Source: Anaerotruncus sp.
Lineage (GTDB): Bacteria > Bacillota > Clostridia > Oscillospirales > Ruminococcaceae
Direction: 5' to 3'
Assembly (NCBI GenBank): GCA_021770005.1
Contig: JAETRV010000016.1
Location: forward strand, 1 to 55,900
Length of the DNA: 55,900 nucleotides
In this document: in pieces, positions 1 to 55,900 of the stretch
Numbering within the stretch: the stretch's first letter is position 1
Layout of the letters: each line of letters opens with the position of its first letter
Notes under the pieces: generated by a model
Told to the model about the DNA's origin: nothing
Seen by the model: the letters and a program-made list of their open reading frames with translations, nothing else
Databases searched by the model: none
Program-made: the position numbers and the translations under genes

Positions 1-135
1 GCAGAGCCCCCGCCGCCGCGCGCACGCGGCGGAACACTTTATCCTGAGAAGCGCATTTTGGGGGTGAATTGCCGCAAAGCGGCAAGAGGGGGCTTTTTGC
101 AAGAGAAAAAGCCCCCTCCGAAAGATTTGGATAAG
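1..135. repeat. Dispersed hairpin-rich repeat, 5'-truncated by the window edge
   Basis: Non-coding copy of the family found throughout the window. In order it shows a GC palindrome (CCGCCGCGCGC...GCGGCGG), the tract AAGCGCATTTTGGGGGTGAATT, a TTGCCGCAAAGCGGCAA hairpin, and the terminator-like hairpin GGGGGCTTTTT-GCAAGAG-AAAAAGCCCCC at about 89-116. Bases 1-116 are the exact reverse complement of 55785-55900. It lies downstream of the minus-strand phosphoesterase gene and could end that transcript. Confidence 0.85.
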
Positions 136-159
136 GAAACGGATCCCGCCTCTGCTTGG

Positions 160-987
160 TTATCCCCTGCATATGGTGACGAGCACAACCTCTGGACGGT
201 TGCACACCCGCGGCAGCAGCATATAGTGCGCAGCCCCGCGGCTGACCACATGGGTGAAGGTGGGATGCCGGTACATCCCGCCCGCATACGGGGGGAATAT
301 CCCCTGATTGGGGGCATAAAGGCCGTTGAGCAGGCCGGGAATGCGCACCTGCCCGCCGTGGGCATGCCCTGAGAGCACCAGATCGAACGGCATCGCGCGG
401 TAAGCGAAGATTTTTTCAGGACGGTGGGAGAGCAGAATCCGCAGCCGATCGGATTGCGCAAGCCCGGCAAAAACCGTCTGCGCATCGTGCAGCCAACTCC
501 CTGCAAACTGGTAGGAGGGATGTTCGGGGTCATTCAGCCCCCCGATACAAAGCGGCACCCCGGCGACCGTCACCTCTTCCCAGCTGTTGCACAGGCAGTG
601 CACCCCATACCGTCCGAGCAGCCGTGGGATCGTTGCAAGCTGCTGGGAGCGGCATTCGTGGTTGCCCAGTGAGAAATAAACCGGCGCGATCCCCCGCACC
701 CGCCGCAGAAACTCCTCTGCACCATATTGGGGACGGATGTCGTCTACAATATCCCCCGGCATTGCAATCAGATCAGGATGCTCCTGTTGCAGGAGCGCCG
801 CAAGCGATTCCCGCCGTTTGGGGGAGAGCTCACTGTGCAGGTCGGAAACGACCGCGAGACGCAGAACCTTTCCTGCCGGTACGCGGGAGGTTTTAACCGT
901 ATATCGCTGGACCGCGAACCCGCTGTAGCAGGCGGCGTAGGCGGCAGCACAGCCCACCAGCGCGGGCAAAAGCAGTTTTCGTTTCAT
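160..987 (-). CDS. Membrane-anchored metallophosphoesterase, YkuE-like
   Basis: A calcineurin-like metallophosphoesterase of 275 residues. An N-terminal hydrophobic segment (about residues 4-20) probably anchors it, with the catalytic domain outside. Metal-binding motifs follow in family order: SDLH (48-51), GDIVDD (78-83), GNHE (108-111), then SHRPE and GHAHGG near the C-terminus. Such proteins hydrolyse phosphoesters, in some cases pyrophosphate bonds of lipid precursors; the substrate here cannot be read from sequence. The ATG overlaps the hemW stop in an ATGA, so the two are translationally coupled. The dispersed repeat begins right after the stop. Confidence 0.85.
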   Translation of the reverse strand: MKRKLLLPALVGCAAAYAACYSGFAVQRYTVKTSRVPAGKVLRLAVVSDLHSELSPKRRESLAALLQQEHPDLIAMPGDIVDDIRPQYGAEEFLRRVRGIAPVYFSLGNHECRSQQLATIPRLLGRYGVHCLCNSWEEVTVAGVPLCIGGLNDPEHPSYQFAGSWLHDAQTVFAGLAQSDRLRILLSHRPEKIFAYRAMPFDLVLSGHAHGGQVRIPGLLNGLYAPNQGIFPPYAGGMYRHPTFTHVVSRGAAHYMLLPRVCNRPEVVLVTICRG

Positions 988-2096
988 AGTAGCAGTTCTC
1001 CGATCACAGAATTGGACAATAAAAATCCGGATGGTGTCAGATGCAGGCCGGCCCCGTCACAGACCAACAACCCGCCCTTTTGCAGGGGGCGGGCTTTTTC
1101 ACGCAAGGGCGCGGGGTCGAAGCCGGGGAACCGTCCGGCGAGCTTTTCCCAGGTCACCCCTTCCGAAAGGCGCAGACGCAGCATCAGGTATTCTTCCAGG
1201 TCCCCGCCGGGGCCGTCCTCCCGCAGAAGCGCGAACTTATCCGGCGCCCCCAGAAACCCCCGCAGATCGCGCGGGAAATACCGCCTGCGCCCCCCGATAA
1301 AGGAATGTGCGGAGGGGCCGATCCCGAGATACTCCCGGCAATCCCAGTATTTGTAGTTATGGCGGGCGATATGCCCATCCCGCGCGAAGTTGCTGATCTC
1401 ATACTGCCGGTAACCGAGCTGTTCGAACACATCCACCGCGTACAGGTAGGCGTCCGCCTGCCCATCCTCGTCGGGACAGCAGGAGTCCACCCCCTCCCGC
1501 CCAAACGGGGTATCCGGTTCGATCTTGAGCAGATAGGCCGAGAGATGCTCCGCCCCAGCCTCCGCACAGAAGCGGGCAGCGCGGCCGATGTCGGAAAGCG
1601 ACTGTCCGGGGGTAGCGAGCATCAGGTCGAGCGAAAGGTGGGAGAACCCCACCCTGTACGCCGCGGCTATCGCATCCTGTACACCAGCAGAGGTATGCAT
1701 CCGTCCAAGCAAGGCAAGCTGCCGGTCATCAACGCTCTGCATCCCCAGCGAGAGACGGTTGACCCCCGCATCCCATAGGTGGGAAAGGGTGTCCGGCAGG
1801 GCGGAACAGGGGTTGCATTCCACAGTGACCTCGGCGTCAGAGCGGATACCGAACCTGCTCCGCACCCCATCAAGCAGGCGGGCCAACCGCTCCCCGCCGA
1901 GGGCCGACGGGGTCCCGCCTCCAAAATAGACGGTATCGAGCGGGGCGAGGTCAAACGGGGCCTGCGCAAACGCGCATAAAACCGCTTCGGTATAGGCGTC
2001 CATCAGGGACGGGTCTGCATCCACCGAGTAGAAATCACAGTAGGGGCATTTGCGCAGACAAAACGGGATATGCAGATAGAGCGCATCGCAGGGCAT
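984..2096 (-). CDS. hemW: Radical SAM heme chaperone HemW (coproporphyrinogen III oxidase-like)
   Basis: The 370-residue protein has the radical-SAM cluster motif CxxxCxxC (C13, C17, C20) followed by YFGGGTPS (57-64), the SAM-binding glycine motif of the HemN/HemW family. HemW binds and delivers heme rather than oxidising coproporphyrinogen; older annotations call it anaerobic CPO. The length matches HemW and is shorter than HemN. The start is set by GAGGAG 8 nt upstream of the ATG. It lies downstream of lepA, as in many Firmicutes, but an intergenic hairpin terminator and repeat fragments separate them. Confidence 0.9.
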   Translation of the reverse strand: MPCDALYLHIPFCLRKCPYCDFYSVDADPSLMDAYTEAVLCAFAQAPFDLAPLDTVYFGGGTPSALGGERLARLLDGVRSRFGIRSDAEVTVECNPCSALPDTLSHLWDAGVNRLSLGMQSVDDRQLALLGRMHTSAGVQDAIAAAYRVGFSHLSLDLMLATPGQSLSDIGRAARFCAEAGAEHLSAYLLKIEPDTPFGREGVDSCCPDEDGQADAYLYAVDVFEQLGYRQYEISNFARDGHIARHNYKYWDCREYLGIGPSAHSFIGGRRRYFPRDLRGFLGAPDKFALLREDGPGGDLEEYLMLRLRLSEGVTWEKLAGRFPGFDPAPLREKARPLQKGGLLVCDGAGLHLTPSGFLLSNSVIGELLL

Positions 2097-2106
2097 GGGG
2101 AATCTC

Positions 2107-2270
2107 CTCTCTGCCTGGGGCTGTTTGAAAGAGAAAAAGCCCCAGGCAAAAGCGTTTGAACAGACTCTAACAAAAAGAGGAACCGGAGGACCGGTTCCTC
2201 AACAGGCAGAAAATTTGCCGGTAAGCCGGACGGAGTTACCGACCGCTTGAGATTTTTCAAACAAGCCCTA
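2107..2270. repeat. Intergenic repeat fragments between lepA and hemW
   Basis: Remnants of two repeat families flank a terminator. Near 2118-2170 a GGGGCTGTTTGAAAGAG segment, able to pair with a following GCCCCAGGC, runs into GTTTGAACAGACTCTAA, a diverged large-element end. At 2249-2270 TTTTTCAAACAAGCCCTA is one terminal repeat of the small element, and its final CTA is the lepA stop codon (TAG) read on the minus strand. Confidence 0.6.
2171..2200 (-). terminator. Rho-independent terminator downstream of lepA
   Basis: On the minus strand GAGGAACCGG, a 4-nt loop and CCGGTTCCTC form a perfect 10-bp stem followed by TTTTTG. It lies between lepA and hemW and should end the lepA transcript. Confidence 0.85.
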
Positions 2271-4082
2271 ATCGTTGCGGTCCAGTTTGAGCACAGCGGT
2301 AAACGCTTCGGGCGGTACCGACACCGAACCGAGCTGGCGCATCTTTTTCTTGCCTTCCTTCTGCTTTTCCAGCAGCTTCTTCTTGCGGGTGATATCGCCG
2401 CCATAGCATTTTGCAAGCACATCCTTGCGCAGCGCCTTGACGGTCTCGCGGGCAATCACCTTACCGCCAATTGCCGCCTGGATCGGGACCTCGAACATCT
2501 GGCGCGGGATATGTTCCTTGAGGTTTTCGGCCATACGGCGTGCGCGCGGATAGGCTTTTTCGGCATGGGCGATGAACGAGAGTGCGTCAACAATCTCGCC
2601 ATTGAGCAGGATATCCAGCTTGACCAGCTTGGAAGGCTGGTAGCCGCACAGCTCATAATCGAACGAGGCGTACCCTTTGGTGCGGGACTTGAGCGCGTCA
2701 AAAAAGTCATAGACGATCTCATTGAGCGGCAGCTCATAATGCAGCTCAACCCGGTCGGTATCCAGATATTTCGTATCCAGGTAAACCCCGCGCCGGTCCT
2801 GGCAGAGGTCCATAATATTGCCGATATAGGCGGTCGGGGTGAAGATGTTCGCTTTTACAAACGGTTCCTCCGCTGAGGCGATCAGGGCAGGGTCGGGGTA
2901 ACTGGTGGGATTGTCGATCCATCGCTCCTCCCCGTTGGTCAGCTTGAGCTTATAGACGACGCTCGGCAGGGTGGTGATGATATCGAGGTTGAATTCCCGT
3001 TCCAGCCGCTCCTGTATGATCTCCATATGCAGCAGCCCAAGGAATCCACATCGGAAGCCAAACCCGAGCGCAACCGACGTCTCCGGCTCAAACGAGAGGG
3101 AAGCGTCATTGAGCTGCAACTTTTCTAGCGCGTCCCGCAGGTCAGGATATTTCGCGCCATCAAGCGGATAGATGCCCGAGAACACCATCGGCTGCACCTT
3201 GCGGTAGCCGGGCAGCGGCTCGGCGGCGGGGTTCTGGGCGTCGGTGACCGTATCGCCCACCGCGGTATCCCGCACTGTCTTGATCGAAGCCGCAAGATAA
3301 CCGACCTGTCCGGCAAAAAGCTCCTGACGCGGCACGAGGGTGGTCGCCCCCATGACGCCGCATTCGACGACGGTAAATTCGGCGCCGGTGGCCATCATGC
3401 GGATCTGCATCCCCGGACGGACCGTCCCCTCTTTGATCCGCACATAAACGATGACCCCTTTGTAGCTGTCGTAGTAGCTGTCGAAGATCAGCGCGCGCAG
3501 AGGTGCATCCTCCTCCCCGGAGGGGGCGGGGATGTCGGATACGATCCGCTCGAGCACCGCGTGGACGTTCTCACCGGTCTTTGCGGAGATACGCGGCGCA
3601 TCGAGGCAGGGCAGGCCAATCACATCCTCGACTTCATGGGCAACCCGCTCCGGCTCAGCCGCCGGCAGGTCGATCTTGTTGATGACCGGCATGACCTCGA
3701 GGTCGTGCTCGATCGCGAGATAGGTATTTGCGAGGGTCTGCGCCTCGATCCCCTGTGACGCATCGACGATCAGCACCGCACCTTCACAGGCCGCGAGCGA
3801 ACGGGAAACCTCATAGTTAAAGTCAACGTGCCCGGGGGTATCGATCAGGTTGAAATGGTAGTCCTGACCGTCGTCCGCGTGGTAGGTCAGCGAGACCGCC
3901 CGCGCCTTGATCGTGATACCCCGTTCCCGCTCGATCTCCATATTGTCGAGAATCTGCGCTTCCATGTCCCGCTTGGCGACCGTCTCGGTCTGCTCAAGAA
4001 TCCGGTCCGCCAGTGTGCTTTTTCCGTGGTCAATGTGCGCAATGATACAAAAATTGCGGATGTTCTGTTTTTGATCTGCCAT
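2268..4082 (-). CDS. lepA: Elongation factor 4 (LepA) GTPase
   Basis: A translational GTPase that acts on the ribosome and affects elongation and initiation fidelity. GTPase motifs are clear: AHIDHGKST (G1), DTPGHVDF (G3) and NKIDLP (G4), followed by the EF-G-like domains and the LepA C-terminal domain ending near VLKLDRND. I start at the ATG at 4082 (604 residues) because AGGAG lies 7 nt upstream; an in-frame ATG at 4106 lacks a ribosome site. The stop codon TAG is the first base triplet of a small-repeat terminal sequence (TAGGGCTTGTTTGAAAA), so the insertion abuts the gene end. Confidence 0.97.
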
Positions 4083-4152
4083 ATATCTCCTGCCGTTTCC
4101 ACCCATTCAGACGGGTTGTTTTTCACGCTTTTGATTCTGCCGAGAGGCTTCC

Positions 4153-4210
4153 CAGCGGGGGCTCTGCCCCTCGGCCCCGCCACCTTTGAAAAGGTGGACG
4201 AAACTTTTTA
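4153..4210. repeat. Repeat module B (GGGGCTCTGCCCC plus CCACCTTTGAAAAGGTGG)
   Basis: Two adjacent palindromes, GGGGGCTCTGCCCC and CCACCTTTGAAAAGGTGG, are followed by ACGAAACTTTT. The same module recurs at 19512-19566 and 28078-28130, and as a reverse-complement fragment near 24232-24256. It lies upstream of lepA. Confidence 0.75.
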
Positions 4211-4214
4211 TTTA

Positions 4215-4381
4215 TTAGAAGCTGTACCATTAGCCGAAGTACGCAGATTGGCGAGCAAATTTTTTGACTGTCGAAGTCTCAAAAACGCCGGAATCCTTTA
4301 TGGCTTTCAAGTTTTTGAGACAAAGACAGGCGGGAAATTTGCCGGCAAGATGTGTGCGGCGGCTATTGGTACGGCTTCTTA
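4215..4381. mobile_element. 167-bp MITE-like element with 22-bp terminal inverted repeats
   Basis: The ends TTAGAAGCTGTACCATTAGC... and ...GCTATTGGTACGGCTTCTTA are inverted repeats of 22 bp with three mismatches. Inside, GTCTCAAAAAC (4276-4286) pairs with GTTTTTGAGAC (4311-4321), CTGTC pairs with GACAG, and GCAAATTT pairs with AAATTTGC, so almost the whole element folds into one long imperfect hairpin. No coding sequence was seen. It abuts the next element at a shared TTA. Confidence 0.75.
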
Positions 4382-4397
4382 GAGCCTGTTTCAAATC

Positions 4398-4456
4398 TAG
4401 GGGCTGTTTGAAAAATCGAAATCACCGTCTTTTTCTCTATTTTCAAACAAGCCCTA
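4398..4456. mobile_element. Small 59-bp element with TIRs nested inside the large element
   Basis: Ends TAGGGGCTGTTTGAAAA and TTTTCAAACAAGCCCTA are inverted repeats. Copies of the host element at 15515 and 19571 lack this stretch and read straight from AAATC-(TA) into AAGCTTTACTC, so the piece looks inserted at a TA that was duplicated. Related ends occur at 2249-2270, 19782-19819 and about 31271-31289. Confidence 0.75.
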
Positions 4457-4606
4457 AAGCTTTCCTCAATTTTTCTCGAAAAATTGCGGTTTCCACTGCG
4501 AGCTGTAGCGAAGCGTTTCGGAGCGCAACCGCCGAAGGCGGCTCTTAGCGCGGAGATTCGTGGTTCCCCGTCCAGCAGCTTGTTGATTTTATCAACAAGC
4601 TGGGTA

Positions 4607-4635
4607 GGGGGCTTTTTACAAGAGAAAAAGCCCCC
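4607..4635 (-). terminator. Repeat-borne hairpin terminator of the D,D-carboxypeptidase gene
   Basis: GGGGGCTTTTT and AAAAAGCCCCC form an 11-bp stem around a 7-nt loop, with the T-run built into the stem as in bidirectional terminators. It lies about 25 bp past the minus-strand stop codon. Confidence 0.6.
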
Positions 4636-4658
4636 TGCAAAAGATTTTAAACAGGCTC

Positions 4659-6158
4659 TTACATGCGGCGTCTGCGGCGGCGCGCCTTATACCGGCGGCG
4701 GTTATGGTTGCGGATCAACATCAATGAAATATAGAGCACCAATACCACCACAAAGAATACCAGCACAAATTTAAAGAGGAAGGTATCGAGGAAACTTTTT
4801 GCCTGGTCGAGATAGTAGAGGGATTTGCTGAGCGGGACCGTCTCCGCCGCGACCAGGTCGACCGTCCCCAATTCCTCCCCCGCAAGCACGATCTTCAAGC
4901 TGCCGATCTTCTGCCCTTTCTTAATCGGCGCATCGATGATCTGCGGATAATCGGGAATCGGGGAGACGTCATCCCTGCCGGTCTCTTTCGGCACAAGGTA
5001 GGAGAAGCTGCTCGCCGCAAGCAGGTTGATCTTATCCACATCCCAGTTCAGCCGTACCGCAACCTCGGTGGCCTCCTCTCCGGCCTCCATCAGGGTTTTG
5101 ACCTCAAAGGTATCGAACGCCCAATCATAGAGTTTGCGGGTATCGAACCACGGTAGGAAGTTTTGATAGGCAATCCCATCCGGGCTTTTGGCGGGCGCAC
5201 CCAGGCAGACCAGCAGATAGCTATAGCCGTCGCGGGTGGCGGTCGAGATAAAATTGCGGATATTCTGGTCGGGCAGGGAGCCGGTCTTGACCCCTTTCAG
5301 CCCTTCGTAATAGTCCTCATTGCCCGGCTTCTGCATGTTGTTGATGCTGGTCCAGAGGATCCCGTTGGGGTGGCGCTCGGTCGGATCGGAGGTATAGACC
5401 AGAGTGGTCACGATCTCGACAAACTTGTCGTTCTCCATCGCATATTTAGCGATCAGCGCCATGTCGTAGGCTGTGGTATAGCTGTTCTCGCTGTAGAGGC
5501 CGCTCGCGTTTGCAAAGTTGGTGTTTTTCGCCCCGATCTCCCGCGCCTTTTCGTTCATCATCTCGCAAAACCGCTCAATGCTGCCATCCCCCACGAAGTC
5601 GGCAACCATCATGGCCGCCTCGTTGGCCGATTGGAGCATCATCGCATAGAGCAGATCGCGCACCTTGAGCTCTTCGTTGAGGTAGATGCCGCCGAGGGTA
5701 TCCACCTGGAGGTTATAAAGCTCGTTCTGGATATAGGCTTTGAGGGGGGTGGTCTCTTCGAGGTCCATCCCGCTCTCAAGCGCGACAATACAGGTCATGA
5801 TCTTGGTCAGAGAGGCGGGCGGCATCCGCACATCCGGCGATTTCTGGTAGATCGGGGTATCCGAATCAAGGTTGAGCATATAGATGGCCTGCGAGTACAG
5901 CTCCTGCTCAAACGAAGGCTTGTACCGGTTCAGGTTGTCCACCGCGGAAACATCGCCGGGGGCAGCGGCTCCGGACGACGCCTCGGAGGAAGCGCCGCTC
6001 GAACTGCTTTCCTCCGACGAAGAACCGGACGAAGCGGTTCCGGACGAGGAGGACTCCGCGCTGCTCGAGCCGCCGGAAGGGCCAGTGGCAAAAGCCGGGA
6101 CCGCCAGCGAGGCGCAGAGGATCCATATCGCAAGCAGAAAAGCGCATTTTTTCATCAT
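4659..6158 (-). CDS. D-alanyl-D-alanine carboxypeptidase (PBP5/DacF family)
   Basis: A serine peptidase that trims the terminal D-Ala from peptidoglycan stem peptides. From the ATG at 6158 (499 residues) it has a signal peptide (about 1-25, ending PAFA), a Ser/Glu/Ala-rich low-complexity linker (about 26-68), and the active-site triad of motifs SLTK (S116-K119), SAN (177-179) and KTG. A C-terminal beta domain follows, then a transmembrane segment and a very basic tail. PBP5 relatives usually use a C-terminal amphipathic helix, so a true membrane span is a variation. GGCGGAG sits about 10 nt upstream of tandem ATGs; either could start. The stop codon comes from the adjacent miniature element. 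Confidence 0.93.
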   Translation of the reverse strand: MMKKCAFLLAIWILCASLAVPAFATGPSGGSSSAESSSSGTASSGSSSEESSSSGASSEASSGAAAPGDVSAVDNLNRYKPSFEQELYSQAIYMLNLDSDTPIYQKSPDVRMPPASLTKIMTCIVALESGMDLEETTPLKAYIQNELYNLQVDTLGGIYLNEELKVRDLLYAMMLQSANEAAMMVADFVGDGSIERFCEMMNEKAREIGAKNTNFANASGLYSENSYTTAYDMALIAKYAMENDKFVEIVTTLVYTSDPTERHPNGILWTSINNMQKPGNEDYYEGLKGVKTGSLPDQNIRNFISTATRDGYSYLLVCLGAPAKSPDGIAYQNFLPWFDTRKLYDWAFDTFEVKTLMEAGEEATEVAVRLNWDVDKINLLAASSFSYLVPKETGRDDVSPIPDYPQIIDAPIKKGQKIGSLKIVLAGEELGTVDLVAAETVPLSKSLYYLDQAKSFLDTFLFKFVLVFFVVVLVLYISLMLIRNHNRRRYKARRRRRRM

Positions 6159-6386
6159 GCCCAAACCAATCTCCGCCGCCGAAAGCGGATATGCACAATC
6201 GGCCGTTCCAGCGGCAAATTTTGGAGCGGCCAAAGAAAGAATTGCAGGGAAAGGGGAATTATGCTAAACTGTTCCTATATGCATGTCTAAGCGGAACAGG
6301 CGAATATATATTTAGTATACCAAAATTCCGCTGAAAAGGAAAGCAAATTTTCTATAAACTTTGCAGGGGCGACAGGAGGACTGAAT

Positions 6387-7679
6387 ATGCTGGATTTTGA
6401 AAACCGGGGATTTGGATTTGACACTCTGATGGTGCACGCCGGGACCGAGGCCGATCCGGTGACCCACGCGATCGTGCAGCCGATCACCCAGACCACCGCT
6501 TACACGTTTGACAGCGTTGACCATGCGGCGCGTCTGTTTGAACTGAAAGAGCCGGGCAACATCTACACCCGCCTGAACAATCCAACCGTGGATGCGCTCG
6601 AGCGGCGGGTTGCCGCGCTCGACGGGGGCGTGGGCGCGCTGGCGATGGCGTCGGGACATGCGGTGATCTTCAACACGATGCTCAACCTCGCAAACGCGGG
6701 GGATGAGATCGTCTCTTCGATCTGTATTTACGGCGGCGCAATCAATATGCTGGGCATCACCCTTGACCGGATCGGGATCAAGGTCAAGTTCGTGGACCCG
6801 GGCGATCTGGACGCGTGGGAAGCCGCGGTCACCGGCAAAACCCGGGCGTTTTTCGTGGAGGCAATCGGCAACCCGAATGCCAACGTTGCGGACATCGAGC
6901 GGATTGCGGAGATTGCCCACCGGCATGGAATCCCGCTCATCGTCGATTCGACCTTCACCACCCCCTACCTGATCCGGCCGATCCAATTCGGCGCTGACTA
7001 TGTGGTCCATTCGGCGACCAAGTTCCTCGGCGGTCACGGTACTTCGATGTGTGGGATCGTGACCGATGCGGGTACCTTTCAATTTAAGGACAACCCCCGG
7101 TTCCCGCTCTACAACGAGCCGGACAAAAGCTACCATGGGGTTGTATTTGCCGATTGCGGCCCACAGGCATTCATCCTGCGGCTGCGCGCCATGATGCTCC
7201 GCGACCTCGGGGCCTGCTGCGCGCCGATGAACGCTTTCCTGATCCTACAGGGGATCGAGACCCTTTCCCTGCGGATGCAGAAACATTCGGAAAATGCGCT
7301 CGCTGTCGCCAGATACCTCGAGGGACACCCGCAGGTCGCGTTTGTCAACTATCCGGGTCTGGAGAGCAGCCCCTACTACCCGCTGGCGCAGAAATACCTG
7401 CCAAAGGGCGCGGGCAGTGTGTTCACCTTCGGGCTGAAGGGCGGACGGGAGAGCGGCGCAAAGTTTATCAATGCGCTCAAGCTGTTCAGCCATGTGGCAA
7501 ACGTGGGGGACGTGCGCTCCCTCGTCATCCACCCGGCAACCACCACCCATAGCCAGCTTTCGGAGGAACAGCTGGTGGAAAGCGGGATTACCTCGTCAAC
7601 CGTACGGCTGTCGGTCGGCATCGAGGACGTCAAAGACCTGATTGCCGACCTGGAACAGGCGATTGCAGCGGCCTGCTGA
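6387..7679 (+). CDS. metY: O-acetylhomoserine sulfhydrylase / aminocarboxypropyltransferase
   Basis: A PLP enzyme of the Cys/Met-metabolism family that makes homocysteine (or methionine with methanethiol) from O-acetylhomoserine. The 430-residue length and the start region (FDTLMVHAGT, QPITQTTAY) are typical of MetY. The PLP lysine is K212 in HSATKFLGG. The ATG follows ACAGGAGGACTGAAT, an excellent ribosome site. I see no SAM riboswitch or T-box in the short leader, and no other methionine genes nearby. Next downstream is a lipoprotein gene 23 bp away that may share the transcript. Confidence 0.93.
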   Translation: MLDFENRGFGFDTLMVHAGTEADPVTHAIVQPITQTTAYTFDSVDHAARLFELKEPGNIYTRLNNPTVDALERRVAALDGGVGALAMASGHAVIFNTMLNLANAGDEIVSSICIYGGAINMLGITLDRIGIKVKFVDPGDLDAWEAAVTGKTRAFFVEAIGNPNANVADIERIAEIAHRHGIPLIVDSTFTTPYLIRPIQFGADYVVHSATKFLGGHGTSMCGIVTDAGTFQFKDNPRFPLYNEPDKSYHGVVFADCGPQAFILRLRAMMLRDLGACCAPMNAFLILQGIETLSLRMQKHSENALAVARYLEGHPQVAFVNYPGLESSPYYPLAQKYLPKGAGSVFTFGLKGGRESGAKFINALKLFSHVANVGDVRSLVIHPATTTHSQLSEEQLVESGITSSTVRLSVGIEDVKDLIADLEQAIAAAC

Positions 7680-7702
7680 ACAGGTTCAGAAAGGGAATTG
7701 CC

Positions 7703-8380
7703 ATGAAACAAAAAGGACTCGCGGCAGCGGTGATGGCGGCTGCCCTGTTATTGACCAGTTGCGGAGGAACTCCCGAAAAAGAATTGGACCAGTTCCTCTT
7801 GCAGGAGGGGACGGCGCTGACCGTCCAGCTTGAAGAACTCGCGGGCAGTGAAGCCTATATCGACCTGATGACCGGGGAAGAGATGATCAAAGCCGAACTT
7901 TCCGGGATCGAGGGTTCCGGATTCCAGAACCCCAAACAGGTGTATCTGATCTCCTTTCCCGAGGACCACTGGATCGGTTTGCTGGACCAGATGACCGACC
8001 GCCAAACCGCTGACCTCCCTGACAATATCCGGGAGGTGGTCAACAGCCGGATCAACAGCACCTTATTTTCTTCGATGGTGAACGCGGGATACGGTACGGT
8101 CCCCCTCGCCTCTGCCACGCTGGTTTCGTTTGGGAAGTCGTACCCCATGCCGAAAGGGTGGGAGAACAACGCGCTGCTCCTCTTCGAATGCGAGGGCGGC
8201 TATTCCAGCCTGGTGTCGTTCACCCGAACCGGGGATGGCGTCATCAGCGGCTATGTCAGCCCGCTGAAAAACGGGGACGCAGGCGCATGGGCCTCGTTGG
8301 AAGGGTTTCTTGATCTCGACGGGAGCCTGCAATATTCGGTCTATTCCGGGGAGGATGCGGCCGCGCTGCTGGCCAACTGA
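7703..8380 (+). CDS. Putative lipoprotein of unknown function
   Basis: I do not recognise the family. The 225-residue product starts with MKQKGLAAAVM and a hydrophobic stretch ending in a lipobox (LLTSC, Cys near 22), so it should be lipid-anchored outside the membrane. The mature part is acidic with no transmembrane segment and no motif I can name. AAAGGGA lies upstream of the ATG. It sits between metY and a phosphoesterase gene, all on the plus strand with short gaps, suggesting one transcript, but nothing links the functions. Confidence 0.8.
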   Translation: MKQKGLAAAVMAAALLLTSCGGTPEKELDQFLLQEGTALTVQLEELAGSEAYIDLMTGEEMIKAELSGIEGSGFQNPKQVYLISFPEDHWIGLLDQMTDRQTADLPDNIREVVNSRINSTLFSSMVNAGYGTVPLASATLVSFGKSYPMPKGWENNALLLFECEGGYSSLVSFTRTGDGVISGYVSPLKNGDAGAWASLEGFLDLDGSLQYSVYSGEDAAALLAN

Positions 8381-8415
8381 CCGGCTGAAATTTTCTGCGA
8401 AAAGGGGTATATGCA

Positions 8416-9084
8416 ATGCTCTATGTGACGGGTGACATCCATGCGGATATTCGCCGATTAAAGGGCCGGGCGGCAAAACAACTAAAAAAAGGGGATACCC
8501 TGCTGGTCTGCGGGGATTTTGGGTTTTTGTGGGACGGCTCCCCCAAGGAGCACAGGCTGCTCGACTGGCTCGGCAAACGTCCTTATCAAATCCTGTTTGT
8601 TGAGGGCACTCACGACAATATCGACCTACTGTCCGGCTATCCGGAGGATACGCTTTATGGCGGGAAGGTGCGCCGGGTGAGCGGGAACTGCTGTCAGCTC
8701 CTGCGCGGCGAGTGCTATGAGATCGAGGGGAAACGCATCTTCGCATTGGGCGGGGGCGAAAGTACCGATATGGATATCCGTGTGGAAGGGGAAACCTGGT
8801 GGAGCGGTGAGCTGCCCTCCGCCGAAGAGCTGGCGCACGCGCGCGAAACGCTGGCGTCGCTCGATCAGCAGGTGGACTATATCATCACCCACAGCGTCGC
8901 CCCGACTGTCAACAAATTCCTCGACCGGGAACAGATGCAGATCAACCTGCTGTTGGCGTTTCTCAATGAGATCTCTGAGACGGTGCAGTTTAAGCGCTGG
9001 TATTTCGGAAGCTGCCATCTGGATAAGAATATCCCACCCAAATATTGTGCAGTCTATCAGGAGATCCTGCCGGTCAAAGATTAG
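8416..9084 (+). CDS. Cytosolic metallophosphoesterase
   Basis: A calcineurin-like phosphoesterase of 222 residues without signal peptide. The N-terminus carries the metal ligands TGDIHAD (about 5-11), followed by CGDFGF and the EGTHDN motif (GNHD-like with Thr for Asn), a GGGES stretch, and later THS. The GTHDN variant occurs in a clade of uncharacterised phage and Firmicute phosphoesterases. The substrate is unknown. AAAAGGGG precedes the start. The stop TAG runs directly into TAGGGGC, resembling a degenerate small-element end. Confidence 0.85.
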   Translation: MLYVTGDIHADIRRLKGRAAKQLKKGDTLLVCGDFGFLWDGSPKEHRLLDWLGKRPYQILFVEGTHDNIDLLSGYPEDTLYGGKVRRVSGNCCQLLRGECYEIEGKRIFALGGGESTDMDIRVEGETWWSGELPSAEELAHARETLASLDQQVDYIITHSVAPTVNKFLDREQMQINLLLAFLNEISETVQFKRWYFGSCHLDKNIPPKYCAVYQEILPVKD

Positions 9085-9178
9085 GGGCCGCTTCTTGCGG
9101 GTGAATCACCCGCCAAAGGGCGGAAGAGAGGACTTTTAGCAGGTGAAAAAACATCCTGCAAAAGATTTTGATAGCGCT
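9082..9178. repeat. Degenerate copy of the dispersed repeat
   Basis: After TAGGGGCCGC the segment GGGTGAATCACCCGCC...GGGCGGAAGAGAGGACTTTTAGCAGGTGAAAAAACATCCTGCAAAAGATTTTGATAG follows the order of the canonical repeat (GGGTGAATTGCCGC, GCGGCAAGAGGGGGCTTTTT, CCTGCAAAAGATTTT) with many substitutions. It looks like an old, decayed insertion. Confidence 0.5.
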
Positions 9179-9179
9179 A

Positions 9180-9216
9180 AAAAGGAGCATCCGGTTCCCT
9201 CCCGGATGCTCCTTTT
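9180..9216. terminator. Bidirectional terminator between phosphoesterase and M14 peptidase genes
   Basis: AAAAGGAGCATCCGG pairs with CCGGATGCTCCTTTT (15 bp, short loop). The A-run and T-run on either side fit termination from both convergent genes. A second hairpin (ATGGGGACGC/GCGTCCCCAT) follows at 9264-9287. Confidence 0.85.
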
Positions 9217-9329
9217 CGATCTGTATCTATAATAATTATATCAGTAAACCGTAATAAAAGCCAATGGGGACGCGGATGCGTCCCCATCAATCAATTTTGA
9301 TCCACTCTTGCAGCTTTGTTTCCTACGCA

Positions 9330-10232
9330 TTATAATAGAATAGAGATCAACAGCATCTCCAACAGACGCGCATAGATGGGTTCCAACTCCTCTACAGGGA
9401 GCGGATTCCTGCCGCGTCCGATCTCGATTGTGAATGCCGGGCGGTGCAGGCAGTCGATAAACCAGTCTTTAAACCCAGCGTGGGAAGCCATTGGGTCGGG
9501 CGGTACCAGCTTATAGCCCGACGCGGAAGCGAGCACCTGTGCCATGAGCTGTGACCGCGCGGGGGTATGCTGCCCATAACGATAATAGATCTCCTCCCCC
9601 TGGGAATGAAAGGCGTACGCCTGCCGGATCTGGAAGGTGGTGCAGAAATCCACCAGTGCCCGGCTCTCCGGCTCGCTGTGCGGGGTGGTCCCGCCATACC
9701 GGGTCGGTGCAGGGGCGCAGATGCCCGCCTGCTGTTCCAGCTGTTTGGCCAGCGGGTAACCCGCATCAAAATTGTGGTTTAGGTCGACCCCGCGCGCATT
9801 CGCCTGCCAGCGGGAGGTATCCCCGCCGCTCACCCGCTTGACAAACTCCGCAAGATGCTTTGCCGAACAGGGCCCATTCAGGGAAAGTTCCACCCCATCC
9901 GGGTTCAGGCAGGGGATCAGCACGACCGAACGGTTTTCAAGCGTCCTATTCACATCGATCTCTGCCAGCGGTTCCCCGGTCGCAATCGCGCGCAGCAGGT
10001 CCTCTGTAAACCGGAAGAGCAGCAATGTGGTCAGCCATTCCATCCCATGCACGCCGCCTACATACAGTGCGCCGTTGTACAGCTCCCCGATCCCAAACGC
10101 ATAGATGCTCCGCCCAAGCACCGATTTCCCAATCGGGAACACCTTCACAAACGGATAGGCCTCCCGCAGTTCACATGCCGCCCGGCGGATATTGGCGTAA
10201 CAGGGCGGCTGGGTGTAAAATCCGTCAAACAT
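9330..10232 (-). CDS. M14-family zinc carboxypeptidase (gamma-D-Glu-meso-DAP endopeptidase-like)
   Basis: Zinc peptidase of the M14 fold. Zinc ligands are in VHGMEW (HxxE) and AFHSQGEE; the substrate-binding RGVDLNHNFD and the catalytic glutamate in FTIEIGRG are present. Bacterial relatives (MpaA, EndoI) cleave cell-wall peptides, which is the likely role. No signal peptide is visible, so it may act on recycled or engulfed muropeptides. I choose the ATG at 10232 (300 residues) with AGAGGT 10 nt upstream; the GTG at 10244 lies inside that site. It is divergent from the Nudix gene. Confidence 0.85.
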   Translation of the reverse strand: MFDGFYTQPPCYANIRRAACELREAYPFVKVFPIGKSVLGRSIYAFGIGELYNGALYVGGVHGMEWLTTLLLFRFTEDLLRAIATGEPLAEIDVNRTLENRSVVLIPCLNPDGVELSLNGPCSAKHLAEFVKRVSGGDTSRWQANARGVDLNHNFDAGYPLAKQLEQQAGICAPAPTRYGGTTPHSEPESRALVDFCTTFQIRQAYAFHSQGEEIYYRYGQHTPARSQLMAQVLASASGYKLVPPDPMASHAGFKDWFIDCLHRPAFTIEIGRGRNPLPVEELEPIYARLLEMLLISILL

Positions 10233-10333
10233 CGTTCGTTTCACCTCTGTGCCAGTCTATGTGGCGCGGGGCATGTATTATAATCAAATTATTTGAAAAG
10301 ATTCTTTTTTGTTTTTCGATCATAGGAAAGGAG

Positions 10334-10349
10334 TGTTTCGCGTGAAACA
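10334..10349. promoter_or_regulatory. parS-like site (TGTTTCGCGTGAAACA)
   Basis: One mismatch from the ParB/Spo0J consensus TGTTTCACGTGAAACA. It overlaps the GTG start codon of the Nudix gene (10342) and abuts its ribosome site, about 17 kb from the origin on the dnaA side. Confidence 0.75.
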
Positions 10350-10884
10350 TTATGAAAAGAAAATCAGCTCCGAGCAGATTTATGACGGGATGATCGTCTC
10401 TCTGCGGCGGGACCAGGTCGAGCTGGAAAATGGGGACACCGCTCTGCGCGAGGTGATCGATCATCCGGGCGGTGTGGCGGTATTAGCGGTTGACTCGGAC
10501 GGCCAGATTCTGTTCGTTTCCCAATACCGCTACGCAATGCAGGAGGAACTGATCGAACTGCCCGCCGGTAAACTCGAACGCGGGGAGGACCCCGCTGCCG
10601 CCGGGATGCGGGAGCTGGAAGAGGAATGTGGGTGCATCGCCGGAAGGTTCGAGCCGCTCGGCAAGCTCTATCCAACCTGTGCTTATGATACCGAGGTGAT
10701 CTATCTTTACTTAGCGCAGGACCTGCGCCCCTCCAAACAGCATCTGGATGAAGGGGAATTTTTGACCGTCCGGAAGATTCCCGCCCAAGAGGCGCTGCGG
10801 ATGGCTCTGGCCGGTGAGCTGCCCGATGCAAAAACCCAAGTCGGCATCCTAAAATGGCACGCAATGCAGCAGGAAAAAGCCTAA
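10342..10884 (+). CDS. ADP-ribose pyrophosphatase, Nudix family (NudF-like)
   Basis: A 180-residue Nudix hydrolase that probably splits ADP-ribose and related nucleoside diphosphate sugars. The complete Nudix box G-x5-E-x7-RELEEECG is visible beginning GKLERGED. The upstream proline/tyrosine pattern VSQYRYA and the acidic GEFLTVRK region match NudF. The start is GTG at 10342, set by AGGAAAGGAG eight bases upstream; an ATG at 10309 has no ribosome site. The start codon lies inside a parS-like palindrome, so ParB binding could influence it. Confidence 0.9.
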   Translation: MKHYEKKISSEQIYDGMIVSLRRDQVELENGDTALREVIDHPGGVAVLAVDSDGQILFVSQYRYAMQEELIELPAGKLERGEDPAAAGMRELEEECGCIAGRFEPLGKLYPTCAYDTEVIYLYLAQDLRPSKQHLDEGEFLTVRKIPAQEALRMALAGELPDAKTQVGILKWHAMQQEKA

Positions 10885-11086
10885 CAAACCCTTTTATTGC
10901 AATTTTTTTGGAAAATAATTCTTTCCGCGGTCTGCATGATTGATGCATTCATTGTACACACTAACTCCGAAATAAAAGTTTTATTTCACGACCTTTGTGC
11001 CGTCCATCCTCAGGAATCTGATCTTTTTTTGGATGGCCTCTGTTTCGCAATCGCTTTTCCCAGTTTATTTTGAAAGGAAGTTTACA

Positions 11087-12064
11087 ATGAAAGCGTTTAT
11101 CTGTACCTTTATGACGCTGGCTTTGGTCTTCTCGATGACAGCCTGCTCCTCTCGTAAGAGCGAGACGCCCTCTTCCAGCGCGGAACCCTCCTCTTCGTTT
11201 GAATCTTCCTCCGCTCCGCCGGTCTCCTCGATCGCGCCTTCCTCCGAGCCTTCCTCTTCCATGTCCAAGCCGGAGATCGTGGAGGATATCGAGAGTGGCG
11301 CATCCAATCTGAAATCCAATGTGGAAAGTATGGTCACCCCGACCATGAGCACCGATTTTGACAAAATCGGTGCTCTTGATGCTGCACAGGTCAAATGGGG
11401 GCCGGGGGTGCAGGTGGATGAGCAGAACCGCACGACCGGCAGCGAGATGATGCAGGAGCAGTACGGCGGATTTGGCGCCTACTTTATCGCGCCCGAAGGC
11501 TGCGGCAAGCTCTACCTGACCTTTGACGAAGGATATGAAAACGGGTATACCCCGCAAATTCTCGATGTACTTAAGGAGAAGCAGGTCAGCGCAGTTTTTT
11601 TTGTAACGCTTCCGTTTGTCAAATCCGAGCCGGAACTCATCCAACGGATGATCGACGAGGGGCATGTCGTCGGCAACCACACCAGCCACCACTGGAATCC
11701 CACCCAGAAATCGCTGGATGAAGCGGCACAGGACATCCGCGAACTGCATGACTATATGAAAGACACCTTTGATTATGAGATGAGCCTCTACCGCCCGCCC
11801 GAGGGGGCGTTCAGTGAGCAGACGCTGGCGATGGTCCAGCAGATGGGATACACCACTGCGCTCTGGAGCTTCGCCTATGCCGACTGGGACCCGAACAATC
11901 AGATGGGGTATGAAAAAGCGCTCGAGCGCACCTGCCGGTTTATCCACGAAGGCGGAATCTACCTGCTTCATGCGGTGAGCAAGGACAACGCCGAGATTCT
12001 TGGCGAGCTGATCGACAACATCCGGGACAAGGGTCTGACTGTCTCTAAATGGGATTTGAGCTGA
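11087..12064 (+). CDS. PdaA-like polysaccharide deacetylase lipoprotein
   Basis: A NodB-fold deacetylase most like PdaA, which removes N-acetyl groups from muramic acid for spore-cortex muramic-delta-lactam. From the ATG at 11087 (325 residues; AAAGGAAG upstream) it has a lipoprotein signal with Cys in MTACSS, a Ser/Glu/Pro-rich linker, then LTFDEGYENGYT and GNHTSHHW, the metal-binding motifs, and RPPEGAFS and LLHAV. PdaA usually has FDNGYE or FDDGYE; Glu here replaces that residue. The role in sporulation is inference. Confidence 0.88.
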   Translation: MKAFICTFMTLALVFSMTACSSRKSETPSSSAEPSSSFESSSAPPVSSIAPSSEPSSSMSKPEIVEDIESGASNLKSNVESMVTPTMSTDFDKIGALDAAQVKWGPGVQVDEQNRTTGSEMMQEQYGGFGAYFIAPEGCGKLYLTFDEGYENGYTPQILDVLKEKQVSAVFFVTLPFVKSEPELIQRMIDEGHVVGNHTSHHWNPTQKSLDEAAQDIRELHDYMKDTFDYEMSLYRPPEGAFSEQTLAMVQQMGYTTALWSFAYADWDPNNQMGYEKALERTCRFIHEGGIYLLHAVSKDNAEILGELIDNIRDKGLTVSKWDLS

Positions 12065-12068
12065 AAAA

Positions 12069-12109
12069 GTGAGGTCTTGCAGTTTTCCGCAAGGCCTCAC
12101 TCATTTTTT
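12069..12109. terminator. Bidirectional terminator after the pdaA-like gene
   Basis: GTGAGGTCTTGC and GCAAGGCCTCAC form a 12-bp stem (one G:T) with loop AGTTTTCC, followed by TCATTTTTT. The tail overlaps the stop codon of the convergent glycosyltransferase gene. Confidence 0.9.
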
Positions 12110-13223
12110 ATTCGATCAAAACTGTTTTAGGCCGGCTCTCCAAAAGCCCGGACTGGCTGCACCATTGCACAAACTCTTCTACAATATCAATTTGCAGCTG
12201 GTATTCACCGGCTGTGGCAGGCAGCTGAACCGGCATGAACAGACGCATCCTGTCTCCAAAAAAAGCAGGCGGCTCAAACCGCGGATACTCCCAACCATAA
12301 ACCTCCCCTTTGTGGTCAAACCAATGATAGGAGAAAAAGACATCTTTTTTTGATAACAGCGGCTTTACCCGTTCCGGGATGTTCAATTCGATCTCTGCAG
12401 TATAGGAAAGCTCCTTTTTCATGACCTCCGGCAGGCGAATGCTGATGATATCGCCATATCCCCGGCTGTCCGCCGTCTCTTCGCAGAAAGTTCCGATATT
12501 CTCTGTCTCATAAAGATAATAACAATCGCACCCATTTCCCGGCAACAAGCGTTCATAATACCTGACCTTCTCCTCCCTTTTTTCTCTGCTGTTCCAGACC
12601 AAATCCCAGTGTTGGATGCAAAACTGATGAATCACTGCATTTTTGCCTACCACACCAAAATGGGTATGGATATGGTTTGGGAGGTTCATAATCGCGGGAA
12701 GGTTCCTGTGAAGCCTCATTTGGGAATCCGGCAGCCAGGGAGAGGTTGCAATATATTCTGTGGAGGAGATATACCATTTTCTCGGAATCCAATATGCCGC
12801 CTTTGTTCGGTCCGAGATATATTGTTGAAGCAGCTCCCGCGTACACTCTTCACTTAATGTTTCATCGTCATCTATTCTAAAAATCCACTCTTTTGTACAG
12901 AGATTGAGAATATCGATCGCACAGTGCTCTGGGTAGCCTTTTCCAACAATCACTTCCACCCGGTCCGCCACTTTTAAAACTTCCTCATAGGCATGTTTAT
13001 CTGTGCTGTCCAGAATCACACACAGTTCATCCTTGAGCGGGATAAGAGAATGTAGCAGGGATAGTAACCGGTCCAGATGGACCGCTCGAGTCACCACTAC
13101 AAAGGAAATGCTGCTTTCCCGCGGCTTTATAAGTTTTTCATCCTGCTCGATAAAAGTAGCGATCTTATTTTCAAGTCCAAAAGAAGAGGGGGTTGCAGAT
13201 ATTCCAATATTAGAATCCTCCAT
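12108..13223 (-). CDS. Glycosyltransferase-like protein with C-terminal beta domain
   Basis: The N-terminal half looks like a GT-A family 2 glycosyltransferase: VVVTR (about 42-46), CVILDS, and a DXD-type RIDDDE (116-121). The last hundred residues form a separate domain with SYHWFDHKGEVYGWEYPRF and VEEFVQWC, resembling the C-terminal domain of the methyltransferase at 40077-41510. The gene is visibly AT-richer and uses more AT-ending codons than its neighbours, suggesting acquisition. GAAAGGAAG precedes the ATG; tandem palindromes lie just upstream. Target sugar and acceptor are unknown; surface polysaccharide modification is a guess. Confidence 0.75.
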   Translation of the reverse strand: MEDSNIGISATPSSFGLENKIATFIEQDEKLIKPRESSISFVVVTRAVHLDRLLSLLHSLIPLKDELCVILDSTDKHAYEEVLKVADRVEVIVGKGYPEHCAIDILNLCTKEWIFRIDDDETLSEECTRELLQQYISDRTKAAYWIPRKWYISSTEYIATSPWLPDSQMRLHRNLPAIMNLPNHIHTHFGVVGKNAVIHQFCIQHWDLVWNSREKREEKVRYYERLLPGNGCDCYYLYETENIGTFCEETADSRGYGDIISIRLPEVMKKELSYTAEIELNIPERVKPLLSKKDVFFSYHWFDHKGEVYGWEYPRFEPPAFFGDRMRLFMPVQLPATAGEYQLQIDIVEEFVQWCSQSGLLESRPKTVLIE

Positions 13224-13251
13224 CTGGTAAACTTCCTTTCTCCAACGGGAA

Positions 13252-13336
13252 GTTTTACTGCTTTCTTTAGAAAGCAGTAAAACGGACGTCCGTTTTACTG
13301 CTTTCTTTAGAAAGCAGTAAAACGGACGTCCGTTTT
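13252..13336. repeat. Two tandem 40-bp units, each a double palindrome
   Basis: Unit 13252-13291 is repeated exactly at 13292-13331, then GTTTT begins a third. Each unit holds a hairpin with a 14-bp stem (GTTTTACTGCTTTC / GAAAGCAGTAAAAC, loop TTTA) and the palindrome GGACGTCC, itself extended to AACGGACGTCCGTT. It lies 28 bp upstream of the glycosyltransferase start and downstream of the Na/Pi transporter stop. Confidence 0.9.
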
Positions 13337-13388
13337 CTCTTCTATTTCATTTTTGTGGGAATCTGAACGATCGCGCCAGACCGAAGCC

Positions 13389-15161
13389 TTATTTCTTAAT
13401 CCGGTTTAGGTATTTCGTCGTATAAACAATATATTTATCCTGATAGCTCTCGCTCTGTACCTGTGCCTTTTTGTAGAGATGCCGGTCGATCGACTTGCGG
13501 TCGCCATCATAAGTGCCAACCGATTCCGCCACGTTGGAGCAAAGGTCCGCAATCCGCTCAATATTGCTCAAAGCCTCGACAAATGGGAAAGCCGAATCCA
13601 GCGTACATTTTCCCTTGCGCAGACGCTCGAAATGCTTGTCCCTCAGAATCTGTTCCATCTCGTCGACCACCTCTTCGAGCGGTTCCACATTCTGCGCGAC
13701 CTGCACGTTTGCCCTTTTGAACGCCTCTATTGCGAGGTCCAGAATCTCCTTGACCGCCTCGCTGATCACATGCATCTCTTCAGATGCACGTTTGGAGAGG
13801 CTCGATTTGCTCTGGAACAACTTTTCAGCACATTCCGCTATATTTTGCGCATGATCCGCAACCCGCTCGAATTCACCGCAGGTATGCAGCAGCTCTGAAA
13901 CTTCCCGGCTTTCGCCCTCGGAAAGCTCCCTTTCCGAGAGGGTCAATAGATAGGTCTCCACCCGGTTTTCCAGCTTGTCCACAACTTCTTCATTCTCATT
14001 GATCCGGTCGACTGTCTTGGGGTCAAAGGCATCCAGCAGGGACACTGCATTGATAAAATTGTGCCGCGCAACCACCGCCATCTGCACCACTGCTTCCCGC
14101 GCATGCTCAAGCGCGAGGCCGGGGGAAACCATCAAACGGTCATCAAGAGTGACCGTTGTGATGTCGATTTCATTGCTCTGCGGATCGTCCTTGACAACGG
14201 TACAGGCGATCTTTTCCAGCATCCCGGCAAACGGGATAAACAGCAGGGTCGCCACGACATTAAAAATCGTGTGGAAGTTCGCAATACCGCCCTTGTCAAT
14301 CGAGAGGTCCCAAAACGGGAATCCAACCGTATACTGGATTGCATAACAACCAATCAGAAATACAATGGTACCCAGAATATTGAAGGTGATATGCACACAT
14401 GCTGCACGCTTTGCATTTTTAGAAGCACCGATCGACGCCAGAATCGGGGTGATCGTCGTACCGATATTCTGGCCCATGATGATCGGGAATGCCATCGCAT
14501 AGGTGATCTGCCCGGTCGAAGAGAGGGCTTGCAGGATACCGACCGACGCGGACGACGACTGAATCACCGCAGTGACCACCGCACCGACAATGACGCCAAG
14601 CAGCGGGATGCTTCCAAACGCCGCGAACATCTGGGAGAAGGCGGGCAGTTCGGCAAGCGGTTTGACAGCGGCCTCCATTGAGAACATCCCTGTGAACAGG
14701 ATGCCAAACCCCAGCAGGATCTGCCCGATATCCTTGCGGCGGGCACGCTTGGACCCCATAAACAGCAGGATACCAATCAAAGAGGCAAGCGGCGCGAGGG
14801 TGGTCGGTTTGAGGATACTCAGGATAAAGTTGGAGGATTCCAGATCGGTCAGGCGGATGATATGCGCCGTGATCGTTGTACCGATATTCGCGCCCATGAT
14901 CACCCCGATTGCATTGCGCAGTTTGAGCACCCGCGCATTGACCAAGCCGACAACAATAACCGTTGTCGCCGAAGAGGACTGAATCGCGGCGGTAACCAAT
15001 GCACCGAGCAAAGCCGCTTTAAAGATATTGCTTGTCAGTTTTTCCAGCGTGCTTTCGAGCCGCCCTCCTGAAATCCGCTCGAGGCCGGAGCCGAGGATCG
15101 ACATCCCATAGAGGAAGAGCGCAAGCCCGCCAAACATTGAAATCAAACTAAATACATCCAT
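13389..15161 (-). CDS. Na/Pi cotransporter family protein with PhoU-like domain
   Basis: A 590-residue membrane protein of the NptA/YjbB type, for sodium-coupled phosphate movement. The two inverted transmembrane halves each carry the QSSSA signature (AAIQSSSATTV near 60 and AVIQSSSASVG near 200). The last third (about 345-550) is soluble and helical with PhoU-like repeats, which is usual for this subfamily. The start at ATG 15161 fits the family N-terminus (MDVFSLISMFGGLALFLYG), but no good ribosome site precedes it; a short upstream reading frame with a strong site overlaps it. Confidence 0.92.
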   Translation of the reverse strand: MDVFSLISMFGGLALFLYGMSILGSGLERISGGRLESTLEKLTSNIFKAALLGALVTAAIQSSSATTVIVVGLVNARVLKLRNAIGVIMGANIGTTITAHIIRLTDLESSNFILSILKPTTLAPLASLIGILLFMGSKRARRKDIGQILLGFGILFTGMFSMEAAVKPLAELPAFSQMFAAFGSIPLLGVIVGAVVTAVIQSSSASVGILQALSSTGQITYAMAFPIIMGQNIGTTITPILASIGASKNAKRAACVHITFNILGTIVFLIGCYAIQYTVGFPFWDLSIDKGGIANFHTIFNVVATLLFIPFAGMLEKIACTVVKDDPQSNEIDITTVTLDDRLMVSPGLALEHAREAVVQMAVVARHNFINAVSLLDAFDPKTVDRINENEEVVDKLENRVETYLLTLSERELSEGESREVSELLHTCGEFERVADHAQNIAECAEKLFQSKSSLSKRASEEMHVISEAVKEILDLAIEAFKRANVQVAQNVEPLEEVVDEMEQILRDKHFERLRKGKCTLDSAFPFVEALSNIERIADLCSNVAESVGTYDGDRKSIDRHLYKKAQVQSESYQDKYIVYTTKYLNRIKK

Positions 15162-15201
15162 TCACATTCACCATTTCTTCTTTCACATTCTTTTTACTCA
15201 C
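15148..15201 (-). CDS. Possible 17-residue leader peptide overlapping the Na/Pi transporter start
   Basis: A GTG at 15201 preceded by AGGAGG (10-nt spacing) opens a frame VSKKNVKEEMVNVNGCI that ends in TAG at 15148, 11 bases inside the transporter gene. The transporter ATG itself has no clear ribosome site, so translational coupling from this peptide is plausible. It is highly charged and resembles nothing I know. It could equally be chance, with the AGGAGG being unused. Confidence 0.3.
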   Translation of the reverse strand: MSKKNVKEEMVNVNGCI

Positions 15202-15514
15202 TTCTTTTACGCCTCCTATTATATCGGATCGGCCTACTTTTGTATACCCTCTGCCCGCAAATTTGCAGTTTGTTACAAACCATCCCCCCCAATGCAGCAT
15301 GGATTGGGGGGATTTGCCAACTTTTTTGCAGTTTTCCTTTGAATACCCCATTCAATTTTCAACAAAAGCCGGTTTAAACAGGGGGAAAAGATAAATTATA
15401 AACCGCTTTACAGCCCTTATTGTGCTGTGCAGCCTGCTTTGGGTCCTCACACTTTCCAGCCTATCCCTTGAAAAAAATAGGGCGGAATGGTATGATAGAG
15501 TACAGATTATCGTT
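15162..15514. other. Intergenic region upstream of the Na/Pi transporter
   Basis: Apart from the possible leader frame I see a TATAAT-like -10 on the minus strand near 15216-15224, and a hairpin ATCCCCCC...GGGGGGAT at 15282-15313. No gene is supported here. Confidence 0.4.
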
Positions 15515-15700
15515 TTTAGAACCTGTCCAATATCTAAAAGCTTTACTCAATTTTTCTCGAAAAATTGCAGGGTCGAGGGGCAGCGCCCCCGCCGCCGCGC
15601 GCACTGCGAGCCGCAGCGAAGCGTTTCGGAGCGCAACCGCCGCAGACGGCCCTTAGCGCGAAGATGCGGCGGAACAGGTCCTCGGGAGAAACCGGCGGGC
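15515..15700. repeat. Large-element copy with only its left end
   Basis: It starts TTAGAACCTGTCCAATATC and continues AAAAGCTTTACTCAATTTTT-CTCGAAAAATTG, GGGGCAGCGCCCCC, the GC-rich GAAGCGTTTCGGAGCGCAAC module and GATGCGGCGGAAC. It lacks the GGGGGCTTTTT hairpin and the right terminal repeat. The lipoprotein gene follows immediately. Confidence 0.75.
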
Positions 15701-15713
15701 AAGAGGTATTTAC

Positions 15714-16340
15714 ATGAAAAGAATCCTGTTTGCACTTTTGATTTTTACCCTGATCCTGGCCACAGGATGTCAAAAGGGCACAAAACAACCGGAAATCGTG
15801 CCCTTTCAAATGGCGCCTTCTACAGATGGGGTTGACTTGTTTTTGGAGCTTGCCGATGATTTTGACCATGCGGATGCCGGAAGTTGTTACGCCATTGCCC
15901 CATCGGAAATCTCCGCGCAATATGGTTTCTATCTTTTTAAATTTGATGGTTCCTGTGCGAGCTACCTGTTGTACGAGAACATTGTCTACCCGCTCGGGGA
16001 ATGGTTTGGGGGCTATGGGGCGACCTCTTTTGCTATCGCTGATTTGAGCGGCGACGGCAAACCCGAATTATATTTCACCTGTTCCTGGGGTTCGGGGATA
16101 CATCGCTCCCAGGTGGGATATTTTGATCCTGCTGACCGTCAGGTGCTCCTGTTTCCCTTTTCTGATATTGGGCATGACTTGGTACTTGCGCCGGATAAGG
16201 ATGGTATCCTGACCGTTTACCGGGCGGCAGAATGTGATGCCAGATCATTTGTGGAGATTGCGCTGTCCGCTGGGGAAAAAGCTGCGTCGATCCACTGGGA
16301 AGGGGAACGGATCACCTTAAAAAGTGATTGGAAACAATGA
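15714..16340 (+). CDS. Putative lipoprotein of unknown function
   Basis: A 208-residue product with a lipoprotein signal: MKRILFALLIF, hydrophobic core, lipobox LATGC. The mature part contains DLSGDGKPELYFTC, an FG-GAP/EF-hand-like DxxGDGxxE loop, so a beta-propeller-like or calcium-binding repeat fragment is possible. AAGAGG lies upstream of the ATG, directly at the edge of a dispersed repeat. Its stop overlaps the downstream ATG in ATGA, suggesting coupling to the FUSC-like gene. No function can be assigned. Confidence 0.75.
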   Translation: MKRILFALLIFTLILATGCQKGTKQPEIVPFQMAPSTDGVDLFLELADDFDHADAGSCYAIAPSEISAQYGFYLFKFDGSCASYLLYENIVYPLGEWFGGYGATSFAIADLSGDGKPELYFTCSWGSGIHRSQVGYFDPADRQVLLFPFSDIGHDLVLAPDKDGILTVYRAAECDARSFVEIALSAGEKAASIHWEGERITLKSDWKQ

Positions 16341-16855
16341 AAGGAGGAACTCCAATTCGTAAGATTCCACAATTACATGTCGGTATGCGCAACCTAAAAA
16401 CCGCATTGGCAATTTTTATCTGTCTGCTGCTCTATCAGTTTCTTCCGGGCGATCCGTCGTTTGCGTGCATTGCGGCGGTGATTGCGATGCAGCCCACGAT
16501 TGAGGATTCTCTGCTTTCGGGAATTAACCGGATCATCGGTACAGTGATTGGCGGCATTTTTGGGGCGTTGTTTGTCCTTCTGGACAGGCGTTACCACAAC
16601 TCTGACTTTCTACATCTCCTGCTGGTAGCGGCAGTTGTCACCCTGCTTATTATGCTCTGCAATATCATCGGAAAAAATGGGGCCACTGTGATGGGCTGTG
16701 TCACCTATCTGGTGATCGTGCTCTCCACTGCGGTGGGGAATCCCTGGCTCTATGCCTTGGGCAGGACATTCAATAATGCGGTCGGAATCGCGGTGGCGGT
16801 CGGGATTAACCTCGCGATCCGCCCACCGGCCCGGGCTGAGCAGCCGGAAAAATAA
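16337..16855 (+). CDS. FUSC/aromatic-acid-exporter-like small membrane protein
   Basis: A hydrophobic protein with about four to six transmembrane segments and the family stretches GMRNLKTALAIFICL, AAVIAMQPTIEDS and GGIFGALFV, as in the N-terminal half of ArAE/FUSC exporters. It is short (about 172 residues) and lacks the cytosolic C-terminal domain. The start is uncertain. ATG 16337 overlaps the previous stop but has no ribosome site, whereas AAAGGAGG at 16340-16347 is perfectly spaced for an in-frame ATT at 16355; ATG 16385 is also in frame. Confidence 0.75.
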   Translation: MKGGTPIRKIPQLHVGMRNLKTALAIFICLLLYQFLPGDPSFACIAAVIAMQPTIEDSLLSGINRIIGTVIGGIFGALFVLLDRRYHNSDFLHLLLVAAVVTLLIMLCNIIGKNGATVMGCVTYLVIVLSTAVGNPWLYALGRTFNNAVGIAVAVGINLAIRPPARAEQPEK

Positions 16856-16861
16856 AAGTAT

Positions 16862-16895
16862 AATCGCCCAATGCACACTTGTGCATTGGGCGATT
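16862..16895. terminator. Bidirectional terminator between the FUSC-like gene and gyrA
   Basis: AATCGCCCAATGCACA and TGTGCATTGGGCGATT form a perfect 16-bp stem with a 2-nt nominal loop, between convergent genes. Confidence 0.85.
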
Positions 16896-16911
16896 GTTCT
16901 GCTCCTGGCGG

Positions 16912-19467
16912 TTATTCTTCCATTTCAGATTCAGGTTCCGGCTGTGCCTCATCTTCCGATTCCTCGGAACCGGGTTCCCCGGACTCCTCCTCAATTTCTT
17001 CATCCTTCGGGGTGCGCGCCAATGTAACCACCCGGCTATCCTGTGCGACCCGCATAACACGTACACCGCCGCCATACCGCGACTGCACAGCGATTTCGCC
17101 GACCGGAATCCGGATAATCACCCCATCATCGGTAATCATGATGATGTCATCATCCTCATCCACCATCTTGACCCCTGCAACCATGCCGTTTTTCTCGACA
17201 TAATAGTTGCGGATTCCTTTGCCTCCACGGGATTGCAGACGGTATTGGCCGATTTCGCTTCTGCGTCCCAAGCCATTTTCCGAGACAGTGAGGACCAATG
17301 CGCCGTCCCTTACTCGGGCCATCCCAATGACCTCATCCCCTTCATCGAGGGTAATCGCCTTGACCCCGCGCGCTGTACGGGAAAGCGGCCGCGCATCCTG
17401 CTCGTTGAACCGGATCGCCATGCCCTGACGGGTCGCGACAATCAGCTCACTGTTTCCGTCGGTGAGGCGGACCCAAGCGAGCTCGTCATCCTCATCCAGG
17501 CCGATTGCAATCAGGCCGCCCTTGCGCACGTTTCTATACTGGGAAAGCGGCGTCCGCTTGATGATCCCCTTGCGGGTGACCATCACCAGGAACTGGCCCT
17601 CATCAAATTCGCTGACCTTGATCATCGAAGTGACCTTTTCATCCGTATCGACCTGAAGCAGATTGACAATGTTGGTGCCGCGGGAGGTGCGGGAACCTTC
17701 CCCGACCTCATACCCTTTCAGCCGGAAACAGCGCCCTTTGCTGGTGAAGAACATGACATAGTCATGGGTCGAGCAGACAAACAGCTCCTCGACAAAATCT
17801 TCCTCACGCCGGGTCATGCCCGAGATGCCGCGTCCGCCGCGCCGCTGGGTCTTGTAAGAATCCATCAGCTGGCGTTTGAGATAGCCGAAGTGGGTGAGGG
17901 TAATTACACAGTCCTCAACCGGGATCAGGTCCTCAATATCCACCTCACCGCTGACCGACACAATCTCGGTCCGGCGCTCGTCGGCATATTTATCCCGCAT
18001 CACCGAAAGTTCGTCCTTGACGATCTGCATCACCTTTCCATAGTCCGCGAGGATATCCTCATAGCCTGCCACCCGGTCGATCAATGCGGCAAGCTCCTCT
18101 TCAATCTTGATCTGCTCCATACCGGACAACCGGCCGAGCTGCATGGCAACAATCGCCGACGCCTGTATATCGGTGATCCCAAACCGGGCGATCAGGTTGA
18201 CCTTGGAATCGTTGGAATCTTTTGAATGGCGAATGATCGAGATGACCTCATCGGTGTGGTCACAGACCAGTTTTAAGCCTTCCAGCACATGCTCCCGCTC
18301 TTTTGCCTTGCGCAGATCATATTTGACACGGCGGGTGACAACCTCGCCCTGGAAGTCGATGTAATGGGCCAGCATCTCCTTGAGCGGCATGACCTTCGGC
18401 ACCCCGTCGACCAGTGCAAGCATAATCACGCCAACGGTATCCTGCATCTGGCTATAGGTGTAGAGCTGGTTGAGCACCACCTGTGCGTTCGCATCCCGCT
18501 TCAGCTCGATCACGATACGCATGCCATCCCGGTCGGACTCGTCCCGCAGATCGGAAATCTGCTCGATCCGCTTGGTCTTGACCAGCTCGGCAATGTGTTC
18601 GATCAAGCGCGCCTTGTTCACCATGTAGGGGATTTCGGTCACGACGATCCGTTCCCGCCCGGCGCTCATCTCCTCGATCTCCGCGCGGGCACGCAGCATC
18701 AGCCTAGCCCGGCCGGTCGCGTATGCCGCCCGGATGCCTGCCCGGCCCATAATGACGCCGCCGGTGGGGAAGTCCGGCCCCTTGATGTGCTGCATCAGGT
18801 CATCAAGCCCTGCATCCGGGTTGTCGATCAACAGATTGACCGCATCGATCACCTCGCCAAGGTTGTGAGGCGGGATGTTGGTTGCCATCCCGACCGCGAT
18901 GCCCGTTGAGCCGTTGACCAGCAGGTTTGGGAAACGGGAGGGGAGGACTACCGGTTCTTTCAGACGGTCATCATAGTTATTGGTAAAATTCACCGTGTCC
19001 TTGTCGATGTCGGTCAGCATCGAAAGGGACATCCGGCTCATCCGGCTTTCGGTGTAACGGTAGGCAGCCGGCGGGTCACCATCAACCGAGCCGAAGTTGC
19101 CGTGTCCATCGACCAGCGGATAGCGCATCGAAAAATCCTGCGCCAGACGCACCATTGCATCATAGACCGACGCGTCCCCATGCGGATGGTACCGGCCAAG
19201 CACTGATCCGACTGTATCCGCACATTTGCGGTACGCCTTATCAGGGGTAAGGCCGTTTTCATGCAGGGTGTAGAGGATCCGCCGGTGGACCGGCTTGAGC
19301 CCGTCGCGCACATCTGGAAGCGCGCGGCTGACAATGACCGACATCGAATAGTCGAGGAAAGATTTCTTCATCTCGCTTTCGATATCCACCTGTTGTATCC
19401 GTTGTTCGACAATGTCCGGGACAAACAGCGCGTCCTTTTCGTTGTCGTTTCCTCTCTCTTTGCTCAT
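16912..19467 (-). CDS. gyrA: DNA gyrase subunit A
   Basis: The 851-residue breakage-rejoining subunit of gyrase. The N-terminal domain includes the catalytic Tyr region (AYRYTESRM) and the quinolone pocket [17 protein letters not shown]; the C-terminal part has the six-blade beta-pinwheel, including a QRRGGRGI-type GyrA box, and ends in an acidic tail. In the quinolone pocket Ala replaces the usual Ser (E. coli 83) and the next residue is Ser, as in mycobacteria; Asp87 is kept. AGGAGA lies 8 nt before the ATG. A repeat cluster separates it from gyrB's operon. Confidence 0.97.
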
Positions 19468-19511
19468 GTATTCATCTCCTGTTCCGATCTGCTGGTTTCA
19501 AAACAACCGTC

Positions 19512-19819
19512 CGGCAGGGGCGCTGCCCCTCGACCCCGCCACCTTTGAAAAGGTGGACGAAACTTTTAGTTTAAGAGCCTGTTTAAAATCGAAAAGCTTT
19601 ACTCAATTTTTCTCGAAAAATTGCGGGGTTGAGGGGCAGCGCCCCCGCCGCCGCGCGCACGCGGCGGAATACCTTATCCTGTGAAGCGCATTTTTCGGGT
19701 GAATTGCCGCCTATGGGCGGCAAGAGGGGGCTTTTTGCAAGTGAAAAAGCCCCCTGCAAAAAATTCTGAACAGGCTCTTATAAAAAAGACTGCGATTTTG
19801 ATATTTCAAACAGCCCCTA
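19512..19819. mobile_element. Repeat cluster: module B, full large element, and small-element end
   Basis: Module B (GGGGCGCTGCCCC, CCACCTTTGAAAAGGTGG) occupies 19512-19566. The complete large element 19571-19781 runs from TTAAGAGCCTGTTTAAAATC to TTCTGAACAGGCTCTTA, with GGGGCAGCGCCCC, CGCCGCGCGCACGCGGCG, TTGCCGCCTATGGGCGGCAA and GGGGGCTTTTTGCAAGTGAAAAAGCCCCC hairpins in order. A small-element end (ATATTTCAAACAGCCCCTA) reaches 19819 and supplies the stop codon of the ycxB-like gene. The last hairpin probably terminates the gyrB operon. Confidence 0.85.
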
Positions 19820-20503
19820 GCTGACTACCTGATGCGGCTTTTCAAAATTTTTGCAGACCTCATCCAAAAGTGCGTTAAGCGCGCCCGCTTGGTTTAGGAT
19901 CTCCTGTTTCGGAATCAGCAGGCACCGCTTTTCATCCAGCATAATCATATAGAGGTTCTCGCTGGTTTTGACCGCCTGGATATTATGCCAGAAGGTCTCC
20001 GCCTGCTGATCCCCCACATGCTCGATAAACCGGTTGGGATAAAAATCCACCGTGATTTCGCTGCGCAGATAGGAGACCCTTTCATACTGTTTTTTCAGCA
20101 TCTTGCGCAGGGCCTTTTCATAGAAAAACCGGTAGTAGCAAAGCCCATAGATACCCGACCCGATTAACACTGCGACGATAAACCAGGAAAGCCCATTCAT
20201 AGGGATCCGCATAAACCAGAGTGCGGCCAGATAGATGATCCCGAATGCCAGCTGGATGGAACCCAATAGGATGGTCCGCTTCCTTCCCTTTTCGATTGAT
20301 TCCCTGCCCATAATCATCTGGAATGTGACATATTCCTCAAACGGGATGTGGTAGGTAAGGGTGAACAGCTTTGCCAGCCGCTGTTCTGTTTCCTGTATCT
20401 CGGAAACCTCCACATCCCCTGCGGCTGCTTCGTCAAGCAGTTCCTGCATCATCTCTTCGGAGGTATCGCTCACAATCTCGGTGTCAAAATCCTGCTCGCT
20501 CAT
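19817..20503 (-). CDS. YcxB-like family membrane protein
   Basis: A 228-residue protein with an acidic N-terminus, two adjacent transmembrane segments (about 78-100 and 105-127) and a C-terminal YcxB-type domain: FHxNxF-like VDFYPNRFIEH, then FWHNIQAVKTSENLYMIML and LLIPKQ. The family is widespread in Firmicutes without known function. AAGGAGG precedes the ATG and the gene begins 12 bp after gyrB, so it is in the gyrB operon. Its TAG stop codon is the first triplet of a small-element terminal repeat. Confidence 0.75.
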   Translation of the reverse strand: MSEQDFDTEIVSDTSEEMMQELLDEAAAGDVEVSEIQETEQRLAKLFTLTYHIPFEEYVTFQMIMGRESIEKGRKRTILLGSIQLAFGIIYLAALWFMRIPMNGLSWFIVAVLIGSGIYGLCYYRFFYEKALRKMLKKQYERVSYLRSEITVDFYPNRFIEHVGDQQAETFWHNIQAVKTSENLYMIMLDEKRCLLIPKQEILNQAGALNALLDEVCKNFEKPHQVVS

Positions 20504-20515
20504 CTGTTCGCCTCC

Positions 20516-22480
<1,965 letters not shown>

Positions 22481-22756
22481 TTACCGGCTGATATTCGCGA
22501 TGTCATCAATAAATCCCGCTCGCTTTTTGAGCGTTGCGGAAGAAATTTGCGTAATATAGACTATCTGCTTCCCTTTCCAAGCGCAGATGACAAATGATTT
22601 CGGCAGTTCATAGGAGACATTGCATACCCTGCCTTCTTTTTCTGCCTGTGTCAGAAATTCTTTGGTCAGCTTGGATATTGAGGTATTTTCCAAATCGAAG
22701 ATGCCTATGACTTCCCTGGAACGCACTACCGTATCCTGCCCGAGATGTAGATACAT
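22481..22756 (-). CDS. remB: Extracellular matrix regulator RemB-like (DUF370 family)
   Basis: A 91-residue protein beginning MYLHLGQDTVV, matching RemB/YaaB, which lies between recF and gyrB in Bacillus as it does here. In B. subtilis RemA/RemB act in biofilm-matrix control; RemA is a DNA-binding protein, while RemB's mode of action is less clear. The small size and position support the call more than any catalytic motif. AAGGAGG lies upstream. The role in a Clostridium-type cell is unknown. Confidence 0.85.
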   Translation of the reverse strand: MYLHLGQDTVVRSREVIGIFDLENTSISKLTKEFLTQAEKEGRVCNVSYELPKSFVICAWKGKQIVYITQISSATLKKRAGFIDDIANISR

Positions 22757-22764
22757 GCTTTCCT

Positions 22765-22865
22765 CCTTGCGAGGGGCGGGGGCTCTGCCCCTCGACCCCG
22801 CGATTTTTTGTAAAAAATCGAGTAAAACTTTAGGTTTTTAATAGGCTTTGAGAGCTACGCGAGGC
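22765..22865. repeat. Truncated large-element copy between recF and remB
   Basis: On the minus strand the order GCTCTCAAAGCC, AAAGTTTTACTCGATTTTTT, AAAATCGCGGGGTCGAGGGG and GCAGAGCCCCCGCC reproduces the left part of the large element. The insertion splits the otherwise compact recF-remB junction. Confidence 0.7.
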
Positions 22866-22883
22866 GGAAATTGGTGATAATCA

Positions 22884-23993
22884 TCAATAGTTCCGGTAGG
22901 ATATGACCTCTCCGTTTTGGATGCGCGCCCCAATCCCTCTTCCGAGTGTTTTAAAATAGGCCTTATCACAACAGGTCATGATAAGCTGCCGGTCCCGCAG
23001 ATGATTGAGCAGATAATCCCGGCGGGAGACATCCAGCTCGCTCATCACATCGTCAAGCAACACCACCGGATATTCTCCAATAGTTTCTCGGATCAGCTCA
23101 CATTCCGCCAGTTTGAGCGCAAGTACACAACTGCGCTGCTGCCCTTGTGACCCATAAGAACGCGCGCTCTTTCCATTGAGGGTGATTTCGATGTCGTCCC
23201 GATGTGGGCCGCAGATGGTGACCCGCGCTTTTACATCCTCACTGCGTTGGTTTTGCAGACGGTTGAGCAGCTGCTGCTCAATCTCCGGAATCCCCAGCGC
23301 GGGATTGCAGGGCAGGGAGGAGACATATTGAAAATCCAGCGTTTCCCGTTCCCGTGAAATTCCTGCATAGACCTCCTGTGCAAACGGCTTGAGCCGTTCC
23401 AGAAAGCTTGCCCTTGTCTTAATCACCACCGCTGCAAAGGATGCAAGGCGTTCGTCCCAGATATCCAGCGTATCAAACAGGCTGGTTTCATACGCAATGT
23501 CTTTTAAAAGGCGGTTGCGCTGATCGAGAACGCGCGCATACTGATTGAGGATGTGAACATACTTTGGTTTGATCTGACAGATCGAGGTATCAATAAACCG
23601 GCGCTTCTCCTGTGGGCCGTTTTTAATCAGGGTGAGATGTGCAGGGGAGAACACCACCGCACAAAAATGCCCCGCAAGTTCTGCGGCCGACCGGAGTGGT
23701 ATCTCATTGAGCGAAGCGCTGCGCCTGTTTTCTACTGTAATCATTGCCTGCTGTTCCCGTCCGGCGCCAAAGAAATCCAATTCCAGCGCCGCCTGTGGGC
23801 AGTCAAACCGGACCATCTGGCTATCTTTTGCGCCGCGAAAACTCTTTGCGCCGGTGAACAGCCAGACCGCTTCAATAAAATTGGTTTTTCCCTGTCCGTT
23901 GTCCCCATAGATGATGTTCGCGTTTTCACAAAGTTCCAGCTCCATCGAACGGATGTTGCGGAAATCACAGAGCTTGATCCGGTTTACCCTCAC
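22884..23993 (-). CDS. recF: DNA recombination/repair protein RecF
   Basis: ABC-type ATPase that loads RecA at gaps with RecO and RecR. Walker A is YGDNGQGKTNF (about 30-40), the signature is SYGSQGQQRS, and Walker B is VVLLDDVMSELD. The 369-residue length is standard. The start is GTG at 23993, exactly adjacent to the yaaA stop codon, so translation is coupled. The gene order dnaN-yaaA-recF-remB-gyrB is the Firmicute norm. Confidence 0.96.
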   Translation of the reverse strand: MRVNRIKLCDFRNIRSMELELCENANIIYGDNGQGKTNFIEAVWLFTGAKSFRGAKDSQMVRFDCPQAALELDFFGAGREQQAMITVENRRSASLNEIPLRSAAELAGHFCAVVFSPAHLTLIKNGPQEKRRFIDTSICQIKPKYVHILNQYARVLDQRNRLLKDIAYETSLFDTLDIWDERLASFAAVVIKTRASFLERLKPFAQEVYAGISRERETLDFQYVSSLPCNPALGIPEIEQQLLNRLQNQRSEDVKARVTICGPHRDDIEITLNGKSARSYGSQGQQRSCVLALKLAECELIRETIGEYPVVLLDDVMSELDVSRRDYLLNHLRDRQLIMTCCDKAYFKTLGRGIGARIQNGEVISYRNY

Positions 23994-24209
23994 TTAAACG
24001 ACCTCGATCTCTTTCTCGCCGATCTGCACCCGGTCCCCACGGCGGATTTTTTTGCCGCGCATTTTACACGGTTCCCCATTTACCTGTACCTGTCCCGAGG
24101 CCACCAGTTCTTTTCCCTGCCCGCCGGTTTCTACCGCTCCCGCATATTTCAGCAGTGCGTCCAGCTTGATATAATCGGTGTGAATCTCTGTTTTGATCTT
24201 TTGTTCCAT
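23994..24209 (-). CDS. yaaA: S4-domain RNA-binding protein YaaA
   Basis: A 71-residue S4-fold protein whose core ([36 protein letters not shown]) matches the small YaaA protein found between dnaN and recF in Firmicutes, implicated in ribosome assembly. The start is ATG 24209, preceded by AAAGGAAAAAAG. The same frame stays open upstream to 24476, but that part is translated dispersed repeat, not protein. The stop abuts the recF GTG. Confidence 0.9.
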
Positions 24210-24227
24210 CTTTTTTCCTTTATATTC

Positions 24228-24533
24228 ATGAAAGGTTTCGTCCACCTTTTCAAAGGCGGCGGTTTCCACTGCAAGCAACAGCGAAGCGTTTTGAGCGCAG
24301 TCGTCGAAGGCGGCTCTTGGCGCGAGAAAAACGCGGAATGTTTTATCTTGAGAAGCGCCAAACCGCTTACAAGCGGTTTGGCAAGAGGAAGGGTGATACT
24401 GGCGGGGAAACACGAAAGCGAGCCGAATCCATGAGGCGAAGAGAGTGCGGCCCGCAGGCCGCCTTTCGGAGCGCAACCGCCGTAGGCGGCTCTTAGCGCG
24501 GAGATTCGTGGTTCCCCGTCCAGCAGCTTGTTC
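24228..24533. repeat. Repeat modules filling the dnaN-yaaA gap
   Basis: It holds a reverse copy of module B (CGTCCACCTTTTCAAAGG), two copies of the GC-rich module (near 24264-24330 and 24465-24530, each with AGCGAAGCG or GGAGCGCAACCG and AAGGCGGCTCTT or TAGGCGGCTCTT), an AAACCGCTTACAAGCGGTTT palindrome, and GATTCGTGGTTCCCCGTCC as seen at 4556-4574. No gene is supported here. Confidence 0.75.
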
Positions 24534-25640
24534 TCAGGAATCGGACTTCAGCCGCACCGGAAGCACCAGGAAGGTAAAACTGTCCCCCTCAACTGGCATC
24601 AGCTTCAGTGGGGAGAGCGGGCCGTTGAGTATCAGCTGTATCTCATCCCCTTCGGATGCTTTTAGCGCGTCAAGCATATACCGGCTGTTGAACCCAATCT
24701 CAACATCCGCGCCTTCCTGTTTGCAAGGAATCTCATCATACGCCTTGCCGATTGCGGTTGAACAGGAGATCCGGATCATCCCTTCTTGGAAGTAAAGCCG
24801 CAGAGGGCTTTTGATGTTGTCTGAAATCAGCAGGGAGGAACGGTCGATCGAACCGATCAGTTCCCGGGTGTTGATCCGGACAGTTGTCTGCGACCCGTTC
24901 GGGATCGCTGCCTTATAATCGAGGAACTCCCCTTCCAGCAGACGGGATATGACATGATAGCTCCCGATTTGGAAGATGATATGCCGCTTGGAGACGGTTA
25001 GCTCTACCTCGGTATCCTCTTCTTTCAGCAGCTTGGCAACCTCTGAAAGGGACTTTCCCGGTACAATGAACAACAAATCTTCCTGATAGCTGATTGGTTC
25101 CTTGCGCATCGCCAGCCGGTAGCCGTCAACCGATACCACATACAGCTCACCGCCTCGGATATCGAAGAGGGAGCCGGTATGGACCGGTTTGCTGTCGCTT
25201 GTTGAAACGGCAAAGAGGGTCTGCCCGATCATATTTTTTAGGGTGCGCTGGGGCAGACAGAGGCCGGTTGTCTGCGAGATAGAGGGAAGCTCGGGGAACT
25301 CGGATGCCGGAATCCCAAGGATGGTATATTCGGTGACATCCCCTTTTACAACTGTCAGCATTTTTTCGTCTGTTTTGATGCTGACCTGTTCGCTTGGCAT
25401 TCTGCGGATCATATCAAGGAATAGCTTTGCAGGTAGAACAATCTCCCCTTGTTCCCGGATGTCCGCTTCGATTTCGGTGGTGATCGCGAGTTCAAGGTCA
25501 TAACCGGTTAGGGAGATGGTTCCCGTGGTTGTTTTAAGTAGGATCCCTTCGAGCGCTGCAAGGGTATTTCTGGAAGACACTGCGCGGGATACGTTTGAAA
25601 CAGCTTCTACCAGTAGTTGTTTGTTGCAGATGATATGCAT
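24534..25640 (-). CDS. dnaN: DNA polymerase III beta subunit (sliding clamp)
   Basis: Processivity clamp of the replicative polymerase, 368 residues, made of three repeated clamp domains. The ATG at 25640 (MHIICNKQLL) is set by GGAGGT 7 nt upstream, so an in-frame ATG at 25655 is rejected. The C-terminal PVRL core is extended by a few residues. It follows dnaA after a gap of about 370 bp that holds DnaA-box-like repeats. Confidence 0.97.
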   Translation of the reverse strand: MHIICNKQLLVEAVSNVSRAVSSRNTLAALEGILLKTTTGTISLTGYDLELAITTEIEADIREQGEIVLPAKLFLDMIRRMPSEQVSIKTDEKMLTVVKGDVTEYTILGIPASEFPELPSISQTTGLCLPQRTLKNMIGQTLFAVSTSDSKPVHTGSLFDIRGGELYVVSVDGYRLAMRKEPISYQEDLLFIVPGKSLSEVAKLLKEEDTEVELTVSKRHIIFQIGSYHVISRLLEGEFLDYKAAIPNGSQTTVRINTRELIGSIDRSSLLISDNIKSPLRLYFQEGMIRISCSTAIGKAYDEIPCKQEGADVEIGFNSRYMLDALKASEGDEIQLILNGPLSPLKLMPVEGDSFTFLVLPVRLKSDS

Positions 25641-26012
25641 AGAAACGACCTCCATTTATCGTTTGCTTTAGGTTTGCAGTTTCCACAGGTATGGGATGAG
25701 GCAGTTTGCTATTAGGATAGATAGAATAAAAGTAGCAGTAGTAGTAGAGAGGATGGAAATGTGAAAAAACCTGCAAACCCGCATGAAAAGCGGGTTGATG
25801 TATAAAGATACAAAAAAGGGCGGAGTGAAAAAATTGTGAAAAGAGAAAGGAGAATCTGATTTTTTCACTTGCCTGTTGGAAAATGGGCTGGAAAGTAGAA
25901 AAAAAGTGGAAAACTCGGTGGAAAATGTTGAAGAGTACTTTTCCAATCCACAAAATCCACATGTTGTGAATTGTGAAAAGTGGAAAACCTGGGGAAAGCG
26001 TGGAAAACTTGG
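25641..26012. other. dnaA-dnaN intergenic region with DnaA-box-like cluster (oriC part)
   Basis: The gap is AT- and purine-rich and holds repeated TTTTCCAC/GTGGAAAA motifs: 25905-25913, 25917-25925, 25979-25987 and 25999-26007 on one strand, with TCCACA at 25679-25687, 25945-25952 and 25953-25961 on the other. Each differs from TTATCCACA by about two bases. In a bipartite Firmicute origin this gap is one of the two DnaA-box clusters. The hairpin AACCCGC...GCGGGTT lies near 25777-25796. The dnaN promoter should also be here, but I cannot fix it. Confidence 0.6.
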
Positions 26013-27338
26013 TTAACTGTCCCGGATATTTTTGATAATATCCTCGACCGTTTCTTTGTAACGTAAGTCGTTTGCCATGTTTTTTTCGACCTGTTGGGTT
26101 GCGTAGACTACGGTACTGTGGTCCCGTCCTCCGAATTCTTCCCCGATCATCGACATCGACATCTGGGTAATCTCCCGCACAATATACATCGAAATTTGAC
26201 GCGCGGAGGAAATTTGTGCGTTCCGTTTGGTTGAGCGGATATCCTGTGGGCTGATCCCATAGGTGCGGCCGACTTCCGCGATGATCCGTTCGACCGTCAC
26301 CGGTACTGGCTGGCTGTCGTTCAGGATATCCCGGATCGCATTTTGTGCAATCACGATCGAAGGGCTGGTTCCCTGAAGCAGCTTATAGGCTTTCAGCTTT
26401 TTGACCGCGCCCTCCAGCTGGCGGATGTTGGTTTTGAGCCGGTTTGCGATATATTCGGAAACATCGTCGGGAACGTTGATATCCATTAGCTGCGCCTTTC
26501 GGCGGATGATCGCGATCCGGGTTTCAAAATCAGGCGTTTGGATATCTGCGAGGAGCCCCCATTCAAACCGGGTACGCAGACGGTCTTCCAATGTTTTAAT
26601 CTCTTTTGGTGGACGGTCGGATGCAAGCACAATCTGTTTGTTCGATTCGTATAGGGTGTTGAAGGTGTGGAAGAATTCCTCCTGCGTGCTTTCCTTGCCG
26701 CCAATGAACTGGATATCGTCCACCAGAAGGACGTCTGCCTGCCGGTATTTTTCCCGGAATTGTGGGGTTGTATGGTCCTGAATCGACTCGATCATCTCGT
26801 TGGCAAACTCGTCGCCTTTGACATAGATGATGGTGTAGTCGGGGCGGTTTTTGCGGATTTCGCTGCGGATTGCGTAGAGCAGGTGCGTCTTACCCAGCCC
26901 GGACGCCCCATAGATAAAGAGTGGGTTATAGGCGTTGGCAGGGTTTGCGGCGACCGCCAAAGATGCCGCATGTGCAAATTTGTTGGAGGAGCCAACGATA
27001 AAGGTATCGAAGGTGAAGTCATATTCCCCGCCGATTGCGAAGCCATCCGGATCGACAGAGGGGGATGGTTCTACAGGGGGGGGCGGTGCGGGTTGATCGC
27101 AGGTGATCTCCACATCGACCACAAATCCGAGCACCTCTTCAAATGCATTTTTCAGGATGGTGGTATACTTTTCCTTCACAATATTCATTTTGAATTCGGA
27201 GTTTACCTTGAGATAGGCAGTCGATCCGTCCAGGCGCAGAGGGACGATATCCTTCAGCCAGAGGCTGAACGCCACTTCGGACATCTTGCCCTTGCAGTTT
27301 TCCAATACAAGGGTAAATAGGTCGGCAAATGATTCCAT
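26013..27338 (-). CDS. dnaA: Chromosomal replication initiator DnaA
   Basis: AAA+ initiator of 441 residues. Walker A is GASGLGKTHL, Walker B LLVDDIQF, and the DNA-binding signature of domain IV is GRDHSTVVYA. Domain I (about 1-80) is followed by a proline-rich linker. I start at ATG 27338 (MESFADLF), preceded by AAAGGAG at 9 nt; the frame extends further upstream but without a ribosome site. Replication genes run leftward from here and the rpmH side rightward. Confidence 0.98.
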   Translation of the reverse strand: MESFADLFTLVLENCKGKMSEVAFSLWLKDIVPLRLDGSTAYLKVNSEFKMNIVKEKYTTILKNAFEEVLGFVVDVEITCDQPAPPPPVEPSPSVDPDGFAIGGEYDFTFDTFIVGSSNKFAHAASLAVAANPANAYNPLFIYGASGLGKTHLLYAIRSEIRKNRPDYTIIYVKGDEFANEMIESIQDHTTPQFREKYRQADVLLVDDIQFIGGKESTQEEFFHTFNTLYESNKQIVLASDRPPKEIKTLEDRLRTRFEWGLLADIQTPDFETRIAIIRRKAQLMDINVPDDVSEYIANRLKTNIRQLEGAVKKLKAYKLLQGTSPSIVIAQNAIRDILNDSQPVPVTVERIIAEVGRTYGISPQDIRSTKRNAQISSARQISMYIVREITQMSMSMIGEEFGGRDHSTVVYATQQVEKNMANDLRYKETVEDIIKNIRDS

Positions 27339-27660
27339 GTATGCAGCTCCTTTGGTGGATAACAGGTGAAATCCGGAGAAAAAGCCGGTGGAGAGAATGG
27401 TTTTCCACGAATTTTCCCCGGATTCGGTAACTCCGATATTGTACCACAAATCCGGGAAAGTTTCAAGTATTCAACAGTCTATGTTGATATAATTATATAA
27501 TAGTATGCCACCTCTTTTTTCCCCGCACACACCAACAACTAAAAGATGTTTTAAAACCACAGATTGTGTGATCTTGATTTGCAGCGAAAATTTTACTTGG
27601 GTTTCAAAAATGGCGGGGCCGGGAGCAGAACCTTTGTTGCCTACGCGTGTAGCGAAAAAG
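27339..27660. other. dnaA upstream region, candidate oriC part
   Basis: It contains GGTGGATAA at 27354-27362 (one mismatch from a DnaA box on the minus strand), TTTTCCACG near 27402, an inverted repeat TCAACA-N5-TGTTGA (27471-27487) and a very AT-rich stretch GATATAATTATATAATAG (27486-27503) that could serve as unwinding site and as -10 for dnaA (TATAAT, minus strand, 27492-27497). Divergent gene direction flips exactly here. Confidence 0.55.
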
Positions 27661-27662
27661 GC

Positions 27663-27692
27663 TTGACAAAACCGCCTAAAATGGGTTATAAT
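27663..27692 (+). promoter_or_regulatory. Sigma-A promoter of rpmH operon
   Basis: TTGACA (27663-27668), 18-bp spacer and TATAAT (27687-27692): both boxes are perfect. It lies about 97 bp before the rpmH start. Confidence 0.9.
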
Positions 27693-27788
27693 GCTAATCT
27701 GCAAGGTATAAAAGGATCAGTGTATCCGTGTCAGCAGATCTGTTCCATTATATGGAATTTAGTGACCACGATGAGAGGGGGGTTAAGA

Positions 27789-27923
27789 ATGAAAAGAACC
27801 TACCAGCCGAAGAAGCTCCAGAGAAAAAAAGAACATGGTTTCCGTAAGCGTATGGCAACCAAAAACGGGCGTAAGGTCCTCGCGCGCAGAAGGGCAAAAG
27901 GCAGAGCGCGTTTGACCCACTAA
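27789..27923 (+). CDS. rpmH: 50S ribosomal protein L34
   Basis: A 44-residue, very basic protein ([20 protein letters not shown]...RLTH), a textbook L34. GAGAGGGGGG lies upstream of the ATG. The longer open frame back to 27564 is leader RNA. A weak terminator and a dispersed-repeat module separate it from rnpA, with which it is normally tightly linked. Confidence 0.98.
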
Positions 27924-27938
27924 ATCCGGAAAATACAG

Positions 27939-27970
27939 GACCACAGCTGGAGTTGTGGTCTTTATTTTTA
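27939..27970 (+). terminator. Terminator/attenuator between rpmH and rnpA
   Basis: GACCACA and TGTGGTC (7 bp) with an 8-nt loop, followed by TTTATTTTTA. A partial terminator here would lower rnpA relative to rpmH expression. Confidence 0.7.
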
Positions 27971-28062
27971 GGATGTTGGAGAGCGGGGCCGCTTGCATTA
28001 AAATTAGGTGCTGGAAGTTCATTCTGTGCTTTTTGGAAAGCGCGTCTCAAGAGAAAGCGTTC

Positions 28063-28135
28063 TTCCTCCCGCGCGGCGGCAGGGGCGCTGCCCCTCGGCT
28101 CCGCAGCCTTTGAAAAGGCTGGCGAAGCTTTGTGT
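28063..28135. repeat. Module B repeat inside the rpmH-rnpA gap
   Basis: GGGGCGCTGCCCC and a CAGCCTTTGAAAAGGCTG hairpin followed by GCGAAGCTTTG. This is module B with compensatory changes in the second stem (CCACC/GGTGG becomes CAGCC/GGCTG), so pairing is conserved although sequence is not. Confidence 0.75.
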
Positions 28136-28192
28136 TTTGTCTGGGACGGCCTCCAGGTAAAGGTCATGAAAATTGCGGCAGGGAGGATTGGG

Positions 28193-28528
28193 ATGCTCCA
28201 CACGACTGCGCTTACCCTCAACAAGGAATTTAAACGCGCTTATTACCGGGGGCGGAATACGGCAACCCCCTTTGTTGTGGTTTACGCGATAAAAAACAGG
28301 ATGGGGTGCAATCGTCTCGGGTTGACCGCTTCCAAAAAGATCGGAAAAGCTGTGCAGCGCAACCGCGCGCGCCGGATTATGAAAGAGGCTTACCGGCTGC
28401 TGGAGGGGGAATTCCCGGTGGGATGGGACTTTGTACTTGTAGCCCGCGCCAGAACGGTCGACGCCTCCACCAATGACCTGATGAGGGCGCTTCGGCAGGC
28501 CAACCGGCGGTTATTTCAGAAAGTATGA
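28193..28528 (+). CDS. rnpA: Ribonuclease P protein component
   Basis: Protein subunit of RNase P (111 residues), which supports 5' maturation of tRNA precursors. The conserved RNR region [14 protein letters not shown] (about 55-68) and the N-terminal [10 protein letters not shown] are present. The ATG at 28193 has GGGAGG 7 nt upstream; the frame extends back through the repeat but that is not coding. The stop overlaps the yidD start (ATGA). Confidence 0.96.
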
Positions 28529-28791
28529 GGCGATTGCTCCTTTGGTTGATCCGCCTTTACCAGAAATGGATCTCGCCTTTGAAACCCCAGCCTACCTGCC
28601 GCTTTTATCCCACCTGCTCGATTTATGCCTATACTGCGGTCTCGCGCTTTGGCGCATTGCGTGGGGGGTGGCTCGCGTTCAAACGGATCCTCAAATGCCA
28701 TCCGTTCCATCCGGGCGGGTTTGATCCTGTACCAGAGGAATTTTCCCTATTTGGGCCTGTAAAAATTGGAAAAGAGAGGAAACAGAAATAG
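28525..28791 (+). CDS. yidD: Membrane protein insertion efficiency factor YidD
   Basis: An 88-residue protein with an N-terminal amphipathic segment ([16 protein letters not shown]) and the family core [19 protein letters not shown]...[16 protein letters not shown], including the three conserved cysteines. It assists YidC-dependent insertion. It overlaps rnpA by four bases and its stop abuts the yidC start. Confidence 0.95.
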
Positions 28792-29862
28792 ATGCAACTG
28801 ATTTATCTGATCGTTGGCTGGCCGCTCGGCTGGATTATGTGGGCCTGCTATAAGGTAATCCCTGTCTATGCCGTTGCGCTGGTCCTGTTTACCCTGATTA
28901 TGCGTATCCTTCTGGTGCCGTTCTCAATCAAGCAGCAGAAGTCGATGGTCAAGATGCAGATGTTCCGCCCCAGAATGGAGGAACTTCAGAAAAAATATGG
29001 AAATAATAAAGAGCGTCTCAACGAAGAGATGATGAAACTCTATCAGGAGGAAAATTATAACCCAATGTCGGGCTGCCTCCCAATGTTGATTCAGTTCCCG
29101 ATCCTCTTCGGGTTGATTGACGTTATCTATAAGCCGATGAGCCATATCCTGCGGATCGGGCAGGAAGTCCTTTCCCAGGCATATGCGATTGCCGCACCGA
29201 TCCTTAATGTTGCGCCGGAGACGCTTTCTAAGGATATGACTGCGCAGCTGAAAGTCATGGGTGCGGTGCAGCAGAACCCGCAGGCGTTTGCTTCGCTCGG
29301 GGATTTTGTGGACAAGGTGAACAGTATCAATCTCACGATCGGTCCGATCGACCTTACCCAAACCCCCACCTTTGCATTCAACTGGCTGCTTTTGATTCCG
29401 ATCCTGTCCGGTTTGACTTCGCTCGCATTGTCGGTCTTTACCATGAAACAGACAGCCGCTTCCGCGGGAGACAATGCGCAGGCCGCTGGTATGAGCCGGA
29501 GTATGATGCTGATGATGCCTCTGATGTCTGCCTATTTCGGCTTTATGTTCCCAGCGGGCGTGGGTATCTACTGGATTATTTCCAATGTGCTGATGGCGGT
29601 CCAAACCTTCCTACTGAACAAATTTATGAATCCTGTTAAGCTCGCGGAGCAGGCCAAGATCGAATATGAGGCCAAGCGGGAGCAGCAGAGGAAGGAAAAG
29701 ATTGAAGCGAAAAAACGCGCGCGGGAAAACGGGGAATTGGATATTGATAAGGCATTATCCCAGAAAGAGATCAACCGGATGAAACTCGCGGCGGCGCGCA
29801 AGCGGGACGCGGAGAAATATGGGGACATATACAAGGAAGTCACCGATGATGATTTGAAATAA
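28792..29862 (+). CDS. yidC: Membrane protein insertase YidC/OxaA
   Basis: A 356-residue insertase with the core YidC transmembrane segments. The substrate-groove region includes the VLFTLIMRILLVPFSIKQQKSM stretch (the conserved arginine lies here) and PMLIQFPILFGLIDVIY. It has a long charged, Lys/Arg-rich C-terminal tail that can contact the ribosome. The N-terminal periplasmic domain of Gram-negative YidC is absent, as expected in Firmicutes. There is no gap to yidD; the jag gene follows. Confidence 0.96.
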   Translation: MQLIYLIVGWPLGWIMWACYKVIPVYAVALVLFTLIMRILLVPFSIKQQKSMVKMQMFRPRMEELQKKYGNNKERLNEEMMKLYQEENYNPMSGCLPMLIQFPILFGLIDVIYKPMSHILRIGQEVLSQAYAIAAPILNVAPETLSKDMTAQLKVMGAVQQNPQAFASLGDFVDKVNSINLTIGPIDLTQTPTFAFNWLLLIPILSGLTSLALSVFTMKQTAASAGDNAQAAGMSRSMMLMMPLMSAYFGFMFPAGVGIYWIISNVLMAVQTFLLNKFMNPVKLAEQAKIEYEAKREQQRKEKIEAKKRARENGELDIDKALSQKEINRMKLAAARKRDAEKYGDIYKEVTDDDLK

Positions 29863-29916
29863 TTGCCGTAGCGATGCAAATGAACTGTTTAAGTGGAATT
29901 GCAATAGGAGGGCATT

Positions 29917-31197
29917 ATGAGAGAGTGCATCAAAGAAGCCAAAAGTGTTGACGAGGCGATTAGCCTTGCGTGTAAGGAACTTGACGTCGAACGGGACGCA
30001 ATAGAGTTTGAGATCATCAATCTGCCGAAGCGTGGATTTTTTGGGCTTCGCAATACCCCTGCCCGGGTGCGGGTTTATTTTGAGGAGCCGGTGAAAGAGG
30101 AAAAAAAACCGGAAAGGCCGCAGCCCTCTGAAAAGCCGGCGAGAGCATCCGAGCCAAGGCCGGTGCAGGAGCCAAAGCCGGCCAAATCCAGCCGCCCGGC
30201 AAAGCCGGAAAAGCCGTTGCGCGAGGAACGGCAGCAGTTATCAAAAGAGACGGTGAAGGAACCGCCTGTGAAAAAAGAGCCAAAGCCGGAGAAAAAGGAA
30301 AATCTCGAAGCAAAACCGGAGGAATCCAAAAAGCGCGAATCTGCACCGCTTGTCTTTGTGCGTTCGGATGAGGTCGAGGGGAAGGCCAAAACCGCTGTAA
30401 CCTATCTCAAAGGTGTTTTGGCGGAGATGAATGTTTACCCCGAAATTGCGGTTGCGCGCACCGAGAACGGTGTAATCCTGCGGCTGTCCGGTGAGGGTCT
30501 GGGTGTTATCATCGGGCGCAGAGGGGAAACCCTGGATTCGCTTCAGTATCTTTGCGGGCTGGTCGCCAACCGTGAGGAGGGCGACTATATGCGGGTCACC
30601 ATCGATTCGGGCAACTACCGCGAGAAACGGGAGCGCACACTTGAACATCTGGCGCAGAAGATTTCTGCGTCGGCGATCCGGTATGGGCGTTCCTCCACCC
30701 TTGAGCCAATGAACCCGTATGAGCGCCGGATTATCCATGCAACGGTCTCAAAGATTGAGGGGGTTTCTTCCACTTCGATCGGGGAGGAGCCAAACCGTCG
30801 TGTTGTGATTACGCCGGACAACCTCAAACCCCAGCAGGGGAGGAGGGGTGGAAAAGGCGGCGGACGCGGCGGGAAACCGCCCCGCAGAGGGGATGGGCCG
30901 CGCTCCGGGGAGCGCCGGGAGTTTCCTCCGAGGGATCGGGACAGCGGCAGACGGGACCGCGATAGAAATGATCGTGGCCGGCGAGATGGCGGACGTCGGG
31001 ATGAGACAATAAAGCCGACGCCCACCAGCATTGACCGGGAGTACCTGAAAGAGATTGAGCAGGAAGGGCCGTCGTTTGTCAAGCCTGCTCCCTCCGAGAA
31101 ACCAGCCGCACCGGTGCGGGAAAATCTTTCCGCATCGCGCACCCAGAAATCAGGGGAAGGGGCAGACCTGCCGCTCTATGGAAAAATAGAACTGTAA
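29917..31197 (+). CDS. jag: RNA-binding protein Jag/KhpB with Arg/Gly-rich tail
   Basis: KhpB binds RNA and, with KhpA, affects cell division and envelope genes. Domains in order: Jag_N (about 1-55), a long Lys/Pro/Glu-rich linker (about 56-142), a KH domain with VIIGRRGE (197-204), and an R3H domain (about 235-300; ending near RRVVITP). A Gly/Arg/Asp-rich segment (about 305-362) and a further tail follow the R3H domain, making 426 residues against roughly 200-330 in familiar homologues. GGAGGG precedes the ATG. Its terminator has a parS site at the apex. Confidence 0.93.
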   Translation: MRECIKEAKSVDEAISLACKELDVERDAIEFEIINLPKRGFFGLRNTPARVRVYFEEPVKEEKKPERPQPSEKPARASEPRPVQEPKPAKSSRPAKPEKPLREERQQLSKETVKEPPVKKEPKPEKKENLEAKPEESKKRESAPLVFVRSDEVEGKAKTAVTYLKGVLAEMNVYPEIAVARTENGVILRLSGEGLGVIIGRRGETLDSLQYLCGLVANREEGDYMRVTIDSGNYREKRERTLEHLAQKISASAIRYGRSSTLEPMNPYERRIIHATVSKIEGVSSTSIGEEPNRRVVITPDNLKPQQGRRGGKGGGRGGKPPRRGDGPRSGERREFPPRDRDSGRRDRDRNDRGRRDGGRRDETIKPTPTSIDREYLKEIEQEGPSFVKPAPSEKPAAPVRENLSASRTQKSGEGADLPLYGKIEL

Positions 31198-31200
31198 CAC

Positions 31201-31241
31201 AAAAGAGGAGGGGTTTCACGTGAAACACTTCCTCTTTTTTT
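31201..31241 (+). terminator. jag terminator built around a parS site
   Basis: AAAAGAGGAGGGGTTTCAC (31201-31219) is complementary to GTGAAACACTTCCTCTTTT (31220-31238) with one wobble and one mismatch, ending in a T-run. The apex of the hairpin is the parS palindrome. Confidence 0.85.
31212..31227. promoter_or_regulatory. parS site (GGTTTCACGTGAAACA)
   Basis: The 14-bp core GTTTCACGTGAAAC is perfect; only the first outer base differs from TGTTTCACGTGAAACA. It forms the apex of the jag terminator hairpin. Confidence 0.88.
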
Positions 31242-31261
31242 GGATGCAGAGGGGATTTCTC

Positions 31262-31432
31262 CTTTATCCTGTTTCAAACAGCCCCTAAAATCCAAAGGTT
31301 TGCTCGATTTTTTCACTGCCGTTGCAGCGGCATACATGGGCCAACCGGCGTGAAGCGGAAATGCTTAGGCCGGACTGAAAAATCGCGGGGGCTTTGTTCC
31401 CTGCAAAAGATACGGAAACAGATTCTTAGATG
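31262..31432. repeat. Diverged repeat remnants upstream of mnmE
   Basis: A small-element end (GTTTCAAACAGCCCCTA) is followed by AAAATCCAAAGGTTTGCTCGATTTTTTCAC, a diverged left part of the large element, and later GGGGGCTTTGTTCCCTGCAAAAGATACGGAAACAGATTCTTAG, a diverged right end. The middle is replaced by unrelated sequence. Confidence 0.55.
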
Positions 31433-31444
31433 GGGAGGACATTT

Positions 31445-32812
31445 ATGGAGAATGAGACGATAGCAGCAATCGCTACGCCGCATGGTGTTGGAGGCATCGG
31501 AGTGGTGCGGCTGTCTGGCCCGCAAGCAATTCCGATTGTGGGGCGGGTTGCGCGGCTCTCCCGGGGAAAACAGCTTTCGGAGATGGAAGGGTACACCTGC
31601 GCCTATGGGCGGGTTTTTGATGAGGAAGGTGAGATTGACGAGGCCATTCTGACGCTTTTTCGCGAGCCGCACAGCTATACGGGTGAGGACGTGGTCGAGA
31701 TTGCAGCACATGGTGGGATTTATCTGATAGACCGGATTTTGCGCGCTTGTTGTTCAGCGGGGGCGTGTCCCGCACAGGCGGGCGAGTTTACCCGGCGGGC
31801 ATTCCTCAACGGGAAACTCGATCTCACACAGGCAGAAGCGGTTGCCGACCTGATTTCCGCACAGGGGAAGCAGGCCGCGCGTGCCGCACTCACAGCGCGG
31901 GATGGTGCACTCTATCGGGAAGCGGAGCGAATCTGCGGGGAATTGACCGGATATGCCGCACATCTTGCGGCATGGATTGACTATCCGGAAGAAGGGATCG
32001 CCGAAGTGGATCCATCCGCGCTGGCAACCGGTCTGCGGGGTTGTGGGGCGGCTTTGGAAAAGCTGTCCGCCACTTATGACGCCGGAAGGGTGGTCCGGGA
32101 GGGGATCGAAACCGCGATTGTCGGCCGCCCCAATGTGGGCAAGTCAACATTGATGAACCTGCTTTCCGGGTTTCAGCGGAGCATTGTTTCGGATTGTGCC
32201 GGGACCACCCGGGATGTGGTGAGTGACACGGTACAGCTTGGGGATTTGATGCTGCACCTCTCGGATACCGCTGGCATCCGTTCGACCGATGATCCAATCG
32301 AGCGCCAGGGAGTGCGGATGGCACAGGACCGTCTCGAACGGGCACAACTGATACTTGCGGTGTTTGACGGCTCTGAACCGCTTGACGCGGACGATTTAAA
32401 GATAGCGGAAGCTTGTCAGGGGATTCCTACGGTTGCACTGGTCAATAAGCGCGACCTTCCCCAGCAGATTGATCTCGAGCCACTCAGGCGAATGTTCCAA
32501 AAGGTGCTGGTGATCTCTGCGGATCAATCGGATGATCTGGAACCGCTCAGACAGGAGGTTGAGCGGCTGTTTGAGATTGGGAGCTTTGATGCTGGTGCAG
32601 CGGCAGTGGCCAACGAACGGCAGCGCGGTGAGGTGCGGCGCGCCTGTGACGAGGTACAGCAGGCGATAGATGCGCTCTCTTCCGGGGTGTCCTATGACGC
32701 GGTGTGTGTCTGCATCGAGGCGGCAGTCGATGCACTGCTCGCCCTCACCGGGAAACGCGCATCTGAACAGGTGGTGGAGCAGGTCTTTTCCCGGTTTTGT
32801 GTTGGAAAGTGA
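31445..32812 (+). CDS. mnmE: tRNA uridine-5-carboxymethylaminomethyl GTPase MnmE
   Basis: With MnmG it modifies wobble U34 of several tRNAs. From ATG 31445 (GGGGAGG upstream; 455 residues) it shows the N-terminal folate-binding domain ([17 protein letters not shown]), the helical domain, and an inserted GTPase domain with [16 protein letters not shown] and NKRD, ending with the catalytic FCVGK. An in-frame ATG at 31430 overlaps the ribosome site and is not used. mnmG follows 13 bp later. Confidence 0.97.
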
Positions 32813-32825
32813 AAGGAGAGAATAG

Positions 32826-34715
32826 ATGCAATACTATCATGCGGATGACTATGAAGTCGCGGTAGTTGGCGCGGGCCACGCGGGGATAGAAGCGGCCCTT
32901 GCAGCGGCGCGGTTGGGTGCGAAAACGGTGTTATTTACCATCTCGCTCGATGCGATTGCAAATCTTCCTTGCAATCCCTCGATCGGTGGGACCGCAAAGG
33001 GGCATCTGGTGCGGGAGGTGGACGCGCTCGGCGGGGAGATGGGAAAAGCCGCTGACGCCACCTTCCTGCAAAGCCGGATGCTCAACCGAGGGAAAGGCCC
33101 CGCAGTGCACAGCCTGCGGGTACAGACCGACCGCAGGGCTTACCACGCCTATATGAAACGGGCGGTGGAGACACAGGAAGGATTGTCGGTCAAGCAGGCG
33201 GAGATTGTGGAACTTCGGGTAGAGGATGGGGAGATTGCCGGAGTTGTAACTGCGATGGGTGCTGTCTATGGTGCGAAAGCGGTGATCCTTGCCACCGGGA
33301 CCTATTTAAGAGGAAAAATTTTCGTGGGGGAGTACAGTGCTGAGAGCGGCCCGGATGGACTGCATCCGGCGCGGCAGCTTTCGGATTCTCTGGAAAAGCT
33401 GGGAATCCAGCTGCGGCGGTTCAAGACGGGTACCCCCGCGCGGGTGGACCGGCGGTCGATCGACTTTTCCAAACTGGAAAAGCAGGAGGGGGACGACCCG
33501 ATTGTCCCGTTTTCGTTCGAGACCGATCCCTACGGCTTACAGAACCAGGTCTGCTGCTATATGGCTTACACCAATGAACGCACCCATCAGGTAATCCGCG
33601 ATAACCTGGACCGTTCCCCGCTTTACGGCGGGCAGATCGAAGGGGTCGGCCCGCGTTACTGCCCGAGTATCGAGGATAAGGTGGTCCGTTTTCAGGATAA
33701 GCCCCGGCACCAGCTCTTTGTGGAACCAATGGGCATAGACACGAATGAGATGTACTTGCAGGGGATGTCCTCCTCGCTTCCGGAAGAGGTGCAGATAAAA
33801 TTTTATCGCACGATCGAGGGGTTTGAGCGGCTTGAGATCATGCGCAGTGCTTACGCGATTGAGTATGACTGTATCGATCCCACCTGCCTTAAGGCATCGT
33901 TGGAGTTCCGTTCGGTCAAGGGATTGTATGGAGCGGGACAGTTCAATGGCACCTCGGGGTATGAGGAAGCGGCCGCACAGGGCCTGATTGCGGGGATCAA
34001 TGCGGCCCGCCAGACACAGGGAAAGGCCCCATTGGTGCTCGATCGCGCCAGCTCGTATATCGGCACGCTGATTGATGATCTGGTCATCAAGGGCTGCAAC
34101 GACCCCTATCGGATGATGACCTCCCGCTCGGAATACCGGCTCCTGCTCCGCCAGGACAACGCAGACGCGCGCCTGACCCCGACCGGATATGAGATTGGGT
34201 TGATTGGAGAAGAGCGGTTTGCGCGGTTTCAGGAGAAACAGCGGAAGGTCGAACGGGAGATTCAGCGGCTACAGAAAACCACGATTCCGCCAGGAGAGGG
34301 ATTGAATGCGCTGCTTGTTTCACGTGAAACAGCCCCGATCACGACGGGAATCCGGCTTTATGAGCTGTTACGCAGACCACAGATCGGTTATGCAGACCTC
34401 GCGCCATTTGATCCATCCCGCCCCAACCTGCCGCCGGAGGTGCAGGAACAGGTGGAAATCACAATCTCGTACGAGGGTTACATACAAAAACAGCTTGTAC
34501 AGGTCGCACAGATGCGAAAGCTCGAGGGGCAGGCCCTGCCCGAAACGCTTGATTACCGGGAAATCCGCGGGCTGCGGCTTGAGGCAATCGAAAAATTGGG
34601 TAGGCTTCGCCCCGCAAATATCGGGCAGGCTTCCCGTATCAGTGGAGTTAGTCCGGCGGATATATCGGTACTTTTAATCTGGCTTGAACAGCATAGACGG
34701 GGGGCAGCAGAATGA
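32826..34715 (+). CDS. mnmG: tRNA uridine-5-carboxymethylaminomethyl enzyme MnmG (GidA)
   Basis: FAD-dependent partner of MnmE, 629 residues. The FAD-binding VVGAGHAGIEAALAAARLG is at the N-terminus, followed by NPSIGG and GRGPAV-like NRGKGPAVHSLR; GTSGYEEAAAQGLIAGINA and the helical C-terminal domain complete it. AAAGGAG precedes the ATG. A perfect 16-bp parS lies inside the gene (34316-34331), encoding part of LLVSRETAP. The stop overlaps rsmG by ATGA. Confidence 0.97.
   Translation: MQYYHADDYEVAVVGAGHAGIEAALAAARLGAKTVLFTISLDAIANLPCNPSIGGTAKGHLVREVDALGGEMGKAADATFLQSRMLNRGKGPAVHSLRVQTDRRAYHAYMKRAVETQEGLSVKQAEIVELRVEDGEIAGVVTAMGAVYGAKAVILATGTYLRGKIFVGEYSAESGPDGLHPARQLSDSLEKLGIQLRRFKTGTPARVDRRSIDFSKLEKQEGDDPIVPFSFETDPYGLQNQVCCYMAYTNERTHQVIRDNLDRSPLYGGQIEGVGPRYCPSIEDKVVRFQDKPRHQLFVEPMGIDTNEMYLQGMSSSLPEEVQIKFYRTIEGFERLEIMRSAYAIEYDCIDPTCLKASLEFRSVKGLYGAGQFNGTSGYEEAAAQGLIAGINAARQTQGKAPLVLDRASSYIGTLIDDLVIKGCNDPYRMMTSRSEYRLLLRQDNADARLTPTGYEIGLIGEERFARFQEKQRKVEREIQRLQKTTIPPGEGLNALLVSRETAPITTGIRLYELLRRPQIGYADLAPFDPSRPNLPPEVQEQVEITISYEGYIQKQLVQVAQMRKLEGQALPETLDYREIRGLRLEAIEKLGRLRPANIGQASRISGVSPADISVLLIWLEQHRRGAAE
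34316..34331. promoter_or_regulatory. parS site, perfect consensus, within mnmG
   Basis: TGTTTCACGTGAAACA matches the ParB/Spo0J consensus at all 16 positions. It is intragenic, about 6.7 kb from the dnaA-rpmH gap and 3.6 kb from parB. Confidence 0.95.
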
Positions 34716-35425
34716 TCGACACCGCAAAGTTAAACAGTTATGCCGAAGGGATTGGCTTGACGCTTGGGCAAGCCCAACTGGAAGCCTTTGATCTCTATGC
34801 ACAGATGCTGGTCGAATGGAATCAGAAGATCAATTTGACCGCGATTACACAGCCTGAAGAGATCGTGGTTAAGCATTTTTTGGATAGTTTGATGCTGCTT
34901 TCTGTGGTTTCACCAATGCAGGGCGCCAGACTGGTGGATGTGGGAACCGGAGCGGGGTTCCCCTCGGTCCCGGTCAAGATCGCCCGCCCGGACCTGGAAC
35001 TGACTCTGTTGGATAGCTTGAACAAGCGGATACTCTTTCTAAAAGAGCTTTCCGACGCCCTGGGGCAGCAGAACCATTGTGTCCATATCCGAGCCGAGGA
35101 GGCGGGGAGGGCCCCCGCGTATCGGGAGCAGCACGACCTCGCGACGGCGCGGGCGGTTGCACATCTGCGGGAACTTTCAGAATATTGCCTGCCGCTTGTC
35201 CGGGTTGGCGGGCGGTTTGCGGCGCTCAAAGGCGGGCAGGTAGAACGGGAGATCGAAGAGTCGCAAAAAGCGATCCGCGAGCTTGGGGGAAAAATCGCCG
35301 AAATTCGACAATTTTCGCTGCCGGACGGAAGTGCCCGGACCATCGTTGTGATTGAGAAAATATCGCAGACTTTGACAAAATATCCCCGTACGCACGCAAA
35401 AATAGCAAAATACCCATTGATTTGA
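34712..35425 (+). CDS. rsmG: 16S rRNA (guanine527-N7) methyltransferase RsmG
   Basis: A SAM methyltransferase of 237 residues that methylates G527 of 16S rRNA. Motif I VDVGTGAGFPSVPVKIA and the N-terminal WNQKINLTAI stretch are characteristic. It overlaps mnmG by four bases, as in the usual mnmE-mnmG-rsmG operon. Loss of this methylation elsewhere gives low-level streptomycin resistance. Confidence 0.95.
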   Translation: MIDTAKLNSYAEGIGLTLGQAQLEAFDLYAQMLVEWNQKINLTAITQPEEIVVKHFLDSLMLLSVVSPMQGARLVDVGTGAGFPSVPVKIARPDLELTLLDSLNKRILFLKELSDALGQQNHCVHIRAEEAGRAPAYREQHDLATARAVAHLRELSEYCLPLVRVGGRFAALKGGQVEREIEESQKAIRELGGKIAEIRQFSLPDGSARTIVVIEKISQTLTKYPRTHAKIAKYPLI

Positions 35426-35538
35426 TCCAAAATTTATGGATTTTATGGGGATTTCTGCGATGAAAAAAGCTGGTCAAAATGAATATTTCATGGTAAGATA
35501 GTGACAGGTCAAGGAGATCGGAGAAAGGATGTGAAAAA

Positions 35539-36372
35539 ATGGGGATGTTTACGAAACAAAAAACCATCAGCAAAGTGCTTTCACTCAACATCCGGGAAAT
35601 TTCTTCGAACCCTTACCAGCCACGAAACCAGTTTGACCCCAAAGCTTTGCAGGAGCTGGCAGACAGCATCGCCCAGAACGGGCTTCTGCAACCGGTCACG
35701 GTCCGCGAGTGGGAGAACGGTTATCAGTTGATCGCCGGGGAACGCCGGCTGATGGCTTGCAAGATGCTGGGAATGGAACAGATTCCTGCGATTGTAAACC
35801 GAGTTGACGATGAAAAGTCCGCAGTTTTCGCGCTGATTGAGAACCTCCAACGGAAGGACCTCAACTATTTTGAGGAGGCACAGGGAATTCAAACCCTGAT
35901 GCAGACAACTGGTATGAGCCAACAGGAGGTGGCGAAAAAGCTGGGGAAAGCGCAGTCAACGGTTGCGAACAAGCTCCGCCTGCTCTGCTTCAGCGAGGAG
36001 CTGCGGCAAAAGATGCTGGACAACGGGTTGACCGAGCGGCACGCGCGCGCATTGCTCCGCCTGCCGAATGAGCGGTTGGTCAACGAGGCGATCCAGTACA
36101 TCGTTGCCGAGCGGTTGAATGTAGGGGAGAGCGAGCGCTATATCGAATCCCTCCTCACCGCGGTACCCGAGCAGCCGCAGAGCAAGCCCGCAACCCGCTT
36201 GTTCGTTGTAAAAGACCTCCGCATTTTTATGAACACGATCACAAAGGCGGTCTCAACTATGCGGCTTGCAGGAATCGAAGTGGATACCAGCAAGCAGGAG
36301 GACGAGGAGTACATCCATTATTTGGTGAAGATTCCCAAAAAGAGCGCTTATCGGAGCTCACATTCTGCATGA
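35539..36372 (+). CDS. noc: Nucleoid occlusion protein Noc (ParB-like)
   Basis: A ParB-superfamily protein of 277 residues in the canonical Noc position between rsmG and parA. It contains the CTP-binding ParB domain with GERRLMACK and a helix-turn-helix QQEVAKKLGKAQSTVANKLRLL. Noc proteins bind their own palindromes and block division over the nucleoid. A membrane-targeting N-terminal helix is not obvious, so a second chromosomal ParB is possible. GGATG lies nine bases before the ATG. Confidence 0.88.
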   Translation: MGMFTKQKTISKVLSLNIREISSNPYQPRNQFDPKALQELADSIAQNGLLQPVTVREWENGYQLIAGERRLMACKMLGMEQIPAIVNRVDDEKSAVFALIENLQRKDLNYFEEAQGIQTLMQTTGMSQQEVAKKLGKAQSTVANKLRLLCFSEELRQKMLDNGLTERHARALLRLPNERLVNEAIQYIVAERLNVGESERYIESLLTAVPEQPQSKPATRLFVVKDLRIFMNTITKAVSTMRLAGIEVDTSKQEDEEYIHYLVKIPKKSAYRSSHSA

Positions 36373-36453
36373 CCAATCCCTGTCTGCGATGGGTGAAACA
36401 GCACGCCCGGCGCCTACAGGTTGGTAAATAAATTTTATACACGTTTCCCTGTC

Positions 36454-36480
36454 AAAAAACCTCCGTTTCGGGGGTTTTTT
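36454..36480 (+). terminator. noc terminator
   Basis: AAAAAACCTCCG, loop TTT and CGGGGGTTTTTT form a strong hairpin with a T-run about 80 bp past the noc stop. Confidence 0.85.
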
Positions 36481-36495
36481 GGCGTTTTACAGCAA

Positions 36496-36511
36496 TGTTT
36501 CATGTGAAACA
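36496..36511. promoter_or_regulatory. parS-like site upstream of the parA promoter
   Basis: TGTTTCATGTGAAACA, one change from consensus in the centre, which keeps both half-sites intact. It lies 21 bp upstream of the parA -35 box and may allow ParB autoregulation. Confidence 0.82.
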
Positions 36512-36532
36512 TTACAATTTTCAAAAAATCGC

Positions 36533-36561
36533 TTAACAAACAGGACAGGCTGTGCTATAAT
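36533..36561 (+). promoter_or_regulatory. Promoter upstream of parA-parB
   Basis: TTAACA (36533-36538), a 17-bp spacer and TATAAT (36556-36561). The -10 box is also the left end of a perfect palindrome. Confidence 0.85.
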
Positions 36562-36650
36562 ATCCGCAGAGCGGATATTATAGGGCTTATGGCCTATGAT
36601 AGCATTTCGCTACGCTTCATGCTATCATATCCGCAGAGCAGATATGATAG
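36556..36650. repeat. Three tandem palindromes overlapping the parA promoter
   Basis: TATAATATCCGC-AGA-GCGGATATTATA (36556-36582) is perfect. ATGATAGCA...TGCTATCAT follows, then CTATCATATCCGC-AGA-GCAGATATGATAG (36622-36650) with one mismatch. The first and third share TATCCGCAGAGC and TATAGGGCTTA-like flanks, so they are related copies. Confidence 0.8.
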
Positions 36651-36654
36651 GGCT

Positions 36655-36928
36655 TAGAGCCTGTTTAAAATTAGAAACTTTACGCAATTTTTCTCGAAAA
36701 TTGCGGTTTCCACTGCGAGCCGCAGCGAAGCGTTTCGAGCGCAACCCGCCAAAGGCGGGCACTTAGCGCGAGGTAAGGCAGAGCCTTTGGCTACTCGCCG
36801 CGGCGAGCGGAATACTTTAATCCTGTGAAGCGCATTTAAGGGGTAAATTGCCGCCCTTCAGGCGGCAAGAGGGGGGTTCTTGCAAGTGAAAAAGCCCCCT
36901 GCAAAAGATTCTGCGTAGGCTCTTAGAT
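36655..36928. mobile_element. Full-length large miniature element between noc and parA
   Basis: It runs from TTAGAGCCTGTTTAAAATTAG to GATTCTGCGTAGGCTCTTAG with TTA at both edges. It contains CTCGAAAATTGC, the AGCGAAGCGTTTCGAGCGCAA module, AAGCGCATTTAAGGGGTAAATT, a TTGCCGCCCTTCAGGCGGCAA hairpin and GGGGGGTTCTTGCAAGTGAAAAAGCCCCC. With 274 bp it is the longest uninterrupted copy. No gene is supported in this gap. Confidence 0.8.
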
Positions 36929-36977
36929 GTGAAACAGGCGGCTGGGGACAAAAGATGTTGGTTTAACGGAGGGAATT

Positions 36978-37745
36978 ATGGGGAAGATAGTTGCGATTGC
37001 GAATCAAAAGGGTGGCGTCGGTAAGACGACGACGGCGGTCAATCTAACAGCAGCGCTCGGCGCAAAGGGGTTTCGGACGCTGCTGGTGGATGTTGATCCG
37101 CAAGGCAACTCTACCTCCGGGCTCGGGATCAATAAGCGGGGTTTGGAGTTTTCCACCTATGATCTGCTGGTCGGGGATACCCCGGCAGACGAGATGCTCA
37201 TACAGACCGAGTTTCAAAATGTGGACCTGCTGCCCTCCAACATTGATCTGGCGGGCGCTGAGATCGAGCTGGTGGAGATGCAGAACCGCGCCATGCGGAT
37301 GAAGGAGGCGCTTATACGGATTAAGTCGGTTTACGATTTTATCCTGATCGATTGTCCGCCTTCATTGGGGATCATCACCCTCAATGCATTTGCGGCGTGC
37401 GATACCCTATTGATTCCGATTCAGTGTGAATATTATGCGCTCGAAGGGCTTTCCCAGCTGATGTCAACCCTCCGGCAGGTCAAGCGGCTCTATAACCCCA
37501 ATATTGATATTGAAGGGGTCCTGCTCACCATGTATGACAGCCGGCTGAACCTGACTGTCCAGGTGGTGGAGGAGCTGAAGAAATATTTCCCGCAGAAGAT
37601 CTACCGGACGGTAATCCCGCGCAATGTGCGTCTTTCAGAGGCCCCCAGCTTTGGACAGCCGGTGATGTACTACGACCGGGCTTCCAAGGGGTGCGCAGCC
37701 TATGAGCAGTTGACCCAGGAGTTTTTAGAGAAAAATAAACGGTGA
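36978..37745 (+). CDS. parA: Chromosome partitioning ATPase ParA (Soj)
   Basis: A 255-residue deviant-Walker ATPase; with ParB it helps origin segregation and modulates DnaA. The motif NQKGGVGKTTTAVNLTAAL (about 8-26) is the Walker A with signature lysine, and DVDPQGNSTSG and LIDCPPSLG follow. GGAGGGA precedes the ATG. ParB follows after 141 bp occupied by repeat remnants, which is longer than the usual close linkage. Confidence 0.97.
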   Translation: MGKIVAIANQKGGVGKTTTAVNLTAALGAKGFRTLLVDVDPQGNSTSGLGINKRGLEFSTYDLLVGDTPADEMLIQTEFQNVDLLPSNIDLAGAEIELVEMQNRAMRMKEALIRIKSVYDFILIDCPPSLGIITLNAFAACDTLLIPIQCEYYALEGLSQLMSTLRQVKRLYNPNIDIEGVLLTMYDSRLNLTVQVVEELKKYFPQKIYRTVIPRNVRLSEAPSFGQPVMYYDRASKGCAAYEQLTQEFLEKNKR

Positions 37746-37749
37746 CTTG

Positions 37750-37870
37750 GAGCCTGTCTGGAAAGTCGCAGTGTGGCTGTGAGTCGGCGTGAATTGCCGC
37801 TTACCGGGCAGCAAGGGGTGCTTTTTGGAGTGAAAGGGCGTCCCTATCCAAAAATCGTACAGATATTTTT
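37750..37870. repeat. Degenerate large-element copy between parA and parB
   Basis: GGAGCCTGTCTGGAAAGTCG, GGCGTGAATTGCCGCTTACCGGGCAGCAAGGGGTGCTTTTTGGAGTGAAAGGGCGTCCC preserve the order of the canonical element with many changes. A reading frame across it would add 38 residues to ParB but is repeat-derived. Confidence 0.6.
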
Positions 37871-37886
37871 AGAAGGGGGAACGGGA

Positions 37887-38747
37887 TTGGCAAAAGCAAA
37901 GGGTGGACTCGGAAAGGGACTGGAAGCCCTATTTGTAGATAACAGCACCGACCAGGCAGAGATTTCGACATTGGCCATCACCGAAATCGAGCCAAATCGG
38001 GATCAGCCGCGAAAGCAGTTCGATCCGACGGCGTTGTCCGAGCTGGCGGACTCGATCAAAGAATATGGAGTGTTGCAGCCATTGGTGGTGCGCCCGCTGC
38101 CGGATGGTTCCTATCAGCTGGTGGCAGGAGAGCGGCGTTGGCGGGCTTCACGGATGGCTGGATTGTCGTCAGTACCGGTAGTTATCCGAGAACTGACCGA
38201 TTCCCAGGCGATGGAACTTGCGCTGATCGAAAACTTACAGCGTGAGGACCTCAATGCGATCGAGGAAGCCGCCGGTTATCGGGAGCTGATGGACCGGTTC
38301 GGACTCACACAGGAACAGGTCGCGCAGCGGGTGGGGAAATCCCGCCCGGTGATTACCAATGCGATGCGCCTGTTGAACCTGCCCGAGGATGTGCGGGAGA
38401 TGGTGGTGGACGGCAGGCTGTCCGCAGGGCACGCCCGCGCGTTGCTTTCGCTTGAAGAAGATGAGATGATCCGGGTGCTTGCGCGCGAGATCATCAAAAA
38501 AGGATTGTCTGTGCGGCAGGTTGAGGCGATTGTAAAAAAAAGTAAACAGATGGCGAAGCCGCCGAAAGCACCGCCCACTGTCTGGGACAACAGTTATTTC
38601 GCTGAGGTGCAGCTCGCACTGAGTCAAAGCCTCTCCCGCAAGGTTAAAATTGAGGGGGAGAAGAACAAGGGACGGCTGATTATTGAGTTTTACGATGAGG
38701 CGGACCTCAAAGAGATCGTCGCATCTATTTCCAAAGAACAGAATTGA
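37887..38747 (+). CDS. parB: Chromosome partitioning protein ParB (Spo0J)
   Basis: CTPase clamp that loads at parS and spreads along DNA. I start at TTG 37887 (286 residues) because AAGGGGG is seven bases upstream and the protein then begins with the family N-terminus AKAKGGLGKGLEALF. The CTP-binding GERRWRASR motif (ERR box) and helix-turn-helix QEQVAQRVGKSRPVITNAMRLL are clear. Four parS-like sites in this window are its probable targets. Confidence 0.95.
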   Translation: MAKAKGGLGKGLEALFVDNSTDQAEISTLAITEIEPNRDQPRKQFDPTALSELADSIKEYGVLQPLVVRPLPDGSYQLVAGERRWRASRMAGLSSVPVVIRELTDSQAMELALIENLQREDLNAIEEAAGYRELMDRFGLTQEQVAQRVGKSRPVITNAMRLLNLPEDVREMVVDGRLSAGHARALLSLEEDEMIRVLAREIIKKGLSVRQVEAIVKKSKQMAKPPKAPPTVWDNSYFAEVQLALSQSLSRKVKIEGEKNKGRLIIEFYDEADLKEIVASISKEQN

Positions 38748-38770
38748 TACGAAATGAGGAGGACAAACCC

Positions 38771-40063
38771 ATGCTAGACATAAAATTTGTACGCGCAAAC
38801 CCAGAGGCAGTCAAGGAGAATATTAGAAAAAAATTCCAGGACGAAAAACTCCCGTTGGTTGACGAGGTGATCGAGAAGGATCAGAAATACCGCGATGCCA
38901 AAACCCGCGGGGATTATCTGCGCGGGCAGCGCAACACGATCAGCAAGCAGATCGGCGGGCTGATGGCAAAAGGGCAGAAGGAAGAAGCGGAGCAGGCAAA
39001 GGCGAAGGTTGCGGAGATGGCAAAAGAGCTTGCGGAACTCGAACAGTTGGAGACCCAGCTGGAAGGGGAGATTCGTGAGCGGATGCTGGTGATTCCCAAT
39101 ATCATTGATCCATCGGTACCGATTGGAAAGGACGACAGCGAGAATGTGGAGGTTGAGAGGTTCGGTGACCCGGTGGTCCCGGCTTTCGAAGTACCTTACC
39201 ATGTGGACATTATGGAGCGCCTCAACGGGATCGATCTCGACAGCGCGCGTAAAACAAGTGGGAATGGCTTCTACTATCTGCGCGGGGATGTTGCGCGCCT
39301 GCATTCGGCGATTCTCTCGTATGCGCGTGATTTTATGATCGACCGTGGGTTCACCTACTATATCCCCCCATATATGATCCGGAGCAATGTGGTCACCGGC
39401 GTGATGAGCTTTGCAGAGATGGAAAATATGATGTATAAGATCGAAGGGGAGGACCTCTATCTCATCGGCACGAGCGAACACTCGATGATCGGTAAGTTCA
39501 TTGACACGATTCTGGATGAAAGCCAGCTGCCGCAGACCATGACCAGTTATTCTCCCTGTTTCCGTAAAGAGGTGGGCGCCCATGGGATCGAGGAACGCGG
39601 TGTCTATCGTATCCACCAGTTTGAGAAGCAGGAGATGGTAGTGGTCTGCAAGCCGGAGGAAAGCCCGGACTGGTTCTGCAAACTCTGGCAGAATACAGTG
39701 GATTTCTTCCGCTCGCTTGATATCCCGGTGCGCACACTCGAGTGCTGCTCGGGCGATCTCGCAGACCTAAAGGTCAAGAGCATTGACGTCGAGGCCTGGT
39801 CGCCCAGACAGCAGAAATATTTCGAGGTCGGAAGCTGCTCCAACCTGGGGGATGCACAGGCGCGCCGGCTGGGAATCCGCGTCAAGAACAAGGAGCGCGG
39901 CAACTATTACGCGCATACCCTCAACAACACGGTGGTTGCTCCGCCCAGAATGTTGATCGCCTTTTTGGAGAACAACCTCAGCGAGGATGGTTCGGTGAAG
40001 ATTCCCCAGCCGCTGCGGATGTATATGGGCGGCAAGGAGAAGCTGGTTCCGGCTGAGAAATAG
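38771..40063 (+). CDS. serS: Seryl-tRNA synthetase
   Basis: A class II synthetase of 430 residues. It begins MLDIKFVRANPEAV, the typical start of SerRS, followed by the long coiled-coil arm (about 25-105) that grips tRNA-Ser. The class II core includes LIGTSEHSMIG, FRKEVGAHG, RIHQFEKQEM and SCSNLGDAQARR. GAGGAGG precedes the ATG. It starts 23 bp after parB and may be read from the same transcript; no T-box leader fits in that gap. Confidence 0.97.
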   Translation: MLDIKFVRANPEAVKENIRKKFQDEKLPLVDEVIEKDQKYRDAKTRGDYLRGQRNTISKQIGGLMAKGQKEEAEQAKAKVAEMAKELAELEQLETQLEGEIRERMLVIPNIIDPSVPIGKDDSENVEVERFGDPVVPAFEVPYHVDIMERLNGIDLDSARKTSGNGFYYLRGDVARLHSAILSYARDFMIDRGFTYYIPPYMIRSNVVTGVMSFAEMENMMYKIEGEDLYLIGTSEHSMIGKFIDTILDESQLPQTMTSYSPCFRKEVGAHGIEERGVYRIHQFEKQEMVVVCKPEESPDWFCKLWQNTVDFFRSLDIPVRTLECCSGDLADLKVKSIDVEAWSPRQQKYFEVGSCSNLGDAQARRLGIRVKNKERGNYYAHTLNNTVVAPPRMLIAFLENNLSEDGSVKIPQPLRMYMGGKEKLVPAEK

Positions 40064-40076
40064 AGGATGTGATGCA

Positions 40077-41510
40077 ATGGGAAGATGGAACGACCGGGGG
40101 ATCAAGATACAGGCAGGATCGGATTATGATGCCCTGTTTGAGCAGTTGGAGCTGGCCATCAGGCAGTATCATACGCTTTCGATTGAAGATGTGATGTCTG
40201 ATGCGGGTATTTTTCAGGCGATTTCCTCCTTTCTCTATAAATATCGCTATATCGTCTCAAAAACAGAGTTTTTTGAGAATGGCGATCATGGGATTGACTG
40301 CCTGATTCAGGTTCGGGAGAATGTAAAAGGGGAGAAAAACTATTTAGGAACCCAGAGCCTCTACAGCGAAGCGTATTATCTGCACGACTGTGGAGGATAT
40401 GAGGTGTTTAACCAATCCAACGGGCGGCAGATGGATGGGAGGCTTCATGCGGTATACGCTCTGGTTTCCCCCCAAGCAGGAGATCATATTTTGGATGTGG
40501 GCTGTGGAAGAGGGGAATTGTCTTACCGGTTGCATCTCTCCGGGGCCGATGTGATGGGAGTGGACTATTCCCAACAAGCCATTCAGATTGCAAACGATCA
40601 CTATGGCAGGATTAAAAAGGAAAATCTACAGTTTATCTGTAAGGATATCATGGAGTTGGATAAGGCGGATTTTCAATGGAACAAGATCGTAATGGCGGAT
40701 GTAGTCGAGCATATCGAACAGCCCGTGTTGGAGAAGCTTTTTCATAAGATTTCGGATATCCTGACAGAGGATGGCGTTTTGGTGATCCATACGGCGCCTA
40801 ACAAAGATTATTATTCCTATGTGTATCCCCGGAAGCGGGAAAAGGCAAAAGAACTCGGACTTTTTTTGCCTGAAAATCCGAGATCCTATTACGAAGATGA
40901 GATGCACATTAATGAGCAGTCCCCCTGCTCATTAAGAGAAACACTAACCAAGTGTTTCTCTAACCATCTTGTTTGGACGGGTGGAGCAGATAACATAGAG
41001 GAAATCAGAGGACCAGAGCAGGAACAGGAAGAGGTGTCTATTTTTGCGTTGGCGGCGAACAGCGAAACAGCCCTGAAAAAGCAGATTGCCTTGTACTCTC
41101 AAAGACCAGACCGGGAGAAACTCTCGATCAAGTTGGATTTTGCAGGGAACCAGGTGAAGAGCGAGGGCCGGGTCTGGTTTGATATCCGAATCAAAAATAC
41201 AGGGACGCAGGAGCTGAGTTCCTGGAAGCGGTACCCGATTCTGATCTCTTATCATATTCTGGACTCCGAGGGGAAGACTGCGCTGTTTGACGGGCAGAGG
41301 TTCCACCTGAATCAGGTGATGTATCCTCAGATGCAGGATACCATTCGGATTGCGGTTGACGAAGAGCATTTGAAAGAAAAAGATATGGTTGTACGCGTCA
41401 CAATGGTGGCGGAGTTTTGCTTCTGGTTTGATGAAGCGGTTGCAGACAGTTTTTTAGACCTCCGTTGGTCTGGAGATGCATTGATAGAATCGAGTGCTTC
41501 CGGAGTTTGA
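40077..41510 (+). CDS. Class I SAM methyltransferase with C-terminal beta domain
   Basis: The central domain is a Rossmann methyltransferase: motif I ILDVGCGRGE (138-147), GVDYS, and MADVVEHIEQP, similar to UbiG/Methyltransf_11 proteins. An N-terminal region of about 95 residues precedes it. The C-terminal hundred residues (about 355-465), with ISYHILDSEGK and FWFDEAVADSF, resemble the C-terminal domain of the glycosyltransferase at 12108-13223. The gene is AT-richer than neighbours. Such proteins are usually found in surface-glycan loci; the substrate is unknown and no glycan operon is here. Confidence 0.8.
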   Translation: MGRWNDRGIKIQAGSDYDALFEQLELAIRQYHTLSIEDVMSDAGIFQAISSFLYKYRYIVSKTEFFENGDHGIDCLIQVRENVKGEKNYLGTQSLYSEAYYLHDCGGYEVFNQSNGRQMDGRLHAVYALVSPQAGDHILDVGCGRGELSYRLHLSGADVMGVDYSQQAIQIANDHYGRIKKENLQFICKDIMELDKADFQWNKIVMADVVEHIEQPVLEKLFHKISDILTEDGVLVIHTAPNKDYYSYVYPRKREKAKELGLFLPENPRSYYEDEMHINEQSPCSLRETLTKCFSNHLVWTGGADNIEEIRGPEQEQEEVSIFALAANSETALKKQIALYSQRPDREKLSIKLDFAGNQVKSEGRVWFDIRIKNTGTQELSSWKRYPILISYHILDSEGKTALFDGQRFHLNQVMYPQMQDTIRIAVDEEHLKEKDMVVRVTMVAEFCFWFDEAVADSFLDLRWSGDALIESSASGV

Positions 41511-41549
41511 TCCGGGTGCCATTAAAATTTTTTAAAAGGAGCGGATTGT

Positions 41550-42281
41550 TTGCCTAGGAAACTGACAAAACAGATTACAGTGATCGAGCCGGAATGCGAC
41601 ATCACAAAACGGATGTCGCTGGCAAACATCATGCGTCATGCCCAGCAGATGGGCAGCTATCATCTGCACGAGCTTGGGATCGGGTACGACCGGATGTATG
41701 AGGACGGGATGGTATTCCTTGTTTCAAAGATGTTGATTACGGTGAACCGCCGCCCGGGATTCGATGAACCGCTCCTGCTCACCACGGTCCCCAAAAAGCC
41801 GAAAGGCGTGCAGTTTATCCGCGATACCTACTTCGATACCATGTCAGGCGAGCGGTTGGTCGAGGTGAGCATTGCGTGGCTACTGGCCGACCCGTATGCA
41901 CATAAAATCCTGCGCCCGTCCAAATTTGACCGGTATGGGATCGAGATGTTCCCCAACGATGGGGAATACATCACCGGCTACCGGATTAAGCGCCCGGAGG
42001 GGCCGGGGGAAAGGCATCTGCGTCAGATCAAATACAGCGACCTCGATTATAACCACCACGTCAACAATGCAATTTACTCTAACATTGTCTGCGATTTGGT
42101 TCCGCTTCAGGTCCTATTGGAGCGTGAAATTTCAAAATTTGGAATCATTTATCAGAAAGAAGCAAAAGCGGGGCAGGTAATCACCCTCGAGCTGGTCGGT
42201 GCAGAGGATCAACCTACCTTTTATGTGGGAGGCAGATTGGATGATGCACGCTGTTTTGAGTCTGAAATAAAATTCCGATAA
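41550..42281 (+). CDS. Acyl-ACP thioesterase (FatA/FatB family)
   Basis: A double-hotdog thioesterase of 243 residues that releases fatty acids from acyl-carrier protein. The catalytic region is DLDYNHHVNNAIY; the N-terminal hotdog includes ECDITKRMSLANIMRHAQQMG. It starts with TTG at 41550 preceded by AAAAGGA. It stands alone here without other fatty-acid genes. In gut Clostridia these enzymes are common and may supply free fatty acids or hydroxy-acids; that role is inference. Confidence 0.88.
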   Translation: MPRKLTKQITVIEPECDITKRMSLANIMRHAQQMGSYHLHELGIGYDRMYEDGMVFLVSKMLITVNRRPGFDEPLLLTTVPKKPKGVQFIRDTYFDTMSGERLVEVSIAWLLADPYAHKILRPSKFDRYGIEMFPNDGEYITGYRIKRPEGPGERHLRQIKYSDLDYNHHVNNAIYSNIVCDLVPLQVLLEREISKFGIIYQKEAKAGQVITLELVGAEDQPTFYVGGRLDDARCFESEIKFR

Positions 42282-42299
42282 AAAATACAGAATATAGCT

Positions 42300-42328
42300 T
42301 GACAAATCGGGAATTGTCGGATATAATT
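42300..42328 (+). promoter_or_regulatory. tRNA promoter
   Basis: TTGACA (42300-42305), 17-bp spacer and TATAAT (42323-42328): consensus boxes, 38 bp before the first tRNA. Confidence 0.93.
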
Positions 42329-42366
42329 ATATCTGCTCACTTGTGATATACAGGTGCGTAAAGGAT

Positions 42367-42443
42367 GGCGGTATAGCTCAGTTGGCTAGAGCATTCGGTT
42401 CATACCCGAAGTGTCACCGGTTCGAATCCAGTTACCGCTACCA
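42367..42443 (+). tRNA. tRNA-Met (CAT), elongator type
   Basis: A 77-nt cloverleaf with encoded CCA: acceptor GGCGGTA/TACCGCT, D arm GCTCAGTTGGCTAGAGC, anticodon loop TTCATAC and T arm GGTTCGAATCC. The G1:T72 pair and absence of the initiator's GGG/CCC anticodon stem indicate elongator Met; tRNA-Ile2 with a modified CAT is possible but less likely. Confidence 0.95.
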
Positions 42444-42480
42444 GAGAAAGCCTCACCGAGAGGTGGGGCTTTCTGAATAT

Positions 42481-42555
42481 GGCCTGTTCGTCAAGTGGTT
42501 AAGACACCGCCCTTTCACGGCGGGTTCACGGGTTCGAATCCCGTACAGGTCACCA
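42481..42555 (+). tRNA. tRNA-Glu (TTC)
   Basis: A 75-nt cloverleaf with encoded CCA: acceptor GGCCTGT/ACAGGTC, anticodon loop CTTTCAC, T arm CGGGTTCGAATCCCG. It shares the promoter and terminator with the upstream tRNA-Met. Confidence 0.97.
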
Positions 42556-42558
42556 AAA

Positions 42559-42590
42559 AAAATCTGCTGAAATGTTCCAGCAGATTTTTT
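42559..42590 (+). terminator. Terminator of the tRNA-Met/tRNA-Glu transcript
   Basis: AAAATCTGCTG and CAGCAGATTTT form an 11-bp stem with an 8-nt loop, followed by TT and CTTTTT. Confidence 0.92.
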
Positions 42591-42650
42591 CTTTTTAAAG
42601 CCTGTATTTATCATCGGGGGAATGCCGGATGGACACAGTGCAGCCATTTT

Positions 42651-43721
42651 TTATTCGTTCAGGTAGACCTTTTCCACATACTGAGAGGTGAACGCCCGCA
42701 TAGTGGAAAAATAGCCAAGCTGTAAACGGACAGCGTCCCCCACCCGGTACGCCTGCCGGCTGTCGGTTATATCCAGCATCAGATGGTCCGAGCTGGCGCC
42801 CAGCAGGATGATCCCCGGGTCCACCGGTGTGGTGGTTTCCAGATCGAAGTCCTGCTTGCCCAGCGCACACACCGCCTTCTGGCGGCAGTTTCCCCGATCC
42901 ACAAAGGTGGGCTTTTTGCCGTAGGAATCGGTTCCCACCTGCCCCCACGGAAGGGACGGTTTCTCTTTCAGCTCAACGATCTCGCATTCCAGTGTAAAGA
43001 CATCCCGATGGGTGCCAGGGAGGTACTGGTATTTTGCGCGTTCCTTGCCGAACAGCAGCGATTCCCCCAACCGCAGATTGTTGACCCCTTGTGGGATACC
43101 GTCCCGCAGCATCAGGTCAATGGTGGCGGAATTGCCCCCGCTGACAATGGGCAGCGCATGGCCAACCGCTTCCTCTGCGCGGCGGGCAAGGTCCGCCAAC
43201 AGCCCCAGCTTCTCGCTATCCGACTGGATGAACGAGAAGCAGGTCAGATTGACCCCTATGCCGTATAGTTCCGCGCCGGGGAGCGTTTCGACCTTGGCGG
43301 CAACCCTCAACAGCTCATCATAGTCCACGTAGCCTTCTCGGATGTCGCCCAGGTCGGCCATCAAGATGACCTTGTGCCTGCGTCCTTGCCGGTGTGCGGC
43401 GTCCGCCACCGCCCGGATGACCTCCCACTCGGAATGGAGGGCAGCATCAGCATACCGGGCGGTCTCCTCCGCTTCACTGAGCATCGGGGGACGGATGAGC
43501 CATTTTTCCGCAGGGAGCTTTTGCAAACGTTTCAGATTGGATACCCGGGAATCCCCCAGCATGGTGAGGCCGCCGTCCAGATACGCCTGAGCGATCCTGG
43601 GATCGCCGCAGAACACCTTGGTCACGCCGGTGATCTGGATGCCCCGTTGGCCGCAAAGCCCCTTGACCGTCTGAACATTCTCTCTCAAATGCGCCAAGTC
43701 AATCAATACACGAGGATACAT
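42651..43721 (-). CDS. PLP-dependent amino-acid racemase (alanine/ornithine racemase family)
   Basis: An alanine-racemase-fold PLP protein of 356 residues, most like ornithine racemases. The PLP lysine is K35 in TGVTKVFCG; VSGGNSAT and NLRLGESLLFG match the phosphate-binding part of the barrel, and a C-terminal beta domain follows. The substrate could be ornithine, alanine or another amino acid. AAAGGAGG lies 10 nt before the ATG. It is the last gene of the glutaminase-symporter-racemase group on the minus strand, so work on glutamine/alanine-derived amino acids is likely. Confidence 0.82.
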   Translation of the reverse strand: MYPRVLIDLAHLRENVQTVKGLCGQRGIQITGVTKVFCGDPRIAQAYLDGGLTMLGDSRVSNLKRLQKLPAEKWLIRPPMLSEAEETARYADAALHSEWEVIRAVADAAHRQGRRHKVILMADLGDIREGYVDYDELLRVAAKVETLPGAELYGIGVNLTCFSFIQSDSEKLGLLADLARRAEEAVGHALPIVSGGNSATIDLMLRDGIPQGVNNLRLGESLLFGKERAKYQYLPGTHRDVFTLECEIVELKEKPSLPWGQVGTDSYGKKPTFVDRGNCRQKAVCALGKQDFDLETTTPVDPGIILLGASSDHLMLDITDSRQAYRVGDAVRLQLGYFSTMRAFTSQYVEKVYLNE

Positions 43722-43766
43722 GTTTTCATTTCCTCCTTTGCAAAGGGATTCCCGGTTGAGTCATTC

Positions 43767-45179
43767 TTAGTTCCAGTAATCCGTCTTACCCTGCAAGCCA
43801 ACAGTGGATGCCTTGAAGACCGGGTTTTTGCCCGCTTTCTTCTGGTCGGCGTAGTCGATCAGCGCCTTGACCGCAGGGGTTCCCAGCAGGATGATGACCG
43901 GGATATTGATGATCGCCATGATTCCCATGAGAACGTCCGCCAGGTCCCAAACGAGGCCCATGCTCAGGCCCGCGCCTATAAAGATCACCAGGGATGCGAC
44001 GATCCGGAAACCGAGCATAAACTGCTTGGACGGGACCTTGTTCATGATATAGATGAGCAGGTTGTCAACATAGTAGAAGTTGCCCAGCAGGGTGGTGAAA
44101 GCGAACAGGACCATCGAGATGGTGATGAAGATGGGACCAAAGCCGCCCAGTGCATTTTGCAGCGCAGCCTGGACATAAGGAGCGCCAGCCAGTTCCGCAG
44201 TCGGCTCCACGCCGGAGCACAGGCACATCAGAGCGGTGCAGGTGCAGAGAAGCAGGGTGTCGATGAAGACCGAAAGCATCTGGACCAGGCCCTGTTTGAC
44301 CGGGTGGCTGACCTCAGCGGCAGCAGCAGCGTTCGGGGCAGAACCCACGCCCGCTTCATTCGAGAACAGGCCGCGCTTGATGCCGTACATGACGCACGAG
44401 CCGGAGAAGCCGCCGAAGATTGCGCCAAAGTTGAACGCCTCGGCAAAGATTTTGACCAGCACGCCGGGGAGCAGGTTGATGTGGAGCAGGGTAACGATCA
44501 GCGCCACCGCGATGTAGAGGATGCCCATGAACGGGACCACCGCAGAGGTGACATGCACGATTCGTTTGCCGCCGCCCATCAGGCAGTAGCCAACCACGAC
44601 AGCCAGGATGCCGCCGATGACCCACGGGGTAACGGTGGGGTTGTAGAAGCTGTAGCTGCTGAAGGTGGACTGAAGGTTGTAGGAAGCCAGCATATTGAAG
44701 CCGCCGGCATAGGTAAGGGTCATGCTGATCGCGAACAGTAGGGCCAGCGGACGGTTGTGCAGGGCCGCCTCGATGTAATAGGCCGGGCCGCCGTAGCTGC
44801 TGCCGTCCGGATGGCGTTTTTTGTAGATCTGCGCCAGCGTGCTCTCGATGAATGCGGAAGCGCCGCCAAGGATGGCGATGACCCACATCCAGAACACTGC
44901 GCCGTAGCCGCCCAAGCAGATCGCGGTTGCGATACCGACGATGTTACCGGTGCCCACGCGGGAAGCGGTGGAAACCATTAGCGCCTGGAAGGAGGAGACA
45001 CCGCCCTCTTTATCCGGTTTTTCCATAACGACCTTGATGGATTCGTTGAACATACGGAACTGGACAAACTTGGTGCGGAAGGTGAACCAGATTCCGCCGC
45101 CCAGCAGGATGATAATCAAGATATAGCTGTACATGAGGTTGCTGATCTGGCCGATCAAGCCTGCAAATGCATCATACAT
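43767..45179 (-). CDS. Sodium:alanine symporter (AGCS family)
   Basis: A 470-residue membrane carrier with about eleven hydrophobic segments. The family signature GGxxFWMW-like GAVFWMWVIAILGGASAFIESTLAQIY and FSNEAGVGSAPNAAAAA are visible. AGCS proteins import Ala, Gly or Gln with Na+. I begin at ATG 45179 with AAAGGAG eight bases upstream; the in-frame TTG at 45185 is too close to that site. It lies between glutaminase and racemase genes, so glutamine or alanine uptake fits. Confidence 0.92.
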   Translation of the reverse strand: MYDAFAGLIGQISNLMYSYILIIILLGGGIWFTFRTKFVQFRMFNESIKVVMEKPDKEGGVSSFQALMVSTASRVGTGNIVGIATAICLGGYGAVFWMWVIAILGGASAFIESTLAQIYKKRHPDGSSYGGPAYYIEAALHNRPLALLFAISMTLTYAGGFNMLASYNLQSTFSSYSFYNPTVTPWVIGGILAVVVGYCLMGGGKRIVHVTSAVVPFMGILYIAVALIVTLLHINLLPGVLVKIFAEAFNFGAIFGGFSGSCVMYGIKRGLFSNEAGVGSAPNAAAAAEVSHPVKQGLVQMLSVFIDTLLLCTCTALMCLCSGVEPTAELAGAPYVQAALQNALGGFGPIFITISMVLFAFTTLLGNFYYVDNLLIYIMNKVPSKQFMLGFRIVASLVIFIGAGLSMGLVWDLADVLMGIMAIINIPVIILLGTPAVKALIDYADQKKAGKNPVFKASTVGLQGKTDYWN

Positions 45180-45320
45180 AGTCAATTCTCCTTTGTTGGT
45201 TGTAGGAGAGATGGGAGACCCTCCTCAGGATCTACGCCTCCTATATGTGGAAATCTGCGGTTTCTACAGCACACCGCACAGACTTGGGTTTTGCCTGAAC
45301 CAGGCTGCCGCTAAAATTTT

Positions 45321-45366
45321 GCGTGCTGTTAAGAACAGCACGCAAACCCCAAAGGCCTTTGGGGTT
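45321..45366 (-). terminator. Double hairpin between glutaminase and symporter genes
   Basis: GCGTGCTGTT/AACAGCACGC (10 bp) and AACCCCAAAGGCCTTTGGGGTT (perfect palindrome). On the minus strand the first is followed by AAAATTTT. This could end or attenuate the glutaminase transcript before the symporter. Confidence 0.65.
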
Positions 45367-45430
45367 GCAGCAATAATACATTCTGGATGGTTTTTTTGCC
45401 GGGCTGAAAACCGGGTATCAGGCGGCGATA

Positions 45431-46396
45431 TTACCCAACAACAGCTTCGGGCTCCGAAAACATATGTAATCCCATCCGTTCGGAGAGGAACTCGAGCATA
45501 CGCACGCCTCCGATGCTGTTGCCTTTTGCATCGAGCAGAGGATGGAACACCCCGATCCCCATGCGCTTCTCCACCGCGGAGAGGATACCACCGCCGACAC
45601 CGCTCTTGGACGGGATCCCTACCTTGACGGCAAACGCGCCTGAACTATCGTAAAGGCCGCAGGTGACCATGAAAGTCTTGGCAATGCGCACCTGCCAGCC
45701 TTCGGCGATCCGTTCGCCGGTCACCGGGTTGACCCCGTTGTTGGCAAGCACCATCCCCATCCGGGCGAGGTCGGGCGCAGTGACCGAAACCGAGCACATC
45801 CGGAAATATTGGTCAAGATAATACTCCACGTCCACATCACCCGGCAGGATCCCTTCGCTCTGCATAAAATAGGCCATTGCGCGGTTGCGCTTGCCTTCCT
45901 TCTTTTCCGAGAGATAGACCGCTTCGTTCAGCTCGATCTGGTCGTTGCTGCAGAACTTCCGGGTCAGCTGGAGCATCGACTCGAACGGATGCTCGCTCTG
46001 GATGCAGCTCGCCACCACGATCGCCCCCGCGTTGATCATCGGGTTGGAAGGCTTGGCGGTGTTGGTTTCCAGACGGATGATCGAGTTAAACGCATCGCCG
46101 GTTGGCTCCATCCCCACCCGTTTGAATACCGCGTCATAGCCGGAGGTCTGAAGCGCGAGAATCAGCGAGACCACCTTCGAGATGCTCTGCATCGTGAACG
46201 GGACATCCGTATCGCCTGAAATCAGCGTTCTACCGTTTGGCAGGGCGATTGCCGCCCCGTAGCGTGTGGGGTCGGCCTTGGCGAGCTCGGGGATATAAGA
46301 AGCGACCGCACCGGTCTTGGGGAACGATTTTGCATAGGTGACCGAGTCGTCCAAAAGCTTCTGTATCAGGCTGATATCCTCTACAGTTTGTACCAC
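45431..46396 (-). CDS. glsA: Glutaminase A
   Basis: A serine-dependent glutaminase (beta-lactamase-like fold, 321 residues) that converts glutamine to glutamate and ammonia. The catalytic SISK (S71-K74) is in FTMQSISKV; NAGAIV, the SEKKEGKRNRAMAY region and GGGILSAV follow. The start is GTG with GGAGTGAGC upstream. It is divergent from the LysR regulator gene and heads the symporter-racemase group. Confidence 0.95.
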   Translation of the reverse strand: MVQTVEDISLIQKLLDDSVTYAKSFPKTGAVASYIPELAKADPTRYGAAIALPNGRTLISGDTDVPFTMQSISKVVSLILALQTSGYDAVFKRVGMEPTGDAFNSIIRLETNTAKPSNPMINAGAIVVASCIQSEHPFESMLQLTRKFCSNDQIELNEAVYLSEKKEGKRNRAMAYFMQSEGILPGDVDVEYYLDQYFRMCSVSVTAPDLARMGMVLANNGVNPVTGERIAEGWQVRIAKTFMVTCGLYDSSGAFAVKVGIPSKSGVGGGILSAVEKRMGIGVFHPLLDAKGNSIGGVRMLEFLSERMGLHMFSEPEAVVG

Positions 46397-46668
46397 AGAC
46401 GCTCACTCCTTTCTTTGTCGTATTTCATGAATTTACCGGGATTTTTTTGACTTGACTTTTGTGCGTTTGTGCTGTATCTTGTCTGTATTATATCATAATT
46501 TTGTGCAATGCGCTAATAATTATTGTGAATATCCTTATTTCAAATTCCGATAATAGAAATTTTGAACAAATTATGTCCAGCTGATTTGATGTATATTATA
46601 AAAAGATTGTAGAAATAGACCAAATTCCGATTGATAGCTTGGGTAAAATGATGATGGGGGGAACGGTC
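46397..46668. promoter_or_regulatory. Divergent glsA / LysR control region
   Basis: An AT-rich 272-bp gap. CAAATTCCGAT occurs twice as a direct repeat (46541-46551 and 46621-46631, 80 bp apart). A TATAAT for glsA lies on the minus strand at 46487-46492. TATATTATAAAA near 46592-46603 may serve the regulator gene. LysR proteins usually bind such divergent gaps, and the repeats are candidate operators. Confidence 0.55.
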
Positions 46669-47598
46669 ATGAACCTGAAACAGCTTGAGTATTTTTCCGC
46701 AGTTGCGCAGTACGGCTCGATCAATAAGGCTGCACAGGCGCTTTATGTCTCACAGCCGCATCTGAGCCATATTCTCCAGGACCTTGAGGAGGATGTCGGT
46801 ACCGCACTGCTGATCCGCACCAAAAAAGGGGTACAGCTCACCGAAGAGGGCAGGCATTTTTTGCAGCATTCCCAGAAGATTTTGGGGGAGATGAACCAGT
46901 TGCAGGGGCTGTTCCACAAACAGGAACGCTCGGAAACCACCTTCCGGGTATCAATGACCAAATTTTCCCATACAATGGAGGCGTTTATCGACATCCTGAA
47001 CCAGTGGTCACAGGAACCGGAATTGTCTTTCCGGCTGAATGAAGGTTCTTCAATGGACGTGATTGCCGATGTGGAAAGCGGGTACTCCGACCTTGGGGTA
47101 CTCCATTTCGAGTATACGCCCGATTCCCCGTTTCCCCGGATTTTTGAGGAAAAGAAGTTGGAATACCGGCATCTTTCGGAGATTCAGCCGCATATCGTCC
47201 TGAGCCAAAACCATCCGCTGCTTAACGTGGGGCACGACCCCACCCTCGAGGAATTCCGGCCGTACGGGTTTGTACGGTATATCGGGGAATACGAAGATTT
47301 CACCTATAATCTTTCGATCCATGGCGTCCATTATGATCTGGACGATTCGCCCAGGATTGCCAGCGTCTATGGGCGGGCATCCTTGCTCCACCTGATCTCA
47401 GCGACCGATTTCTACACGATCGGGATTCAGGAGTTTGGACGGCAGGCGGGTTGTTATGGGTGCACCTCCATCCCGATTCCGGATTGTGACAACAAGCTGG
47501 AATTTGGGTATATTGTCCGGGCCGGCGCGCCACAATGCAGGGCTGCCGCGGAATTCATCCGCAACCTCTCCGGCCGCCTGAACGGGCAACTTCCTTGA
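46669..47598 (+). CDS. LysR-family transcriptional regulator
   Basis: From ATG 46669 (GGGGGGA upstream; 309 residues) it begins MNLKQLEYFSAVAQYGSINKAAQALYVSQPHLSHILQDLE, split here as the LysR winged helix (about 1-60), then the two-lobed effector-binding domain. It is divergent from glsA and so probably controls the glutaminase-symporter-racemase group, with an amino acid as likely effector (inference). A repeat copy lies downstream. Confidence 0.92.
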   Translation: MNLKQLEYFSAVAQYGSINKAAQALYVSQPHLSHILQDLEEDVGTALLIRTKKGVQLTEEGRHFLQHSQKILGEMNQLQGLFHKQERSETTFRVSMTKFSHTMEAFIDILNQWSQEPELSFRLNEGSSMDVIADVESGYSDLGVLHFEYTPDSPFPRIFEEKKLEYRHLSEIQPHIVLSQNHPLLNVGHDPTLEEFRPYGFVRYIGEYEDFTYNLSIHGVHYDLDDSPRIASVYGRASLLHLISATDFYTIGIQEFGRQAGCYGCTSIPIPDCDNKLEFGYIVRAGAPQCRAAAEFIRNLSGRLNGQLP

Positions 47599-47599
47599 A

Positions 47600-47895
47600 G
47601 CGATAGGCGTTCCGCGGGGCTGTCTTACGGGTTAGAGAGCAGCGCCCCCTCCCCGTAGGCCCCACCCCGGCAAGCTGGGGGGAGTTCCTTTCTTTTCCCT
47701 TAATCAAAAGTTTTACTCGATTTTTTTCAAAAAATCGCAGGGTCGAGGGGCAGCGCCCCCGACGCGCTCCGCAGAGCGCGGAACACTTTATCCTGAGAAG
47801 CGCATTTTTGGGGTGAATTGCCGCGAAGCGGCAAGAGGGGGCTTTTCGCAAGAGAAAAAGCCCCCTCTACAAAGATTTTAAATCGGCCTCGAGGC
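47600..47895. repeat. Large-element copy downstream of the LysR gene
   Basis: From about 47700: AAAAGTTTTACTCGATTTTT, AAAAAATCGCAGGGTCGAGG, GGGGCAGCGCCCCC, CGCGCTCCGCAGAGCGCG, AACACTTTATCCTGAGAAGC, TTGCCGCGAAGCGGCAA, GGGGGCTTTTCGCAAGAGAAAAAGCCCCC and AAAGATTTTAAATCGGCC. The left TIR is missing and the right one diverged. The preceding 47610-47690 holds GGGCTGTCTTACGGG and a CCCCGGCAAGCTGGGG hairpin. The last hairpin may terminate the LysR transcript. Confidence 0.8.
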
Positions 47896-47940
47896 GTTTT
47901 TTTCGTTTAGGTGCAACAATTCTCCACCTTTCCTACACCT

Positions 47941-47980
47941 TATAATCAAAGCATCTCAAAAAGAACCGGGCCGGTTCTTT
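47941..47980 (+). promoter_or_regulatory. -10 box and palindrome upstream of the DUF4349 gene
   Basis: TATAAT at 47941-47946 has no good TTGACA; TGCAACA lies further upstream. Immediately downstream is AAAGAACCGG-G-CCGGTTCTTT (47960-47980), a perfect palindrome that could be an operator. Confidence 0.4.
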
Positions 47981-48046
47981 GAAGCCTATGGCAGCCTTGC
48001 CAGCTGGACAGAGGATCAGGACAGGATGAAATGGAGGTATCGCGCT

Positions 48047-49123
48047 ATGAAACGGAACGCTTTTACACTGCTCGCCGCAGCCACCACAGCCGCATTGGTT
48101 TTGAACGCTTGTGGAGGTGGTAGTTCAGGAGCCATGAATCTGAGTGCGGATAAATCGTACGCCGTGTCTTCGTCGGCTGCTGCTGCGCCGGCAGATACGC
48201 CAATGGCGATGGAACCGGCAGGCGGCGGTTTCTATGAACGAGGGGAAGCTGTGGAGGAAACGGCAGCGCAGATCACCTTGGACATGGCGGAGATGGAGGA
48301 CGGGGCGGTCCCGGACCCAAACGAAACCGCGTCTTCCCCGCTCGAAAACCGCAAGATCATCAAGCACAGCAATCTTTCGCTTGAGACGCTCGAGTTCGAT
48401 CAGGCATTGCAGCAGATTTCCGACTTGATCCATGCAAAGGGCGGCTACATAGAAAGCCAAAGCATCGACAGCTATGGAAACTCCTACCGGCGCAATGGGG
48501 AATATGTGCAGGAGCGCTCCGCTTCGATTCAGGCGCGCATCCCCTCCGAAAAGCTCGACCAGACGATCAGCGAAGTTGGGGGCATCTGCAACCTGCTTGC
48601 AAAGAGCGAATCGATGGAGGACATCAGCGACCAGTATTTTGATTCGGAAGCCCGCCTTTCCACCCTCCAACTTCAGGAGGAGCGTCTGTTGGAAATCCTC
48701 AGCAAGGCCGATAAACTCGAGGATGTTATCACGCTGGAACAGGCGCTTTCCAATGTCCGCTATGAGATCGAACGGTTGACCGCTTCCCTCAGACGGATGG
48801 ACAATCAGGTCACCTACTCGTATCTGAATCTGGATCTGCGTGAGGTGGTCAAGTACAATGAGACCGTTTCGGCCCCCAGGACATTCGGCGAAAAGCTTGC
48901 CGCTTCCTTCCGGCGGGGCGGGCAGAATCTGGTTGATTCCACACAGGGCGTGATCCTCTTTGCCGCCGAGTGCGGGCCGATGCTGCTCCTTTGGGCAGCG
49001 GTCTGCGGACTGATCGCATTGTTCGCGGTGAGGATTGCGCGGCGTTCCGGGAAGCGCCGCGCCGGAAAAATGCCGCCGCCCCTATACCCTTCCAAACCGG
49101 ATGAAACCGAACATCCAGAATAA
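48047..49123 (+). CDS. DUF4349-type lipoprotein with C-terminal membrane anchor
   Basis: A 358-residue protein from ATG 48047 (GGAGGT upstream). Residues 1-21 are a lipoprotein signal with Cys22 (LNACGG). A Ser/Ala/Pro-rich linker leads into a coiled-coil-rich core typical of DUF4349 (RKIIKHSNLSLET, KLDQTISEVGG, YFDSEARLSTLQLQEERLLEIL, and the YSYLNLDLREV strand), then a transmembrane helix (about 300-325) and basic tail. The family is common in Firmicutes, often beside ECF sigma/anti-sigma genes; none is here. Function unknown. Confidence 0.85.
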   Translation: MKRNAFTLLAAATTAALVLNACGGGSSGAMNLSADKSYAVSSSAAAAPADTPMAMEPAGGGFYERGEAVEETAAQITLDMAEMEDGAVPDPNETASSPLENRKIIKHSNLSLETLEFDQALQQISDLIHAKGGYIESQSIDSYGNSYRRNGEYVQERSASIQARIPSEKLDQTISEVGGICNLLAKSESMEDISDQYFDSEARLSTLQLQEERLLEILSKADKLEDVITLEQALSNVRYEIERLTASLRRMDNQVTYSYLNLDLREVVKYNETVSAPRTFGEKLAASFRRGGQNLVDSTQGVILFAAECGPMLLLWAAVCGLIALFAVRIARRSGKRRAGKMPPPLYPSKPDETEHPE

Positions 49124-49126
49124 ATA

Positions 49127-49165
49127 AAAGCGGCATGGCCCACCACAGGCCATGCCGCTTTTTTT
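49127..49165 (+). terminator. Terminator of the DUF4349 gene
   Basis: AAAAGCGGCATGGCC, loop CACCACA, GGCCATGCCGCTTTT and further T: a 15-bp perfect stem. Confidence 0.93.
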
Positions 49166-49191
49166 GATAGAGGGTAACACCGCGCAAAAAA

Positions 49192-49227
49192 GAAGATTGC
49201 ACAGGGCAAAATGTCTGTGCAATCTTC
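49192..49227 (-). terminator. rplL terminator
   Basis: GAAGATTGCACAG and CTGTGCAATCTTC form a 13-bp stem. On the minus strand it is followed by TTTTTTGCGC. Confidence 0.88.
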
Positions 49228-49261
49228 GATTGTTTTTCTGATGAGGTCAGAAGCGGGATTC

Positions 49262-49639
49262 TTATTTGACTTCGACAGTCGCGCCAGCATCCTCGAGTTT
49301 CTTTTTGATCTCGTCTGCATCGGCCTGCGAAACGCCCTCTTTGATCGGCTTCGGAGCGTTGTCAACCAGCTCTTTCGCCTCTTTCAGGCCCAGGCCGGTG
49401 ATCTCTTTGACCAGCTTGATAACGCCCATCTTGGAGCCGCCCGCGCTGGCAAGGATAACGTCAAACTCGGTTTTCGCATCGGCAGCAGCAGCGCCATCCG
49501 CAACCGGGCCAGCCATCATAACCGGAGCAGCAGCCGAAACACCGAACTCCTCCTCGATCGCCTTGACAAGCTCGTTGAGCTCGAGGACGGTGAGGGTTTT
49601 CACTTCTTCTACAAACTTCAGGATTTTCTCAGAAGCCAT
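49262..49639 (-). CDS. rplL: 50S ribosomal protein L7/L12
   Basis: The 125-residue acidic stalk protein: N-terminal dimerisation helices, an alanine/glycine hinge (about 35-52) and the C-terminal factor-binding domain ([34 protein letters not shown] region). AGGAGG precedes the ATG. It follows rplJ by 46 bp and the transcript ends just after it; rpoB is not downstream in this window. Confidence 0.97.
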
Positions 49640-49685
49640 GATTGTTACCTCCTAAATTTCAAATCTTCAACTTGTGTAATGCCGC

Positions 49686-50219
49686 TTATTCCGCAGCGGG
49701 AGCCTCTTCAGCAGGAGCGCCTTCGCCGTTTTTTTCGGCGATCGCGTTGAGCGCCACAGCCAGCCCTCTGAGGTTGCCCTGCAACGCGCTGCACAGCATC
49801 GAAAGGAGCGCTTCGCGGTTGGGCAGGCTGCCCAGCTCGGCGACCTTCGCCGCATCGATCACACCGCCGTCAACAAAACCGGCTTTGACTGTGAATTTCC
49901 CCTTGCTGTCGTTCGCGTATTTGGTCAGGACCTTCGCAGCCGCGACCTGGTCGCTATCGCTGAGGGCGATTGCGGTAGTCCCCTCGAGAACCGAACCCAG
50001 ACCCTCGTAGCCAGCCTCTTTCACAGCAAAACGGAGCATGGTGTTCTTGACAACTGCATAATGGACACCCGCTTCACGCAGCTCTTTGCGGAGCTTGGTG
50101 TCATCCGCAACGTTGATGCCCTTGTAGTCCACGACAACGCCGGCGACCGCAGATTTGATCTTGTCGGTCAGATCAGCAACCGTCTGCTTCTTCTGCTCTA
50201 AAATCTTTGCGCTTGGCAA
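49686..50219 (-). CDS. rplJ: 50S ribosomal protein L10
   Basis: Stalk base protein that binds L7/L12 dimers and 23S rRNA, 177 residues. It begins at TTG 50219 (LPSAKILEQKK), with GGAGGT eight bases upstream; in-frame GTG and ATG further up overlap the ribosome site or leader and are rejected. The body VVDYKGINVADDTKLRKELREAGV is typical, and the C-terminal helix that binds L7/L12 is alanine/glutamate-rich. A long L10 leader precedes it. rplK, rplA and rpoB are not adjacent. Confidence 0.95.
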   Translation of the reverse strand: MPSAKILEQKKQTVADLTDKIKSAVAGVVVDYKGINVADDTKLRKELREAGVHYAVVKNTMLRFAVKEAGYEGLGSVLEGTTAIALSDSDQVAAAKVLTKYANDSKGKFTVKAGFVDGGVIDAAKVAELGSLPNREALLSMLCSALQGNLRGLAVALNAIAEKNGEGAPAEEAPAAE

Positions 50220-50246
50220 TTTGTTCACCTCCAAGTCAATTTGCAT

Positions 50247-50394
50247 CTATGCAAAACGAAAAAGCCCTCTCCGCCTATAGCCACGGAAAGAGCACTTTAT
50301 CCATCACAAATAAACTGTATATCGATAAATGCATCTCCTCGGCAGGCAGGATAACCCTTTACGTCTTTGCGACACCTGCTGTCTTTGGACAGCT
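50247..50394 (-). ncRNA. Ribosomal protein L10 leader RNA
   Basis: Minus-strand 5' leader of rplJ with recognisable L10-leader parts: AAAGACAGCAGGTG, then TTATCCTGCCTGCCGAGGAG, and AT-rich AATAAA-type sequence, before the regulatory hairpin GCTCTTTCCG...CGGAGAGGGC (50264-50293) followed by TTTTT. L10-L12 binding to such leaders represses their own synthesis. Confidence 0.88.
50264..50293 (-). terminator. Attenuator hairpin of the L10 leader
   Basis: On the minus strand GCTCTTTCCG pairs with CGGAGAGGGC (with G:U pairs) and is followed by TTTTTCGTTTT, about 45-65 bp before the rplJ start. Confidence 0.75.
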
Positions 50395-50399
50395 TTCAC

Positions 50400-50428
50400 A
50401 GTATAGCATATCTTTTCCGGTGCGTCAA
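50400..50428 (-). promoter_or_regulatory. rplJ-rplL promoter
   Basis: Read on the minus strand: TTGACG (50423-50428), 17-bp spacer and TATACT (50400-50405). Transcription would start just before the L10 leader. Confidence 0.9.
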
Positions 50429-50740
50429 GATGTCCGGCGGGATTTTTTATGGCGCTTCACAGGAGAGGCAGCAGCGTCCCCCTCTTGCGGGAACTCCCCC
50501 TGGCGAGCAAGGCGAAAAAACGGACCAAACCGCGAAATCCTTACCGAGGAGGGGCTTACGGGGAGGGGCCGCCGACCCCTGTCCTGTAAGACAGCGCGCT
50601 TCGGGCCGTAGGCCTCCCCGAGGAAGGCGCCTTGCGCCTGGAAGTTTGGTCAGGGGCCAAACTTCCGCTGTCCCAAAGCCTGCCGCGTAGGAACCCGAAA
50701 AAAACTGTTAAAAAAGTATCAGCAAAAGGTTCCAGGTATC
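50429..50740. other. Structured non-coding gap between divergent promoters
   Basis: No gene is supported. The stretch holds CGGGGAGG (50559-50566) complementary to CCTCCCCG (50613-50620), GGCGCCTTGCGCC, and GGAAGTTTGG (50640-50649) complementary to CCAAACTTCC (50657-50666). GGACCAAAC at 50522-50530 can alternatively pair with GTTTGGTC at 50644-50651. Confidence 0.5.
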
Positions 50741-50769
50741 TTGTTATTTTCGGGAAAAGCGTGTATACT
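50741..50769 (+). promoter_or_regulatory. Promoter of the carboxyltransferase operon
   Basis: TTGTTA (50741-50746), 17-bp spacer, TATACT (50764-50769), about 105 bp before the first gene. Confidence 0.85.
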
Positions 50770-50874
50770 TTATTATGGTTACATCTTGACCTGTGGTCTG
50801 TGATCGTTGCAGCGGCAGGGTTGGGATGGGAAATATATTCTGGTATTTTTATATTCAGATAGGAGGAAACAATC

Positions 50875-52257
50875 ATGAGTGACAAGGTTATGTCACTGGC
50901 CGACGCTCGGGAAGGCGCCCTGAAGGCGACCCCTGCGCGCGAACGGCTGGTCGCGCTCTTTGACCCCGACAGCTTTGTTGAGGTCGGCACCCTCGTCCAG
51001 ACCGGCTGCGGCGGCGCAGGGGTCATCACTGGCTATGGCCTCATCGAAGGCAGCCCTGTCTATGCATTCTCCCAGGATACCACCCAGAAATCCGGTGCGG
51101 TGGGTGCTGCCCACGGTTCCAAGATCAAGAAGATCTACGACCTCGCTTACAAGACCGGAGCCCCGGTGGTCGGCATCTACGACTCGAACGGCGCAGACCT
51201 TTCCGAAGGGTTGGACGCGATGGCCGCTTATGGCGAAATGCTCTGCTGGGGCAACAACCTCTCGGGCGTTGTGCCGCAGGTTTCGCTGGTTCTGGGCGTC
51301 TGCGCGGGTGCGGCGGCGATGGTCGCGGCTTCGGCTGATTTTGTCGTGATGAGCGACAAGGGCGAGTTCTTCCTCAATGCGGGCGACACCCAGTCCAGCT
51401 CCGCCGAAGCATGTGCAAAGGCCGGTGTGGTACATCTCGCAGAGAAGGACGAGGAGTCGGCAATCAAAGCAGCGCGCAAGCTTGTTTCGCTCCTGCCCTC
51501 CAACAACCTCTCCGCTGCCCCGTTCTGCAATTTCACTGCCCCTGAAGGCGCTGTGAAAGCAAACGCCGGCAACCTGCTGGATACGGCGGCTGGCATTGTG
51601 GATGCGGACAGCCTGTTCGAATTGCAGCCCGCGTTCTGTGAAAAGACGGCCAAGGTTGCGCTGGCCACCATTGCGGGTTCGACGGTGGGTGTCGTTGCGG
51701 CATCCAACAGCGGCTACCTCTGCTCCAATGCCTGCTCCAAGATCGCGCGGTTCGTTTCGATCTGCGACGCGTTCCAGATCCCGGTGCTGACCCTGGTCAA
51801 CTGCGAGAAGTTCTCGGTTGCGGTTGAGGGTCATGGGTTCCGCGGCGGCGTGCGCGAGGTTGCGAAGCTGGCGCATGTTTACGCCGAGGCGACCACCCCG
51901 AAGATTGCAGTCATCACCGGCAAGGCGTACGGTTCCGCTTATATCGCGCTTGCGGGCCGCGGTGCAAATGCTGATTACACCGTCGCATGGCCGGATGCGG
52001 TCATCAGCGCGCTCAGCCCGGAGACAGCGGTTGCGTTCCTCGCTGGGGACAAGATCACAGCGGAGAAATCCCGCGAGCAGGTACAGGCGGAGTATATCGC
52101 AAACGAGGCGACCGCCCTGGCCGCTGCTGCCAAAGGCCACATCGACGAGGTTATCGATCCGGAGGAAACCCGCGCTGTGGTGATCTCCGCCCTCGATATG
52201 CTGGCCGGCAAGCGGGTTTCCACCCTGCCCAAGAAGCATAGCAACATCCCGCTCTGA
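50875..52257 (+). CDS. Acyl-CoA carboxyltransferase subunit (propionyl/acetyl-CoA carboxylase beta family)
   Basis: A crotonase-fold carboxyltransferase of 460 residues with two homologous halves. The N-half includes ARERLVALFDPDSFVEVG and the acyl-CoA/biotin site SNGADLSEGLDAM; the C-half has HGFRGGVREVAKLAHVYAEATTPKIAVITGKAYGSAYIAL-type sequence. It resembles the 12S part of transcarboxylase and the alpha subunit of methylmalonyl-CoA decarboxylase. It exchanges CO2 between biotin and an acyl-CoA; which acyl-CoA is not evident. GGAGGAAACAATC precedes the ATG. The biotin-carrier gene follows. Confidence 0.85.
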   Translation: MSDKVMSLADAREGALKATPARERLVALFDPDSFVEVGTLVQTGCGGAGVITGYGLIEGSPVYAFSQDTTQKSGAVGAAHGSKIKKIYDLAYKTGAPVVGIYDSNGADLSEGLDAMAAYGEMLCWGNNLSGVVPQVSLVLGVCAGAAAMVAASADFVVMSDKGEFFLNAGDTQSSSAEACAKAGVVHLAEKDEESAIKAARKLVSLLPSNNLSAAPFCNFTAPEGAVKANAGNLLDTAAGIVDADSLFELQPAFCEKTAKVALATIAGSTVGVVAASNSGYLCSNACSKIARFVSICDAFQIPVLTLVNCEKFSVAVEGHGFRGGVREVAKLAHVYAEATTPKIAVITGKAYGSAYIALAGRGANADYTVAWPDAVISALSPETAVAFLAGDKITAEKSREQVQAEYIANEATALAAAAKGHIDEVIDPEETRAVVISALDMLAGKRVSTLPKKHSNIPL

Positions 52258-52333
52258 TGGGATCAAAAACGATTCCGAACGAGTTTGATTCTATTCTGAT
52301 AGATACCCGACGATTTTGAAGGAGGATTTTACC

Positions 52334-52732
52334 ATGAGAAGATTTAATATCACTGTGAACGGCAAAGCATACGACGTTCAGGTGGAAGAACTGGCCGCCG
52401 GTGCACCGGCACCTGTTGCGGCGCCGGCTCCCGCCCCTGTTGCCGCCGCTCCGGCCCCGGCCCCGGCTCCGGCAGCAGCACCCGCACCGGCTCCTGCACC
52501 GGCTCCCGCGGCCGCGAATGCTACCAAGGTCAATTCCCCGATGCCCGGCAACATCCTCGAAGTGAAGGTCAAAGAGGGCGATCAGGTCAATGCAAACGAC
52601 ATGCTGCTCGTGCTCGAGGCGATGAAGATGGAGAACGAGATCTTTGCGCCGGTTTCGGGTACTGTGGTTGGCGTCCATGTGAAAAAGGGTGACGCGGTCA
52701 ACTCGAATGACCTGCTCATCTCGATCGCATAA
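52334..52732 (+). CDS. Biotin carboxyl carrier protein
   Basis: A 132-residue carrier. A short N-terminal segment (MRRFNITVNGKAYDVQVEE) leads into a Pro/Ala linker (about 22-62) and a biotinyl domain with the attachment motif EAMKM (K98). It ferries carboxyl groups between the two carboxyltransferases encoded on either side. AAGGAGG is about 9 nt before the ATG; the in-frame TTG at 52316 overlaps this site and is not used. Confidence 0.95.
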   Translation: MRRFNITVNGKAYDVQVEELAAGAPAPVAAPAPAPVAAAPAPAPAPAAAPAPAPAPAPAAANATKVNSPMPGNILEVKVKEGDQVNANDMLLVLEAMKMENEIFAPVSGTVVGVHVKKGDAVNSNDLLISIA

Positions 52733-52745
52733 GGAGGCTATATAG

Positions 52746-54146
52746 ATGGCACAAAAGGTGAAAATCTGCGAAACCATCCTGCGTGACGCGCATCAGTCGC
52801 TGATCGCGACCCGGATGAGCATGGACGAGATGCTCCCCATCCTCCCCGCAATGGACGAGGTTGGCTTTTATTCCTGTGAGTGCTGGGGCGGCGCAACGTT
52901 TGACTCCTGCATCCGCTTCCTAAGCGAGGACCCCTGGGAGCGTCTGCGGCTGATCCGTAAAAACATGCCCAACACCAAGCTCCAGATGCTCTTCCGCGGG
53001 CAGAATATGCTGGGCTACCGCCATTATGCGGACGACGCGGTGGAGTACTTTGTCAAGAAGTCGGTTGATAACGGCATCGATATCATCCGGATTTTCGACG
53101 CGCTCAACGACATCCGCAATCTCGAAACTGCGATCAAGGCAACCAAAAAGACCGGCGCACACATGCAGGCGGCGATCTCGTATACCCTCAGCCCGGTGCA
53201 CAGCATCGAGTATTTCGTCAACTACGCCAAACAGCTCGAGGATGCGGGCGCGGATTCGATCTGCATCAAGGACATGGCGGCACTCATCACCCCGGCGGCA
53301 GCGTTTGAGCTGACCACCGAGCTGAAAAAGGCGGTCAAGGTCCCGATCGACCTGCACACCCATTACACCTCCGGCTTGGCTTCGATGGCGCTGCTCAAGA
53401 GCATCGAGGCGGGTGTTGACATCATCGACACCGCAATGTCCCCGCTGGCAATGGGCACCTCCCATGCCGCAACCGAGTCGATGGTCGCGGCGCTCCAGGG
53501 TACCCCGTATGACACTGGGCTTGACCTCAAGAAACTGGACGTTGTGCGTGCGCACTTTGCCAAGCTCCGCCAGAAATATCTGGATAGCGGCCTGCTCAGC
53601 CCGAAGGTCATGGGTGTTGACGCGAACACCCTCACCTATCAGGTGCCGGGCGGTATGCTCTCCAACCTCGTTTCCCAGCTGAAACAGGCGGGCAAAGAGG
53701 ATAAATTTGAGGACGTGCTCAAGGAAGTCCCGAACGTCCGCAAGGATTCCGGGTATCCGCCGCTCGTTACCCCGACCTCCCAGATCGTTGGCACCCAGGC
53801 TGTGTTCAACGTGATCCTCGGCGAGCGGTACAAGATGGTCACCAAAGAGTTCAAAGCGATGGTCAAGGGCGAGTATGGACGCACCCCGGCGCCGATCGAC
53901 CCCGCATTCCGCAAGAAAATCCTCGGGGATGAAGCTCCGATCGAGTGCCGCCCTGCCGACCTGATCCCGCCCGAGCTGGATAAACTGCGCGCCGAATTCC
54001 CGCGTGAGTTCTATGAGCAGGAGGAAGACGTCCTGACAATGGCAATGTTCCCGCAGGTTGCCCCGAAATTCTTCGAGGCCCGCCGGGATAAGAAGTATGG
54101 CGTGGATAGCCACGGCGATAAGGAAAATAAAGTCCATCCGGTCTGA
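52746..54146 (+). CDS. Pyruvate/oxaloacetate carboxyltransferase (OadA/PycB/transcarboxylase 5S family)
   Basis: A TIM-barrel carboxyltransferase of 466 residues. The start ICETILRDAHQSLIATRM holds the metal-site aspartate. FRGQNMLGYRHY, the carboxybiotin lysine region (CIKDMA), the metal-binding HTH in DLHTHYTSG and SPLAMGTSHAATESM are all present. The protein lacks its own biotin domain, so it works with the carrier protein encoded immediately upstream. AGGAGGC precedes the ATG. No OadB sodium-pump subunit and no biotin carboxylase follows. Confidence 0.92.
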   Translation: MAQKVKICETILRDAHQSLIATRMSMDEMLPILPAMDEVGFYSCECWGGATFDSCIRFLSEDPWERLRLIRKNMPNTKLQMLFRGQNMLGYRHYADDAVEYFVKKSVDNGIDIIRIFDALNDIRNLETAIKATKKTGAHMQAAISYTLSPVHSIEYFVNYAKQLEDAGADSICIKDMAALITPAAAFELTTELKKAVKVPIDLHTHYTSGLASMALLKSIEAGVDIIDTAMSPLAMGTSHAATESMVAALQGTPYDTGLDLKKLDVVRAHFAKLRQKYLDSGLLSPKVMGVDANTLTYQVPGGMLSNLVSQLKQAGKEDKFEDVLKEVPNVRKDSGYPPLVTPTSQIVGTQAVFNVILGERYKMVTKEFKAMVKGEYGRTPAPIDPAFRKKILGDEAPIECRPADLIPPELDKLRAEFPREFYEQEEDVLTMAMFPQVAPKFFEARRDKKYGVDSHGDKENKVHPV

Positions 54147-54175
54147 TCCCGTATCAACCGGTTCCGCTGAACAGA

Positions 54176-54205
54176 GGAGGTGCGCCCATCCGGACGCACC
54201 TCCTT
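54176..54205 (+). terminator. Terminator of the carboxyltransferase operon
   Basis: AGGAGGTGCG and CGCACCTCCT form a 10-bp stem with a 10-nt loop. The T-run is weak (TCGTTTGT). Confidence 0.7.
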
Positions 54206-54220
54206 CGTTTGTCAGCAAAA

Positions 54221-54249
54221 ATAGACGCCGCGGATGACGGCGTCTATTG
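54221..54249 (-). terminator. Terminator of the TcdA-like gene
   Basis: AATAGACGCCG and CGGCGTCTATT form a perfect 11-bp stem. On the minus strand it is followed by TTTGCTGAC. Confidence 0.75.
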
Positions 54250-54254
54250 GATTC

Positions 54255-54330
54255 ATAACGAGTTTTTGCAGGGGGATTTTTCTCTTGTAAAAGCCCCTTC
54301 TTGCCGCCGCACTGCGAGCCGCTTCCTTTA
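54255..54330. repeat. Diverged right part of the dispersed repeat
   Basis: ACGAGTTTTTGCAGGGGGATTTTTCTCTTGTAAAAGCCCCTTCTTGCCGCCG is the reverse of the canonical GGGGGCTTTTTGCAAGAGAAAAAGCCCC-TGCAAAA end with changes, then CACTGCGAGCCGC from the GC-rich module. Confidence 0.65.
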
Positions 54331-55047
54331 GATTGGGCCGAGCAGGCGGCGGACGACATGGGAAGCAATCAGGTATCCTGCAGCGGGCGGGACAAATGCG
54401 ATACTTGCGGGAGGATGACGGCCATTCCGGCTATCGGGGCAGACTATTTTGTGCGGCGGTTCGAGCGAATAGAGGACGGTTTGGGTTGTTATGCCGCGCT
54501 TTTTCAGCTCCCGGCGCATCACCCGGGCAAGCCCACAGCCACAACCGTTGGCAGTCTCGCGGATATCGCCGATCCGAAGCTGGGACGGATCGAGCCGGTT
54601 GCCGGTGCCCAGACAGGTCACCAACGGGATTTTCCTTGCCTGACACTCCTGTGCGAGGTGGAGCTTGGCGGTGACCGTGTCGATCGCGTCTACCACAAAA
54701 TCAGGGGACCAGTCGAACAGGAAAGCGTGGTTTTCAGGCAGATAAAACGCAGCGGCAAAGGTGAAATCCCCCTCCGGGCAGATTGCGCGCAGACGTTTTT
54801 CCTGTGCGTCGGTTTTACGCCACCCGACCACCTCACGGGTAGCGACCAGCTGGCGGTTGAGGTTGGTGAGGTCCACCCGGTCATGGTCGATCAGCAGAAG
54901 ATGCCCGACCCCGGCGCGGCAGAGCGCTTCTGCAACTGCGGAACCAACCCCGCCCAGCCCCAGTACAGCGACGCGGGCGTTTTGCAGGCGGGAAAGGCCG
55001 TCAGCACCGATCAAAAGCTCGGTGCGCTGTAACCAGTTACCATCCAC
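54328..55047 (-). CDS. TcdA/CsdL-like tRNA threonylcarbamoyladenosine dehydratase (ThiF family)
   Basis: An E1-like ATP-dependent enzyme that cyclises t6A37 in tRNA (TcdA). From GTG 55047 (239 residues; AGGGGG seven bases upstream) it has NWLQRTELLIGADGL, the nucleotide-binding GLGGVGS (30-36), and the DLTNLNRQ motif with the ATP-contact arginine. The CxxC pairs typical of ThiF zinc sites are mostly absent, as in TcdA. An in-frame ATG at 55074 would overlap the upstream gene further. It overlaps the TtcA-like gene by 11 bp, forming a tRNA-modification pair. Confidence 0.85.
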   Translation of the reverse strand: MDGNWLQRTELLIGADGLSRLQNARVAVLGLGGVGSAVAEALCRAGVGHLLLIDHDRVDLTNLNRQLVATREVVGWRKTDAQEKRLRAICPEGDFTFAAAFYLPENHAFLFDWSPDFVVDAIDTVTAKLHLAQECQARKIPLVTCLGTGNRLDPSQLRIGDIRETANGCGCGLARVMRRELKKRGITTQTVLYSLEPPHKIVCPDSRNGRHPPASIAFVPPAAGYLIASHVVRRLLGPI

Positions 55048-55747
55048 TGATTTTCCCCCTTCTGATTGCGCCAAATATACGTTTCGTAATTCCTGGGTAT
55101 TGTTTTTCCAAATCGTTTAAATGCTCTTTCGTTGACTGGCGGGCGGTACACCCATCGACCGGGCAGGCGCTTTTGACGATAGGAAGTCCGGCGCGGTTGA
55201 CCGCATTGCGGATCTCCCGTTCGGGGGCAAAGACGAGCGGACGGATCATCGTGAGGTCTTTGCGCGAAAGGTAGGTGACCGGGGAAAAACAGCCGATCCG
55301 CCCTTCATGGAACAGGTTCATCAGAAAGGTTTCCACCGCGTCATCATAGTGGTGGCCGAGGGCAATTTTATTGCATCCGAGCGATTTGGCGGTGTCGTGG
55401 AGCAGGCCGCGGCGCATTCTGGCGCAGAGGCTGCAAGGGTTTGTCTCGTTGCGGGTGTCAAAGACGATCGAGCCGATGTCGGTACGCTTGACCAGATAGT
55501 CAATGCCGAACTGGTCACAAAGCTGCTGGATGGCGGAATAATCGGATGGGACGCCGTTGAACTGGTTGTCCAGTGTCACAGCTTTGAGGGAGAAGTCGAT
55601 GCCGATAAACGAGCGGACGCGGGCAAGCCCGACAAGCAGGGCAACGCTGTCTTTGCCGCCCGAAACGCCGACCGCGACGGTGTCGCCATCCTGGATCATC
55701 CCATATTCGGTGATTGCGCGCCGGATATAACTTAAAATTTGCTGCAT
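55037..55747 (-). CDS. TtcA-like tRNA thiolation ATPase (PP-loop)
   Basis: A 236-residue adenine-nucleotide-alpha-hydrolase protein. The PP-loop SGGKDS is at 29-34, then the CxxC motif NPCSLCARMRRG, GHHYDDAVETFLMNL and a C-terminal Cys region CPVDG. These features fit TtcA, which puts a thio group on C32 of tRNA using an Fe-S cluster. The ATG at 55747 begins MQQILSYIRRA; the frame is open upstream into the dispersed repeat, which is not protein. GGAGG is 18 nt upstream, longer than ideal, so the start is not certain. Confidence 0.88.
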   Translation of the reverse strand: MQQILSYIRRAITEYGMIQDGDTVAVGVSGGKDSVALLVGLARVRSFIGIDFSLKAVTLDNQFNGVPSDYSAIQQLCDQFGIDYLVKRTDIGSIVFDTRNETNPCSLCARMRRGLLHDTAKSLGCNKIALGHHYDDAVETFLMNLFHEGRIGCFSPVTYLSRKDLTMIRPLVFAPEREIRNAVNRAGLPIVKSACPVDGCTARQSTKEHLNDLEKQYPGITKRIFGAIRRGKISGW

Positions 55748-55784
55748 ATTGACGAATGGCTCCCTCCATTTTAAAAACGGGTTT

Positions 55785-55900
55785 GGGGGCTTTTTCTCTT
55801 GCAAAAAGCCCCCTCTTGCCGCTTTGCGGCAATTCACCCCCAAAATGCGCTTCTCAGGATAAAGTGTTCCGCCGCGTGCGCGCGGCGGCGGGGGCTCTGC
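55785..55900. repeat. Dispersed repeat copy, inverted relative to the one at the left edge
   Basis: The 116 bases are the exact reverse complement of 1-116, with the GGGGGCTTTTT/AAAAAGCCCCC hairpin at the inner edge. Both copies are cut at the same internal point of the repeat, which is typical of a draft contig ending in repeats. Confidence 0.9.

Follow-up and report, generated by a model that had tools for sequence, protein, structure and literature searches.

The window, i.e. the whole stretch of 55,900 nt of Anaerotruncus sp. DNA that was analysed, holds two things that the preliminary description had taken as one, a family of miniature inverted-repeat transposable elements (MITEs), here family A, and a separate hairpin unit of ~161 nt. 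The unit is probably a multicopy structured repeat spread through the order, which in this genome is enclosed by an IS5-type MITE.

The family-A MITE measures ~200–290 bp and displays 16-nt terminal inverted repeats (TIRs) and 3-bp TWA target duplications, both features of the IS5 type. The TIR sequence, of the form GAGCCTRTTYARAATC, suggests IS5-type MITE ends, since TWA duplications together with TIRs beginning GAGCCTGTT are marks of an IS5 subgroup; the attribution is based on the type of TIR and duplication only, because no transposase-bearing element with the same TIRs was found among the transposase matches inspected. At three mismatches or fewer the TIR is matched 60 times forward and 59 times in reverse in the 2.93-Mb genome, versus once and once for the reversed pattern, which confirms genome-wide the multicopy TIR family proposed earlier. 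The ends form 36 pairs facing inward, most of them 123–514 nt apart and one 1690 nt, with identical outer triplets in 20 of the 36 (permutation mean 11.1; 20 was reached in 4 of 20,000 permutations). BLAST with two window copies returned at least 63 and at least 50 matches (40 candidates out of 327 were scored for one copy and 40 out of 269 for the other), and the 211-nt copy matched in only four of 11 congeners, the genome of the window itself (G000) among the four. The three complete copies described earlier, from 4379, 19571 and 36655, are all present with slightly refined limits. Their TTA edges hold for the first and the third, but the second carries TAA on its left side. These copies, with their contents and adjoining pieces, are:

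4379..4661, + strand: complete family-A MITE; TTA, TIR 4382-4397, unit with altered middle, TIR 4643-4658, TTA.
4456..4636, + strand: variant six-hairpin unit in this first MITE (model R1, 74.4 bits).
4400..4454, + strand: mini-element B between TA dinucleotides, nested in the first MITE; its ends match IS5-type elements of G006.
19572..19780, + strand: complete family-A MITE; TIRs 19575-19590 and 19762-19777, triplets TAA (left) and TTA (right).
19593..19755, + strand: six-hairpin unit, P1 to P6, inside MITE 19572..19780 (R1, 184.5 bits).
19783..19820, - strand: piece of element B (I9) adjoining MITE 19572..19780.
36654..36925, + strand: complete family-A MITE; TTA/TTA, right TIR degenerate.
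36674..36900, + strand: six-hairpin unit with an inserted middle module, inside MITE 36654..36925 (R1, 102.9 bits).

The nested element B at 4400-4454, which the earlier list did not contain, has the ends of complete 848-bp IS5-type elements of G006. Inspection of 30 DDE_Tnp_1 matches, from the 42 listed across 11 congeneric genomes, did not turn up a full-length transposon with exactly the family-A TIR, which the preliminary description proposed to look for. The nearest insertion sequence among those inspected is an element of G007 (TIR GAGCCTATCCCGAAAT; edges TAA/TAA); these edges, on the G007 insertion sequence with a TIR starting GAGCCTATCCC, are the same kind of triplet as in the family-A MITE. 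In the element's own genome the sole PF01609 transposase match has an internal stop and no family-A TIR around it, and the 1.69-kb TIR pair on contig C101 encloses an ORF that reads as membrane-protein-like, not as a transposase.

The gap between gyrA and the preceding ORF is 349 nt in the window versus 13–53 nt in eight of nine congeners (in G009 it is cut), and in the alignment with G006 a gap of 33 nt stands against 298 unaligned nucleotides in the window. The copy on the gyrA side is thus absent from these relatives. This site and the target duplications support a non-autonomous TIR element, as had been supposed. For a unit free of TIRs, no clean empty site was obtained when locus L303 was compared with relatives, where a different sequence lies beyond the gene and, in those cases in which both were listed on one contig, it and the right-hand gene are not adjacent. 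As a raw count, unit matches occur in four of the six gaps between blocks of synteny with G006.

Inside the MITE, one strand of the unit is predicted to form six hairpins, numbered P1 to P6 after their constant order. In the window 24 matches to model R1 reach E ≤ 1; some cover the model from end to end, at 47707-47866 and in the three MITEs, bearing out the ordered set of hairpins noted earlier. The copies outside the complete MITEs are:

47707..47866, + strand: full six-hairpin unit without family-A TIRs, following another repeat module at ~47619-47706 (R1, 180.3 bits).
1..117, + strand: unit cut by the contig end (R1 match).
55784..55900, - strand: unit cut by the contig end (R1 match).
15537..15728, + strand: incomplete or altered unit; a TIR-like start lies near 15515 (R1, 59.4 bits).
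22737..22831, - strand: partial unit (R1, 57.7 bits).
28032..28131, - strand: partial unit (R1, 45.8 bits).
24231..24387, + strand: partial unit, with a related module again at 24461-24532 (R1, 37 bits).
19483..19566, - strand: partial unit adjoining MITE 19572..19780 (R1, 33.6 bits).
4085..4207, - strand: partial unit (R1, 31.3 bits).
37789..37844, + strand: 3' part of the unit, P5-P6 (R1, 20.5 bits).
2115..2145, + strand: P6 alone (R1, 20 bits).
9024..9157, + strand: weak unit match with a recognisable 3' part (R1, 19.1 bits).
54270..54317, - strand: P5-P6 remnant (R1, 14.7 bits).

R1 recovers the truncated copies previously placed at 1, 9082, 15515, 22765, 24228, 37750, 47700, 54255 and 55785, but not the one at 31262, which carries another TIR (family B); the matches at 28032-28131(-), 19483-19566(-), 4085-4207(-) and 2115-2145(+) are additional. 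Both contig ends lie inside unit copies, and therefore the repeat may break short-read assemblies.

The search by covariance models, suggested at the outset, found the unit throughout the genome. It also turned up in 35 of the 148 genomes searched from the family, in 53 of 295 from the order and in 5 of 398 from across the phylum; within the order, model R2 places it in no fewer than 37 of the 149 genera sampled and leaves 242 of the 295 genomes without a match. Among mobile replicons, phages searched with the window element and plasmids searched with a unit of genome G135 gave no match, nor did viral contigs searched with one exact pattern. R2 applied to 80 named loci among the ParA matches listed gave one match at E 0.66 and one at E 0.00038, the latter coming from an uncultured Clostridia MAG and truncated where the locus stops. 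This distribution bears directly on whether the hairpins are simply the interior of a MITE, as first described, with TIR-less copies as its decayed members. A family-A TIR flanks at least one side of 42 of 48 copies in G000 (a figure inflated by the fact that these loci were fetched partly by TIR), 12 of 38 in G006, none of five in G007 and not the single copy in G004. In G000 24 of the 48 have it on both sides, and this, with the TWA duplications, is what a plain MITE family would predict. In other genera, however, none of 65 unit copies has both TIRs and two have one, which is the chance level (~3.6 flanks of 130 expected); 63 of the 65 show no family-A TIR in the 60 nt that flank them left and right, yet the unit keeps its structure and its edges, which are sharp without TIRs. 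The plain MITE is an unlikely explanation, already strained by these counts and by the 53 genomes in which R2 finds the unit, and the description of the hairpins as MITE interior is not supported.

Strong compensatory base changes, seen among copies of one species as well as between species, support the fold. In 44 copies (alignment A1 comprises the better 44 of 63 candidates) 170 cells changed on both sides of a pair, versus 46.7 shuffled and 2–52 slid; between genera, in 65 copies, 664 such cells compare with 164.8 shuffled and 82–186 slid, and 44 of the 47 stem pairs covary. RNAalifold predicts 39 pairs on the 65-copy alignment, 36 of them with double changes. Few pairs are broken: G000 has 6 among 817 and G006 has 5 among 777 (shuffled-partner means 66.8 and 79.6). 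P4 pairs poorly (84.8% in 44 copies, 73.1% in 65), and in the single-sequence minimum-energy fold of a window copy, which is more stable than shuffles (z −3.75), the local P1 is lost to a longer-range pairing. G-U pairs exceed A-C mismatches by 16:4 and 46:11 in two counts, alignment A3 being fitted to a model that itself favours G-U over A-C; therefore it seems that what folds is one strand, either RNA or single-stranded DNA (ssDNA), and it may be in that form that the unit is selected. P1, P2 and P3 come in distinct block alleles, which are found in new combinations from copy to copy, and recombination may thus account for some of the covariation. To ascribe all of it to processes at the DNA level, quasi-palindrome correction and gene conversion making the stems look selected, is nevertheless improbable in view of the G-U excess on one strand and of the hairpin order, the loops CGCA and GCAAGAG and the linker GGTGAATT, all kept across genera.

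The same strand-specific structure and conserved loops and linker would be expected of a small RNA gene family acting in trans for the host and amplified in some genomes. We give this little credence, given the patchy occurrence in the order and the many decayed copies in the window. At the gathering score, Rfam families in the window are limited to an L10 leader and two tRNAs, with none for the unit, and in five loci four matches at E ≤ 1 all fell below the gathering score; the best of them, AsrC (28.6 bits against a gathering score of 111), lies outside the element.

The last hairpin had also been likened to a bidirectional terminator, with most copies at operon 3' ends. Of 97 matches classified in G000 by crude ORF calls, 29 lie in convergent and 11 in divergent gaps, and elsewhere, by the same crude calls, the figures are 18 and 7 of 54, so that the proposed location has some basis, but 57 of the 97 lie between co-directional genes. 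Moreover, one unit in G135 begins 4 nt past a stop codon, and in four of five congeners the same gene is followed by a hairpin with a T-run, as judged by eye. The hairpin itself lends the terminator reading no support: five or more T in the eight bases after P6 are found in 0 of 50 copies in G000, 3 of 38 in G006, G007 and G004 and 2 of 32 in other genera; P6 is not among the terminator-like sites in a scan of 36300-48000, which covers two full copies and a fragment; and between co-directional genes the unit shows no preferred strand (28 vs 29 in G000 and 16:13 elsewhere, from crude ORF calls). Six conserved hairpins also exceed the needs of a terminator. Thus, domesticated terminators or 3'-end elements spread by recombination are a poor candidate.

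The structured repeat enclosed by a MITE is then best pictured as two layers. The outer one, the family-A MITE with its TWA duplications, would be mobilised in trans by a putative DDE transposase, presumably of IS5 type. The inner one would be cargo, a unit whose own history in the order reaches much further; one of its strands seems to fold as RNA or ssDNA, with compensatory changes keeping the stems while loops and linkers stay recognisable; the folded strand would serve the upkeep or spread of the unit itself. The MITE ends probably came to enclose it in the lineage of the window, rather than being lost elsewhere, and would have added a route driven by transposase. The unit has no TIRs of its own, is intergenic in either orientation, multicopy and patchy, and therefore most resembles a selfish structured repeat, perhaps mobile by itself, and not a cis-element of its neighbours. 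A bolder reading, less likely than not, is that it represents a class of selfish element, so far undescribed and spread through the order, that encodes no protein. Its ~161-nt strand would have to adopt the six hairpins, in RNA or ssDNA, before the machinery of the host or of a foreign element could copy it; such an element occurs singly or in convergent inverted pairs separated by further hairpins, and can be enclosed by unrelated transposon ends.

Most descriptions of dispersed bacterial repeats are confined to a single species or genus. The present one, structured and with no Rfam family, can be traced by covariance models through at least 37 of the genera sampled in one order. This opens to testing whether RNA or ssDNA is the form in which such repeats are kept and how a repeat free of proteins keeps spreading, and it offers a case of a MITE enclosing an independent element. 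No description of it was found in the titles and abstracts searched, a weak result with most subscription papers outside reach.

Several known systems share part of these features. IS5-family MITEs resemble family A in their TIRs beginning GAGCCTGTT, the 3-bp TWA duplication, the lack of room for a transposase and the many intergenic copies; family A differs in carrying an independent structured unit, and a partner insertion sequence with the same TIR was not found among those inspected. REP and BIME sequences, associated with Y1 (RAYT) transposases, are likewise dispersed intergenic hairpins with a strand-specific fold, whereas the unit has ~161 nt and six hairpins. The single Y1 match in the genome is IS200-like by reading and lies at a contig edge that hides one of its sides, the visible side having no unit. 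The Correia elements and NIMEs of Neisseria, named in PMC3049150, are intergenic repeats of composite build, their internal sequence being bounded by inverted repeats; compared by description, they differ in host, sequence and interior. The BOX elements of Streptococcus pneumoniae are presented as modular, intergenic, regarded as parasitic, predicted to form stem-loops if transcribed, and with ends that have been compared with an insertion sequence (PMC3049150). Compared by description, the present repeat shares with BOX, which is built of boxA, boxB and boxC modules, the modular build, intergenic location, predicted stem-loops, comparison of the ends with an insertion sequence and presumed parasitic nature; it is set apart from BOX by the constant order of its six hairpins, by covariation that extends across many genera and by the presence of TIRs in one lineage only.

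The three complete copies of a hairpin-rich MITE claimed in the preliminary description were recovered in the window, as were nine of its ten truncated copies, the tenth not being recovered. Two layers can be told apart in them: an outer one, bounded by the 16-nt terminal inverted repeat (TIR) of family A, and an inner repeat of about 161 nt, hereafter the unit, made of six hairpins (P1 to P6).

Complete copies (target triplets included) and a nested element in the window
4379-4661: first complete MITE copy
4400-4454: mini-element B, with another TIR, nested in the first copy between TA dinucleotides
19572-19780: second complete MITE copy, left triplet TAA, right triplet TTA
36654-36925: third complete MITE copy

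The genome of origin (G000; 2.93 Mb in 155 contigs, the window being contig C129) contains 60 forward and 59 reverse TIR matches with up to three mismatches, versus 1 and 1 for a reversed-pattern control. With the 283-nt copy as BLAST query at least 63 matches were obtained, and with the 211-nt copy at least 50, the best 40 candidates being scored in each case. Inward-facing TIR pairs, drawn with every row retained from 302 kb of fetched stretches picked for holding matches, numbered 36 (one from the congener G006) and measured 123 to 1690 nt from tip to tip, with clusters at 202-204 and 254-285 nt. Of these pairs, 20 have the same outer triplet at both ends, where permutation gives 11.1 on average (20 or more in 4 of 20,000 permutations), and 20 of the 23 pairs with TTA or TAA at both ends agree (11 of 20,000 permutations). 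Ends of this type together with a 3-bp TWA duplication agree with the IS5 family. The MITE reading holds for the outer layer in the window's species.

A transposase with exactly the family-A TIR was not found in the own genome or among 30 loci inspected in the genus, taken from 42 listed matches to PF01609-type transposase genes in 6 of its 11 genomes. The only PF01609 match of G000 has an internal stop and no family-A TIR around it. The nearest ends among the inspected loci belong to an IS of the congener G007, GAGCCTATCCCGAAAT, with TAA on both sides. The ends of element B match complete IS5-type elements of G006, both ends in six of seven loci (L213-L219), the element in L213 being 848 bp long. 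An IS200-like Y1 transposase, with other hairpins behind it, lies at a contig edge (G000:C73:10-312, L192).

Comparison with G006, the closest relative in which copies were found, revealed sites with and without the repeat. Beside gyrA, where blocks are 88% identical, 298 nt of the window are unaligned versus 33 nt in G006, and the distance from gyrA to the ORF ahead (taken by position in the congeners) is 349 nt in the window versus 13-53 nt in the eight measurable of nine other congeners; two neighbouring repeat pieces are part of this insertion, so that a single clean event does not account for it. In G006 the window's gaps at 24221-24531 (about 310 nt) and 27979-28174 (about 195 nt) have counterparts of about 50 and 28 nt. 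The reverse case is seen at C24 34888-35049 and 45337-45497 of G006, where units are present and the window has none. Units also match in four of the six gaps that separate blocks of altered order between both genomes.

Gaps between rearranged blocks, window coordinates
4106-4659 (start set by the end of the G006 stretch compared)
15336-15918
42595-42651
47594-47896
49162-50702
54234 onward

The contig ends (1-116 and 55785-55900) are identical over 116 nt in inverted orientation, each inside a unit copy; the repeat is the probable cause of the break in the assembly. Other features were seen in the window: a 40-nt palindromic sequence in two perfect tandem copies (13252-13331), with a similar sequence in G006; a 43-nt palindromic sequence in two diverged copies just ahead of the third MITE (36553-36662), with a promoter-like match nearby (36533-36561); and a ribosomal protein L10 leader on the minus strand (50249-50406; Rfam RF00557, 65.7 bits).

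The inner layer is wider than the MITE: it is a structured repeat found across the whole order, elsewhere without those ends. Full unit copies are sharply delimited, by (A)AAAGTTT at the 5' side and by the foot of P6 at the 3' side, TIR-less copies included. A TIR (up to five mismatches, within 60 nt) flanks at least one side of 42 of 48 full units in G000 (both sides in 24), a share that is too high as many loci were fetched by TIR; the values are 12/38 in G006, 0/5 in G007, 0/1 in the congener G004 and 2/65 in other genera, with 112 of 4000 random flanks matching (about 3.6 expected per 130). Immediately before the unit there is often another repeat module (..CCCCTCCCCGTAGGCCCC..), seen at 47619-47706 of the window and in several G006 loci (L222-L254).

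A covariance model of the unit (R1) detected it in 35 of 148 genomes and 31 of 123 genera of a family sample, and a second one (R2), built from the other-genus alignment A3, in 53 of 295 genomes and 37 of 149 genera of an order sample, with eleven families among the matches listed. In a phylum sample 5 of 398 genomes carry the unit, four of them, the window's included, in the same order. Copies per genome are lower bounds in all three samples, the best 19, 9 and 7 candidates being scored. The sole match outside the order in the phylum sample (G478:C66:13324-13451, E 1.3e-15) reflects either transfer or contamination. Of the 11 genomes of the genus, 4, G000 counted, gave BLAST matches to the 211-nt copy. 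Phages searched with the window element and plasmids searched with a unit of G135, from another genus, gave no match. Convergent unit pairs, 104-340 nt apart with extra hairpin-like sequence between them, occur in 11 of 53 loci, in three other genera (G154, G101 and G073).

Loci with convergent inverted unit pairs
L311, L312, L317, L318, L319, L321, L327, L330-L333

The six-helix structure shows an excess of paired changes. G000, G006 and G007 supplied 63 candidate copies for alignment A1; the 44 included are mostly the better-preserved ones. In A1 96.0% of cells are paired and 170 are altered on both sides, versus 46.7 with shuffled partners and 2-52 with slid structures; further pair types show no excess over shuffles (34 vs 34.2). 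The inner four pairs of P3 are standard in all 44 copies, each with three to four pair types. A3, with 65 other-genus copies (E<=1e-12, 53 loci) fitted to R1, is 95.4% paired, with 664 both-side cells versus 164.8 shuffled and 82-186 slid, and double changes in 44 of 47 pairs; RNAalifold on it gave 39 pairs, 36 with double changes. P4 is weakly paired (84.8% in A1, 73.1% in A3). Folded singly, a window copy is stabler than shuffles (z -3.75), its P1 region pairing with the downstream linker. Divergence in stems and unpaired columns is 0.090 and 0.129 in G000 and 0.118 and 0.105 in G006, with 6/817 and 5/777 broken pairs versus 66.8 and 79.6 with shuffled partners. P1, P2 and P3 occur as discrete alleles in many combinations among copies, which points to recombination between unit copies.

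G-U/U-G exceed A-C/C-A in the stems, 16:4 in the sequence-only alignment (P4 and one non-pairing column excluded) and 46:11 in the cross-genus one (P4 excluded; the model favours G-U), so that the ability of one strand to fold, be it as RNA or as ssDNA, seems to be important. Gene context was classified with greedy ORF calls for 97 of 108 matches in G000 (partial ones included) and 54 of 65 elsewhere. Between co-directional genes the two orientations are balanced (28 vs 29 in G000, 16 vs 13 elsewhere), and convergent gaps hold more units than divergent ones (29 vs 11 and 18 vs 7), the window's own 40 gene pairs including five of each. This pattern favours a function within the element, together with promoter avoidance, over a fixed role in neighbouring transcripts.

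Domestication as terminators, proposed in the preliminary description, is not supported: at least five T within 8 bases after P6 were seen in 0/50 copies of G000, 3/38 of G006, G007 and G004, and 2/32 of other genera (32 of 65 taken). None of the 14 terminator-like sites of 36300-48000 is P6, and one such site (47677-47692) sits in the module ahead of the unit at 47707. In other genera the unit may act at 3' ends, given that one unit of G135 begins 4 nt past a stop codon and that, in four of the five congeners of G135 shown, the same gene is followed by a hairpin and a T-run, judged by eye.

The unit was compared with the systems treated in papers on BOX, RUP and SPRITE (PMC3049150), MITEs (a review, PMC10969869) and REP (a survey, PMC12306157). 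Without claiming its membership in BOX, RUP or REP, we place the unit, by its behaviour, among the small dispersed structured repeats.
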